Below are positions 1 to 64,000 of a stretch of 64,000 nt of DNA, one piece after another. The stretch is taken from assembly GCF_021130785.1 (NCBI RefSeq), contig NW_025777944.1:21251-85250 (forward strand), written 5' to 3'. The notes below the pieces were generated by a model that did not search any database, was not told the origin of the DNA, and worked only from the letters and a program-made list of their open reading frames with translations. The position numbers were made by a program, and so were the translations under genes. Every line of letters starts with the position of its first letter. Position 1 is the first letter of the stretch. This DNA is from Homalodisca vitripennis (taxonomy: Eukaryota; Arthropoda; Insecta; Hemiptera; Cicadellidae).

Positions 1-640
1 TAAAAATAAAAAACTTAATATTTTTAAACGAATTGTATATCAAACGAACATTGTATATCCTTACTAATTCTCAACACCTTTCTTAATCATTCACGTCTCT
101 CTGTACGAGTAATACTGTACCATTCTAGGTCAGTAGTTATCATCTTCTCTGTTCTTATTCTTCAGTGATTCCTCAATACGATTAACACTGGATTGTGTAC
201 CATTATATATCCGTACTAATTCTCAACTCCATTCTTAACCGTTCACGTTCTCTCTGTACGAGTATTACTATATATTACTATATTATCTAGCATTCTAGGA
301 CAGTACTGGTCATCTACTATGCTCTTATTCATTAGTGATTCCTCCATACCAGTAAAACTGGACTATGTATTATTCTACATGAATACTAAATCTCAACTCT
401 ATTTCATTAGTTCTAATGCTCTCCGTACTACTAGTATTATAAAATGTACAATTTTAGATCCATACTGATAATTTTCTCAAATATAGCTCACTAACTTCTC
501 TCGGTACAAGTAATACTGTATCATTCCAGGTACATTATTCTGATCATCTCGTTAGCGTTCTCACTGTACAGTAATACGTTATAATGTATCATTCTAGATC
601 CGTACTGCTCTGCTAGATTATCTCCCAGTTCTTTCTTTGT
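1..640 (+). repeat. S1 satellite block, 153-bp period (decayed)
   Basis: Tandem copies of a unit containing CTCTGTACGAGTAATACTG and CCATTCTAGGTCAGTAG. Equivalent points fall at about 95 and 247, a step of 152 bp. Further copies to about 600 are degraded. The unit is itself dimeric: CTCTGTACGAGTAA recurs at the half-unit with a different tail (ACTGGACTGTGTACC). A better-preserved block of the same family lies at 22512-23035. Seen directly by eye; percent identity was not computed. Confidence 0.85.
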
Positions 641-1130
641 TTAACTCTTTGTTGCTCAGTTAAAATATGATAATAGTATGAAAGTTAGTATTTCACATTT
701 CCTAATTTGATAACTTGAGAAAAAAGGGGAAAATAAAGAGATCTGAAATGTTTTAAGTTTTGAAGTCAAGGACCTGCACATCCCGATGGAAATGAACATA
801 GGTGCCAAATACTAGTTTCATAGACAATGTAGCATGTTGCTTAAAAAGGATCCATGCACGTTCTCATGCGTTTTAAGCAGTTCAGGAGGAAGAATACATT
901 TTATATGTATTCAAACTTATGAATAGAGACGAAGAGGAATTCGTTAATCGCTGAATTAGAAACTAAGAGTTTATTAAGTCATAAGACTCAATATGATTAG
1001 ATGATAAAATGTAAACCATGGTAGATTTTTTTTTAATATGGAAATTAGAGCTCCGAGGGTTTTGTATTACATATATTAGTATACCTATTTAGTTTTTTAC
1101 TGAATAAATTTTTGAATACAAGATGTTTTG
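641..1130. other. AT-rich spacer, nothing recognised
   Basis: No reading frame, transposon end or repeat that I can support. It separates the S1 satellite from a degenerate repeat stretch. Confidence 0.6.
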
Positions 1131-1134
1131 CTCC

Positions 1135-2040
1135 CATGGCCCTGATACAAGAAAATCAACACTAAAGTAATTCAGGTTGGAACAAAACTCGTCAGGTCTC
1201 AATATATATATATAAAAGGCAAGATTCCCACTCACTCATCACTAATTCTTAAACTTTCCAATGCGACAGAAAGTTGATATTTAGCACATTGTATGCTTCA
1301 TGAATTAAATAGAAAAACTATTGCATGATCATAAAGATCAATCATCCATAATGGTTGAAATAAAACTGTAACCATTATTAAAACCTTACTTTGTTTCTTA
1401 AAACTATACGATTATTGTGTAGTAATTCTCGAAGTAGGATAGATTTAAATTTTTAACAGATAAAATTTAATACATACACACTCCACATCACGTAAACAAA
1501 GAAAACCAAATAATGAGATCCCATTGGTGTTAGAATAGGATTGTAAACCTTGTTTTTTTTTTTATTATATTTTTGTTTTTCTAGCTTCTCAGTGTCCTAG
1601 AGAGATTAAAATTTCAAAGACAGGATCCTCATCACCTAAGTAAAAAAAAACTATTTTCATAAAGTTCAACCACCTATTAGTTGTAATTGAATTTAAAATT
1701 TAGAAGGACTCAATTTTTGTTATTCAAATTTTCTAAAGTCTCGGAAATATGCAATTTCACACACACGGGCCTCATGATGTACACACAACAATATAAAAAT
1801 TTCATAAAAATCAATCATCCACATTAGGTTTAGTAGTGCATTCCTTTACAAGAACTATATTTTGTTTGTTCATTCTCGTATGTCCTACAACGATGAAATT
1901 TCACACATATGTGCATTTGTGAAATTATACATAATTTATACAGACGTATAAAATGATTTTCATTAAGTTCAAGTACCCACACGAGTTTATATAGTGTCCA
2001 CATTTCTTGTTTCTTTGTTGTAACATTTATTCAATGATAA
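1135..2040 (+). repeat. degenerate tandem-like repeats, about 150-165 bp
   Basis: A loose unit recurs about six times (near 1145, 1325, 1500, 1655, 1800 and 1955). It is built round TTCATAAA-ATCAATCATCC or variants, followed by a GTTT-A/G-GT stretch. A second submotif, GTCCTA-GA-GAAATTTCA-ACA, precedes several copies. Copies are well diverged, so this is either an old tandem array or an internally repetitive mobile element. The boundary is approximate. Confidence 0.4.
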
Positions 2041-2099
2041 ATCACATGAAAAGCCATGCTGAATAATAAAAGAAAATATAGGATGAAATGGGTAGATTA

Positions 2100-2226
2100 T
2101 TTATATATATATATATATATTATATATTACATATATATATATATATATGTAATATATATATATATATGTATATTAATATATATATATATTTTGGTGCGTA
2201 TTTTATGTAATATATATATATGCAAC
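2100..2226. repeat. (TA)n microsatellite cluster
   Basis: Several TA runs separated by short interruptions. Low-complexity sequence with no coding meaning. Confidence 0.95.
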
Positions 2227-2229
2227 TAA

Positions 2230-3205
2230 TAAGGCATACAAAGCTAGATAAATTAAGAGGTTTTTATAATTATTGTTAATTTTTTTACTACCTTCATGTT
2301 TATCTATAAGACAAATATAAAACTGTCGGGTAACATCAATCTAAAGCACATGAAGTTATTGGGTGGATACAACTATTCTTATATTTTTGTGTTCAACTCT
2401 CATAGAGATTGAATAAAACTCTGTTAACTTTACAAACGAAATACTGAATTATACTTGGATTCGCAACATGGAACTGCATTTTGGTTTGATTACAGGCATG
2501 TACACAACAGCATGTTGGCGAACTTTTCCATTATCTACATAGTTTCATGACGAAAGGTTACAATAAATTGCAATGGAAACATTTTCTAAATCTCACCAAG
2601 TTTGTAGTAGAATAGTATAAGGGTTAAAAATCAAATTCCAGATTTACACTATAACACTGACTCATAAATTACTTTATCAAATTATACTAGATATTTTTTT
2701 AAATAGTAATAAATACACAATCCTATGCCTGTATACTTCATTGCTAACTTTAGAAATAATTCGGTAAGGAATCATAAAACCTTTTAATACTTAATTTTAT
2801 TTTGTTACAACACAATGTTGAGTATTGTTTGAAAATATGCGGTTTGCGATCCTCGTTTTTTATGCCTCGTGCTTTAAAAATATCTTAAGGTGTAATTTTC
2901 TATTGCTTAAAAATAAGAGTCTTGATAATGCCAAATATCTTTAACATATTCGTCATAAATATATCAGATTTTAATTTATGTATAAAGAGCCAAGTTTTTA
3001 GATTTCATTTCATTAATTTTATTATTCTTTTCAATTTATACTGAATTTTTTATTCTATCATTATTTGTATTATTGTTGTGTATTAATCCATTTTGAAACT
3101 AGATTGCACGTCGCTTGATGACGTTCCTCTATGTGCTGTAAAGTTTTAATACTTTTTACATACACTTTTCAAAATGTTTTGAAAATAAAATTTATTTGAG
3201 TTTAA
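2230..3205 (+). other. P1 block, left half (alpha unit)
   Basis: Non-coding. Parts of 2480-2900 match, in reverse orientation, sequence at about 43.9-44.4 kb; examples are TTGGCGAACTTTTCCATTA at about 2516 and CAACACAATGTTGAGTATTG at about 2809. The right half resumes after the retrotransposon at 8433. The LTR element has therefore split this block. Confidence 0.6.
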
Positions 3206-3210
3206 GTATG

Positions 3211-3523
3211 TGTAATGTATTGAATTACAATAATAATTATAATAATAATTATTATACATATTATAAATTGTTACTGGCAAGTTAAAGCCACAGCCAAAGG
3301 CCAACTGTATGATCTATGATGCTGTGACGTCATATGGGGTGATTAGTTTGAATAAATGCCATTGGCTGTTCTCATCACGCCACCAGATCACACCACCTAC
3401 TACCACTTCCAGTGTCCTGCCCTTGTCTCTCTCTCTGTTACCCTCCAACCTTAACCGAGCACAGTCGATGATGTAAACTAATTCAGTCTTTTTATTCCGA
3501 TTCCCCGTAACCCGTACACAACA
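3211..3523 (+). repeat. 5' LTR
   Basis: 313 bp, starting TGTAATGTATTGAATTAC and ending CCGTACACAACA. It contains AATAAA near 3351 and a CT-rich tract near 3425. Near-identical to the 3' LTR at 8119-8427. Confidence 0.96.
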
Positions 3524-3525
3524 AT

Positions 3526-3536
3526 TGGCGACGAGG
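3526..3536 (+). other. primer-binding site, tRNA-Ser(GCT) type
   Basis: TGGCGACGAGG begins 2 bases after the LTR. It is complementary to the 3' end (CCTCGTCG plus CCA) expected of animal tRNA-Ser(GCT), whose acceptor stem starts GACGAGG. The primer identity comes from remembered tRNA sequence, not a search. Confidence 0.75.
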
Positions 3537-3725
3537 TATTAATGCGATCCCGCGAGTGCAATGCAACCTGTTCGATTGTGCGTAAATAATTTCTCCGAAA
3601 ATTATAGTGGGAGGAAGTTGTGTCTGTAGTTTGGCGTCACGTGGACTCAAAATCGGTACATTTTGATGTTGGAAGACAAGGTCGTAAATTGGAACATTTC
3701 GTCTTTATTTAGTGAAACAGTAAAA

Positions 3726-4480
3726 ATGGCGGGAATTATTGGCGGAATCGGTGACTTCGACAAACAGTGCAGAAACTTGGAATTCGTATGTTGAACGATT
3801 TGAATTATTCGTTGACTGTAAACAGTATTAGTGACGACAAAAAGGTTAGTACGTTACTAACAGTCGTGGGGTGTGAAAACGTACAGTTTGTTACGAGATT
3901 TATGTACGCCGGACAAAACCTTCAGTGAAAAAGTTCGATGAATTAGGCGAAGTTAATTCAGGACCATTTGTACCCGAAGCCATCATTCATAGCTGAAAGG
4001 TACAAGTTCAGCAAAAGGAATCAGCAGGAAGGAGAATCAGTCGCAGAGTACATCGCCAGCCTCAAGAAGTTGTCCTGCATACTGCGAGTTTGGCGCATCC
4101 CTCAACGACTATCTCAGAGACAGACTGGTGAGCGGCATCAGGAGTGAGTCGACCAAGCAGAGGCTGTTGGGAGAGACCACCCTAACCTTCGACCAGGCTG
4201 TGAAAATCGTCTGCTCAGTGGAAGCGGCGGAGAAGAATGCGGCGGCATTGACAGTGAACGGCGGCAGCCGGGTCCAGCGGATGGCAGCGCATCACCACCC
4301 ACATGTGAGAGTCGGCGGCAGCGGTGGCAGCGCGAGCTACAACGCAAGGCACGAAGTCAAGGTGCAGTGTACGTGCTGTGGGCAGTGTGGTCACTATAGG
4401 AAGCAGTGCAAATTGTTTGGTGTTGTGTGTCACAAAATGTGGTAAAAGAAATCACATATCTAAGGTATGTCGATCTACTG
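3726..4480 (+). pseudogene. gag: gag, frameshifted
   Basis: The start is taken at ATG 3726, the first start downstream of the primer-binding site that opens gag-like sequence. Recognisable Gag pieces appear in alternating frames: a WNSYVERFELF-like stretch near 3772, a capsid-like stretch near 3985-4130, then an open piece 4128-4445 (LRDRLVSGIRSES context). The region ends with cysteine/histidine knuckles. The first is CGQCGHYRKQC. The second, ending in CGKRNHISKVC, straddles a frame change near 4440. At least four frame changes are needed to read it through, so it cannot make a normal capsid protein. The knuckles would bind RNA during packaging in an intact relative. Confidence 0.85.
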
Positions 4481-5110
4481 AAATTAGTAAGTTACCAGAC
4501 AATCAGCTTTCGAAAGTTAAGAAAGGTATATCTTATCAGTCTAATTTTCAAAACAAGAAAAACAAAGATTATAAGAAACATAATTTTGTAAATGATAGTT
4601 CAGAACTGTCAGATTCAAATAATTCTAAGAATTATGTTCAGAGTGATGAAAATCTTGAGAGTTATGTCGAGGACATACAGAATTTATTTAAAGTAAATGA
4701 AACTCGCCGTAAAAGAATTAGAGTTGACCCAATTAAGATTAAAGTCCTAGTGCAAGGTCGAGAAACCATATTTGAAGTTGATACTGGAGCTAGTGTCACA
4801 GTGTGTAGTGAGGATTTTTATGAAAATAATTTTAGTTCTTGTAAATTGTTAGAAAATGACCTAACTTTGAGTTCGTACACTAATGAACCTATTATACCTG
4901 GTGGGCAAAGTTAATGTTGATGTTTGCTATGAGAAAATACATAAATGCTTAGATTTGTATGTGATTAGAGGAGGTTCACATCCTTTAATGGGTCGTGATT
5001 GGCTTAAAGTACTGGGAGTTGACATTTCGTTTAAAAATAACTTGTGTGTTATAAACAGACCTATAGATAACAAGGCTAATTTCGAGACAATGACGTCCGA
5101 GCTAAACTAA
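4481..5110 (+). pseudogene. retroviral-type aspartic protease, split by a frameshift
   Basis: The open frame ending at 4914 carries the catalytic motif DTGA, with its Asp codon at 4780-4782, in the context FEVDTGASV. The C-terminal flap and helix part continues in a different frame (4883-5110). That part contains HPLMGRDWL, matching the hydrophobic LxGRDWL end of Ty3/Gypsy proteases. The halves overlap near 4885-4914, so a single indel breaks the gene. The protease would cleave the Gag-Pol polyprotein. It lies between gag and reverse transcriptase, as expected. Confidence 0.85.
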
Positions 5111-5385
5111 TCAATTTCCAGAAGTGTTCCACTGAGAAACTAGGTCAGTATACAGGCGAACCAGTAAAACTAAATCTAAAAGAAAATGCTAGACCTAGGT
5201 ATTTTAAGCCAAGACCGATACCATTCTCATTGAAAAGTAAGGTAGAAAAAGAACTACAACGCTTAGTTGACGAAACAAGTGTTAATTCCAGTAAGCAGCT
5301 CGGAATGGGGAAACGCCCATTGTACCAGTATTAAAAAAAGAACGGTGAAATTAGGCTATGTGGAGACTTTAAAGTTACTCTAATC

Positions 5386-7965
5386 ATGTATCTAGAAGTA
5401 GACAAGTACCCTATACCTAGAATAGAAGATTTATTTGCAAATTTACAGCATGGAGAACGTTTCTCTAAAATAGATCTTAGTCAAGCCTATATGCAATTAA
5501 AGTTAGACAGTGAGTCACAAAAATTATGTACAATTAGCACGCATAAGGGTCTTTTCTCATATAGTAGAATGCCTTATGGAATCTCATCAGCCCCAGGCAT
5601 ATTTCAAAGAGTTATTGAACAATCTTTGCATAATTTAGAAGGCATATCAGTGTTCATGGATGATATTCTTATCACCGCACCTAATAACGAAACTCATGTA
5701 AGTAGGTTGCAAGAGGTTTGTAAACGCCTGAGTGAAAAAGGATTTACCGTAAAGAAAGATAAATGTACATTCTTTGTAGACAAAATCGAGTATCTTGGTT
5801 TTAGTATCGATAAAGATGGACTGCATACCTCTGAATCTAAAATTAAAGCTATAAATCAAGCACCTGTACCTAAATCTGTCACTCAAGTCAAAGCTTTTAT
5901 TGGCTTGGTAAATTATTATGGAAAGTTTATCAAAAATTTGTCAACAATCTTGAGTCCGTTGTACAACTTGTTAAAAAAGGACGTGCCATTTGATTTTGAT
6001 GAAAAATGTCTCAAGTCATTTAGCCATGTCAAGGATGTTTTGACTAAAGCACCAGTTTTGGCGCATTATGATTCAAAGTTGCCTGTAAAACTAGCAGTAG
6101 ACGCAAGCTCGACAGGGCTGGGCTGCGTACTTAGTATCATAACCCCTGAAGGCGTTGAGAAACCTATTGCATACCACTCTCGTACTTTATCACCAGCAGA
6201 ATGTCAATATTCACAAATAGATAAGGAAGCTTTAGCAGTAGTATATGGAGTAAGGAAACTTCATCAATATTTGTATGGCCGAAAATTCACATTGTGTACT
6301 GATCACAAACCTTTAATTAGCATATTTGGACCGAAAAAGGGTTTACCTGTTTTCGCAGCAAGCCGATTACAAAGATACGCATTATTTTTAAGTGGATACA
6401 ATTTTGATGTACAGTATGTAAGGTCAGAAAAGCATGGTAACGCAGACGCATTATCACGCTTACCATTAAGCACTAAACACGTTGTAAATAATAACAATGA
6501 ACCAAGGTGGAAAGGTACCTATTTACACTGTATCGCTGAAAGTTCAGTACCTTTAACTTTTGAAGATGTAAAAGCTGAAACCCAAAATGATCCTATTATA
6601 AAACAAATACATAACTATGTGATGTACGGATGGCCAAATTTTTTGTCAGGAGAGAATAGGGAATTGTTACCTTATTTCCAAAGGAAGGACGAGCTAACAG
6701 TTGAGCATGGCATTGTTATGTGGGGATATAGAATTGTTGTTCCTAACAAGTTGCGTAGCTACATATTAAATGAGTTACACGCGAGTCACTTGGGAATTGT
6801 AAAAATGAAGTCAGTAGCAAGATCCTATATTTGGTGGCCAAATATAGATGAAAACATTGAAAGCCTAGCGAACAATTGCTCTTCCTGTCTTATGGAACGT
6901 TCTAGTCCTAGTAAGAGTAATCTACAGGTTTGGCACTATCCATCTATGCCATGGGAAAGATTGCATATTGATTACTTGGGTCCTTTCAAAGATAAGACCT
7001 ACTTGGTAGTAATTGATGCTTACACTAAGTGGTTGGAAGTATTTGAAGTAGGCTCTACTTCAGCTAAGCTAGCTATAGAAAAGTTAAGAGAACTATTTTC
7101 TAGATTTGGATTACCTGTCACTATCCATAGTGATAATGGACCACCATTTACCTCAGTTGAATTTAAAAATTTCATGCAACTTAATGGTATAAGACATACA
7201 TTTTCACCAGCTTATCATCCTCAGTCTAATGGTCAGGCTGAGAACTCAGTTAAGTATGCTAAACGTAAAATAAGATTGGCTTTTCAAGAAAATATTGATA
7301 CTAAAGTAGCCTTGAATAGGATGTTATTTGATTACAGAAACTCCGTTCATAGCACTACTAACGAGACACCTGCCAAATTAATGTTTAATAGACCACTAAG
7401 ATGCAGGCTAGATTTACTCAGACCTAATATAGCCAGAACTGTGCAATTAAAACAGGACAAACAAAAAGAATATTTTGGCGGTAGAAAAACGAGAATTCTA
7501 TTTCCTAATCAATCTGTATTAGTGAGAGATTATCGCTCTAAAGACAAATGGATAGAGGGCATTGTAATAAAACAGTTAAATAATGTAATGTATTCTGTTA
7601 TGACAAAAACTGGTCTAATTTGGAGTAGACATATTGATCAGCTGATAGGACTACACAGTAGTATTGTTGACAGTGACAGTCAAATTCCACCATCTCAGGA
7701 CCGTACAGTTGCGGAGCGTGAGACAGGCGCTCAGTGTCCGCCAACTCCAAGCCCAGTCAGAATTAGTAACACTGACCTCACTAGTTCAGCTGGTCTCTCC
7801 CCCTCCTCACCGCATCATACCTCTCCATGTCACATCACTACCCCTCATTCTAGACCACGTCTTTCTCTACCCTCAGCTGTTCCTTCTCCTGTCACTAGAA
7901 CAGCTGATCATACAAACAGATACCCAACTCGTATTAGGACACCTGTAGAGAAATTAAACTTGTAA
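5386..7965 (+). CDS. pol: Pol: reverse transcriptase, RNase H, integrase
   Basis: An 859-codon open frame. RT comes first: SKIDLSQAYMQL near residues 27-38 and the catalytic FMDD box at residues 90-93. RNase H follows, with D239, E281, D306 and D354 in the contexts LAVDASS, DKEALAV, TDHKPL and NADALS. Integrase then has an HHCC zinc finger (H464, H468, C498, C501) and a D529, D583, E619 triad with 35 residues between the last two (DD35E). The C-terminal part resembles the GPY/F-type module of Gypsy integrases and ends in a Pro/Ser-rich tail. The first RT motifs (PRPIPFSLKSKVEKEL and EIRLCGDFK) lie upstream at 5111-5385 in other frames, so ATG 5386 is an internal methionine and the true N-terminus is frame-broken. 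All catalytic residues seen are intact. Confidence 0.95.
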   Translation: MYLEVDKYPIPRIEDLFANLQHGERFSKIDLSQAYMQLKLDSESQKLCTISTHKGLFSYSRMPYGISSAPGIFQRVIEQSLHNLEGISVFMDDILITAPNNETHVSRLQEVCKRLSEKGFTVKKDKCTFFVDKIEYLGFSIDKDGLHTSESKIKAINQAPVPKSVTQVKAFIGLVNYYGKFIKNLSTILSPLYNLLKKDVPFDFDEKCLKSFSHVKDVLTKAPVLAHYDSKLPVKLAVDASSTGLGCVLSIITPEGVEKPIAYHSRTLSPAECQYSQIDKEALAVVYGVRKLHQYLYGRKFTLCTDHKPLISIFGPKKGLPVFAASRLQRYALFLSGYNFDVQYVRSEKHGNADALSRLPLSTKHVVNNNNEPRWKGTYLHCIAESSVPLTFEDVKAETQNDPIIKQIHNYVMYGWPNFLSGENRELLPYFQRKDELTVEHGIVMWGYRIVVPNKLRSYILNELHASHLGIVKMKSVARSYIWWPNIDENIESLANNCSSCLMERSSPSKSNLQVWHYPSMPWERLHIDYLGPFKDKTYLVVIDAYTKWLEVFEVGSTSAKLAIEKLRELFSRFGLPVTIHSDNGPPFTSVEFKNFMQLNGIRHTFSPAYHPQSNGQAENSVKYAKRKIRLAFQENIDTKVALNRMLFDYRNSVHSTTNETPAKLMFNRPLRCRLDLLRPNIARTVQLKQDKQKEYFGGRKTRILFPNQSVLVRDYRSKDKWIEGIVIKQLNNVMYSVMTKTGLIWSRHIDQLIGLHSSIVDSDSQIPPSQDRTVAERETGAQCPPTPSPVRISNTDLTSSAGLSPSSPHHTSPCHITTPHSRPRLSLPSAVPSPVTRTADHTNRYPTRIRTPVEKLNL

Positions 7966-8105
7966 ATAACTTACAGTACTTAAGGATGACATTTAATAAT
8001 GATATGTGTTATTTATATTTATATGTGTTTATTATATATTTATTATTACACTTGTATTGTTTAATTTATCTATGACTTGTGTGAATTCAATTTATTTTGA
8101 AATTT

Positions 8106-8118
8106 GGAAGGGAGGAAA
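8106..8118 (+). other. polypurine tract
   Basis: GGAAGGGAGGAAA lies immediately before the 3' LTR, the expected plus-strand primer site. Confidence 0.9.
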
Positions 8119-8427
8119 TGTAATGTATTGAATTACAATAATAATTATAATAATTATTATTATACATATTATAAATTGTTACTGGCAAGTTAAAGCCACA
8201 GCCAAAGACCAACTGTATGATCTATGATACTGTGACGTCATATGGGGTGATTAGTTTGAATAAATGCCATTGGCTGTTCTCATCACGCCACCAGATCACA
8301 CCACCTACCACTTCCAGTGTCCTGCCCTTGTCTCTCTCTCTGTTACCCTCCAACCTTAACCGAGCACAGTCGATGATGTAAACTAATTCAGTCTTTTATT
8401 CCGATTCCCCGTAACCCGTACACAACA
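8119..8427 (+). repeat. 3' LTR
   Basis: 309 bp, same ends as the 5' LTR. It lacks one CTA triplet in the CACCTACTACCACTTCC stretch and one T in a T run, and has about three substitutions. Confidence 0.96.
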
Positions 8428-8432
8428 GTATG

Positions 8433-8965
8433 GTATTGAACTCATGAACGATTAGCTTTGTTTGGGGCACCAGTTAGTAGTTTAAATTTTAAAATGAATG
8501 GAATAATTTACAACATGTCTAGAAAAACATTGTTGCAAATACTCTCCACGTGACACTCCAGTTCAGCTTTGCAAAGAATCTTGTTTTCTTAGGCAAGATA
8601 TCGTAATATTCTCCTCTCCCTTCACTGAGGATTATGATCAATGTTATAAGTCAGTTTTATTTGTTGGTGTAACAATTCCCTTATTATTTCCCTTCATATA
8701 CTTTAGGATTTAAATATTGAAAATATAAATGAATTAATTTCTTTTTTTCTTAATAAATTAAACTCAATGGTATTTAATATCACCATACAGCAATTTAAAA
8801 ATTAATTTGTATATATTATATATATTATATATTAAATATTTTTTTATAAACTAATATTAAACATTAAATTATCAGTAGGAACGCTTTATAAATGAAAGAA
8901 AAAAAAACCATTACACTAGAAAAGGTTTACTATTTATTTTAATACAATTATGTACAATAGTTATT
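8433..8965 (+). other. P1 block, right half with conserved island (alpha)
   Basis: Non-coding. The island at about 8540-8625 (CACGTGACACTCCAGTTCAG and CGTAATATTC) recurs inverted at about 43320-43470 and directly at about 56820-56920. The flanking sequence also aligns, for example CTTTGTTTGGGGCACCAGT at about 8457 with the reverse complement near 43510. Confidence 0.65.
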
Positions 8966-9262
8966 TTTATACATCGTGAGGCAGGCCCCCATGTGGTATG
9001 TATTCATACCAAAAAATAAGATACTGTAACAATACTTTTTAGACCCCCTAAACTGACCTTAAAGAACTCAATGGCATAATTCTAATATTTTAAAACTTCC
9101 CTAAATATCTCAATTTGTGGTTGGGAGTGATTTTTATAGATTTTTAATGTGAAAATGTGTTGTGTAATATATATCCTGTAATGTATGTACTTTTAACAAA
9201 GAACATTTTAGCAAAAATAAAATTTCATTATTCAAAAACAGTTTTTACAGGCTGTGCCAAAA
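8966..9262 (+). mobile_element. short MITE-like element (decayed)
   Basis: One end reads CGTGAGGCAGGC and the other AGGCTGTGCCAAAACTCC. The inverted copy at 42696-43005 has better-preserved ends, CAGGGTGAGGCAGAC and CAGGGTGTGCCAAAGC, next to TA. About 300 bp with no transposase. Ends starting CAGGGTG suggest a mariner-type non-autonomous element. Because flanks are shared with the other copy, it was present before the blocks duplicated. Confidence 0.45.
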
Positions 9263-9649
9263 CTCCTTTAAATGATTTATTGCGCCTTTCTTACTATAAC
9301 ATGCGAAAAAACTAAATATTTTAGAAGCTTATTTACCTATATATTCTTTCAAACAATATATAGAATATATTAATTTAAAAATATAATCAGCCTCACAACT
9401 ATTCTCACCATATTTTGCCAATTTAAAATGTATAATAACGTTTAAAGTATTCATTTAATATTTACATTGATTATTTCATGTAAAAAGTTGTCCCTTACTG
9501 TGTTTAGCATTTATTTGTTTTTATGAACACTTGTCATGTACTGGCCAACATTTTACCTCATAATATATTTATATTATATAACATTATACCCACGTTATAT
9601 TTGTAATAGAAGTTACACTATATAAGATAACCTCAGTTACTTGACTATA
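9263..9649 (+). other. paralogous spacer (alpha)
   Basis: Non-coding. It aligns loosely with 47380-47567 (for example ATTATACCCACGTTATATTT at about 9584 with ATTATACCTACGTTATATTT near 47506). Confidence 0.6.
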
Positions 9650-9805
9650 CTGCCGATTCTATGGTGCTGCAGTGGACCAAGGATAATTGATTTCACCCGC
9701 AGTATTCCCCACAGATGCAACATGAAAGGATGAAGAATATACGAGATACCCGGTGATATACGGCGGTGTAGTTGAATAACCAATGTGATTATGGTCTCCT
9801 GGTAG
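9650..9805. other. island 1, alpha copy
   Basis: The sequence from CCCACAGATGCAACATGAAA through GGTCTCCTGGTA (about 105 bp) is almost identical to 47627-47725 in beta. I see one difference, a Tyr-synonymous change in the minus-strand frame. The flanks are much more diverged. On the minus strand a frame of about 49 codons stays open (starting YLPGDHNHIGYS, ending STAAP then stop). On the plus strand a splice-like reading CCCACAG / ATACCCG-GTGATA is also possible. The gamma copy (28327-28462) changes mostly first and second codon positions, which argues against a conserved protein there. Function unknown. Confidence 0.6.
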
Positions 9806-10738
9806 ATACGAATATTTTATTGCATTACTATGTTTTCTTATTGAACGTTATTTAAATTAGTTTTGAAGTTAATTTTTCTAAAACCATAATTTTATTTAGA
9901 TGTGGTTTTTAGTTCTCAAAGTTACACATATAAATTTAACTTAGTATATATCACAGTATACATTATTAACATGTTTTGCATACACATTAATTAATTTATT
10001 ACATTAATATACATCGATCCTTACAAATTAATATTAGGCTACTGGTGCGTATTTAAACCGTTCTGAAACTCCTGATATATAAGTTATATGAAATATGTGA
10101 TTGAGGATGAACTGTTTAAAATACAGTTACTCACTGTTAGACGTGGTCATCAACTACTCAATTTCACGGTCGTTAGCTACTCGATTAACGGTCTTATCAA
10201 TAACGCCGCTCGATGAACTTTGACAAAATTGTGGATCAATATTTATTGCACAAAGGTATACATTATTGTATAATATGTATACAGTGATAAATAATAAACA
10301 AATGGATGATTATAACAAATGTCTTTTACAGAATTAACTCTGAATATTTATTTTGCTCCAACAAACAAGAGGAAGAACGGCTCGAAAGAAATTCTGATTG
10401 TTCCACTTTACACTAAAAGCCCACTTCACCTTCCGTTAGATAACAATGTCTCTCCTTTGTAATATTTTCCTGATTTTAATCTTAAATGGTTCTCAGTTAA
10501 TTGTGAAAAGAATATAATTAAACCATTTGTCGATGTTAATTAAGGCTTGCTTAAACGTAAGTTGCTTCATTCTGTAAAATGTATTCTATTTTAATATCTC
10601 AATAAAACAGTAAAAATTTATTTTTTCATGAATTAACGTAATTAAAACTTTAAAAAATGTATTTCATACCGAACTGATTGGTATTTTAGCACCGAATTTT
10701 TACATTTTTAAATACATTTCCTATAACATTCTACAAAT
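9806..10738 (+). other. alpha block carrying island 2
   Basis: Island 2 lies at 10392-10472 (GATTGTTCCACTTTACACTA ... AACAATGTCTCTCC). It recurs in all four units at about 29070, 48996 and 61763. No reading frame stays open in all four copies. The rest of the block aligns with 47780-49600, for example TTTCACGGTCGTTAGCTACT at about 10161 and near 48467. Confidence 0.65.
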
Positions 10739-10798
10739 ATATATATATATATATATTAATATTATTATTTTATTTTTAAATATATATATACATATATA
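10739..10798. repeat. TA-rich low-complexity tract
   Basis: A TA microsatellite abutting the mariner insertion. The last TA (10797-10798) would be the target duplication. Confidence 0.9.
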
Positions 10799-11339
10799 CA
10801 GGGTGATTCATGAAGTTCTCCCCCACTTCCACAGCACATTTTACTAGTAAAAATATTGAAAAAATGATATATAAACATATGGTCCGAAAAACGCTTCGTT
10901 AGCGAGTTACAGCTAGCGAACAGATTTCGCTTGAATTTCCTGGGTAAAGAGTAAAATAAAACCATACTGAACTTTTGGAAAGGTTAATTAAGTAAGAAAT
11001 ATCGTGGATTCTTATGTATTTTACCTGTATAAAGCTAATAAAAATAGGTTTCAGAACTGTACCTGTAGTAGTTTTGTTAGGGCTACTCTGGCTGTTGAGT
11101 AGTTTTTGAGGGGATTTAGGGTTAAATGCAAAAAATTGGGGCACGATACAATGTTTTTTTAAGTTTTATGTACAATAACTTTGTTAAATTGGTAATACAG
11201 TACATAAAATCAACAAACATTAATTGTAGAGAATTTAATTCTGAGAAAATTGATATAATCAAAGTCTAAAATAAAAACAGAAATAAGTACCAAAAAATCG
11301 ATTTTATTATCAGTATAACTTAACATTACTAGTTTTAAG
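10799..11339 (+). repeat. left terminal inverted repeat (~540 bp)
   Basis: It pairs with 12876-13375. Matching landmarks are GCTTCGTTAGCGAGTTACAGC, AGAATCCACGAT (inverse), GGGGCACGA (inverse) and AGTACCAAAAAATCGATTTT. The arms have diverged, with small indels, so this is not a fresh duplication. Confidence 0.9.
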
Positions 11340-11410
11340 CAAAATTAATCAGGTTGGGCCAACCGTACGCACCTTTTTATAATAGATGTTCGAAAATGAG
11401 GCCATCATTA

Positions 11411-12465
11411 TCAATACATTTCTGCAGCACGTTTGTGTATTGCTTTTGTTGCGTTTCTTAATTTTTCAGGACTTCCCTGTATCTGCACAGCCGAATCCAT
11501 AATACGGGCAATTAATTCATCACGAGAATTCACTTTTGTCTTGTATACAATGTCTTTCATCCATCCCCAGATGCAATAATCCAATGGAGATAGATCTGGT
11601 GATCTTGGTGGCCAAGGGTGAGGCCTCCACGACCAATCCAGTGTCCAGGAAATTGATGATTTAAGTAAGCAGAAACGGCACGTGAAAAGTGGGGAGGTGC
11701 TCCGTCATGCTGGAAGTACAAATTTTGTCTGAGATGTAAGGAACATTCTCTAACAGCTGCGGCAACTCTTCTTGAAGGTAATGCAAATAGAACTCAGCAT
11801 TTAGGCGTCCAGGTAATATGAAAGGTCCAATCAGCCGATTGTGCAAAAGGCCACACCAGACATTGACGCTAAATCGGTGTTGAAAGTTCTGTTCCACTAC
11901 CTCATGTGGATCTTTCTTCTGCCCTTGAGTGCTCATTGTGCAAGTTATTGACACCATCCCGAGTGAATCGTGCCTCATCAGTAAACAAAAATACGCTTGT
12001 AGAGTTGATTATTAATATTCAAAAAGTTGCAAAACTCCAAGCGAAGCGAAAACCATCACCTAGCTGTAGATGTTGAACCTTTTGTTTATGAAACGGATAA
12101 AATTTGTTTCGATTAAAGTGACCTCCACGCCGTTGACTGCGAAACTCCTATCCGCCTAGAAATACGTCGTGTACTTACACCTGGACTGCGATGAACAGCA
12201 TAATAACAATATCATCATCAAGTTGGACGCTCGTTCATAATTGGTTCTAGTACTTGGTTAGTGATCCTGTTTCCGAAGAGTACGAAAAGTTCCTGAAATT
12301 GTTTTTAGTATCTGGAATCCTCCTATTAGGGTAAACGTAGTTCATACTTCTTCTACAGCAGCTCTAGCATTTACCATTTACAGTAACCCAAAATAAAAAC
12401 CATATCAGCGTATTCACTCTGATGTAAATATAAGTAAGGCATTTTTTCGCTGAGAATAAACAATC
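11411..12465 (-). pseudogene. DD41D mariner-type transposase, frameshifted
   Basis: Transposase pieces read in sequence on the minus strand. First is an N-terminal stretch ending in NARAAVEEV near 12365, then a helix-turn-helix-like VSTRRISRRIGVSQSTAWRS near 12140. Next come FTDEARFTRDG (first catalytic Asp, near 11975), an open piece at 11661-11978 with VEQNFQHRFSVNVWCG, QHDGAPPHFS (second Asp, near 11700), WPPRSPDLSPLDYCIWGW (third Asp, near 11580), and the end KRAAEMY then stop at 11411. At least four frame changes and several stops interrupt it, so it is dead. A family member would cut and paste DNA at TA sites by binding the terminal repeats. This family is usually labelled Tc3-like transposase in insect annotation. 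Confidence 0.88.
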
Positions 12466-12875
12466 GAATTATAACTACAGAAAAATTGCATTTAATAAAC
12501 ACGATTCACAGAACCCGATCTCCATTGCTGTAGCTTGCAAAACACCACTAATACACAGTTCTAACGGAACCAGTACAGAATACCATTGTTGATCAGCTGT
12601 TATTCGTGCGTTACCAACTTAGAAATTAATAAAACAAAAAAAACTGCATTTCGATGATTAGTAAACAATGAATGGGAAAATGTTTGCTTAATTTATTTTC
12701 GAACATTTTGATGTAAATTTTTATTTAAAAAAATACAACGTAATAAAACATGTTATTTCTATTTTACAAACAAATTTATTTAACAGTTAATCTTGTTTTC
12801 TCAATTTATCTCATCATTAAGGAACATTTTGTTTTTGTTTTTATTTTAACTAAATACCGTACGGTATTTCTTTAC

Positions 12876-13375
12876 AGCTAGTAATGTATTATACTGAATA
12901 AAATCGATTTTTTGGTACTTATTTCTGTTTTATTTTAGACTTTGATTATATCAATTTTCTCAGAATTAAATTCTCTACAATTAATGTTTGTTGATTTTAT
13001 GTATTTATTACCAATTTAACAAAAGTTATTGTACATCAACTTAAAAGAACATTGTTTCGTGCCCCAATATTTTGCATTTAACCCTGAATCCCTCAAAAAA
13101 CTACTACAGGTACAGTTCTGAAACCTATTTTATTAGCTTTATCAGGTAAAAATACATAAGAATCCACGATATTTCTTACTTAATTAACCTTTCCAAAAGT
13201 TCAGTATGGCTTTATTTTACTCTTTACCCAGGAATTCAAGCGAAATCTTTCGCTAGCTGTAACTCGCTAACGAAGCGTTATTTTTTTCGGACCTATGTTT
13301 ATATAACATTTTTTCATTATTTTTATTATTACAATGTGCTGTAGAAGTGGGGGGAGAACTTCATGAATCACCCTG
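12876..13375 (-). repeat. right terminal inverted repeat (~500 bp)
   Basis: Inverse of 10799-11339. It ends GGGGGAGAACTTCATGAATC ACCCTG followed by TA. Confidence 0.9.
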
Positions 13376-13417
13376 TATATATAAAATTTCAATAAAGTTT
13401 GAATCGCAAAAAGTACT

Positions 13418-13487
13418 TGCTCCGCCGGGAGTCGAACCGGATCTCTCACTTGCCGGGTGAATGTGTTACCATTACACCACAGAGCGC
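13418..13487 (-). tRNA. tRNA-like sequence (pseudogene or SINE head)
   Basis: On the minus strand there is a good A box (TGGTGTAATGG) and a perfect B box (GGTTCGACTCC). An anticodon stem TTCAC/GTGAG encloses the 7-base loop CCGGCAA, and the 3' end GGAGCA pairs with GCTC(T)... at the 5' side. Position 33 is C rather than the invariant U, which would put GGC (Ala) in the anticodon place. The T-arm appears one G short. These faults favour a decayed tRNA or a tRNA-derived SINE over a working gene. It lies 43 bp outside the mariner right end. Confidence 0.6.
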
Positions 13488-13614
13488 TTACTTTTCCCGA
13501 TTCAATTATTTTGTATTGGGCCGTATCTGTCACATTTGCGTTTAAATAAGCAATGTAACATATGATCGGAAGACCAAATACCTGTCAAACGACTTTTATT
13601 TACCTTTATACATT

Positions 13615-13620
13615 ATATAC

Positions 13621-13654
<34 letters not shown>

Positions 13655-13672
13655 ATTTATATATATTTCAAG
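13615..13672. repeat. TA microsatellite
   Basis: Interrupted TA runs. Confidence 0.9.
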
Positions 13673-14600
13673 TAAATAATGGAGCCAAAACCGTGTAATG
13701 TTTCCTTGCTGTCTCATTATTAACTTTAGTAATATCTCCTGACATTTTTGTTTATTACTGGTACAAACTATATATTATCGCTTTGTACAAGTTTATGAAA
13801 AAACACCTTTAACAAGTAATAATAACAATGTTACATTTTTATCTTTTCTATTAACTCCAAGAATGCTTACTGTAACAAATAAAACATCATGCAAATTCTT
13901 TCAGAACGATCAATTTTGTTTTAAAATAGGAAGCACATATCTAGGCTTATTTATCCTGCTTTGAAGTAGAAACAAGGAAATTAAGCTTTTTATGTTTTAA
14001 TGCACTGTGTATATGATAATGCCAAGAACTATTCTCCTTACAAACCACAATTTTAAATAAAATTCAGTCGTAGCTGTGAGCTACCTGTATAACCGAATGA
14101 GTATTTAATTCGAACAAATTAGGGAACTTATATCCTCCCCTTTGTACATTTAAGATTGTATACCATCCATTTGCGACACATGAGCATGGGGTTTATAAAA
14201 AAAGAAGCAATTATTTTAGTAACAGATATAGAAAAGCTGTTTCTCTCAGAACTTAGCAAGAAATATATTTTCGAGTATTGAATGCTACATCTCGTAATAT
14301 CAGTAACATTTCAGTTCCTATTATTTTCTAATTCGAATTTAGAATAAGCGAATATTAGTCAATCGTTTGGGAGGGAAAATATACACAATCAAGCCTCAGT
14401 GCGGTATTTACCCTTCTATAGGTCGTGACAGCTGTCGTCACTGCAGTTGACATGTCGAACTGTCACTCCGGTTTACCTCATATATACATACTTGTACGTC
14501 ACCAGAGTAGGTTTACACTACGCTATCGTAGCGTCGTCTCCCATTACAGTTATGTCTATTAAAAATAACGTTGTGACATTACTGCGCTAATATATCCTAT
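13673..14600. other. spacer with a palindrome-rich GC island
   Basis: No gene. The part at 14395-14560 is markedly less AT-rich than its surroundings. It holds several exact palindromes: GACAGCTGTC (about 14427), GACATGTC (about 14449) and ACGCTATCGTAGCGT (about 14518). I see no copy in the beta unit. Confidence 0.5.
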
Positions 14601-15139
14601 TAATGTAATTACTTGGCATGGTGCAAATTTATGTTGCTTATTTTGCTTCGCTAAGTTAAAACATTCAGAATGTCTATGTTAAAGGTGGAATTTGTTTTAA
14701 GGATAATTATTATATGACTCGTATTTAATGGGATGTGTCAGTTAGAGATCAATCTATTTTATTAATAAATCAACATGAAAGCAGAATTTTAAAACGTTAA
14801 AAGTAATACCTTTTTAGAGAAATAAACTATTTAAAATTTGTCGGAAAAACAAAAATTGAATAAATATTCTAAATGTTTTCCATAATGGTTTTAGCTCTTA
14901 GTTTCATGTTATATTATGTTTCAATTGTAGAATATTCTGTGGGCTCAGTTTCCGGCCATTGCAATCAGGAAGATACTTCATCCAGACACACAATATAAAT
15001 AGTTTACTTATTTTACGAGGTAGTAATGTGATTTGAATGGCAATAAAACAAACAATATATTAACCATTTATATTAAGAAACATTTATTTTAGACTTTTTT
15101 ACATATTATACGGAACAATTTCCTATTGACGAATGTGTA
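14601..15139 (+). other. paralogous spacer (alpha), matches ~49.9-50.45 kb
   Basis: Non-coding. Landmarks shared with beta include GTTAGAGATCAAT-TATTTT near 14740 (beta GTTTAGAGATCAATTTATTT near 50014). Confidence 0.55.
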
Positions 15140-15560
15140 TTCTTAAATATGTGTATAACTAATATATCCCTTTCTTTGTGTGTAGCATATTTGTACAGTT
15201 AAATACATTCCAATATACAAAATACAAAATGTGAGAAACTGAAAGAGATAAGAAGGGTATGCTAGGGATTTTTCTTCTAACGAACATCTTACAAGGATCA
15301 GCTCAGGATTAGAAAAGACTGTCGACATTTTGCAACTGTTACTATAGACATTTACAGAGTATCGTTATTGAGATTTTTTACGATATTACATTCGAATCAA
15401 TATACGACAATGTTTATTTTAATATTTTATCACAACTGTAAGTATACTTCTTACCTCTTCAATTAATTTCCGTAATAATTCAACACTGAACTCAAAATAA
15501 TTTTATTCCTAACAACTACCTCTTCAATAATAATGGTAATTAGTTTACAACAATACGACT
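15140..15560 (-). other. J block, alpha copy
   Basis: Core GGATTTTTCTTCTAACGAAC ... GGATCAGCTCAGGATTAG (about 15267-15312). It recurs at about 31050-31100 (gamma) and 50575-50625 (beta). The minus strand stays open across the core in all three (NPELI, RCSL, KSL motifs). However, third-position changes are not in excess, so coding is not established. Confidence 0.6.
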
Positions 15561-15787
15561 AAATTCGTGAAAATCAAGTAACTAGACTTATGTAATTTTT
15601 TAATGTACCTATCACATTAATTTTGTTTTATTTTCCGTCTTTGTATTTGTTACTAGGGGCCTACAAGGGCAATATAGAAAAGTGTCGTTGTTCGTTCAGA
15701 TTTCTCTCTTTGTGAGTGTGTACTTCGGTATACAAGATAACTTCAAAAGGGTTAAATTTGAGGGCTTATATTTAATATTAAATATAT

Positions 15788-15860
<73 letters not shown>

Positions 15861-15896
15861 TATATAATATATATATATATTTATTTATTTATTTAT

Positions 15897-15927
<31 letters not shown>

Positions 15928-15935
15928 CACATTAT
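15788..15935. repeat. long TA microsatellite
   Basis: Near-continuous TA run with a short TTTA interlude. A plus-strand frame through it is an artefact. Confidence 0.97.
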
Positions 15936-16290
15936 ACATATACATACACACATCATGAAATGCAAATACTCAATATTTTGGAAACGTTCTTCGGGATAAG
16001 TTGCTGTCCACTTGAGGCCGAACGTAAAGCTTTCCACGCTAACTCAAAGTCTTCTGTTGTACAAGATATATTAATAATATATAATAATAAAATTACACAG
16101 CTTACTATGTATTGTTGTATATATAATAACGTTTTATTATAATTGTCATTTATTTTTCAGGCCTTAGCAAGACTAAAAAGCGTGATATTCATAGATAAGC
16201 ACTTATGTTATACATTTTTAAATACTTATACATAAAAATACGAGCATGTTATAGATTGAGCTGGATGACAATTTACTGTCTCCCATTATT

Positions 16291-16363
16291 TTACTGAACA
16301 CTCGCTATAAATCTGTCGCAGTCGGAACCGATACAATCCCCAGAGACTCGTCTTTGAACCACG
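16291..16363 (-). other. M block unique part, open minus-strand frame (alpha)
   Basis: The minus strand reads MINVVQRRVSGDCIGSDCDR... to a stop at 16291-16293, contiguous with the 78-bp repeats. The beta copy (51406-51480) keeps the same frame and the same stop with related residues (MINVVRRRVPGDCIVSDCDR). Over about 47 shared codons I count roughly 5 synonymous and 8 amino-acid-changing codons, which is suggestive only. It could be the last exon of a small gene or a chance frame. No homology recognised. Confidence 0.35.
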
Positions 16364-16806
16364 TTTATCATCAAGTCTCTAGAATCAGAGAGATTTAGTT
16401 TTGTATGCGCACTGTATCCGAGTCCATTCCGAGACAAACAGTTTATCATCAAGTCTCTAGAATCAGAGAGATTTAGTTTTGTATGCGCACTGTATCCGAG
16501 TCCATTCCGAGACAAACAGTTTATCATCAAGTCTCTAGAATCAGAGAGATTTAGTTTTGTATGCGCACTGTATCCGAGTCCATTCCGAGACAAACAGTTT
16601 ATCATCAAGTCTCTAGAATCAGAGAGATTTAGTTTTGTATGCGAACTGTATCCAAGTCCATTCCGAGACAAACAGTTTATCATCAAGTCTCTAGAATCAG
16701 AGAGATTTAGTTTTGTATGCGCACTGTATCCGAGTCCATTCCGAGACAAACAGTTTATCATCAAGTCTCTAGAATCAGAGAGATTTAGTTTTGTATGCGA
16801 ACTGTA
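16364..16806 (-). repeat. 78-bp minisatellite, ~5.7 copies
   Basis: Units start at 16364, 16442, 16520, 16598, 16676 and 16754 (partial). They are nearly identical; two differ at GCGAAC versus GCGCAC. 78 is a multiple of three, so the minus-strand frame stays open as 26-residue repeats (HTKLNLSDSRDLMINCLSRN core). The beta paralogue at 51477-51556 has a single unit, so the array arose after alpha and beta separated. Confidence 0.95.
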
Positions 16807-16809
16807 TGT

Positions 16810-17940
16810 ATAATAGTCCACCGTCCAGAGGCAAACAGTTACTTAATGTCAAAATGAGTTAAATTGAATCATACGGTTTTTTACGTTTTCATGTTTTTTT
16901 CTGTATGATTAAAAATACTAGCCCTTATGGTAGTTTATGTCAGACGATAAAAACATTGCTTAAGTACACAACGGGAACAGTTTAAAAACTGTTAATCGTT
17001 TCGTAAAGTGATAATGAGTATAATCCAATATCAGGGATTACTCAAGTTTTTATTGGGAAATTCCTGTGAAAAACTTAGTGATTGCACTTCTAATGACGGG
17101 AAAGGGGGGTGTAAAAATTCGTATATACGTTTGCTATAAGGCAGAACCCAGTTTGAGTGAATTACAAATTTTAGTATATAAATTTGTAATATTATATTCA
17201 ATTTTAAACATTAATCTTCTAGAAATAGAGACCAAAAAATCGAAAAAAGCGATCTGAAATAAAATAAACATATTTTCTGTAGCACTTAAAGGTGGTTATT
17301 TGAGTCTTTTATTCTATTATATAAAAGTTATTATGAGTTGCAGATGAATAAACATCAAAGTTTCACCGATATATTTTACATATATTCTGGAAATAACCAT
17401 GATCTATTATTACAGTGTGCAGTTTTACCATGAATTTAGTGTAACTAAAATGCGCATTTATAAATTAAATTATACCTGTATATTTTCTTAAATATTTGTC
17501 TGTTAGTGTCCTGTGCAAGTGTCTTACTGCGCGTAAAATAATGCGTCAGGTCTGTTTTACAACAATTAAATGTTATTGCTGTGTTAGTTATTGTTTTATC
17601 ATGCTAAATACACCTGTAGTCGCAAAACATATCTAACAATATTTATTGTAAGTATAAACAGCATAACAATTAAAATACATATTTAAGGTGTCTGGGCCTT
17701 TGAAACAATATATTAAAATATTATTTTTTCCGTTATCAATTGATGAACTTCCAAATGAACTTGTTAAATTGTAATTTTGACCTTAAACCACTTTTAAATT
17801 AAATTGTTCAAAAATGTCCTAACGGTGGCTAAATTAATACTATGCAAGAAATATTATTTTACGATATTTTATAAAAATCCATAACTGTGTGATTAACAGT
17901 GCTAACGTTAATAAGCTTTAAGTATATAGAATTAGCCTCT
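16810..17940 (+). other. paralogous spacer (alpha), matches ~51.56-52.6 kb
   Basis: Non-coding. It aligns along its length with beta, for example AAAATGTCCTAACGGTG near 17811 and 52494. No frame of note. Confidence 0.6.
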
Positions 17941-17950
17941 TTAAATGTTT

Positions 17951-18081
17951 CAACATTGCAGCAGATTTAGGAAACTGGGACGGTAGCCGTTGACACAGGA
18001 TGTGTTTACAGTGTACTCAGTGGAAACTGGAACAGTGTTGTCCACTGCGCTAATGGTAGTCACTCTTCATTTTGGTGACAT
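17951..18081 (+). other. island 4, alpha copy
   Basis: The stretch from GTTTACAGTGTACTCAGTGG to CACTCTTCATTTTGGTGACA is nearly identical to 52688-52767 in beta. The plus strand has an acceptor-like CATTGCAG followed in beta by an open frame (VDTGYVYSVLSGNWNSVVHC core) ending TGA. Alpha has one extra base before it. The minus strand is open too (ISAVDNTVPVSTEYTVN core). Changes between copies do not favour either frame, so it may be a non-coding conserved element or an exon remnant. Confidence 0.55.
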
Positions 18082-18089
18082 TAATTTAC

Positions 18090-19450
18090 ATCTGGTAGGG
18101 TAAATTTCTGTTGTTCACTAGTCTGCTCGTTTTGATTTTTACTATAAAATTATGCACCAGATCTATTGTTTGTTTAGATTGAAACAAATACTTAAGGATA
18201 TAACAATTTGTTACATAACAAACATTCTTTGCTAAAACTACCGATCATTATCGTACTAGATAAGAAAATGAAACTTCAGCAAACTTGTATTAATTTATAA
18301 TACTAATATAAGTTATTTTTATTACATAAATCATTGATATGTAATATTTATGTATATTACAAATAACTTAAAAAGCAAACAAGTGAAGTTTTAGTCATTG
18401 TGCCCTATAAAATGAACTATAATGTATAATAAACGCGACTATTAATTGTCTTTAAGTGGCTAGGCAATAATTTTGCACAGGGTTTAAAATATTTTCAGAT
18501 TTATCAAAGCATTGTCATTTCTCAGAATGTTTACAAAGTTGTTACAGAATTAATAAATAACATTACGGAACTGTTCCATAAATGGTTTCAACAAAATATA
18601 TTTTATAGTTTAAACCACAGTTTTAGAAAATATATAACTTGTCATGCAGTTTTTATAGGGCAGGTAACATTTATGTTCATGATGGATGCCGCTCATATAC
18701 ACAATTTTATATAAACTGTGTCACAACATTTATCAAAATTAAAGGCTTTTCAGAAACACTAAAGCAATTTCAAGCCTCTTTTTCAAACCGTCAGTGAGTG
18801 AGACAGACACTGAAATCCAGATATTTTGTGCAACACTTAAAACCAACCACTTTTAGCCATACACTCCGTCTTCATACGAGTATAGTTGGTTGGCGTTAAT
18901 TTAGCCCTTATTTACTACCTGACAATTTTTTTAAAGTGTGTGAAGCTGTACCGTATATAATCACTTACATAAAGCTGCGGAATAGCTAAAAATATATGTA
19001 CTTAGAAAATATTTTCGTTCCATTATCTTTATATACCTACCCTATTCGACTCTCATATATATTGGTGTGAATGACAGGCAATTTATTTCTGGAGTGAAAT
19101 CGCTACCGATTTCACGAAAGAGTACGTTGTGTTTATACAATTCAATTAGATCTAGGGTCATAGATTGATGTAAGTATTACAATATTAATTCAGCGACACT
19201 CAGTTATTGGTCTATGTACAAAATACATTCTGTGAATATTAAAACAGAAAATAATTGGCAATTATTCCAAAACCACTATAACTGCTGGTCTCAGACGCGG
19301 TTCCAATAAAAACAACTATTTGGACTGAAACCAAGGACCGTCTGCATTAGCAGAAATGTCTGTTTTAATCTCTGAAATAAGTTTTGGGAATTATCTGGAG
19401 GAAATGGGACGTAATATTTCCTAAATATACATGTGAACAGCAAACTGTCT
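18090..19450 (+). other. H block (alpha)
   Basis: The core at 19288-19420 (GCTGGTCTCAGACGCGGTT, CAAGGACCGTCT, CTGAAATAAGTTTTGGGAAT) matches 35950-36080 in gamma. 18525-18620 also matches about 35470-35590. A small hairpin GTGAAATCG-CTAC-CGATTTCAC lies at 19094-19115. No gene seen. Confidence 0.65.
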
Positions 19451-19580
19451 TCATTTGACGATTTGTGTACGTATTAAATGCACTGAATGTGGTTTAATTG
19501 CTTGCTGCAGCAGTTTTAACATTAAGTAATACTTGTGTCTCATTTCAGAGGACACTAATTTCAGACTGCTAAAAAAATGT

Positions 19581-19583
<3 letters not shown>

Positions 19584-19621
<38 letters not shown>
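19584..19621. repeat. TA microsatellite
   Basis: Uninterrupted TA run. Confidence 0.95.
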
Positions 19622-19624
<3 letters not shown>

Positions 19625-20080
19625 ATTTAATTCATTGCAACTAGTTCGGTTGCTTACTACAGTTGTTTTTCATATTAAAAACATAAGGCACTAATATCAT
19701 AGATGTTAGTAATTACTAATTTCTATAGTAAATTGTATTGTTTTACATTTAAAATTCAACTATATAAAAAGTATTTAATCGAAGATAAAGTTGAAGTAAC
19801 GTATAAACGTAATAGGTTGTATAGTAACATTTCTTTATAAATTATTTTCTTACTGCATTTTGTTGTTTTTATAACTAACACGCTTAAATTAAAACCTTTT
19901 GATTTTTTCGTGTGATAATGATATTAATACAAATCCAAATAAGGTATGAAAATTCCTTATGCTCATACAAAATATAACTTAATTGAACAAGACTATATTG
20001 TAACAGTTCATGATTCAAATACATAATCCAACAAATCACGACAGTCAGTAAACAATCCTCTGAAAGTGGTAGCCGGTGGG
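19622..20080. other. AT-rich spacer, nothing recognised
   Basis: No supported feature. Confidence 0.6.
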
Positions 20081-20084
20081 GGGT

Positions 20085-21660
20085 GGGGAGGAGAACAAAC
20101 ATTGTTAGTACAATGTCAAGTCTAACCTCGTTATTCCGAATATCAGTTAGAGGGATAGCAAGCAACAACTGTCACAATCCATCCCCAGAGTAACACGATA
20201 TTCTATATCTCTGTACGGTCCCGTGCTCACTCTATACAATGTCAGCTTTAACCTCATTATTCAACAATATCAGTTAAGACAATGAAAGGCGGTAAATATT
20301 ATAATTCCTGTTTTGGACAACATAACATTACATACTCCTGAACCACGACTCTCCTTATTGTAGAGACCATCATGGTTAGTACAATGTCAACTCTAAATGT
20401 ATTATTTTAAAATATTTAATTAATTGCTAGTTACGTTATTTTTAAGCAATACAATCTATGAAATAAAACTAAAAATGTAATGAGGATAAATTTGTTGTAA
20501 AATACAAGAAAATTACAAGATTATAATACTTAGAAGTAAAATGCTCTAAATTACCCATTTTACATTATTTTAATTAAAAACACAAATTAAATTTCAAAAA
20601 TCACTTTTTTACAAGTTACCGTTTCAAATAAAGGTATTTAAAACGTCAAACCACAAAACTGACTCTCCAAAATATAAAAATAAAAATCAACAGTAGTACT
20701 TTTCTGACGTAAAAACTTAAAATAAATTAATTAATTCTCTGTAAAATTCAATAAACCCAGGTCGCAGAAGTATATAGTAGTACCTGCTAACATCTTTTTA
20801 CTTTTATTAACAAAATTATATTATCCTACATAACGCCAAATCTAGCATGAATACTCAACAACCCTTGACACTAGATACAGATTCTAAAATAAGAGAATGC
20901 TCTGTTAGCAGCCAAATTCTACCACCTCAACCCTATTCCGATCTTACAACCAATTTGTTATTTCAGGATATCAATTAGGACAATGTCAATCGGCAAACAT
21001 CACCATCCATCCTCTTAGTAAGGATACTATATTTTCGTACAATTCCACAACTTACTTTCAACATAAAAATTGCTAAGCATTTTTTGTACCCTAAGTACCC
21101 TAAGTCTAATCCCGTTATTTCAGGGTATCAATTAGGATGACGAAAATGGCAAATAAAATCACTATCCATCTCCCTAGAGTCAGTCATGCTATTACAATTT
21201 CATATCTACTTTCGTTATTTCAAGATATCAATTGATTAGAATGATACAATGGCAAATGTCACCATGTATCCCCCTTAGTAACACAATATTCTAATTCCTT
21301 GCTCATTTCCACATGCTCACACTTGGAGCCAAACACTGCTAGCACAACAATGCCAAATGTAACCTCGTTATTACAAGATATAAATTAGGATAGTGGTAAT
21401 ATTAAATATCACCATCAATCCTCTAAGTAACGCAGTATTATATATCCTTACACGTTTCAACAGTTTACTCAAGAGACAAACAATGTTTACACGACAGTGC
21501 CAAGTCTAACCTCATTATTTCAGGATATCCGTCAGGATAATGGGGAGCGACAACTGTCACTATTGACTATCCTTAGACTAACACAATATTTAATCTCTGA
21601 CTTCTGTTTATTCAGCACAGTTGATATTGATAGTTATGCTCTATCTAACTCTTTGTATGA
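20085..21660 (+). repeat. S2 satellite, ~148-bp unit (decayed)
   Basis: About eight diverged copies of a unit with ACAATGTCAAGTCTAACCTC, GTTATTTCAGGATATCAATTAG, CACCATCCATC and TAACACAATATTCT. Clear copies start near 20094, 20233, 20925, 21105, 21205, 21345 and 21487. A gap at about 20420-20900 holds unrelated AT-rich sequence. Three fresher copies of the same family are at 39066-39585. In both places S2 follows the H block. Confidence 0.85.
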
Positions 21661-21797
21661 AATCACTCAATTGCGTAACTAAGTATGAGAGTGGTATGAC
21701 TGAGTTAAAAAATTTAAGAGATATTCGCATGAAAACAGCACGTTTTGTTTGAAATACATTACCATTTTTTTTATGATTAGTCCAATCTAGTTTAGTT

Positions 21798-21835
<38 letters not shown>

Positions 21836-22511
21836 ATATATATATATATAGTATATATATATTGTATTAAGATTTGTTCTATATCCCCTGGCGAGATAAA
21901 CTCGTCAATCATATGCAATCCCACCCCACCAAGCCCAGTCCTAGTTACGCCATTAGAAACAAAAATAATTATCCAAAAACTGAGAACTAATTTGCTTTGT
22001 ATGGGTACAATACTCAATGTCTCATGAAATTAATAAAGGAATTTCTACTGAAAAAATTTACTGTTAGCCTTCTTTGTTAGTTTAAGGGTGGCGTGATGGG
22101 AGAGTATTTATAGGGTTCGTAATTTTAATCGTCAACTTTTCTCAATTATATTTTTTATTTGATACACTTATAATCAACCATCACATAAATAAGTGAAATG
22201 TAAATCACAGTCAAATAAACCAAGTACGATTTTTAGGCTGAAATTGACGACTTATAGTTAGCTCATTGAATAATACTGACATACTTTTAAAAAATATAAC
22301 CAAACTTCAAAAATAAAATTTAAATGTAAGTTTTAGCTGCCGTCAATTAAAATAATTTTAGGATTATAAATAGAGTGTGTTATAAGGAGAATGGAGAGTG
22401 GAACCTGTCACTGTTACAGACGCATAGCAGAGTAACTGATGAGATGCAGGAAATGAGAATGTCAGAGTTGCTAGATGAGTCTCCTACTGCGGTGTAATCA
22501 TCCTTCTCCGC
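21661..22511. other. spacer with TA microsatellite at 21801-21861
   Basis: No gene recognised. 22380-22500 is less AT-rich than its surroundings but closed in all frames within short distances. Confidence 0.55.
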
Positions 22512-23035
22512 TCGTACCCGTTAGCGTTCTCTCTGTACGAGTAATACTGTACCATTCTAGGTCAGTAGTTATCATCTTCTCTGTTCTTATTCGTCAGTGA
22601 TTCCTCTGTACGAGTAAAACTGGACTGTGTACCATTATATATCCGTACTAATTCTCAACACCATTCTTAATCGTTCACGTTCTCTCTGTACGAGTAATAC
22701 TGTACCATTCTAGGTCAGTAGTTATCATCTTCTCTGTTCTTATTCGTCAGTGATTCCTCTGTACGAGTAAAACTGGACTGTGTACCATTATATATCCGTA
22801 CTAATTCTCAACACCATTCTTAATCGTTCACCTTCTCTCTGTACGAGTAATACTGTACCATTCTAGGTCAGTAGTTATCATCTTCTCTGTTCTTATTCTT
22901 CAGTGATTCCTCTATACGAGTAAAACTGGACTGTGTACCATTATATATCCCGTACTAATTAACTCCATTCTTAACCGTTCACGTTCACGAGTAGTATTGT
23001 AATATGTACATTTTTAGGTCCTTACTGACCAATTC
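22512..23035 (+). repeat. S1 satellite block, 153-bp period (fresh)
   Basis: Three clean units with equivalent positions 22526, 22679 and 22832, an exact 153-bp step, then a decayed fourth. Each unit contains two related halves, both with CTCTGTACGAGTAA. The same family opens the window (1-640). Confidence 0.95.
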
Positions 23036-24324
23036 CTCTAATATAATTAATTATTAGCTTTTCTCTGTGCATCTTTAATGTATTTTAAAACTACCATATA
23101 CAATAAAATTTAGCCTCAACGAACTTCAGCTTGCAGTGTCGACAACTAACTGTATGAATGTCATTAAATTTGAATTATAAATTATGAATATTCATTATTT
23201 TTCCCCGAGTTCAAAATTACTCCTTTAAACCTTTTAATTGTTTTTCTACATACAAAATTTTATTGGACTTGAAAAATTTGGAAAAAGAATTGCCGATTCG
23301 GTCCTGCTTGTTCGTAAGATTAATACTTAGTAGATCATTTAGCGATTTACTTTTATTATACAGACGTGTGAGGTCACAATACTGTACGTAGACATTATGG
23401 AAATATGAATTTCATAAATTGAATTGTAAGAAAAACGTCACAGAGTATTTTAAACAGTAGGCTACAATTCGAATTGATTCTTTCAAATGTAAGCTAACTT
23501 ATTTAACGAATAATTTAAAACGATAAAATAGAATTAAAACGTTTACTTAAGCTTAGGCCTTAAAATCATAGACCAAATTGACTCAAAGAAGTGGTAATCT
23601 TAAAGATCATAGTTTACCGAACTGTCAGTTTGGTAGGATTTATGCGGCTAACTTTCTCTGAAGTTTATTAGCTTCCTTAGATAACGTCAAGGCGATCTTT
23701 AACGTCTCAATGGATTTGTGAATGATTACACTTTGGCTGTAAGAATCTTCATTTTCCTGAATAAATTAATTTCATTTTCTAACGTTTTTTTGTTATTTTT
23801 GCCCAGGGCATAGTACGCGTTCAGTTAGTATTGCTACTCGATAAGAACCGGCTTTAGTGAAACGATTTCTACCTATAGAATAACATTAAATCTCATAGAT
23901 CTTTATGCCTTTACTTTTGTCTTATTTTAAGGGTATATTAGGTATGCGTCCAAACGCTTTTTAGTTTTTAAGAGTATATTCTTTGAATACTTAAACTGTA
24001 AAGTTCGAAAAATTTTACATTTTTCCTGAACAACGTTAAAAAAAAATATGGTATAGGCTAGAAAACGTTTTGCTACGAATTTATTATATCTTTTATGATA
24101 TATCTCCCACAATTCTAAAATTAAGATTGTAAATTGCATTAAGTTTAACATTGCTCTTATTGGGATACAATGTCTCATGTAACATTGAAAACAAATTCAT
24201 AAAAATAAACTTTTAAATAACCATGTTATATGAAAACAAAAACTTAGACTAACTGACCGTTATATTCCTGATTAATCGGTACAACGAGTATTTAGAAGGG
24301 TTTTATAATATTCCTTACAATATA
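23036..24324 (+). other. D block (gamma)
   Basis: Matches 59451-60660 in delta, with the core at 23605-23780 (TAGTTTACCGAACTGTCAGTTT, TTTATGCGGCTAACTT, CTCAATGGATTTG). The minus strand has a frame ending SKEANKLQRKLAA then stop at the same point in both copies. Delta has one 1-bp deletion inside it. Coding status unproven. Confidence 0.65.
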
Positions 24325-25687
24325 AAAGGTGATTCAAAAAGAGCGCCGGTTTTGGAAAGACCGGTAAATTTTATTTTATCGGTTGGCAACAATGTTTGAC
24401 CTTGATTCTATTTCTGACGACATTCCGATTGATGACGCAGTTTATATTTCTCTCATTAGTGCATTCTGTGTCTAACCATGGAGAAGTTGACTTGTGGCGC
24501 AAACGAGTGTTTAATAGTTGAAACGTTTTATCAGAGTGGAGAGAGTTATGCGGCTACCGTTAGGCGACTTCGCGGTACTCTAGGACGTAATGAAGCCAAC
24601 GAATGAACCCACAGTTCGCAGACTCATGAAAAAGTTTCAGAAGAAACGGTTCAACAGTCGACTTCAAAAGTTCTGGACGTCGTCGTTGTGCCCGAATTGA
24701 ACAGAACATTGAGGTGGTTTGTGACAGTGTGGCTGTTAGTCCAGCGACATCAATACGTTGCCGTTCTCAACAATTGGGTTTTAAGATGTTCTTCTGTACG
24801 AAGAATTCTTCGGTACGATCTCAAATATCACCCCTATAAAATTCAGCTGACGCAACAATTGAAAGTGGCAGATCACCAGAAGAGACGACAGTTTGTTGAT
24901 TGGGTATTGAGAAATTCGCAGGAGGAAGAAAACTTCGCAATGAATATCATCTTCAGTGATGAAGCGCACTTCCAATTGAATGGATTTGTTAATAAACAGA
25001 ACTGCCGTATCTGGGGTTCAGAAAAACCCTCGCATGATTAACGAAAGGGAAATGTATCCACAACGAGTGGACAGTTTGGTGCGGCTTTTGGTCGGGCGGC
25101 GTCATCGGCCCTTATTTTTTTTGAAGATCAGGAAGGGCAAGCTGGGACAGTGAATGGAGATCGATACCGTACGATGATTAGGGAGTTTTTGTGGGCCTCA
25201 TTTGGATAACATAGACATTGACCAGTTGTGGTTTCAGCAGGATGGTGCCACCTGCCACGCTTGCCCGTGAAACAATTGTGTTGCTCCGTGACCGCTTTCA
25301 GGATCGCGTCATTTCTCGTAATTCTGACCATCAATGGCCACCAAGGTCGTGTGACTTAACACCTTGTGACTTTCATCTTTGGGGTTATCTAAAGTCATTA
25401 GTTTATGCCAATAAAACCCCGAACCATCAATGAGTTGAAAGAGGAAATTCGACGGGTTGTCGGCCAAATTGAAGTGGAAACTTGCCGTTGCAGAAGAAAT
25501 GGCTAATTTCATGGACAGAGTTGTTGCGTGCTAGCGTAGCAGAGGAGGACACATGCATGACATTATTTTTCATACATGAAATCGGAAGGTTAGATGAACA
25601 TATTTATGTATTTGATTTCAGATTTTCATTAAAATAAATCTCTTTAATTTGATATATCAAAACCGGCGCTCTTTTTGAATCACCATA
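24325..25687 (+). mobile_element. mariner-type transposon, full length but dead
   Basis: Perfect 27-bp inverted repeats at 24328-24354 and 25658-25684, starting GGTGATTCAAAAAGAGCGCC, within a TA-rich setting. The interior is a frame-broken transposase. Length is about 1.36 kb, normal for the group. It shares the GGTGATTCA end core with the element at 10799. It is inserted just after the D block of gamma. Delta lacks it. Confidence 0.93.
24478..25579 (+). pseudogene. DD41D mariner-type transposase, frameshifted
   Basis: It opens at ATG 24478 (MEKLTCGANECLIVETFYQS) with a helix-turn-helix-like region, breaks at a stop near 24604, then runs open over 24688-25041. That piece carries SVRRILRYDLKYHPYKIQL and the first catalytic Asp in IIFSDEAHFQLNG. 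Later pieces are VIGPYFFED (about 25105), LWFQQDGATCH (second Asp, about 25240) and WPPRSCDLTPCDFHLWGYL (third Asp, about 25363). My count gives 41 residues between the second and third Asp after allowing one indel. The likely stop is TGA at 25577. At least three frame changes make it inactive. In working relatives the protein cuts the element out and inserts it at TA. Confidence 0.9.
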
Positions 25688-25718
25688 TATATATTACAAT
25701 ATATACACAATATATATT

Positions 25719-26396
25719 ATGAATTCTGTAAAGCCAAGTCTTAAATGGTTAATACCCTTAAGTAAAAACTATTAAGTAATATATATATATACTAGCTGTT
25801 TCCCGCGGCTTCGCACGCTTTTTCGTAAGTTTTGCCCGCGTATGAGCATTTCTGGTTGAAGTAAATTATATTTTCCAACCCCGATGTAGAATTTACCTTG
25901 ATGACACGGATCAAGAAAATATGTCAAAAATGTATTGTACATGCATAATGTATTTTATTACAAAGTGGTCTACCACTCAACCTATAAGTTCAACCAAAAA
26001 TTTAGTTTAGACAATTATACATCATAACTTAGCGCCTTCAAATAGTGTTTCACTGTTTAATATACGTATCTATCTCGTAATTGCAGGTTATAATGTGCAG
26101 GCGCTTTGAAAACTTTCTTCATTTTATTCGTTTATATTCACGACATAAGCGAATAATTCAGATAATAACTATCCTATCTTCTAAGTTAGAACTAAATTAC
26201 GGATACATGTGAAATTTGATTGAAAATTGGTTCAGTCGTTTTGGAGTTTATTGGCAACATACATCGTGACTACTCAAGATTTTTATATATATAAGATATA
26301 TATATATATTACAATATATATATATATATATATATTATTATTATTATATAAATTATTATTACAGTATATATATATTACAATATATATATATATATA

Positions 26397-26444
<48 letters not shown>

Positions 26445-26503
26445 ACTTAATAGTTTTTACTTAAGGGTATTAACCATTTAAGACTTGGCTTTACAGAATT
26501 CAT
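25719..26503. repeat. perfect 61-bp inverted repeat pair
   Basis: The left arm 25719-25779 (from ATGAATTCTGTAAAGCCAAG) and right arm 26443-26503 are exact reverse complements over about 61 bp, separated by about 660 bp holding an RTE-like tail and TA runs. Perfect arms contrast with the decay around them. It could be a fold-back element, a recent inverted duplication, or an assembly fold-back. Confidence 0.9.
25792..26290 (+). mobile_element. probable RTE-like LINE tail or SINE
   Basis: It starts ACTAGCTGTTTCCCGCGGCT followed by TCGCACGC, a stretch very common at insect RTE-derived or SINE repeats. It carries a TTGGTTCAGTCGTTTTGGAG motif near the end and runs into a TA microsatellite, as RTE 3' ends do. 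No protein domain. Family named from memory only. Confidence 0.45.
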
Positions 26504-27950
26504 TTTTGTTACACCTACTTACTCTAGAGTTAGGCATTTAATAAACAGACACTCTGAAGGAATTTCATATTAGTCTGCTTATTAAATCTTCCATCTCAAA
26601 GAAAACTCGTAAATCCTGCTAGATACATTTAAGAATATTGCTAACTAAATTAGTTTCACAACATGGAATCTGTTATTACGTTTCCAACATATATTCTTCA
26701 TTCTATTAACTGTATAATTTGCTAAATATCATCTCGGTGAATTTATGTTCTCAAATAAATATATTATGTATACGAACAAATTCGTTCCAATTCATTACTT
26801 ACGCAACTGAAGGTGTTGGAATTCATTTATGAAGCGTAATATGCTACCATTTAATCAAATTAAAAGGATTCTACTTTGGAACTGTACTTTCCCTGCTTAT
26901 TAGATAGGGTGAAAAATGGACCTCACCAACCAGAAATACAAAATTATCAATTTATGAAAACATAATACCACTAATATCATGTTTGAGTGTAGCATCAACA
27001 AAGTAACTTTCTTTATTATTTCTAATTCATCCTTGGCTTTTGGTAAACCCAATAAATGTGGACACTTTCTCCTGAACAGTCAAAACAGAAATCTCGATGC
27101 TGAGGTACGATATGTGTGATAGAGTAGAGCTGATCGATCTCAGGTGAGAAGGCCGAATCAATATAGAATCATGCAAAAGGAAGTATAGGAACAAGGCCTC
27201 TGTCATTATACCAAATCTGTGTCATGTAAAAACCATGCATAATCTTCGTAACGTACCCTACTGTTGACGTATTCACAATAAATAACAATTTGTACTAAGG
27301 ATATTTTTCTCAGTTATTCATTATTAATATAACTTAGTGTACTATTGATATAAAAGTAGTTTTTGCTATTTTAACTTTCAAAATATTGAGATACTATTTT
27401 ACCAGTTTATTTTGAAATATTCTATATTTATTTTATTAGTTTTATGACTTGATTAAACTACCCAAAACCATCCTCATAATATTCTTTTAATTTTCAAATT
27501 TCACAAAGTTTTATATTGATTATCTTTGTGAATGAACGGGTGCATCGCTTTGAATGCAAATTGTTATTTTTGGAGTAAACGATTCGTATATTTTTATATT
27601 ATTTTAAAGTTAATCCCTATTTTGATAACAGATTTTTATTAATAGTAGTCCAAAAAGACATTTTTTTAATTATCCAAACCCCTCATTAGGAAAGCATTTT
27701 TAATATCATTGCCACACGTTTTAGACAGAACGAAAAATCAATAATTTAGAACCAAACTGCACTTAGTTCTTTAAACGCACGTAAAATTCAGTTTTAAACA
27801 ATGTACAATATAAATTTAAAACATATTTGATATATTCCTTGAATGAAATTGAATAGGCAGATCATCGGTTACAAATATCAATAAATAACTTGTTTATGTT
27901 TCACGTTAATGTTTTTTTTAGTAGCGGTATAATATGTATGACCCTGTTGT
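26504..27950. other. AT-rich spacer, nothing recognised
   Basis: No reading frame, repeat end or paralogous match that I can support. Confidence 0.55.
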
Positions 27951-28500
27951 GATATAATTAATATAACTTTTGTTCCACCTTTACTGTCGAATTTTCGGTG
28001 CTACGTTACATTATCGATAAAATATTTCACCGGCAATATTCCCCACAGATGGAATATGAAATAATTAAGAATATACGACATATTTGGGAATATACAATGC
28101 TGTATTTTAGATATAATTTAATCCTGGTAGATACCAAAGGGCACCAGGATAATTTATTTCACCAGTAGTACTTATTTCCCATAGATGTATTAGGAGGAAG
28201 GCAGCAAAGCAAAAGCTCCTTTATGAAGCTCTACGCCATGAGGTTGGAACTAAATTGATCAATTCGCTTCCTCTTGGTATACGTAAGGAACTCAGGGAAC
28301 TAATAACATGTACTAAGAGGTACAAGGATAATTTATTCCACCCACAGTATTCCCTAAAGATCTATTATATAAGAAGAGAATGGACAATATACGAGATACC
28401 CGGTGACATATAATAATATAGTTGAATAAGGAATGTGAATATAATCTCCTGGTCGATCAAAATTCTGTATCTGCTTAAGTTTTCCTATCAATCATTATTT
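27951..28500 (+). other. island 1-related copies (gamma)
   Basis: Three partial island 1 relatives in a row: about 28018-28135 (CAATATTCCCCACAGATGGA), about 28135-28200 (weak), and 28327-28462 (AATATACGAGATACCCGGTG). Compared with alpha the last copy keeps length but changes many codons in the minus frame, so it looks non-coding or dead. Confidence 0.55.
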
Positions 28501-29270
28501 GTATGAGTTATTAAGTTATTTTTTTAATGATTTGTTCACGATTTATAGATCACCAATATTCTAATAATTAATTAAACTATTCAAACTTCATTTGGTACCG
28601 CACAAAATATAGATATGTGTTTTTCTGATGTGGAGTCAAACGGTTTTTGATTAACTATGATTAAACCGTACTCATTTTAACTTGTTCACCTGTTCAACAA
28701 TTTCTACTGAAAACCTCATATCCATAGGTTTGGGTTTTAGACCATTTAAAGGTTTTGTTTGTAAACTTCCCTTGACTACCTTATTTTAGAGTAGGGAAGG
28801 TAATAACATGACTATGGAAGAGTTTGGAAGCTTCCTTATATAAATTTCTACTCATTATTTTAAAGTCTATTTTTACTAGGGTTAATAGTAAATTGAAGTT
28901 AAATGTACCGTAAAGCAATTTTCAGCGCTACTTAACACACAATAACAGGGTAAAAATGTTAAACATATAAAATCACCGTAATTATTGCTTTTATACATAT
29001 TATAAAACCATTCAAGTTTTAAATAACGATGATTTTGTTCGGACAAACCCTTACGACTCGAGAGAAACTCTGATTGTTCCACTTTACACTAAAAGCCCTC
29101 TTCACCTTATGATAGGTAACAATGTCTCTGCGTTGTAATATTTCCTGGCTATGATATTTATTTTCGATTCTGAAGAATATTCAATAATGAAATAACATCC
29201 GTTATCGAGAGAAATTCTTCATTTCCAACTTATAAAGAGCAACATTATATCACTTTACTTTAATGGTAAT
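28501..29270 (+). other. island 2 block with long flank (gamma)
   Basis: It aligns with delta 61150-61990 almost throughout: GATGTGGAGTCAAA (28629; delta 61309), TCCATAGGTTTGGGTT, GACCATTTAAAGGTTTTGTTT, and island 2 at 29070-29147. No frame open in both copies. Confidence 0.7.
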
Positions 29271-29382
29271 TAACTGCAGATGTTAGATATTAACCCAAAT
29301 AATTATTTAAAATTTGTTGATGTCAGTATCTACAACCACGTAAAAGTTACAACTCATTATTTTGGAGTATCAGTATTTTATA

Positions 29383-29385
<3 letters not shown>

Positions 29386-29454
<69 letters not shown>
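29386..29454. repeat. (TG)n microsatellite
   Basis: A pure TG run ending GGGCGCGCGC. Frames through it are artefacts. Confidence 0.98.
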
Positions 29455-29456
<2 letters not shown>

Positions 29457-30112
29457 CGCGCGCAATTACAAGGTATATAGCAATTAGGTAAATCAATGGC
29501 AATTTAAATAACACTGAGTAGTAGGAAAACACCCTAATGTCCAAAATCTGATACTCAATTAATTTGTAATAACATTATAAGTTTTAAAGCAGTTATGGAC
29601 AAAAGGTTTGAGTATTTTCCCAATTAATGATACCTTTTAATCCATTTTGAAAAGGGATTTACTTTACATAAGAAGAAGACGATTTTAAAGTTTTTATTTT
29701 TAATTTGATAATCTACCTACGATTCAATTATTATATCTAACTGAAGTACATTATATACACATGATATCAATAAAAATAACTATTAATTATCCAAAACACT
29801 AAAAGTTTATAAATGAGTTATTTTTGACTCTATTCTTCGGCTCTTTTTGGTATATAAAACAGTTTTGTAGGTGTTTAGTTCACAAAGAGATACAAATAAA
29901 ATTATAAAACTAGAGATCCTGACTCGGAGGACCAATATTTTTCGTGGAGAAAGACAAATCCGGTTTGGAGTCAAAATGTTAAGTTCACAAAGAGATACAA
30001 ATAAAATTAAGATATGGAGACATCCGTAGATGGAAGGATGGGTGGGACATGAGGTATAATGGGTGCATTTGAGGATAGATGTCAAATCACTGATGTTGAT
30101 CTTGCTTCTTAC
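29455..30112. other. spacer with a 27-bp direct repeat
   Basis: GTTCACAAAGAGATACAAATAAAATTA occurs at 29877-29903 and 29983-30009, 106 bp apart. No gene is seen until the candidate exon that ends at 30113. Confidence 0.7.
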
Positions 30113-30282
30113 CTCGCTTCATTTCAAGGGGGGGAGGCACTTCCAGCTCGGCCAGGGCCTCTAGTGCAGTGTGATCACTTTCAATGGCATCGGAACGGAA
30201 TGTAGAAGAACGAGTGTAGAGAGGAACCATCACGAGGGGTAAGCTACTGCCATGGTCCTCCTCCGACTGGAGCAACGAGACA
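30113..30282 (-). CDS. candidate internal coding exon, unknown product
   Basis: On the minus strand a pyrimidine-rich tract ends in TTGTATAG (acceptor, exon from 30282). The exon closes with the strong donor AGCGAG/GTAAGA (30113/30112). Between them 56 whole codons are open, with one spare base at each end, so both introns have the same phase. The peptide includes LLQSEEDHGSSLPLVMVPLY and later ESDHTALEALAELEVPPPL: acidic and proline-rich, with no domain that I recognise. The base composition is clearly less AT-rich than its surroundings, as expected of coding DNA. No partner exon was found in the window, and the other units lack it. It could also be a retroposed fragment. Frame and splice sites are seen; function is unknown. 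Confidence 0.5.
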
Positions 30283-30329
30283 CTATACAATGAATACGAG
30301 AAAAGAGGGCAAAGAGCGACACTTCCACT

Positions 30330-30930
30330 ACCGCGAGAAAAAAGGGGTGAGCTATTTTAAAGATATTTTCTATTTGTGCATAACAATAGGCTGTTGACTC
30401 AACTCCATTTTAGTTTCTGAATATTTGGCCCCATATTTTAGTGACACATTAAGAGTAATTTTCAATACACTTATATACGTTTTCTTATCCTAATTATTTT
30501 TCAAATTCGTATTAAAATATTTTGCCTTAACTAAGATATATTTCTTTTGGTGCAATATTAATAGCAGTATTAAAACCATATGACACGATTAAATGTTTTT
30601 CCTGCCAATACTTTGGTTTGAATGTACTAGAGCAAAAATCATTTTAGAAAAAGAGTATATTTTCTTGTTTTTAACACTTCTGATGGCCTCTCATTTTGAC
30701 CTCCACCCAAATTAGCACTGCTGTCGACAGATTTCTTTCGTGGGGTAAAATCCTCTATTAAATTCTAGGAAAACCAGATATGTTACATATAATTCAAGGT
30801 AGCTCTTGGCTCCTAAATAACTTACTCGTATATAATTTAAGTACTGTAAGTTAACTATACGTTTCAAAACAGAGCAATGTTTCATAATATTTTAAAGTGT
30901 ATCTAAACACTTAGAAGGAATTGGCAGTAT
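30330..30930. other. AT-rich spacer, nothing recognised
   Basis: No supported feature. Confidence 0.55.
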
Positions 30931-31420
30931 TTTGTATTGTTACTAAATCCTCTCCGGCGTAGGCTGTTTGTCAAAATAATTGGGTACCAATTTATAAAAG
31001 ACAAAACTGGAGAAACAGAACACCGTTCAAGCGAGCTCAATAGGATATCAAAGGGATTTTCCAACTAACGAACATCTTACATGGATCAGTTCAGGATTAG
31101 AAAAGCAAACAGTCGACTTTTGCAACTGTTTCTTTGGACGTATACACAGTTATCTCATTTTCGATATCAGGTTACGTAGACACTTTCTGTTTAAAGGCAT
31201 GTGTATTGGTAGTACTTTTTCAAATTACAGAATGATTGATTTTGTTCAAACTTTGTAATAATTTCTTTCTAATAAACTTTATCAATAAAACTGTAAATGT
31301 CATGTATCACCTTTGAATTAAGTTGCTGAATGTCTCAAAACCAACCTCAGAATATTTTTAATTCTAATTAACCCAACACACTAAAATAGTTTATTTAACA
31401 CATGAAAGATAAATACATAT
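30931..31420 (-). other. J block, gamma copy
   Basis: It shares AGACAAAAC-GGAGAAAC (31000; beta 50546), CTAACGAACATCTTAC and GATCAGTTCAGGATTAGAAA with the alpha and beta copies. The minus frame has a stop (TGA) after the KSL motif, so this copy is closed. Confidence 0.6.
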
Positions 31421-32432
31421 AATCAAAGAACTAACTTCTGTAATTTTCAAAATCCTGGCCATGAGCATTTAAATCGATCGTTTTATCTTTATTGGGTATT
31501 TTATTAAAATAATTTCCAGATTTTTGTGGCAATTTAAGGTATCTAAACTACTGTTTTACAAGCGAAAATAGTAATTGCTCTAAAACACGCTTGCACTGTA
31601 GATGTGTCTGTTGTAGATTTTAAATACAACCGATATAAGGGCACTGCTTCCAAAGTTTTGATTTTAATTTTAGGAGAATATTTTTCTAAAGTGAAAAAGT
31701 GAACGTATTATGTGGCAAGATATGTCAAGATATAGTTCATATGTAGACTTTAAATTTCATCTGTTTATCTTTCCGCAGGACATCTCGATAATGAAATGGA
31801 TTTTAAATTTGCATGCAAACTCAGAGAAGCCTTGTTGCGACACGTGGTGTGCGTACTTCTTTCTATATTGTATATGTTTGAATGGTTAATCTAAAATCTC
31901 GAGGGCTTATTTTAAACAGCCTGTATATCTAAATGTGTTCCATTTGGTCATAGGGCTGGTTTTCTATTAATATTAAACATAATATATAATATAATAAATA
32001 CAGGTGTTACTGGAAAGAGGTTACAGTATTTTGTGAGATAGGTTATACATGCATACTAGTATAAAGGATTTAACTGTTTAACGCGTAGAGAAAGGGGGAT
32101 AGAAGTATCTCGAGATGAGTTCAAATATAATGTCCTGTTACGCCACTTAAAAGTATTGGGTTAGTAACAATCATCTGTGACTCAATTAACCAATCAACTA
32201 ATAGGTGTTGACATCGATGATTAAATTCTGTCCCTGAATTATAGTTGGTTCTTTTTTACTATAACTTCGTTTATATTACTTTTTTTAGCTAGAAGTAAGT
32301 CTATTAGGTTCAATAAGCGCAACAACTTATATCTTATAAGATGGCATGCATTTATAGTTGAAAAGTTATTAAAAGGCGATTTCAATACTGGCTTTGATTT
32401 GAGAATTATGCTGCTTTAATCTGCAACTTTAA

Positions 32433-32433
<1 letters not shown>
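31421..32433. other. AT-rich spacer
   Basis: Nothing coding. A short motif (ATCTTTCCGCAGGACATCTC near 31769) resembles CTGTCCATAGGACATCTGGA at about 45268, perhaps an old shared repeat. Confidence 0.45.

Positions 32434-32491
<58 letters not shown>
32434..32491. repeat. TA microsatellite
   Basis: Pure TA run. Confidence 0.97.
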
Positions 32492-32496
<5 letters not shown>

Positions 32497-33450
32497 GATG
32501 TTTTCAACTGTGTTGAACGAAAAAAGGCTCAGCTTAAAAGCTGTTGGAAGTCGGTATGATTAATAAATTATGTAATCGTTGAATTTACATTAGCGAATTT
32601 TCATAACGAAAAGGATATTTTTGTTTCTCTGTCAATAACGCTCAAGGGTGGGAGTGTAAAATATGCACCAATCCTATCCTTCAGAAAACGTTTTGTGAGT
32701 GAGGGTTTGACAAAATTTCATTAATGTTTTATGTAAAAAAAAAACTTTTTATAAACAAAGTGATTGAGGTAAAATCTAATAAATTATAATCTTTGTTAAA
32801 TTTTTTTTAACTAGATTTTTCAAAGACGAAACAAAAATCGAAAAAGTTTTTACAATTCCGGAATATTCGGTATTTCTTCGAAATATACAATACCCAATTC
32901 ATGCTCTGTAACTAATTATAATTAAAGGAACACCAATAAGGTCTGAGACCAGTTTTCTTATAATTCTCGTAATAAAAAGATACTACATATAATTTTTTAT
33001 AAAACCTTTAGCTTTTAAAATCCTTTAAAATATTATAAGTTTAATATTGCACACGAAATTAACATCAAAATGTCATCTTGTACTCTTTTTAAAAATGTTT
33101 TATTAATAAACCTGCATTCTAAGACAATTCAACATTTTACTGTATTTTTTTAGACAAGAGAAAGGGATTATTGCAGTTTATTCCTTCAGCTGCTCACAAT
33201 AAGCTCGTGATAGTTCACGTGAGGCGCACACAGAGAGTGTGTGGACACCAAACGTACTACATACTGCAATATTATTTTAGATAAATTTATTTGATTTTGA
33301 ATATTTAATATTCAAATAATAACATTGAATATCTATTTGGTTTCTAGGGTCTACTGTTATGCTGGGTTACTCCCAAATATGCATTTCCTAAGTCAACCCT
33401 GCAAAATTCTCATATTGTATTACAATTCTTAATTTTATTTATTCTTTCAG
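32492..33450. other. AT-rich spacer ending in a pyrimidine tract
   Basis: No gene. 33185-33250 is less AT-rich and holds a CACGTG E-box. The last 25 bases form the acceptor-like tract of the next feature. Confidence 0.5.
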
Positions 33451-33540
33451 AACACAAAAGGTAGCGATGGCAGTCTACATAACAAGGTGTTGCGTCACAT
33501 TGAGGGCGTTCTACATAAATCTGCCCTGTCCGTAGAATAA
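33451..33540 (+). CDS. candidate 3'-terminal coding exon, unknown product
   Basis: A pyrimidine tract and perfect acceptor (TTATTTATTCTTTCAG, AG at 33449-33450) lead straight into 29 open codons and a TAA stop at 33538-33540. The peptide begins NTKGSDGSLHNKVLRHIEGV and ends ALSVE: hydrophilic with a possible amphipathic helix. Composition around it is less AT-rich than the spacer and stays so for about 80 bp after the stop, as in a 3' UTR. An AATAAA lies at 33683-33688. No homologue recognised, no upstream exon identified, and no copy in the other units. A 30-codon frame can arise by chance, so the splice signal and composition carry the case. Confidence 0.4.
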   Translation, partial: NTKGSDGSLHNKVLRHIEGVLHKSALSVE

Positions 33541-33969
33541 TAACTCTCGTGTCGCTACAGCCTCTGATTCACTGTCACCACATACTTTGTCGGCTCGGTG
33601 TACTCCCCGGTACTTTAATTCGAGTATAAGTAAAATTTAGAGTAATTTCTATCCATCTCAATGAATATTTATTTTATGATGTAATAAATGAAAACCACTA
33701 CTTAAGTCACTGACGTAATAAGTTCTGCATAATAAATAAATATCGATAGAATATCGAAGGAATGAAATCAGTGGGCGATATATTTCATCGATCAGTTAAT
33801 AATCAGATCGATCGTTATAGGGTTTAGCCTACATAAACGGGTATTAATGCCTTATTAAAACATGAAGAATATGGTCATTTCCTGAGAAATAATTTTAGCA
33901 ACGCCGCGCCTGATCAGTCACTACTTTAACGTCTATCGGAGATTTAGCTGTATATTAAAATTAAAATTA
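33541..33969. other. spacer, possible 3' UTR then AT-rich DNA
   Basis: AATAAA at 33683-33688. Otherwise nothing supported. Confidence 0.4.
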
Positions 33970-34628
33970 TGATCATATTCAATTATTATTAGTATTATTA
34001 TTTCATACTAATTACATGTATACATAATTTTATATTATGAGAGTGTGGAACAAAATATTTGGATATAAATTAGTGGTAGGAGGCATTTTACAAATGCGAC
34101 CAACGCAATCGTTGAGCGGCTAACCCATGTTTTGATCACAATACAGCACCATTCATCATATGGCTCTGATATATATCCGCAGTCTATTTATCAATTGGCA
34201 GGAATGGAAATACTCGTATTACTTTTGTTTAAACCGTCGCTTCAAATGTTTATTTTATTAAAAACCACGATATTTCTTTCAAATCTAAATACTTGCATTA
34301 ATATCCAAAGGTAGTTAATTTATTGCAGATGTACTGTCGAATACGTAATATTTGACCTGCAGTGAAAAATCCAGTTTTGAAACATGTTATAAAGTACCTA
34401 GCCATAAACGATTAGTAGGTAAAGTGGCTGTGCAGTATACACTACGTCCACATGACGGTCCAATAACCGCCGCGCCGATAAGATTGTAAAACTTGATACC
34501 TACACAATACATTAACATTTACACGTGTTTGCATCGGTAGTACGTATATCAAATGGAGTCATTATCCCCGAAAACGTTACACGGATGACCAATATGGCGG
34601 TTAAGCGGCTAACAATTTTACAAACACA
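33970..34628 (+). other. P7 block (gamma)
   Basis: It aligns with delta 63330-63967: TATTATGAGAGTGTGGAACA, TTTGGATATAAATTAGTGG, GCGACCAACGCAATCGTTGA and AGTATACACT. No frame open in both. Confidence 0.75.
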
Positions 34629-35332
34629 ACACAGTAAAACCTCGTTTATTCGGACCTCGTTTATCCAGACCTCATTTATCCAGATCTCTGGGTTTTCCGG
34701 ACCGTTTTTTATGGAGGAATTTTTTAAAGTATAAACCACTTTGGTTGAACTGCCAGTGTAATATGTTTTTCCGTTAACACTTATTCAGCGTTAGGGGTAA
34801 TGTGTACAATATTATAACAGATTACCAGTATTATAACAGGCTACAAGACGATGACTGCATCGGTCTACTTGGATGATCGACTTAGAAATAGCTACAAATT
34901 GTTATTTAACGATAACAAAGGACAGTGAAACTATTCTGATTATCCATAATTAGAAGATGCCATGAGTGACTGAAGCCATTGCGTCGACTGATCGTTAATT
35001 TTGCCACAAGCTAGACAAACCTCAAGGGAAACGTCTATGTAATCGTACTTCATGGATGCAGTGTAGTAAAGTTTAAAAAAAGTGACTAACTGTGTGTTTT
35101 ATTTAACAGTAAACTCCATATATTTATGTTTTAAAATTTATTTCTTGTTATCATAATTAAACTCTGTAATATGGAAAAGTAAACAAACACTCTTTCATTG
35201 TTATCTTTGTAACAAATAAATTCCTTATCTGTAATCTAATGTGAAAAAGCTGTATTTCCGGATTATCCGGATTCTCACCCGATCATCACCGGTCACCATC
35301 AATCCGGATAAAGGAAGTTATACTGTGTTCTA
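34629..35332. mobile_element. pogo/Tigger-like element, short derivative
   Basis: The left end ACAGTAAAACCTCGTTTATTC and the repeated GACCTCGTTTATCCAGAC, with the right end inverse CACAGTATAACTTCCTTTAT-CCGGAT, are the hallmark ends of pogo/Tigger DNA transposons. About 700 bp, with no intact transposase. A weak transposase-tail reading is possible near 34850-35100 but is not supported well enough to call. The delta unit carries the same insertion at the same place (63968 to window end), so it predates the gamma-delta split. Confidence 0.75.
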
Positions 35333-36140
35333 GTCACACAATCACACGGTCGCTACCATAGAAATCCATGTTAGAAACTCATATACAAATAGGGACACAA
35401 AATAGAAATAAAACAATTATTAATTCTCTTAGATTTAGTAAAGCATTTCTACAGTCACATTAACATTTTTCAGAATGTTTATAACTTATATCAACCATTA
35501 ATAATTAACAAATATCAGTTCAAAACTCTTAAGAACATGTTTTTAATGGATTAAACAAATTTTATTTTATAGTTTAAACCACTTTTTCAGACATAATAAC
35601 AATTCTTCATTTACCAAAATGAAATTGTAAAAACAATTTACATAGTTTTAAATTTAAATTTGCAATGGCATGAATGTATTTAACTTGATAAATAATGGCT
35701 TCCCCTAGGCTTAGCCCATTTGGGGATTCATTCATAATATTTGTAAAGAGAACAATTGTGTTGTTTGTATATACAATACAAATTATATCTTGTCTCATAG
35801 ACTGATATAAATATTACATCAGTGGATTACTAACATCAAAATATTAATTAAGTGACAATATAGTACACTTAATTATTACGTACGAAATACATTTTGTAAA
35901 TATAAATATATAAAAAAAATAGTTGGCAATCATTTCAAAACCACTATGATTGCTGGTCTCAGACGCGGTTTCATTAAAAACAACTATTTGGCCTGATACC
36001 AAGGACCGTCTTCATTACCAGAAATGTCTGTTTTAATCTCTGAAATAAGTTTTGGGAATATTCTGGAGGAAATTGGATGTAATATTTTCTAAATATTCAT
36101 AATAACAACAAACCGTCTTTATTTGACAAAAATGTATTGC
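35333..36140 (+). other. H block (gamma)
   Basis: Matches the alpha H block (18525-19440). The core 35950-36080 includes GCTGGTCTCAGACGCGGTTT and AATCTCTGAAATAAGTTTTG. A run ATTTTATAGTTTAAACCAC is shared near 35566 and 18600. Confidence 0.7.
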
Positions 36141-39065
36141 TACTTTGAGGTAATATTGACTTAATTTATACATTAATCAATTTCAAATAACTTTTTTTGT
36201 AATTGCATGCTAGCCTATCAGTAGTTTAATTTTTTATTATTTCCAATGGAAAGTTTTGCTAGTAAAATGGCTAAATAAACACATGACTTCCATACACACG
36301 GTTCACGGCTTCCTGGAGGTTAAAAAATTGTTAAATGTTAAATCTAACACATAAATTGATCAAATATCGGTTATAGGATTAAATTCACGGGAATTATTAA
36401 GGGTAGTAAAGTTAATCAGGAGCCCCGATTTTCGTAACCGTCAGTTTTGGTCAGGAGTTAAGATCATGGACAATTTCACAGGTTTTGTTTTGAAGGAGGG
36501 GATATAATTTTTTATTCACAAAATAAATTGTATTTAATAAAACGTATGTGTAACCTTGAGCAGACTTACAATTAAATCTATAGAAACTTCTACGTAGTTA
36601 TCTAAAAGTTGTATTTCATATTCATAGAAGTAAATTTTTTAGAATTTTTAAGAAACTGCCATTTTTGGCTCCATAAAAATAAAATATAGTTGAAATTTTA
36701 TTTTTGCAATTTTTGTAATGTTACCTACACTTTTTAACCTAATTTGTGTTTTGTCAAGTTATTAAATCATAACACATATCATATACTACTAAAACATGGC
36801 GTTGTTGAAAAAATTATGATAAATTATAATAAACCACAATATCTCACCTTGATAGAAAATGTAGCAGACGATTTTCCATATTTAAATCATACTGCGAGAT
36901 TGAACCTACTCGACCAAGACCAAGAAGCTTTGAGGTTTATAAATCGATCGTGTAGGTACTGTACTAGATTTAAACGAATCAGTTGACAGAATATTGATTG
37001 TATGGATGGTCCTTACATAAAAAAATGAAATGAAAAAACACTAATATAATTTGACATATACAATTTTTAAATATAAAACCAACTAATAAAAAATAATTAA
37101 TTATTAAGAGCACAAATATCATTGGATATTATCTCTGATACTTTAAAACATGTGTTAAGAGAAGTGTACTGTGTTAAAAATCTATAGTCTTGTATAAAAT
37201 AATTTATTAGAAAAAAACTTTTGAAGTTTTGAAAAAAATCTTAAGAAATAGAAGAGGTGTACAAAATTTTTGAGGGGCATGCACGTAACGTTGTAATGTT
37301 TTTTTTTTTTTTTTTTTTTTGTAAAAAAGGTTTTGATGGAACTTCTAGATACGCCAAATGATAACACTATTCGTGATTCAGATTAATCAGACTAACGTTA
37401 GTTTTATTTAATTTCGAATATGTTGACAAACTCAGTATTCGACATAAAATATGCAACTAGATAGCAGATAATAGGTAAATGTGTTACATAAAGACTATCA
37501 AAGTGTCAAAGTTGTCCAGTGTGTAATGAAAAGACTAAATAATATTGATCAAAATGGATAAAAGTGATAAGTTTATTATTATAATGCAGTCATTACAACC
37601 TACCTGATAGCCCTCTGTTTGGTATGTAGACGGTATATAATGACATTATATAAGAAAAAATATATCCTAATAATGTTACAAATGCGAAAGTGTCAGTGCT
37701 TGTTTTGCTTTTAGGAGTTATTCAACCTATTGTGCAAAACTTTTACATAGACATTCTTACGGTCCCTGGGATGAATATAGGTCTATTTTTATTTTGAAAA
37801 TCCCACCCAGCTACTTCCAAGTGGTCATTAAAGTATCAAAAACTCCAAACTTATTCCCAAATAATTCCAAGTTTTGAAATATGAATTAAAATAGCATGTC
37901 TAATGTAATAAACTGTTCTGTGGAAACATTTCTTATTTATATAATAATTGTTTTAAATGTATAGTGAGTACATTCTGTAAGGAGTAACTATTATTTTTCA
38001 TGCCGTTTTAAATTTCAGTGATTAGGTAAGTATCATCTACCTTGTAAATTTCCTAAAATATAATATAGTCTGAATTTTGACTAGCAGGACTCCCTTTCAA
38101 GCAGTCGGCAAGAACTATCGTAGATGAAAGTTCGCTGGACTGTACTTTAGAACTAATGTACCAATTCCAGGTCTAAATGTTTTAAAATATTAACAATATG
38201 TTTTAGTTTATAAAGAAACAAACGCGTAGTGGCATTCTTAATGTACTTTTAACTGTACATTTTTATCAAATATTAAGTATTAGATCTAAAAGACAATTTT
38301 ACTTTCTAACTTTTACAATAACTTTAAAGAATGCTTATAAAACCCTGTCTAGATCGGGAAAGAAGCAAAATCGCTTATGGAAAAATTACTAAGATCGGAG
38401 TAAATTACAATCACTATAAAAATACACTTTGAACATTCTTGATCGTTAGAAGAAGGCAAATCTAACATTGGCATTGTAAATAAAGTAAACTCGAACCAGA
38501 GATGCTCAAACAGGTGCAAAGCCTTCGAAATTGTGTACGATGCCGTTTTATATAATATATTATATAATTATAACTGGAAGTTAACTATCGGTTGCAACTT
38601 CGTAGTGCTATTAATTCATAATATTGTATAGTATCGGTTAACTTTCCAGTTAACTCCATGACGCAGTTTTTGGCTCTGTGAATTAGGAGAAATCGTTGTG
38701 GTTGATTGGAAACCGGATATCAGTTCACCTGGTTTGTGCCAGATCCACAATCAGCGCTCATTCCTAAAACTTATTTTCTCATCCGATTCACCTGGTCAAG
38801 TACTGTTCGATAAAATTAGCTTCTCATCTCACCTCGTTTATTGGTTAATGATATTACACTTTTATTGTTTAGATTTCAATTCTCCTATATATTATAATAT
38901 TATTTATTTACTTTTAGTATCTAAAACCAAATGGACTTGTAGGGCTTTTTACACAATTACAACCGGATTCATTCGTTTTTTTTATTTAGAGTATAAATTA
39001 ACCAAAATAATCGATAATAAAAGTAGTATTTTCGTGAGTAGTACTAAAAAAGCTGAAATTACAAA
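36141..39065. other. AT-rich spacer with T-run and inverted repeat
   Basis: No gene supported. A T-run spans about 37300-37320. An inverted pair TAACTGGAAGTTAAC (38571-38585) and GTTAACTTTCCAGTTA (38637-38652) could form a hairpin with a loop of about 50 bases. Open frames here (for example 36744 and 38698) lack codon bias or splice context and one runs into satellite. Confidence 0.5.
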
Positions 39066-39585
39066 CTTTGTTAGCACAATGTCAAGTCTAACCTCGTTAT
39101 TCCAGAATATCAATTAGAAGGATAGCAAACAACAACTGTCACAATCCATCCCTAGAGTAACACGATATTCTGTAAGTTCCCGTGCTCACTCTATACAGTA
39201 GACAAACATTGTTAGCACAATGTCAAGTCTAACCTCGTTATTCCAGAATATCAATTAGAAGGATAGCAAACAACAACTGTCACAATCCATCCCTAGAGTA
39301 ACACGATATTCTATATTCTGTAAGGTCCCGTGCTCACTCTATACAGTAGACAAACATTGTTAGCACAATGTCAAGTCTAACCTCGTTATTCCAGAATATC
39401 AATTAGAAGGATAGCAAGCAACAACTGTCACAAACCCATCCCTAGAGTATCACGATATTCTATATTCTGTAAGGTCCCGTGCTCACTCTATACAGTAGAT
39501 AAACATAGTTAAAATAGTTTCAGCTTTAACCTCTTTATTCTAAATTATTAGTTAAGACAATGAGAGGCGGTAAATATTGTAAGAT
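39066..39585 (+). repeat. S2 satellite, ~148-bp unit (fresh)
   Basis: Units start at 39070, 39211 and 39359 (steps 141 and 148), with a diverged fourth at about 39508 that ends in the same GAGGCGGTAAATATT junction as 20275-20300. The first three are nearly identical. They differ mainly by an inserted TATATTCT. Confidence 0.95.
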
Positions 39586-40132
39586 CTCCTGAGAAATATA
39601 GAGACAGTTGCTGGTTTCCTTCTCAAAATTGACAAGCAGGAAGTTTTGTTGAGTTAAAAGAACTTAACAAAGAATCCTGGATCGCCGGCATAAATTCAAG
39701 TTGGAAATTTGGCCTTTATTTGACATAACATAAGCCAAATTGTTATGGCTTGTGTTAATGGCGATACACGATACCGGTGTTAATGGCGCTCTTCTATACG
39801 CTATGTAGAAGATCTTATCCTGATCTTCTATACAGCATATACAAAGGACTAATATTCACTGTAATTTTTATATCCTGCATTCGAAAAAACATATTTTAAA
39901 TTATTTTACCGAGTCGACTGATTTATACATGCAGCTTTCTTTCAGATAGGTATCGTATAAATCCATTATAACGACTTGGATTTGTTGATCTTAATATTCC
40001 AGAGTATTAATATATAAATCATCAATAATACATCCAAGACGATATAAAATATTTTTTGATTAGTAAAGATCCTAGTGAATATTAAGTACAATGTATTACT
40101 AAAATTGTTAACTATTAAATATTATCTGGTTT
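39586..40132. other. spacer with short hairpins
   Basis: ACATAAGCC-AAATTGTTAT-GGCTTGTGT near 39728, and paired AGAAGATC / GATCTTCT near 39807-39832. No gene. Confidence 0.5.
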
Positions 40133-41224
40133 GTCTAAAATAAAAATCACAGTTCTAAATGAAAAACAATGGATTTATTTTTAACTGGCAAATTAATAAG
40201 TTCAACGTTTCAGAATTTTTATCACTCTATTTTCCACAAAGAATTGACAAACCTTTTAGTAAATTTAAAAAATTCCTTTGGCAAGAAATAAAAATATTAA
40301 TCAAATTATCAAACTAAAAATCAGAGCTCTCTTCTAAAATAAAATAATAAAGTTTTAAAATAAAATGAAATACCACTTGGAAATAATTAAAATAAAAATG
40401 TTCACTTCTAAGTTCACTCAAAATACAAAATAAAATTTCAACTTCTCTTTACACTATTTGAACCTTAACTTTCAAGTCTCTGCAATTCAGATTACAACTC
40501 TCTCTCTAACAATTATAAAGTTCAATTAATTTTCAATTAATAATTCACAATAAACAGTTCCAGTTAAATATTAATAAATTACTACTTTTTCAAATCTCAA
40601 TTAAAGTTATTAACAAAGTTCAATTTTAATTCACTTCTCTTGCAAGCATGAACCAAATGTAACTTGTATGATTCTATTATGCTCTATTGTTCTTCGAGAA
40701 TAAGTTATTCAGATTGCTCTGTAGTTTCTATGAATTTAATTTTTTCCTATAAAAAAGACAACAAAATTAATTTAAAATCAGATCAGGATGAAAATTTCAA
40801 TAAAACGTACAATAAAGTGGTGCTTACCTCAAAATCACTCGCGGAAAAAAATTTAAGAAATACGGCGCACTGCAATTAACTTTACTCACGAAAATAACCA
40901 AAAGAAGGGCGAAAATTATGAGCGGGCGCTTAAATACTTCCCTTTCCAAGACATCCGTGGAGCTCTCTCATTGGTCCAGCTGTATCAAACCAGGAGAACA
41001 ATACTCACAATAAGACAAGTTCTAATCAATTCAAGGCAGTCAACCTGCCTTCCTAACAATTTAAAACTACCAGTGCTAACTTGCCAAAGGATTACATGTT
41101 CGATTTTACCCTGACATTTCACAATCTAATCTAAAATTAAGTCCCAATATTTCGATCCCAAAATTTTTATTTAATTTAAGTTTTAATTAAAAAAATAAAT
41201 CAATGTAGCTTTAAAAACGCTACA
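40133..41224 (-). mobile_element. possible solo LTR or LTR-like segment
   Basis: Read on the minus strand it starts TGTAGCGTTTTTAAAGCTAC. It then has a TATTTAAG promoter-like box (about 40940) followed by a GC-richer start region, a strong donor-like GATTTTGAG/GTAAGC (about 40827) and AATAAA-type signals near its end (TTTTAGACA). This order resembles a long LTR. I could not find a matching target duplication, so the boundaries and even the class are uncertain. Confidence 0.3.
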
Positions 41225-42695
41225 TCCATTAAGAATGGTGTCTTTTTAATTGTTTTATTAGAACAAAATTTTGTACACATTTATTGCTTTGGACAAAACC
41301 ATTTATATATCAATAATATACCCTCATCTACTGACTTAATGACAGATTCAATAAATAAGATTGTAGCTTTAATTACTGACCTTCCAGACGTAAAGTGATG
41401 TTGAATATTAGCAAATAAATCTTATTATAATTATAGGTTTAATTTTACATATACAGCATTCTTATATACGATTTTAGAAATATAAAACACTTATGTGTAT
41501 AATTTTAGAAATGTTGACTTAATTTAGAATACCCCAAATTATGATGGATTTACTAATATTATTCAATTTGCTCTGTTGGCATTTTAGTCTTCTTTATTGC
41601 TCTGATTAGCAGTTTCATACCCACTTAAATTTGTATTTTTTAGAATACATTTTCTTGACCACCTACTATTTATTTATTGGACTCCATGACTTCATGGTTT
41701 TATCATTCAATTTATATCATTATTAAACTTAAACTGACTAATAATATTAGCTCGCGCACTGATTTTGCGTTCTACATTATCTGTTACAGTATTTATAAAA
41801 ATGTGAATTAAATATTTCTGAGATATTTCCAGGTTTATTGATATCGTCATTTTTAATATAATATCATTAATATTTTTGTTTTGCTACCAATTACTTCTGA
41901 GTTGATTAAATTCGGGACTGTTTCCTGCATATTAGATCAATGAAGTTGTCTTTCAAAATACTTTATTTTAGATTGAATAAACATTTTGATAAATGTTTAT
42001 TATTATTCAATGCAACTTTTAATATTCTAATGGTATTTGTTAGTTCCATTATGTTACACTTCATTCTTTTATTTCTTTTGATAACCAATACTACTGTGAC
42101 CATGTGACTACACTAAGCATTTACGGGTTAAGCAATTGATATACAACATAGTTTAATAACAATACATGAAACCACTTCTATGTTCTTTATTATCTATATT
42201 ATCTTTATTATCTGTGGACCTTCAATTTGATCTTTTATTGTAAAATTCCTTTGGCATGTTGGCATTAATAAAAAAATTACAATAACATTCCATGAAATGT
42301 GTATGGTAATTGCAACAAAACAAAGATTTGGACGTATATGGAGTTATGTTGTAGCCACGTATAGAACCTGTTCACATGAAATGTAGGTTGAGAGGAACAT
42401 CATTCGTGTGGTATGTACAGTGACCATAATAAATTACTATATTAACAGTCAGGAATAGATAAAAACTCTAAATACACAAAACAATTGTTTTAATATCTCT
42501 GTTAAGTTGTAAACGCTGTAATTTAAAAATCTGAGTTTTAGGCTTTTTAGTATTCTTTTAGTGCTTAGTTAAAGCATTTTAAAAGTTAGAAAACGTAATG
42601 AAAAGTGCCGCTGCCATATACTTTCTGAAGGAATGTGTAAGTAATACACTTGTAAAGCATTTAGTTGCTTCTTACGTTTAAGATCCAATAGATAA
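41225..42695. other. AT-rich spacer, nothing recognised
   Basis: No supported feature. Confidence 0.55.
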
Positions 42696-43005
42696 CTTAA
42701 AGGCGCTTTGGCACACCCTGAAAATACTGTTTTTGAATTAATTTTGAATTCAACTTTAATTTTTGATAAAATTTTCATTGTTATAAGACTACATACGTTA
42801 TCTATATGTAGTATACAACTCATTTTTATATTAAACATTTATAAAAAGATCAATCCCAACCCAAAATTGGGATATTTTGGAGAAGTTTTCAATGTTTATA
42901 GTTATATCAGTTCTCTGGGGTCTACAAAAACAGTGTTAAATTAGCTCATTTATTTGTATGATCACTATACATACCGCATGGGGGTTTGTCTGCCTCACCC
43001 TGTAT
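42696..43005 (-). mobile_element. MITE-like element, inverted copy
   Basis: Reverse complement of 8966-9262, with clearer ends: TTTGGCACACCCTG at the left and CTGCCTCACCCTG next to TA at the right. No transposase. Confidence 0.5.
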
Positions 43006-44400
43006 AAAACTAACTACTGTACAGAATTATATTTACAAAAACTATACAAATGTTTTTCTGTGATACATTTCTTTATTTTATTTATAAAGCGATGCTACTG
43101 ATAATTTAATAATATTATTTAATCTATATAATGTAGGAAGTCTCACAGATTAAATGTTATATTGCTGCATGACAGTATAAAATACCATACAATTAAAATA
43201 GTATAGTTAAAAGAAACAAACAAAAATAAATTAGGAAATATTTTTAAATACTTAAATTATAGTATATAAGAGACAATTATTATCCAAACAAATAAGATTG
43301 AACATATAACATTGAACGTGATCCTCAGTCAGGGTGAGGGAAATATTACGGTATCTTGTCTGAGAAAACACGTCCTTACATGGCTGAACTGGAGTGTAAC
43401 GTGGAGAATATTTGCTAGTAACATCTTTCAAGACATGTAGTCTAGATGGTAAAATTATTTTATCCATTTCAGAATATAAAGTTAAAATGTATTGCCAACT
43501 TACTGGCGCCCCAAACAAAGCGAACCGTTCATGGTCTAAGTACCATACTTAAACTTTTTTGCAAAGAAATTCAAAAGTTATGTGTATGTAAAAAGTATAG
43601 AAATTTACAGTACATAGGCCAGTTCGTGCGTGCTGCCCAGTTTCAACCTAGATTAATACACAATAATGATAAAATAAGAAATGTTGTATAACATGACAAA
43701 ATAATTAAAGTAAAGAAACGAATTGAATATTTCAAATTTTGGAAGTTTGTACGTAAATTATAATATATTTCCATAGTACTTTTTTAATATTTAGCATGCT
43801 CAAGGCTTTTTATTAAAAAAGTAGAAAAGCACGAGTGATGAAACATTTATGAGAATCGTAGAGCACGGTATTATATGTTGCATATTTTAAGATAAAGTTT
43901 TAATATTTAACTAAAAACAATACTCAACATTGCGCTATAACAAATTTAAATTGAGTATTAAAAGTTTTTATGATTGCCTTACCCCATTTAATAATATTTT
44001 TTAAGTTAGCATCATAGTTTATAGGCATAAGAATTTGTATTTATTTCCCCGTGAAAAGTTATCTGGTGTGGGTAGTTAAAGTAATTTATGAGCGCAATAT
44101 AAAATGTAATGATTCAGATTTAAAACTCTATTGTACTCAGTCAGTTCTATAACGTTAAGGCTTGGATTGAAGTTATAACTCATCATACTATTATACTACA
44201 AAAAGCTTTTCACAAATCATTGGGAGAAACATTTTACAAACTTGGAGCGATTTAGAAAAAGTTTTCTCTACGATTTCTTCTTTCGCCATTAAACTTTTGT
44301 AGGTAATGGAAAAGTTCGCCAACATTCTATTATGTACACTCATGCATAATTCAAAATGTTTTTAGCAAAGTTTGCAAACTTTCATATTCAGTATCAACGA
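43006..44400 (-). other. P1 block, inverted (beta)
   Basis: Matches alpha 2400-3200 and 8433-8965 in reverse order and orientation. Landmarks are TTATCAGTAG-ATCGCTTTATAAAT (inverse, near 43085), the P1 island at about 43320-43470, CTTTGTTTGGGGCGCCAGTA (inverse, near 43505), ATACTCAACATTGCG (43920) and GGAAAAGTTCGCCAACAT (44309). The retrotransposon of alpha is absent. On the minus strand an 88-codon frame (43252-43518) is open, but the alpha and delta copies break it. Confidence 0.75.
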
Positions 44401-46179
44401 GAGTTGAACACAGAAACATAACAATGAATAGTTTTACCTAAACCTGTAACCAGGCAATTTTATGTGAAACGTTATTGCGTGAGTTCAATAATATTTCATA
44501 TCATTTCATAGAAGTTGAAAGAACCGTTAGCAAATGAAACCATGAAGATAACAAGAAAATATAATTGTTTTTTAAACTAACATATTTGGCTAATCGTTAT
44601 TGAAACTTTGCCCTCAGTATACTGACTCAATTTACAATTCCTTTTCGTCTTCTGATGTAAAGTCATTTTATATAAATATTTCCCGAATGTCTGTGGATGT
44701 TTATTTGAGAAGCGTTACTTTCTGAACGCATCCATAATTGCAATACAATAATAGAACAATGTTATAAGCAAACTGAGTACAATCATATTAAAATTTAGCA
44801 TGTGACATTTTATTCATAGAGAAAAAGAAAATTAATAGTATGGTGGAAATCAATGCTGAAAGTCATAATTTTATTTCAGTGAACTATTGCGTTATATTAC
44901 GCTCCCTAGCTCATCAGAATCATAATTATTTAAACACTGCTATGAACACTAACGTAATACCTTCACTGCTGGCATGTACTGAATGAGACCGGCTCTTCTT
45001 TCAATCCCCAATCTGCCGCAGACAATATTTTAATGAACAAAAATGTCAATTAATTATGTGTAAAGTTATTTTAGGAAAATTCCATTTTTAGACTATAATA
45101 TATTGCACGAAACTTCATTTCTATATAGACAAGAATATGTTATATGATGGTACATGTCCAACTATGGAATTTGCTGTCCATAAATTAGTAGGGTGAAACA
45201 TTTCTTTTTGTCTGTAAGGGGAATGTAAAATTTATTTTCTGTTTCATTGGATGATTCTTATCTATCTGTCCATAGGACATCTGGACATTGAAATGAGCTA
45301 TAAACCGAAAATATTAAATAAGTTCTACTCTATTTAATCAGAAACCAATAAAATTATTTGTAAACCTATGTAACTTAGTTTCCACTATGGGGGTTTTAAT
45401 TTTCATTAAAATGGGTGCAGAACTGTCATTAAAGGGGGGCAAGTATGTTATTACCAATAACAGACGAATTCCTCCTCCCAAACTTTTGAGCTTTTGAACT
45501 GTTTTTAAATACATGCACCACACTTTATGATTTGTAGAGCATCTTATAACTAAACAGCACCTAATATATTGGACCTATTGATTATATTTCGCAATCAATA
45601 AGATAAAATATCACATGAAAACAAAAAATAATATTTTTATAGAAGATAACAACATTTTAGTGAAATAATAAAATTTAGGTATGTTAAACGTGGATTTTGC
45701 AACGTACACAAAACACATTATTAAATACAATTCAAAAACAATTTGTTTGCCCTACGATCTAAACAGTAGGTTTTAGTATTTAATAAATTATAATCTCGTA
45801 CAATGTAAAATAATCAAAGGTACGACCTAGCAGTACTGATTTCTGATTTCAATATAAACTTGTATTATAAAAGACAATTATGTGAAAATTAGTTTACCGT
45901 ACTTAATTAGTTATTCATATAGTTTTAAAGTTGTATACTTGGACTGTACATGCATTAAAAAAAGCTAATTCACAATAATTACTAACATCGTATGAAACAA
46001 TCATTCTTATAGTTAATTATATCTTTGCTGTGTTATATTCAAGCGCAATGTGATACAATTAACTTTCCCTTTATAAAAAAAAGAAAAGTTACTGCACCAA
46101 AATGTATGATTGAAATTATTCTGATTTATATTTGTTTATAATTGAACCAATTATGCACCCTGGGTTAAAATATTCAGAT
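44401..46179. other. AT-rich spacer, nothing recognised
   Basis: No supported feature beyond the short GGACATCT motif near 45275 mentioned for gamma. Confidence 0.5.
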
Positions 46180-46600
46180 AATATTATATATGTTAAAAGA
46201 AGGAATTTATACAGGAAAGTTCAAACAATTCAAGATCATTCTAGAAATATTTTATAAAAACTTTTTAAGGACATTTAGGGTGTATTAACAGTATAATTTT
46301 ATTTCTTTTACGATAGTTAATACTTTGTTTAATTTACTAAAGAGGAAATTTTGTTATTTTATTTTTGCGAATAAATATAACTCCCAAAGTGAACTAGTTC
46401 TAAAACATGGTTACTTGCACCACCGAAGACGTTTATGTTCTGTCTTATAGAACAATAAATACAAAAAATGTTTCAAATTATTGGGATTCTTAACGAATAC
46501 TTTGAATAACCTTTCTATTTTACATCAGTTGTAATCTAAACATCCTCACCACCAGGAAACACAAAACCTACAAATTCATGAGAATTACAATAATAATATT
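46180..46600 (+). repeat. direct duplication, first copy
   Basis: Aligns with 47930-48260 at an offset of about 1.7 kb: TTTAATTTACTAAAGAGGAA (46330; second copy 48028), ATGTTTCAAATTAT-GGG, and AATAACCTTTCT. Non-coding. Moderately diverged. Confidence 0.75.
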
Positions 46601-46960
46601 ATCAATAAAAATATGATATTTTATAATCATTATATAAACTTTTATAGACATTACAGAAAGGAATTATCAAAATTCTAATGCACTTAAATGTTTGGTAAAC
46701 CGAAAAAATACGTCACCTTCCTCGAAATAATTAACCCCAGACACAAATGCTCTATTTCGAGTAATATAACGGTACGAGACAAACTACGAATGCGAGAGCC
46801 CAGTCAATATATGAGCGGTGAAAATAGGTTGTGGGAGCTTTTAAATCTTAAAAAGTCCATCAAATAAGAATATATAAAGTTTAATTAGCGTTTATTGTAC
46901 AGTTACATGTTGCTGCTGGCACACTTAAAATAAAGTACAAATGTTTTAACGCATTTATCA

Positions 46961-47007
<47 letters not shown>
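46961..47007. repeat. TA microsatellite
   Basis: Pure TA run. Confidence 0.97.
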
Positions 47008-47009
<2 letters not shown>

Positions 47010-47567
47010 TGCTTATATGTTTTTACAACTTTTTAATCTCAGAGTAGTAGCTTTATTTCAATAACAAACAACGTTGAAAATATGTATAAGCGATAATGCA
47101 TTATAGAAGCTTCTTTCTTATTGGGCTTTATCAATTAATTTCAAAATAAAAACTCAAATAACCACTTTGATTTCAGTTATGTGGGTCTGATTTCGTTTTC
47201 ATTCGTAAAAAACGTCTTATAACAAATGAAATGTAATTATTATTGGAGTGTTTGCTTTTAAATCGATTTATATGATAATTATTTTAAAACATAATTTCCT
47301 AAAAACTTTTTTCATATTCTCTTGACAATTTACAAAGTTTTTTAACTTTTAAATTATTCATTTAAATAAGAACATTGATTTGTTGTGTAAAACATTGTAC
47401 TCTTACTGTAAAAGTTGTTATGTAGCCTTTATTTATATTTATGAACACTAGTAGCCAGGTATTTTGTACAACATTACACCTCAGAATGTATTTACATTAT
47501 ATGACATTATACCTACGTTATATTTTTAACAGAAGTTAGGCTAACCTCAGCTACTTGATTTTACTGC
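47008..47567 (+). other. paralogous spacer (beta)
   Basis: From about 47380 it aligns with alpha 9480-9649. Nothing coding. Confidence 0.55.
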
Positions 47568-47725
47568 CGATTCTATGGTGCTGTAGTGGACCAAGGGGCA
47601 CAAAGATAATTTATATCACCCCAGTATTCCCCACAGATGCAACATGAAAGGATGAAGAATATACGAGGTACCCGGTGATATACGGCGGTGTAGTTGAATA
47701 ACCAATGTGATTATGGTCTCCTGGT
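47568..47725. other. island 1, beta copy
   Basis: Near-identical to 9650-9805 over the 3' 105 bp. Beta has extra bases (GGGCACAAA) in the 5' part, and its minus-strand frame shifts there (CLPGDHNHIGYS, then a stop earlier than in alpha). Confidence 0.65.
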
Positions 47726-47929
47726 AAACACAAATATTGTATTGCTTCATTTTTTTATTATTGGACGTTGTTTGAATGAGTTATGAAGTCAATTTGTTTA
47801 AATATTAATTTTATTTAGAAGTGTTATTGATTTCTCCAAGTTATTACACAAAAATCTTCACATTATAAATTAACATTAACATGTTTTGCAAGAACATCAT
47901 CTAAAATAATTGTAATTCTAGATCATTAT

Positions 47930-48260
47930 ATAAATATTGTATCATGATTTTTTAAGACATTTAAGATGTATTAACAGTGCATTCTTTTATTTCATCCATT
48001 TCTTTCAGGAAAGTTAATAATTTGTTTAGTTTACTAAAGAGGAAATTTAATATTTTATTTTCACAAATAAATGTAATCTCCTAAAGTTAATTATTTCTAG
48101 AACATGATTACTTGTTTCAGTTTAATCTAACATTAAATACAATGTTTCAAATTATAGGGTCTTTATTGAATACTTTAAATAACCTTTCTGTTTAAGATAA
48201 CTTGAAATTTGAACATAGTCCCCGACCATCCGGAAAAACCCAACACATCCATAGGAATAT
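47930..48260 (+). repeat. direct duplication, second copy
   Basis: Partner of 46180-46600. Confidence 0.75.
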
Positions 48261-49620
48261 TAAAGTACTATGATATTTTAATTCATATATTACATTAATG
48301 TACATCGATCCATTTAAAAATTTTAATATTAAACCACTGGTTGAACTTTAAACCTTATTGGAACTCTTGATATACAAGTTATATGAAACGTGTAGTTGAG
48401 AATGAATGGTTTAAAATGCGGTTACTAACAGTTAGCAGTTAGTGACGTAGTCATCAACTACCCAATTTCACGGTCGTTAGCTACTCGATGAACAGTCTAT
48501 CAATAACGCCGCTCGGTGAACTTTGACCACATCGTTAATTTTTATAAATCAATATTTATCCAACAAAGGTATACATTATTGTATAATATGGCCATTATTG
48601 TATAATAATGGTCAGTAAAAAGGGTGAGTATTTGGGTGACAGCTGTCTGTCAAGACTAAATATATTGAAAACTTGTATTTTTGGCACCACAAACATACAT
48701 ACATTGATTTTAATTGAAGGTTTTGTTAGTAAACCTTTTCATGTAACTTTATAAAGTTTTCTGTCTTGTTAAATAAATTCTTACGCGTTTTAAACTACTT
48801 TAGTCAATGGAAATATTAAACTGTTACATCTGTTGTTGGGAATGTCATTACTCAGTCATAATTTTATAAGATATCACTTTTATAAATTGTCTTAAATATT
48901 AATTTTAGGTGTATTACAAAAAGATTATTTTACAGTGTTAACTCTGAATATTTATTTTGCTTCGACAAACAAGAGTAAGAGCAACTTGAAGAATTTCTGA
49001 TTGTTCCACTTCACACTAAAAGCTCACTTCACCTTCCGTTAGATAACAATGTCTCTCCGTTGCTATGACCTTTTTTTCAATGAAATATGTGGTACGGGCA
49101 TTTTTCACTGGATTTTTCTAAATTTCAAAAATATTCAAAATTTAAGAATACAAAAAATCCTAACACTCAAAATTCTTAAATAGCAACATATAATAAATTT
49201 TATATCAAATAAAAGGTCTTTTTTAAAACAAACTTTTTTGTATTTAACTTTTTCCCCTATCTCTTACTGTTTCAAAATGGCAGCCGAAAAACTGAAATTA
49301 CGTATATCTGTTTACAAAATGTAACAAATTATTTATTTGAACAAACAGGTTTTTTGTGATTAAATAAACAGAATTTGTTTATGAAATCAGGCCAAAATTA
49401 AAAAAGTTTTAATTTTCTAATGTGGCCCAATATTTTTGTAGTAGTTTCCATGTTATCTTTTAAAGAACATAATTGTACCATCTGTCAATGTTAATTAAGG
49501 CTTGCATAAACTTAAGTTGCTTCGTCCCATAAAATGTATTCTATTTTAATGTCTTAAAAGATAGTAAATTTTTCATGAATTAAAGAATTAAAACTTTAAA
49601 AAAATATATTTTGATTACTC
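48261..49620 (+). other. beta block carrying island 2
   Basis: Aligns with alpha 10015-10640, with inserted unrelated DNA at about 48600-48900 and 49065-49450. Island 2 is at 48996-49063. No conserved frame. Confidence 0.65.
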
Positions 49621-50489
49621 AACTAATCGGCCTTTTTAATATTTTTCACTGATGTTTATATTTTTTAATGAAATTGCCCATAATTTTTAACAGATAATTT
49701 GATGTAATCAAATTTTTCGTAAATAATGGGTTGGTAGTATTTGTGGATGATTATCAACCAGTCCATACAATAAGATGAAACATAATAATCTATGCCTACA
49801 ACTGAGAGAACATAGTCAGTTTAGAATAGAAGATAGCTTGACTTCATTCAGAGGAACGCTCGAAAATATTTTTATTTGAATGCTGGAACATGAGTCATTA
49901 GCTTTATTGCTTTTTTGCTACATTACGGTAAAACATTTGGAATTCCCTTGTTAAAGATGGAATTCGTTTAAACGATAGTTATTAAATGACTTTTATTATT
50001 TGGGATGTTTTGTAGTTTAGAGATCAATTTATTTTGTTAAATAATCGACACGAAAGCAAAATTTCTATTATTTTATAAATAATAATACTTCACTATTATT
50101 TCATACTGAACCTATCGTTTTATCCAATTTAATAACACGATTCACTCGCCTTCGGCGACTCTACTTGTATCTTTCTGTTGAAAATCGATAATAAAATTAA
50201 TTTAACTTCCCTGTATGAATAGTTTACCAGTCAATGTTGAGGTTAAGTTGTAAAATAATCGGCTATCGTACGATAATATACGAATATTTCCTTATTTCCA
50301 GTATACTGGTTGTGTAGTACACAATAGAAAATAAATTACTTATTTTATCTGGTAGTAATTTGGTTTGAGCTTGAATAAAAATAAACAATACATTAATAAT
50401 TAATTTCAAGTAATAGTTATGTTTTAATAATTTTTACATATTTATACTGTCAACGGTAGTGATTTTTACAATTATGTGTATTGATAATA
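49621..50489 (+). other. paralogous spacer (beta)
   Basis: Aligns in part with alpha 14601-15139. Alpha-specific DNA (the mariner, tRNA-like sequence and palindrome island) is missing here. Confidence 0.55.
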
Positions 50490-50950
50490 AATCCTCTCTG
50501 TTGTAGGATATTTGTCCAATTAATCGGATTCCAGATTATAACAGACAAAACAGGAGAAACTAAGCGAGCTGAAAAGGGCATCGCAGGGATTTTTCAACTA
50601 ACGAACTTCTTAAAAGGATCAGCTCAGGATTAGTATACAAGTAGGATGGCAGCATTTTGCAACTATTACTTTAGACTTTTACGTTATCCTTATTCGTTAC
50701 ATTCTACACTGTATAACAGTGTTTTTTTTATATTCTTTTAAAACTTTAAGTCCGCGTAAAACCTCTTCAAACAAATTGCGTAATAACACAAAACTAACCA
50801 CTTAATAATTTTATTCCTAACAATTTCCCTTTCTAAAATAAAATAGTTTACAACAATGATAACTATGATAACTCGTGAAAGTTAAGAAACTAAACTTTTA
50901 TGTATTTACCAATCATATTAATTCTTTGATTTTCGGTTTTTACAAGTACC
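50490..50950 (-). other. J block, beta copy
   Basis: The core at about 50570-50630 matches alpha and gamma. The minus frame is open (TNPELILLRSSLVEKSLRCP). Confidence 0.6.
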
Positions 50951-50996
50951 ATAATTAAATCATGTTGTTGTTCAGATTTCTGCCTTTGTAAGTGTA

Positions 50997-51028
<32 letters not shown>
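50997..51028. repeat. TG/CG dinucleotide repeat
   Basis: TG run with a CGCGCG insert. Confidence 0.95.
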
Positions 51029-51029
<1 letters not shown>

Positions 51030-51369
51030 CCTTCTGTATGCACGATAACTTCTAAAGGGTTACACTAGAGGGCTTTTATATTATATGAAACCTCTTCTAC
51101 ATGTGTGTATATATCAAATTAAAATGGTAAATATTTAGACGCTCGTCTATCTCTATAGGATATTATCCGCTACTATCCACGCTAAATATATAAAATATTA
51201 ATAATTGTATAAGCAACTTGCCCACCTTATTATGTATTGTTGCATATATATAAAACAAGATTTTTTATTATAGTTTTAGTTTATTTTTCAGGCTTTAACA
51301 GGCATAATAAACGTGATACCAATTGTTATACATAAAAATACTTACATAAAATAAGAGTACGTTATAGAT

Positions 51370-51560
51370 GTAGCCGGGTGACAATTTAATGTCTCCCATT
51401 ATTTTACTGAAAACTCGCTATAAATCTGTCGCAGTCGGAAACTATACAGTCCCCGGGGACTCGTCTTCGAACCACGTTTATCATTAAGTCTGAAGATTCA
51501 GAGAGATTTAGTTTTGTATGCGCACTGCATCCGAGTCCACTTCGTGAGGCAAACTGTTAC
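51370..51560 (-). other. M block, beta copy with a single 78-bp unit
   Basis: Same unique part as 16291-16363 plus one repeat unit (51477-51556). The minus-strand frame ends at the same codon as alpha. Upstream on the minus strand, ACATTTCACTCAG could serve as an acceptor. Coding unproven. Confidence 0.5.
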
Positions 51561-52638
51561 TTCATGCTAAACTGAGTGAAATGTACGCTAATTATTTATT
51601 CGTTAGATGTTTTTCTTCTTTTTGTAAACTGTATTATTACGAATTTTTCGAACCCTTAGGAAGAATTGAATTGTACTCCGTTGATAGTTTATGATCAGGA
51701 AATTCAAAAAAACTTTTAAGTATAAACAGGAACCGTTTAAAAACTATTAATCATTACATTTATCTATATTGAGTATAATCCCGTATCATCTGGTGATTAC
51801 TAAAATTTTTCAATGGGAAATTAAAGTAAGATAATGAGTTATTATGGGAGGGAAATCCTAATGACGGGTGGGTAAAATACTCGTATATACCGGTGATATA
51901 ACGCCAGATCACGTTCATAGCGAATTAAAAACTTTGACATAACAATTTTATATATCATATTAAATTTAAAACACTATCTATTTATAAATGGAGACAAAGA
52001 ACTTAAAAACAGTGTTCTGAAATAAAACATTTTTAGATATCACTTCAAGGTTCGAGTTGATATGAATTAAAGTTTCAAAAGGATACCTTTTTCATATGTT
52101 TTGGAGATTAATTCAAACGATTATATCAATGTATCATTTTACCACACTTATTGTAACTAAAATACTAATGCATAAATTATACCTGTATATTTTCTTAAAT
52201 ATTGGACGTTAATGCTAATGTGTGAATGCATCAGGTCTGTTTTGTGTGATTGAAAAATTAAATGTAATGGCTGTTAGTTTAGTATTTTTTTAATGCTAAA
52301 TGCACTTATAGATGCATAGAATACCTCACAAATTATTACCGCAAATATAACATTCATAATTCATATTTAAAGAGTCTGAGCGACTGAAACAATAAATTAA
52401 AATATTTTGTTTTCCGTTTGCAGTTGATGAACCGCCAAATAAACTAAACGATAATGTATTTTTTACCTAAACCACTTTAAAATTAAATTCTCCAAAAATG
52501 TCCTAACGGTGTCTAAATCCATACTATGCTATACCAAGATATGTTATTTTATTATATTTTATATAAAATTCCATAACGGTTTGATTATCAGTACTAAAGT
52601 TAATAAGCGTACGTATATAGAGTTTATGTAAATGTTTC
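51561..52638 (+). other. paralogous spacer (beta)
   Basis: Aligns with alpha 16810-17940. Non-coding. Confidence 0.6.
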
Positions 52639-52767
52639 AACATTGCAGCTGATTTGGAAACTGGAACGGTAGTTGTTGACACAGGATATGTTTACAGTGT
52701 ACTCAGTGGAAACTGGAACAGTGTTGTCCACTGCACTAATGGTAGTCACTCTTCATTTTGGTGACAC
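52639..52767 (+). other. island 4, beta copy
   Basis: Partner of 17951-18081. After CATTGCAG (AG 52647-52648) a plus-strand frame is open from 52651 to a TGA at 52762-52764 (37 codons). Alpha carries a 1-bp insertion near its start. Confidence 0.55.
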
Positions 52768-54189
52768 TAATTGCAGTTGGACGGTGAGGGGAAGATAGGG
52801 TAAACTTGTTTGCTAGTCTAATCCTTTTAACTCGTACTACAAAATTATGTAACATTTCTATTTTATTGGTTTAGGGAGATAAAAATATGTAATAATTGTA
52901 AGACAGTAATTTAGTTACAATTAAATAAATTGTATGTTGCACATTATTACTTTGATATTTTAAGTTTATACATAAGAAACAAAATAATTTAGTGTTTTAT
53001 TATAATACATAAATACGGTAACTTTGTATAAATCTTTAATAAAAGGTTCATACCAAATAATGTTGTAACATGTTGGCAGACATTCTATAAATATAGTGTT
53101 TACATTAAACAGAAAAAATAAAACGGCAGATTTCGAACAGAATCGGTTGAAAAAACTCAAACGAAAAACTTTTATTTTATTTAAATATGTTTAACTATAA
53201 TAGTTTTAATACTTAAAAATTATTAATGGGACTCAAAATAGTGCATCACATTAACATTTAAATAAAATAAATCTCAGATCTTTTTTGTTATAGTTGTTAA
53301 TACAATATCTGAAGGTTTCCTCTATAACTACATATGACAGAATAGACATGTTATAACCTTTTAGAACTTATCTGAGATTTAATAAAATCCATTTTTATGG
53401 TTATACGCCGAGAACATTTGTAATTATATTTGAGGTTTTAATTTTTATGTTCCCAAGTGAGCTTCTAATTAGGTAAAGTTTAACTGTGATTAATTACTAT
53501 ATGAGGTTAGTTAATTTTAGCATTACAAAAACCATAATATGCTTCACCTTTAACTGTAGATCTGTAAACAAAGCTATTACTTGTTTATTCCAAAATCAAT
53601 TTTTTAGTTTTGGCCATCGATCCCTAATTATTAGTCTATTTTGAATTAGAGTGAAGTAAGTTATAGTGACTCTTTTACCCTTATTTCACGTCTTCAGAAG
53701 AAAGACAGAATGTCTCTCCATTGGGTTATATGTATTAGTAAAAGACAGTTTTCGAAAGAATAACTGCACGTTTTCCAATCACGAAGCTTTGTTCTTGGGA
53801 AATGAACTCTTCTTTTGACGCGACCAGAGGGATTTCGCTGATTGACCATCCCTATATAATAATACACTTTATATTTATCTTTTAAACAGGATAATACAAT
53901 AAAAACATGATGTAAAGATCATTTACAATGTATGACACATACTTCATCTAAAAAAATATTAATAATTGATGGTTAACAGAAATACTATTCTATATTAAAA
54001 AAGCAAACAAAGTAGAGTTCCTACAAGGCAAGCCGGTTCGGAAGATTCTCACATCATCATATAAGTTATGTTGAGCAGCAAAAGGAAATTAAGTTTAAAG
54101 ATGCATTGCACATTTTAGAATACAGTATACACATGAAATGAAGATATTGAAATAATCAGATTAAACTTCCTTACTGAATAGCTCAGTGT
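52768..54189. other. AT-rich spacer, nothing recognised
   Basis: The first 100 bp still align weakly with alpha 18100-18220. After that no supported feature. Confidence 0.5.
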
Positions 54190-54230
54190 ATTGATACAAT
54201 ATAATCGACTTATGATTATATTGTATCAAT
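54190..54230. repeat. perfect 17-bp hairpin
   Basis: ATTGATACAATATAATC, a 7-base loop, then its exact reverse complement. It may be a short MITE relic or a cruciform-prone site. Confidence 0.95.
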
Positions 54231-56759
54231 ATAACAACAAAAAACAAAAGAAGAGTGGTTCAGAGTCTAGTAAAAAAATCAAGAGTGCAAGAAATACACT
54301 AAAATGCTTTCCAATAAGAATACTAACAAACAACACAACCTAAATACAGTGATTACCAATAGTAATACAGAACGCTACCAGAATGTAAATATGGTTTTAA
54401 GAGGTAAATATATGCATAATAATATTACCGACATAAATGATTACTGAGAACCATTCTTAAAACCTGTATATTAAGCATTAGATTTCAGTATTATCGACCG
54501 TAAACAACTAATGTATCTAAAAAATATAATTTCTGCTATTTTTAATTTCCTTCTATTTAAGACTATATTTAAAAAAATATCACGCTTTCGATATTTAGAC
54601 GCTAACAGAGTATAAGAAAATATATCGCTATAATATTGTAATATTAAATAAGTTAACTGTGAGCTCCAGACGGAAAACTGACAATGAACACTGCATTCAT
54701 GTTTGAACAGTGCGAAGGTTTTAATTACGGCTGGTTTATGGCCAATTGAAAGGGCAGTCTGTAGAACCAATGGGCAGAGATTGAAACCACTTGTCTCCCT
54801 GATAAGATCGGTGCAGCGTTCTATAATTGTTTGCTCCGATTTAAGCAACTATTGTTAAAGCTGCTCTAAAGTCATATCAAAGGACAGTACTTTTGAGTTA
54901 GCCTTAAGACAGAATGTGATGGATTATTTTAGATAATTGTTGAGGAACAGAGTTTATAAACTGTTGAGAAAATGAAGACTGTCGTTTCTATGTGTAACAA
55001 AAGATGTAGTTGAAAATTTTCCTCAAGAATTGCACACACTAATAACTTCAAAAGGCGATATCGTCACATTTTACGAACTCTTCTTTCTATAACCGTTAAT
55101 TTTTCAACAGTTATCCGCTAGCTATTAAGACTGTTTCTACTTTTCGCGCATAAGTCACTCTCTAATAAGTATGTGATGTTATTACAAATTATAATGGGAA
55201 TTATTTATTTCCCACACAACTCGTAAAGCAAACTATAAATAACAATATCCGTGATGTTATTTTTACAACCACGATCGGGCTCCACTTAACGGTTAAATTT
55301 TATGGTGTATTACGCTATCGATGTCTATTTCCTGCTAGTTATTACTCTTTAATAAGGTAATCCTTCGTAACTTACTTTAATTTATTCTAGACGTGATGTA
55401 AATAAGTACCGTTGTTTGATATTAAAGACCTGACAATTAATCGTGTCATCTACCTGTACGTCTGTGCGATAATTCTTGATGGAAAAGTTCTAGACTTGAA
55501 AACTTACTACATAGATTCCTCTTGGACCAAAGTAAACTACATTTATTTTGGGGTTAACAGATAAAAATTAAACTTAAAAGTAAACTTTCAACATTTTAAA
55601 ATGGTTTTATGCGTTACCATGATGATGTTACTTTGTTTATATTAGTTAGTAACTCTTCGTCTTTCGATACTTCGTTGAATAAAAACAACTCTATAATAAA
55701 TTATTTGCTAATTAATATCGTCTTCGCCGATATTTGTGCAGATTTCGGAAATCAGTTATTTCTACGATATATTAATATTTGAGCTGACAATTTCAAAATT
55801 AATTAGTTAGAACTAGTTTATATAGTAAATGATAAGTTTGGTTTATTGATTTTGGAAATAACAAAACTAATATGTATGTTTAACTTTGTTTTTGAAGTAT
55901 TTGTTTTTGTTAATCAACCCGACAATTGTCTTACATTTCTTAATTTTTGTTATAAACATTTATAATTGCTAGTAAAATTGGTGTCCTTGAACTATTTTCA
56001 GATTTGCTTGCTACGCATTATTCTCTCATCATTTTAAATAATAGCCTTAATCTTCTTTTCAGACTCTGAAGCCTGCTACGAATGATTCTTTCACCATTTA
56101 AATTGGCTTCCTTGAATTTAACAGAGCATCCAATAAAGGATACATGTACAAATTCTTCCACTTGTCCTCACATGAACGTGAGAGGTTAGAAAATTGTAGA
56201 GACCAGGTTACCATCATGGCCTCCTCACTATTCACTAAGATGTCCGACATTAACGGTACAATAAGACGATGCTCCGTAGCGTTTGTACAAATTGACAAAT
56301 ACTATCGTGTAGATAAGTGTCTGGCCAAAGGACCAATCCTATCCTATTTTCTTCGTTAAAGTATCTTCAAATAAGGTCATATTACTTAGTTTACTAAATT
56401 TGATAGTTTATGGGATCGTTAATAAAATGTAAACATTTTTGAGTTTTTAGTTCTGGTTTTCTATTTTTTACCTTCTATTTCTATTTGCACTTTAACCTTT
56501 TCATTTTATACAAACTCAAATATGTATATATACAACATTGTGAGATATGTATAGTCTTTGATATTGTTCACGGTCTAATGCATTGAAATATTCACATTCG
56601 CTACGATTCCTCCTTCAAATTTACGTTTCGGCGTTTAAGGTATATACTACAGAAAACAATTGTTATATTAATACATCAACAAAACAATTCATTATCACTT
56701 TCTTTACCAATTAGTTATTTTTAGTGTATTCGTTTGTAGGTTACGTATTAAAACTTTAT
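54231..56759. other. AT-rich spacer, no gene supported
   Basis: Open frames at 54471-54848 (minus) and 56144-56359 (plus) are the longest. Neither has splice signals, homology or a paralogous copy. Confidence 0.5.
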
Positions 56760-57110
56760 ATTCTCCCTGCAATGAATAAACAATGTGCCAGGTAGCCTGC
56801 ATGTCTTGAAAAGTTTTAAGGCAAATATTTTTCACGTGACACTCCAGTTAAGCCATGCAAGGACGTGTTTTCCCTGACAAGATGCCGTAATATTTCTCTC
56901 TCTACCAGAATGGCGCTCACCCGTATGGCAACAAATTGCCATCAAAACTTTTCTTTTTTCAGAATATTAAAGTTTAAATATTTAAAAAGTATTCATAAAT
57001 CGTTTGACCCTTTGTTAAATTGAAATTAATTTATTTTTATAATGGTGTTTTAATTTTGTATTCATCAATTTACAATTCAATTTGTAGAACTACTGAACCT
57101 AATTTGTTGT
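56760..57110 (+). other. P1 block fragment (delta)
   Basis: The island CACGTGACACTCCAGTTAAG (about 56836) through CGTAATATTTCTCTC matches 8540-8625 directly. The downstream ATGGTGTTTTAATTTTG region also matches loosely. Confidence 0.65.
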
Positions 57111-59450
57111 ATAAGTATTTTCAACTTAAAGATAGCAACACTCAGTTTATAATGGCCACCAATTAACAAATATAAATGTTCAAAATCATTTAGTTAGTTT
57201 AATTAACATAAAGCAACATTGTTTTCATTACAAATCAAAAATAATATGTAGTTTGATGTGACTGAATGTTTCAGTCATTTTATACATCCAAAATCAATCT
57301 TGAAGTACTTTATTTAGACTTCGTTTCCAAAATAAACGATCACGATATTTGTTCAGTTATGCTGTAGTGTCAATCATTAACATCACGATTGTTTGGGCTT
57401 TCAGTAATATTTCTCTACACACCATTCTCCGTAACCTTTCATTGTACGTGTAACAAACCGACCTGATATTCAGTCACGTGATAGACGAGTAAACAGATTT
57501 GGTTGTTTATTAAACAACTCTCGCAACATTGCTATCGATGATTATTTGATTATGTTAACATAGTTTTATGAATACTTAGCTAATTTATGAATATGCTTAG
57601 CTAAATAAAAATTCAAATTTATGATTCGTATTCTAATTCTTTGATATTAAACTACTTAATGTCATATTAGAACTGCAGCCTCCAAAAGTGTTAGTAGAAT
57701 TAAGAAATTGTTGTTTATTTTTACCTATATTTACATTAATCAGCGTATCTAAAGGTGGATTCTCTCTGATTTAGTTATGTACATACGACAAATAAAAAAT
57801 AATAAACCTTTCATATGTGATTTATATTTCAAGAAGCATTTGGTCACTTTAATGAGCCATGGGTCTTTTTTATTTTTGGGATTTACTATACGTGCCTGTT
57901 AGTGTCTTGCAAACCAGTCCTGCAAATATAAGAATGTAACGTGAATTATAATGTGATACCATTTTGTGCTTCCACAAATTACTCGATAGGTGTGTATATG
58001 GCTGCGTTTGTATAGTTTGTTTGTTCACTTAGGTCAAGAGGCTGAGGAAACTGCGCATTGCACACCGTTGTGCTTGATTCCGGAGTGACAGGATATGCAG
58101 GAAGGATAAGGTTGGTGGTAGGCGCGCCGATTTTGTCGAAATCCCATGAGGAGGGATTTATGTCATGTCACCTTGGAAGAGGTAAGGCCAACTCTGCTCC
58201 AGCCTGTACCAGTCAAAAGCGGGTAGGAGAAAGTACTCCCTTATATTTAGGCTAGCAACAAATTCAACTCCATTCCAACAGTCGCCTTCCGCAGTAAACT
58301 AGACTATCACTCAACCCTTTTACCCCGATGTCTAAAAGTTTTCTATTAGTAATTTTTTCTAATAGTAAAATATTTCATTTACTTAAAATAACGATAGGGA
58401 ATAATGTATCTAAACATGTAATTTGCTTGTCTCGTTTAATTTTATGCGATAGCAGTCTGTAGCTTGAAATATATGAGTACATACACATACCTTAAAACAT
58501 TGGTATTCTTATAATCAAACGCATATCATGAAGCCTGGTTAAAAATAGCTAAACATTGCTACTTAAAATAAACTATAAGCTTTTGTGGATTGATAAATAG
58601 TTTAGACTTTCCCCGACTTCAGGGGTATCATTAAATGCCTATTTCTATAATATTTAAAAAATAAATTAAAACCCAATGCACTCCTTTAAACATATTTCCC
58701 AAACTTAAGTTTTACAAATAATTACACTCCATGTTCCAAATACTACCATTTTCAATAGTTAAATCTCAAAATATAGATTAAAAATTAGTAAAACTGAAAA
58801 TTTAAGTAAATTGCAGTGATAGTAACAAATTGAGCTCAATAAATTACAAGTTGAGTACCAAAGAGGTTACTTAAAACAAAATACCAATAAATGGATCAAA
58901 TACAACACAATACACCCCACAACACAACATAGAGCGAAGACTTTGTGCACCTAAGTACATCTATGCTGCTAGGTCATGGAAAAATTGTTAAATGTGATTG
59001 AACTGACAATAAGTTTCCTTTTTAAATTTATAACAAGACTCAACTTCCTGTTAGTTCCGGTATGAGAGGAAGAGAAGAAATCTATGCAAAGTTCATTCAA
59101 CATTTCAAAGGAATTGTTTTGAATAACCGATTATATTAGGTTTTGCGTTATAAAAGATTTTTTAGTATGGAAAGAAATGTAGGTTAATAAACACGCATAT
59201 CTTTTCTGTAATTTTACTATAAAATGGCATATCACAACGTCATGAAAGACAGCCAGTTTTGAGTGCCTTATGTGCAAACTTTCAAAACTTTCTTCATTAA
59301 ATTGCATTTTATAACAGTGTTTTTTTTTTTTTTACCATATAGGGTTTAATATCGTCACCGACGCAGTTTTTAGATAATAACTTTGCCTTTGTTATCTACA
59401 TTACACTTCTGATTAAGCACTGCAAAAACTGAATATGTGAATTAAACTTA
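57111..59450. other. spacer with one splice-flanked segment
   Basis: Mostly featureless. 58033-58181 is GC-richer and flanked by TTTGTTTGTTCACTTAG and GGAAGAG/GTAAGG, good acceptor and donor signals. All three plus frames contain stops, so if transcribed it would be a non-coding exon. Confidence 0.35.
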
Positions 59451-60660
59451 AAATGTAAAAATGCTTAAAGTTCTTAGGTGAACTTCAGTTAAAGTGGCGA
59501 CAGCTGTATAAATTTCAGTTAAATTTGGTTTATAATTTATGAATATTTATGGGTTTTCTCCAATTAAAAAATTATTCATCAGAAGTTATTAAGATTAGTG
59601 CTAAGCAAGCCCTTCATTTTTATTATACCGACATGTAAGGTCACAATACCTGATGAATAAATTATGGGATATGACCTTCACAAAATTGTTTTAAGAAAAA
59701 CGTGTGCTTACTTATTTAACGAAGAGTTCAAATTATTAGTAGTTTTGTAAAAGTACAATATACAAAAGTATAAAGTAAAGTTTTGATAAAAGATTCATCC
59801 TTAAAACCATAAACCAAATTGAATAAAAATAATAATAATCTTAAAGAGCATAGTTTACCGAACTGTCAGTTTCATAGGATTTATGCGGCTAACTTACTGT
59901 GAAGTTTATTAGCGGCCTTACATAACGTCAAGGTTATCTTAAAGCCTCAATGGATTTGAGAATGATTGCACTTTGACTTTACGATCGTCATTTTCCTGAA
60001 TAAATTAGTTTCCTATTACAACGCGTTCTGGTTACCATTTCTGCCCAAGGCATACTACACGTTCTGATAAGTCTTGTTCCTAATAAGAGCCAGCTTTATT
60101 TAATAAAAACGACTATTACACATAGAACAATGTTAAACCTCATGAACCTTTACGTCCTTATCTTTGGTCGTGTCGTTATGGGAGATGTCTTATTAAAAGT
60201 TATAATAGTTGAGCGTCCAAATACCTTACTGTTTTCTTCTAAAGTATATACTATTTTGAGTGTTTCAACTGTAGAGCTTGAAAAAGTTGATATTCTTTAC
60301 TGGACGACGTTTAAAATATCGGAAAAATAGAAACCTTTAAAATAAGACATATCCTATAATTCTAAAATTAAGGTTGTAAAAGTGCATTCGGTTTAAAATT
60401 GTTCTATTAGGACGACAATCAAGATGACCGTCAGTACAGCCGGCTCTTAAGCATGGGTCAAAATGAAAATTCACTTCAGAGCTAAAACCAAGGAATGAAA
60501 GAAATGGACGCTGAGAAAATGGTTCCATGTAAAATTGCAAAACAAAATCATAAATAAACGTTGAAAAACCTATACCATTATCATATGAAAATAAGAACCT
60601 AGAATTACTGACCGATACATTTGTTATTAATCGACAAATAATCGTGTACCTTAAAAAGGT
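59451..60660 (+). other. D block (delta)
   Basis: Matches gamma 23160-24320, with the core at 59840-60020. The mariner found after gamma D is absent. Confidence 0.7.
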
Positions 60661-62000
60661 GGTGTATTTTATAAATATGACTTATATTTAATATGTATAC
60701 AAAATATAGATTGTATTATATGTAGGTAGGTTGTGGTACGATATATACTATATATAGTTTTAGTATTTAGATTCCTAGGTGCAGGAAAGTAAAGCATTAA
60801 AAGTTTAATACGATAAGTGTTTAAACTATTTATTTAGAGGTCAACCCGTTCAAACATTTTTGTATTTAAATTACAGAGAGTTGAATAACATAAATAAATG
60901 TAACAAATTTTAATGCATATTTATATATGCATTATTTATATTTTAATGTATTGAGTATATTTTAATGCATTTGAACGCTTTACAACAAGCGGCTTATATG
61001 AAAAGAGCAATGTTATTGCAATCATAGTTGAATAACCATTGTGATTATGAACATGCTAGTTAGATAAAACTTAACTTAACTTCCCTTGTTAGATAAAACT
61101 TTTGTATTACTTTATGTTTTTCTGTCGGGGATTATTTGAACGAGTTATTAATTTAATTTGTTTAATAATAATTTTATTTGTCCATGGTTTTTAGATCACC
61201 AATGATCTAATATACTTAATTAAGCTATTCTAACGTTAGACTCCATATATGTCGGGCAATATTAAATGGTACCGCACAAAAAATAGATGTAGTCGTATGT
61301 CTTTTGCTGATGTGGAGTCAAATGATTTTTATAAGTTAGCATTAAACCGCACGCAATGTGACTTGTTCACCTGTTTAACATTTTTATAGTGAAATCCTCA
61401 AATCCATAGGTTTGGGTTAAGACCATTTAAAGGTTTTGTTTTTAAACTTCCCTTGACAGCCCTATTTTAGAGCAGTGAACGTAATATGACTATGGAATAG
61501 TTTGCATCTTACTTACATAAATTTCTATTCATTATTATAAAGACCATTTATTACTGAGATTAATAGAACTTTGAAGTTAACTTTACCGTAATGTAATTTT
61601 GAGCACTACTTTAATACACAGTAACATCGCACAATAGCTGGGTAAAAATATTAATTAATGTTAAACATAAAGAATCACAGTAATTATTATAAAACCCTCC
61701 CAGATTTAAATAACAATGAATCTTTATTTTGTGCCAACAAACTCTTACTACTCGAGACAAATTCTGATTGTTCCACTTTACACTAAAAGCCCACTTCACC
61801 TTCCGATCAGTAACAATGTCTCTCCGTTGTAAACACTTCCTGATTTTTATGTTTCTATCCAATTCTAAGGAATGTTCAATAATGAAATAACATCCGTTAT
61901 CGAGATAAATCCTTCATTTCCACTTATGAAGAACAATATTATATCACTTTAACGTCGATGCTAATTAAGTATATGTGTTAGATATTTGTAACTTGAAATA
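60661..62000 (+). other. island 2 block (delta)
   Basis: Matches gamma 28470-29270, with island 2 at 61763-61842. An island 1 trace (GTTGAATAACCATTGTGATTA) lies at about 61028. An 83-codon minus frame (61611-61862) is open here but closed in the other units. Confidence 0.7.
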
Positions 62001-62818
62001 ACCCTAAATATTTATTGAAAATACTAATATTATTAAAATAATAAAATTTTACTTTTTTAATAATTGCAACTCCCAAGTTAACAAGGACATATCAAAAAGG
62101 CGTTGAATGATAAATAATAGTTATTTTTATTGATATTTTCGAGTGTAGAAAGTTACTTCATTTACAGATAGTGGTTGTACCCTAGATAGATAATCAAATT
62201 TAAAAAATACTTTAAAATTGTTTAAAATTCTTCTAAAAGTAAAAACCTTTTTTAAGGATTGAAAGGAAAAAGGTTTGGAAAAAATGCTCGAAGTTATTGG
62301 CTATAAAGACTTTAAAACTTATATAATTTGTATTACTGTTATAATTATTATTTTATAGTGTTATATAATACATATTTCTATTGTAGATTATTATGATTGG
62401 GTCTTAAAATCTGGACATTACAGTGTTTGCTTACTACTTTCTGAAATCTCAGCCGCACAAACCTCCTGTTTGGCTGAAATTTATAGATGATATTTTTCAT
62501 GATATGGGAACATTGTAATGCTTTACTGGAAACATCTAAAACATCTCAATACAATTTCCGCTTTTAAAATTTACTTGGAAGTCTTCTTCTAAAACTGTTA
62601 CGACTAACAAAAAACATAAATTACTGTAAAGGAAACGTAATACTACACAATGCTAATATACTAATACTTGCCAATCAGAATATAGCCCTGAACCAACAGC
62701 TGAATTAGTTGGTTTTGGTTGTTTTTATGCTTTGTTTTGGTGGTGTTATACACATTTTTTTTTTGTGCTTGGAATTTTAATTAGTGCTATTGGAGTACGA
62801 AGTTTTTTATTTTTCCAG
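62001..62818. other. AT-rich spacer
   Basis: No supported feature. It ends in a pyrimidine tract (TTTTTTATTTTTCCAG). Confidence 0.5.
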
Positions 62819-62970
62819 TTAAGCCAGGTAGTTGGAAAGTAATACAAAATCCAGAGGAATTTTACAAAAAAATCTCAGAAATTGCGACCGTAAAGATTTT
62901 CAGCAAAGACTGCTATGTCCTTGGTTTCAAACATTGTGCACATTCAACCCTACTAATCAAGGGCTTTTAA
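62819..62970 (+). CDS. candidate coding exon, unknown product
   Basis: A strong acceptor (TTTTATTTTTCCAG, AG at 62817-62818) leads into 49 open codons (from 62821) and a TAA at 62968-62970. The peptide begins KPGSWKVIQNPEEFYKKISE and continues with TVKIFSKDCYVLGFKHCAHS. It has charged and hydrophobic residues in a natural mix, with Cys and His spaced as CY...HCAH, but no domain I can name. A second frame stays open past the stop (about 62955-63090), so a 1-bp deletion may have shortened a longer coding stretch. No copy in gamma. It could be a retroposed gene fragment or a true exon. Only the frame and splice site are seen. Confidence 0.35.
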
Positions 62971-63202
62971 AAATTTCCAAATCTCAAGAAACTATCTTGG
63001 TTACCCAAAAAACTTACAGTCCATTGAGAACAAGAAAATTGGAATAATCTATAAGAGCTACAGGTTTTTGAACGCAACTACAGCACCCACGGCTAATTGA
63101 ACAAAACTATGATTAAATTTTACTTATCCAATTTATTACTTGTTTAGGCGGGATGAACATTTAATGCATTTGTACTCTTCTGGCTAGGGTACCAAAAAGA
63201 GA

Positions 63203-63206
63203 TATA

Positions 63207-63237
<31 letters not shown>
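63203..63237. repeat. TA microsatellite
   Basis: Interrupted TA run. Confidence 0.93.
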
Positions 63238-63329
63238 GTTATACACATACGATAAGATTCAAACACTTAGATTTAAAACTTACAATAAAGGATCAATATA
63301 TATTTATTTACTATGTTATAATTATATAG

Positions 63330-63967
63330 TTATTATTATGTTACACATGCTAATTTCATGTATACATTAACTTTATATTATGAGAGTGTAAAACAAAATA
63401 TTTGGATATAAATTAGTGGCAGGAGGCATTTCACAAATGCGACCGATGCAATCGTTGAGCGGCTACCCAATGTTACCAACACAATACAGCACCATCATCA
63501 CATGGCCCTGATATATATCCGCAGTCTATTTATCAATTGGTCAGAACGGAAATACTTGTATTACTATTGTTTGAAACGTTGTTTTCAAATGTTTGTTTTA
63601 ATATAAACCGCAATATTATGTCGAATTTAAGAACTAGTATTAATTTCCAAAGTTAGTTGATTTATTCTATGTGTACTGTTGAATGTATAAATATTTGACC
63701 AACACTGAAAAATTCATTTTTTAAACATGTTATAAAGTACCTAGCTATAGACGATTAGTAGGTAAAAGTTGCTGTGCAGTATACACTGCGTTCATATTAC
63801 AGTCGAAAAGATAGTAAAACTTGGTACTTACACAATACACAAACATTTTCTCATGGTTTGCATCGACAGTACCCGTTTATCAAATTGAGACATCATCCGC
63901 GAAAAGTTTACACGGATGACAATTTAGACGGAAGCGGCTAACATATTTTTACCCCCATCAATTGTAG
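63330..63967 (+). other. P7 block (delta)
   Basis: Partner of 33970-34628. Alignable nearly end to end. Confidence 0.75.
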
Positions 63968-64000
63968 TAAAAACCTCGTTTATTCGAACCTCGTTTATCC
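63968..64000 (+). mobile_element. pogo/Tigger-like left end, cut by window edge
   Basis: AGTAAAAACCTCGTTTATTC and CCTCGTTTATCC match the left end at 34629. The rest lies outside the window. Confidence 0.7.

What the first reader, a model, noticed from the sequence alone, without database searches (positions are those of the whole stretch)
1..64000. Four ancient paralogous units in a two-level (dimer of dimers) arrangement
Ordered landmark blocks recur in the same orientation. Island 2 is at 10.40, 29.07, 49.00 and 61.77 kb; island 1 at 9.7, 28.4 and 47.6 kb (trace at 61.0); J at 15.3, 31.1 and 50.6 kb; H at 19.3 and 36.0 kb; D at 23.6 and 59.9 kb; P7 at 34.0 and 63.3 kb; S1 at 0 and 22.5 kb; S2 at 20.1 and 39.1 kb. 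Units 1 and 3 share blocks that 2 and 4 lack (M, island 4), and 2 and 4 share D and P7. That pattern predicts tandem duplication of a roughly 15-19 kb unit, then of the pair. Such large, decayed, satellite-bounded tandem units with almost no genes are unusual and may continue beyond the window.
Basis: partly seen in the sequence, partly recalled or inferred. Interest (0 to 1): 0.85.

Follow-up and report, generated by a model that had tools for sequence, protein, structure and literature searches.

The report
Twice-duplicated gene-free insect DNA block
A gene-poor stretch of what looks like an insect genome was copied in tandem, then the pair was copied again; most of the copied DNA has drifted apart, but some short stretches that do not code for protein stayed nearly unchanged, which suggests they do something, perhaps gene control.

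Summary
Four collinear units share landmark blocks at the stated coordinates. A 39-bp stretch of island 2, with three variable sites, occurs exactly four times in 64 kb. The two-level order is strongly supported for the isl1-isl2 segment, the only one kept in all four units: ((1,3),(2,4)) takes 87 informative sites against 5 and 3, and lnL is better by 225. Divergence outside islands is similar for units 1-3 (K2P 0.17-0.29) and 2-4 (0.18-0.28), as one duplication of the pair predicts.

Corrections: M is inverted in unit 3 and has a third copy before unit 4. Minisatellites S1 (up to 93% alike) and S2 (94-96%) are shared by units 1 and 2 only and are poor evidence for the old events.

What it is: decayed tandem segmental duplications in non-coding, probably insect, DNA. 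Some cores (isl1 98% over 112 bp, K2 95% over 139 bp) stand far above 67-73% surroundings, without coding signal, excess RNA structure or an Rfam match; six of eleven blocks tested show no such core. Best reading: paralogous conserved non-coding elements, probably cis-regulatory. That function is inferred; no second species or flanking contig could be searched.

The parts
2273..19519 (+). Unit 1 (M, isl1, isl2, R, J, K, H), interrupted by later insertions
   Evidence: Collinear with unit 3 (9.28-18.34 kb to 47.19-53.04 kb) and in islands with unit 2
23122..36190 (+). Unit 2 (D, isl1 with extra local copies, isl2, J, P7, H)
   Evidence: Collinear with unit 4 (23.12-34.67 kb to 59.41-64.00 kb)
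47188..53041 (+). Unit 3 (isl1, isl2, R, J, K1, K2); no H found
   Evidence: Collinear with unit 1; H not found at E 1 with a profile
59405..64000 (+). Unit 4 (D, isl1 trace, isl2, P7), cut by the window end; no J found
   Evidence: Collinear with unit 2; J not found at E 1 with a profile
9693..9804 (+). Core of island 1 in unit 1 (unit 3 copy 47616-47726)
   Evidence: 112 columns 98.2% identical against 72.5% for the rest of its block, p=0.001 (floor of 1000 permutations); aligns with 28339-28453 in unit 2
27979..28194 (+). Two extra partial local copies of island 1 in unit 2 (27979-28136 and 28133-28194)
   Evidence: Profile from units 1+3, E=1.9e-15 and 1.4e-7, no hit on the reversed window
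10324..10480 (+). Island 2, unit 1; 39-bp core at 10394-10432
   Evidence: Pattern found in exactly four places, 0 in 100 shuffles
29010..29155 (+). Island 2, unit 2; core at 29070-29108
48925..49080 (+). Island 2, unit 3; core at 48997-49035
61700..61860 (+). Island 2, unit 4; core at 61764-61802
14988..15642 (+). J, unit 1 (30815-31393 unit 2; 50319-50941 unit 3)
   Evidence: Profile from units 1+3 finds unit 2 at E=8.4e-46
16266..16426 (+). K1 core, unit 1 (unit 3 51379-51539); overlaps the start of a 78-bp minisatellite, 5.7 copies in unit 1 and one in unit 3
   Evidence: 91.9% over 161 columns against 70.9%, p=0.048, uncorrected; minisatellite
17942..18080 (+). K2 core, unit 1 (unit 3 52629-52766)
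   Evidence: 95.0% over 139 columns against 66.6% for the rest, p=0.001; below the shuffle maximum in units 2 and 4
19268..19428 (+). H core, unit 1 (unit 2 35936-36096)
   Evidence: 91.9% over 161 columns against 66.3%, p=0.024, uncorrected
23595..23768 (+). D core, unit 2 (unit 4 59836-60007)
   Evidence: 88.5% over 174 columns against 65.3%, p=0.008
33982..34666 (+). P7, unit 2 (unit 4 63318-64000)
   Evidence: 80.7% over 703 columns; internal core not significant, p=0.21
8428..9361 (+). M proximal part, unit 1 (inverted copy 42616-43549; third copy about 56800-57828)
   Evidence: third copy E=1.8e-18
3211..8427 (+). Ty3/Gypsy LTR element inserted in M; LTRs 3211-3523 and 8119-8427
   Evidence: LTRs 97.8% identical, K2P 0.0098; RT, RNase H and integrase domains; the parts of M on either side lie one base apart in unit 3 (43550 and 43548)
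49..550 (+). Minisatellite S1 (second array 22494-23045)
   Evidence: Up to 93% between arrays (204 columns), 81% over 440; no match in units 3 and 4
20095..20304 (+). Minisatellite S2 (array 39061-39582; diverged copy 21194-21600)
   Evidence: 94-96% between units 1 and 2; no match in units 3 and 4

Best explanation
A stretch of non-coding DNA, in what is probably an insect genome, was tandemly duplicated (A to AB), and later the pair was duplicated again (AB to ABA'B'), most simply by unequal exchange. Indels, an inversion of M and insertions of transposons then broke the copies up. Shown: the four units, their order, the quartet topology for the one segment kept in all four, similar divergence for the two younger pairs, and some cores that differ far less than their flanks. 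Inferred: that these cores are held by purifying selection as cis-regulatory (enhancer-like) conserved non-coding elements acting on a gene outside the window.
For: Collinear same-strand blocks and profiles from one pair of units finding the other pair. Quartet 87:5:3, delta lnL 224.9. K2P outside islands 0.17-0.29 for 1-3 and 0.18-0.28 for 2-4. Cores of 95-98% in 67-73% surroundings for isl1 and K2; weaker for D (p=0.008), H (0.024) and K1 (0.048), uncorrected for 11 tests. Isl2 kept in all four units. No codon signal: over the 22 listed frames of at least 25 open codons, changes fall 70, 63 and 70 times on codon positions 1, 2 and 3 (frames overlap), and non-synonymous codons outnumber synonymous ones in 21 and tie in one. 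None of 16 strands folds beyond z -2. No Rfam match in the islands. GC of 13 pieces 0.27-0.43: above the flanks in 10, equal in two, below in one.
Against: Paralogues within one genome cannot separate constraint from short gene conversion, and isl1 and K2 are extreme only between units 1 and 3. Isl1 also aligns with unit 2 in the core but not in its flanks, which argues for constraint, but K2 has no counterpart there. 6 of 11 blocks tested showed no significant core, and H and K1 would not survive correction for 11 tests. H is close to a fold signal (z -1.79 and -1.99). No chromatin, expression or other-species data. Target gene unknown.
Confidence: 0.6

Rival explanations
1. The islands are small exons of a tandemly duplicated protein-coding gene family with long introns.
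For: Island size (about 60-200 bp), GC above flanks in 10 of 13 pieces, tandem units. Some islands have a shared open frame (for example isl2 in units 2 and 4, 34 codons).
Against: Changes fall about evenly on the three codon positions (70, 63, 70 over 22 overlapping frames). Isl1 has 6 mismatches (and 17 gap columns at its edge) in 146 columns and K2 11 mismatches in 152, so third positions did not drift either. Pfam on 298 of the 431 listed pieces of at least 40 aa gave six families at E 0.0016-0.0094, one member each, where about three are expected by chance at E 0.01; the two traced are below their cut-offs and lie in transposons, four were not traced.
Confidence: 0.1
2. The islands are exons of tandem long non-coding RNA genes.
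For: Non-coding, spaced blocks, same orientation.
Against: No structure signal beyond z -2 and no Rfam match there, though neither is required of such RNAs. Long non-coding exons usually evolve faster than seen here (recalled).
Confidence: 0.15
3. The cores are patches of gene conversion between units 1 and 3, not constrained elements; the rest is neutral decay after two duplications.
For: The strongest cores (isl1, K2) are 1-3 specific in degree.
Against: Isl2 is kept in all four units, including pairs from the older event whose other DNA hardly aligns. The unit 2 match to isl1 centres on the same core and is lost in its flanks.
Confidence: 0.2
4. The units are large transposable elements or a higher-order satellite.
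For: Tandem arrangement, minisatellites near units 1 and 2.
Against: No shared terminal repeats showed up in the self-comparison (not searched for otherwise). Apart from inserted transposons no element genes were found in what was scanned. Spacing is irregular, with four copies in the window.
Confidence: 0.05

Closest known systems
Tandem segmental duplication (low-copy repeats)
   Same: Kilobase-scale direct copies, nested rounds of duplication, broken up by later insertions and an inversion
   Different: Old enough that the first-round copies align mainly in islands; no gene of its own found in the units
Duplicated conserved non-coding elements (dCNEs) and genomic regulatory blocks
   Same: Short non-coding elements kept in paralogous regions while the DNA around them is lost
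   Different: A review (PMC5728398, passages seen) says most CNEs are single copy and the non-unique ones in human appear to stem from whole-genome duplication; here copies are tandem, four-fold, without a visible gene, and conservation across species is untested
Higher-order repeat satellites (recalled)
   Same: Two-level (dimer of dimers) relationship
   Different: Spacing of 13-20 kb, four copies in the window, no sign of homogenisation across the array apart from S1, S2 and perhaps some cores

Membership tests
Tandem segmental duplication | Adjacent copies over 1 kb in direct orientation with collinear content | tested here: met
Tandem segmental duplication | Identity of 90% or more (usual operational cut-off, recalled) | tested here: not met
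   The seven between-unit blocks over 600 columns are 69-81% identical: an ancient, decayed case
Tandem segmental duplication | Copies real in the chromosome, not an assembly artefact | tested here: inconclusive
   Divergence of 0.17-0.29 substitutions per site outside islands is too high for duplicated haplotypes; a wrong join of contigs cannot be excluded
Duplicated conserved non-coding element | Elements conserved well above their flanks between paralogous places | tested here: met
   isl1 and K2 strongly, D, H and K1 weakly; 6 of 11 blocks not significant; isl2 by four-way identity
Duplicated conserved non-coding element | Not protein coding | tested here: met
Duplicated conserved non-coding element | Conserved between species | not testable with these tools
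   No insect genome collection; own-genome search unanswered 12 of 12 times
Duplicated conserved non-coding element | Enhancer activity or link to a developmental gene | not tested
   No gene other than transposon genes and a tRNA-like gene found in the window
Protein-coding tandem gene family | Changes concentrated on third codon positions in a shared open frame | tested here: not met
Structured RNA genes | Folding better than shuffles or a match to a known family | tested here: not met
   (H closest, z -1.99)
Large transposable element array | Element genes in each unit | tested here: not met
   Only separate transposons
Large transposable element array | Terminal repeats and target-site duplications at unit borders | tested here: inconclusive
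   None apparent in the self-comparison; borders are too decayed to define

The most novel reading that the evidence does not exclude
A tandem, two-level array of long-range regulatory (or boundary) modules that expanded without its target gene: units keep a shared set of slowly changing non-coding elements, local copies of isl1 were added in unit 2, and units have lost different members since, a case of regulatory subfunctionalisation inside one gene desert.
Probability: 0.2. Interest if true: 0.65.

Novelty: new member of a known kind. Interest (0 to 1): 0.42.

Why it matters
Most conserved non-coding elements are described as single copy (PMC5728398, passage seen). An array in which the same elements were copied twice in place, with much of the DNA around them erased between the older copies, gives internal replicates: which parts of an element stay fixed in all four units can be read off one genome, and each unit can be tested separately for activity.

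Tried and rejected
Protein-coding islands: rejected on codon positions and on Pfam scans of 298 of 431 pieces. The open frame made by the 78-bp minisatellite (16291-16821, minus) gave three Pfam families at or above their cut-offs (DUF4116, PPR, Trans_reg_dom), but no single stretch passed and the scores add up over repeats, so they were set aside. Structured RNA or microRNA: rejected (the only sub-threshold hit, mir-297 at 15892-15960, E 0.31, overlaps a TA array). A further copy of D: D resembles the block R to the right of isl2 in units 1 and 3 (R3 against D2 scores 217, above 2000 of 2000 shuffles and 152 of 152 real windows; R1-D2 p=0.0015, R3-D4 p=0.002, but R1-D4 p=0.33), while separate profiles give only E=0.43 one way and nothing the other: left open. 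Two exact-pattern scans of viral contigs found nothing, which says little because insect DNA is not expected there. Literature: six searches (listings only, capped at 8 to 15 rows), three of them empty; no paper on tandem gene-free conserved element arrays in insects was seen in these listings, which does not show there is none.
Full report
Setting. The window is 31% G+C, has only three closed open frames of at least 150 aa, TA and GT microsatellites and one tRNA-like gene. The one long gene is the pol of a Ty3/Gypsy element at 3211-8427. Of 5210 proteins found at E 1e-30, the best 120 are listed: the top one (67% identity) is unnamed, one at 65% bears a bacterial bin name, and the best named animal ones are from leafhoppers (Homalodisca vitripennis 60%, Macrosteles quadrilineatus 60%), then a damselfly (55%) and mostly moths and butterflies. 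The host is thus probably an insect, perhaps a hemipteran; this rests on a mobile element and is weak.

The observation. In a more sensitive unit-by-unit search, with microsatellites, minisatellites and the LTR element masked, 26 hits are below 1e-12, and the best hit against reversed subjects is 9.3e-12; at E 0.01 the reversed controls give 23, 43, 11, 32, 12 and 28 hits against 29, 51, 13, 51, 15 and 19 real ones, so only the strong hits count. By pair of units the 26 are: 1-2 four, 1-3 ten, 1-4 one, 2-3 four, 2-4 five, 3-4 two. The same-strand hits run in the same order in both units, with two exceptions: a copy of M at 56.8 kb, and the two 3-4 hits, which are alternative alignments over the same region. 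Profiles built from one pair of units find the other pair: isl2 from 1+3 finds units 4 and 2 at 1.1e-27 and 3.4e-24, isl1 from 1+3 finds unit 2 at 3.9e-30 and unit 4 at 5.6e-8, J from 1+3 finds unit 2 at 8.4e-46; best reversed-window controls for these three were 6.6e-4, none and none.

Two levels. Only the isl1-isl2 segment is present in all four units. In its alignment 1-3 (83.3%) and 2-4 (75.7%) are the close pairs and the other four lie at 59-62%. Informative sites split 87:5:3, gap patterns 19:6:9, and the likelihood test rejects both other trees by 224.9 units. K1 and K2 were found only in 1 and 3, P7 and the 28.7-kb block only in 2 and 4. D was found only in 2 and 4, apart from its doubtful likeness to R. 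Outside islands K2P is 0.29, 0.28, 0.29, 0.17 and 0.25 in five stretches of 1-3, and 0.28, 0.23, 0.18, 0.18 and 0.27 in five of 2-4, so one event can have made both pairs. These values come from locally alignable stretches and are lower bounds. With recalled insect rates of a few substitutions per 1e9 sites per year this would be tens of millions of years; the rate is not from a call. The LTR pair differs about 25 times less (K2P 0.0098).

M is inverted in unit 3, has a third copy at about 56.8-57.8 kb (E=1.8e-18), and was split in unit 1 by the Gypsy element: its two parts flank the element, while in unit 3 they lie one base apart (43550 and 43548). S1 and S2 are very alike between units 1 and 2 (up to 93%, and 94-96%) compared with the rest of that pair, and have no match in 3 or 4 at E 1e-5; they either spread later, are homogenised or are constrained, so they should not count as landmarks of the old events. 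H was not found in unit 3, nor J in unit 4.

Insertions. Unit 1 has 3.9 kb between R and J where unit 3 has 0.2 kb; it includes an element with long inverted ends at about 10.79-13.38 kb (arms 87.7% alike) and a weak DDE_3 trace. Unit 2 has 3.7 kb between D and isl1 where unit 4 has none; it includes an element with 35-bp inverted ends at 24320-25692 and a weak DUF4817 trace, and a second inverted pair at 25719-25791 / 26431-26503. The ends of the first two elements share the letters GGTGATTCA.

What the islands are. Within aligned blocks mismatches are clustered: isl1 112 columns at 98.2% against 72.5% for the rest, K2 139 at 95.0% against 66.6% (both p=0.001, the floor of 1000 permutations), D p=0.008, H p=0.024, K1 p=0.048, uncorrected; six further blocks of the 11 tested (the segment between isl1 and isl2, J, the 28.5-29.3 kb segment, P7, M and the 46.2-kb repeat) were not significant, p 0.21-0.86. 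Isl2 lies in blocks too short for this test, but its 39-bp core is in all four units with three variable sites. Of 13 pieces examined, none shows coding evolution: over the 22 listed frames changes fall 70, 63 and 70 times on the three codon positions (frames overlap). None of 16 strands (8 islands) folds beyond z -2; the nearest is H at -1.99 and -1.79. Pfam on 298 of 431 pieces of at least 40 aa gave six families at E 0.01 or better, one member each, against about three expected by chance; the two traced (DDE_3, DUF4817) are below their cut-offs and in transposons, the other four were not traced. The islands are therefore most simply conserved non-coding sequence; enhancer function is an inference from class, as clusters of such elements surround developmental genes in metazoan genomes and many act as enhancers (start of the abstract of PMC5585340, listing).

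Limits. Every comparison is between copies inside one 64-kb window. Constraint and gene conversion cannot be fully separated. The genome holding the window could not be searched in 12 of 12 tries, so neither further units nor the neighbouring gene are known.

Noticed in passing
3211-8427: Ty3/Gypsy LTR element with near-identical LTRs (97.8%), pol frame of 859 aa open; closest named animal relatives in leafhoppers.
   Followed up: partly
13417-13486 (-): tRNA-like gene called tRNA-Ala with anticodon GGC, 44 bits, next to the inverted-end element; GGC is unusual for eukaryotic Ala (recalled), so it may be a tRNA-derived repeat.
   Followed up: no
16363-16807: 78-bp minisatellite, 5.7 copies at 98%, matching a single-copy stretch in unit 3 at 51476-51558; 78 is a multiple of three, so frames stay open on both strands and give spurious Pfam sums.
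   Followed up: partly
23558-23800 and 10470-10700 / 49425-49650: Block D of units 2 and 4 resembles the block right of isl2 in units 1 and 3; if real, a rearrangement or a fifth decayed unit. Inconclusive.
   Followed up: partly
46227-46543 and 47914-48216: A local 0.3-kb direct repeat at unit 3 (73%).
   Followed up: no
60120-60449 / 23940-24157: The tail of D matches itself in inverse orientation (E 1.5e-16 in unit 4, only 0.051 in unit 2), like a small palindromic element.
   Followed up: no
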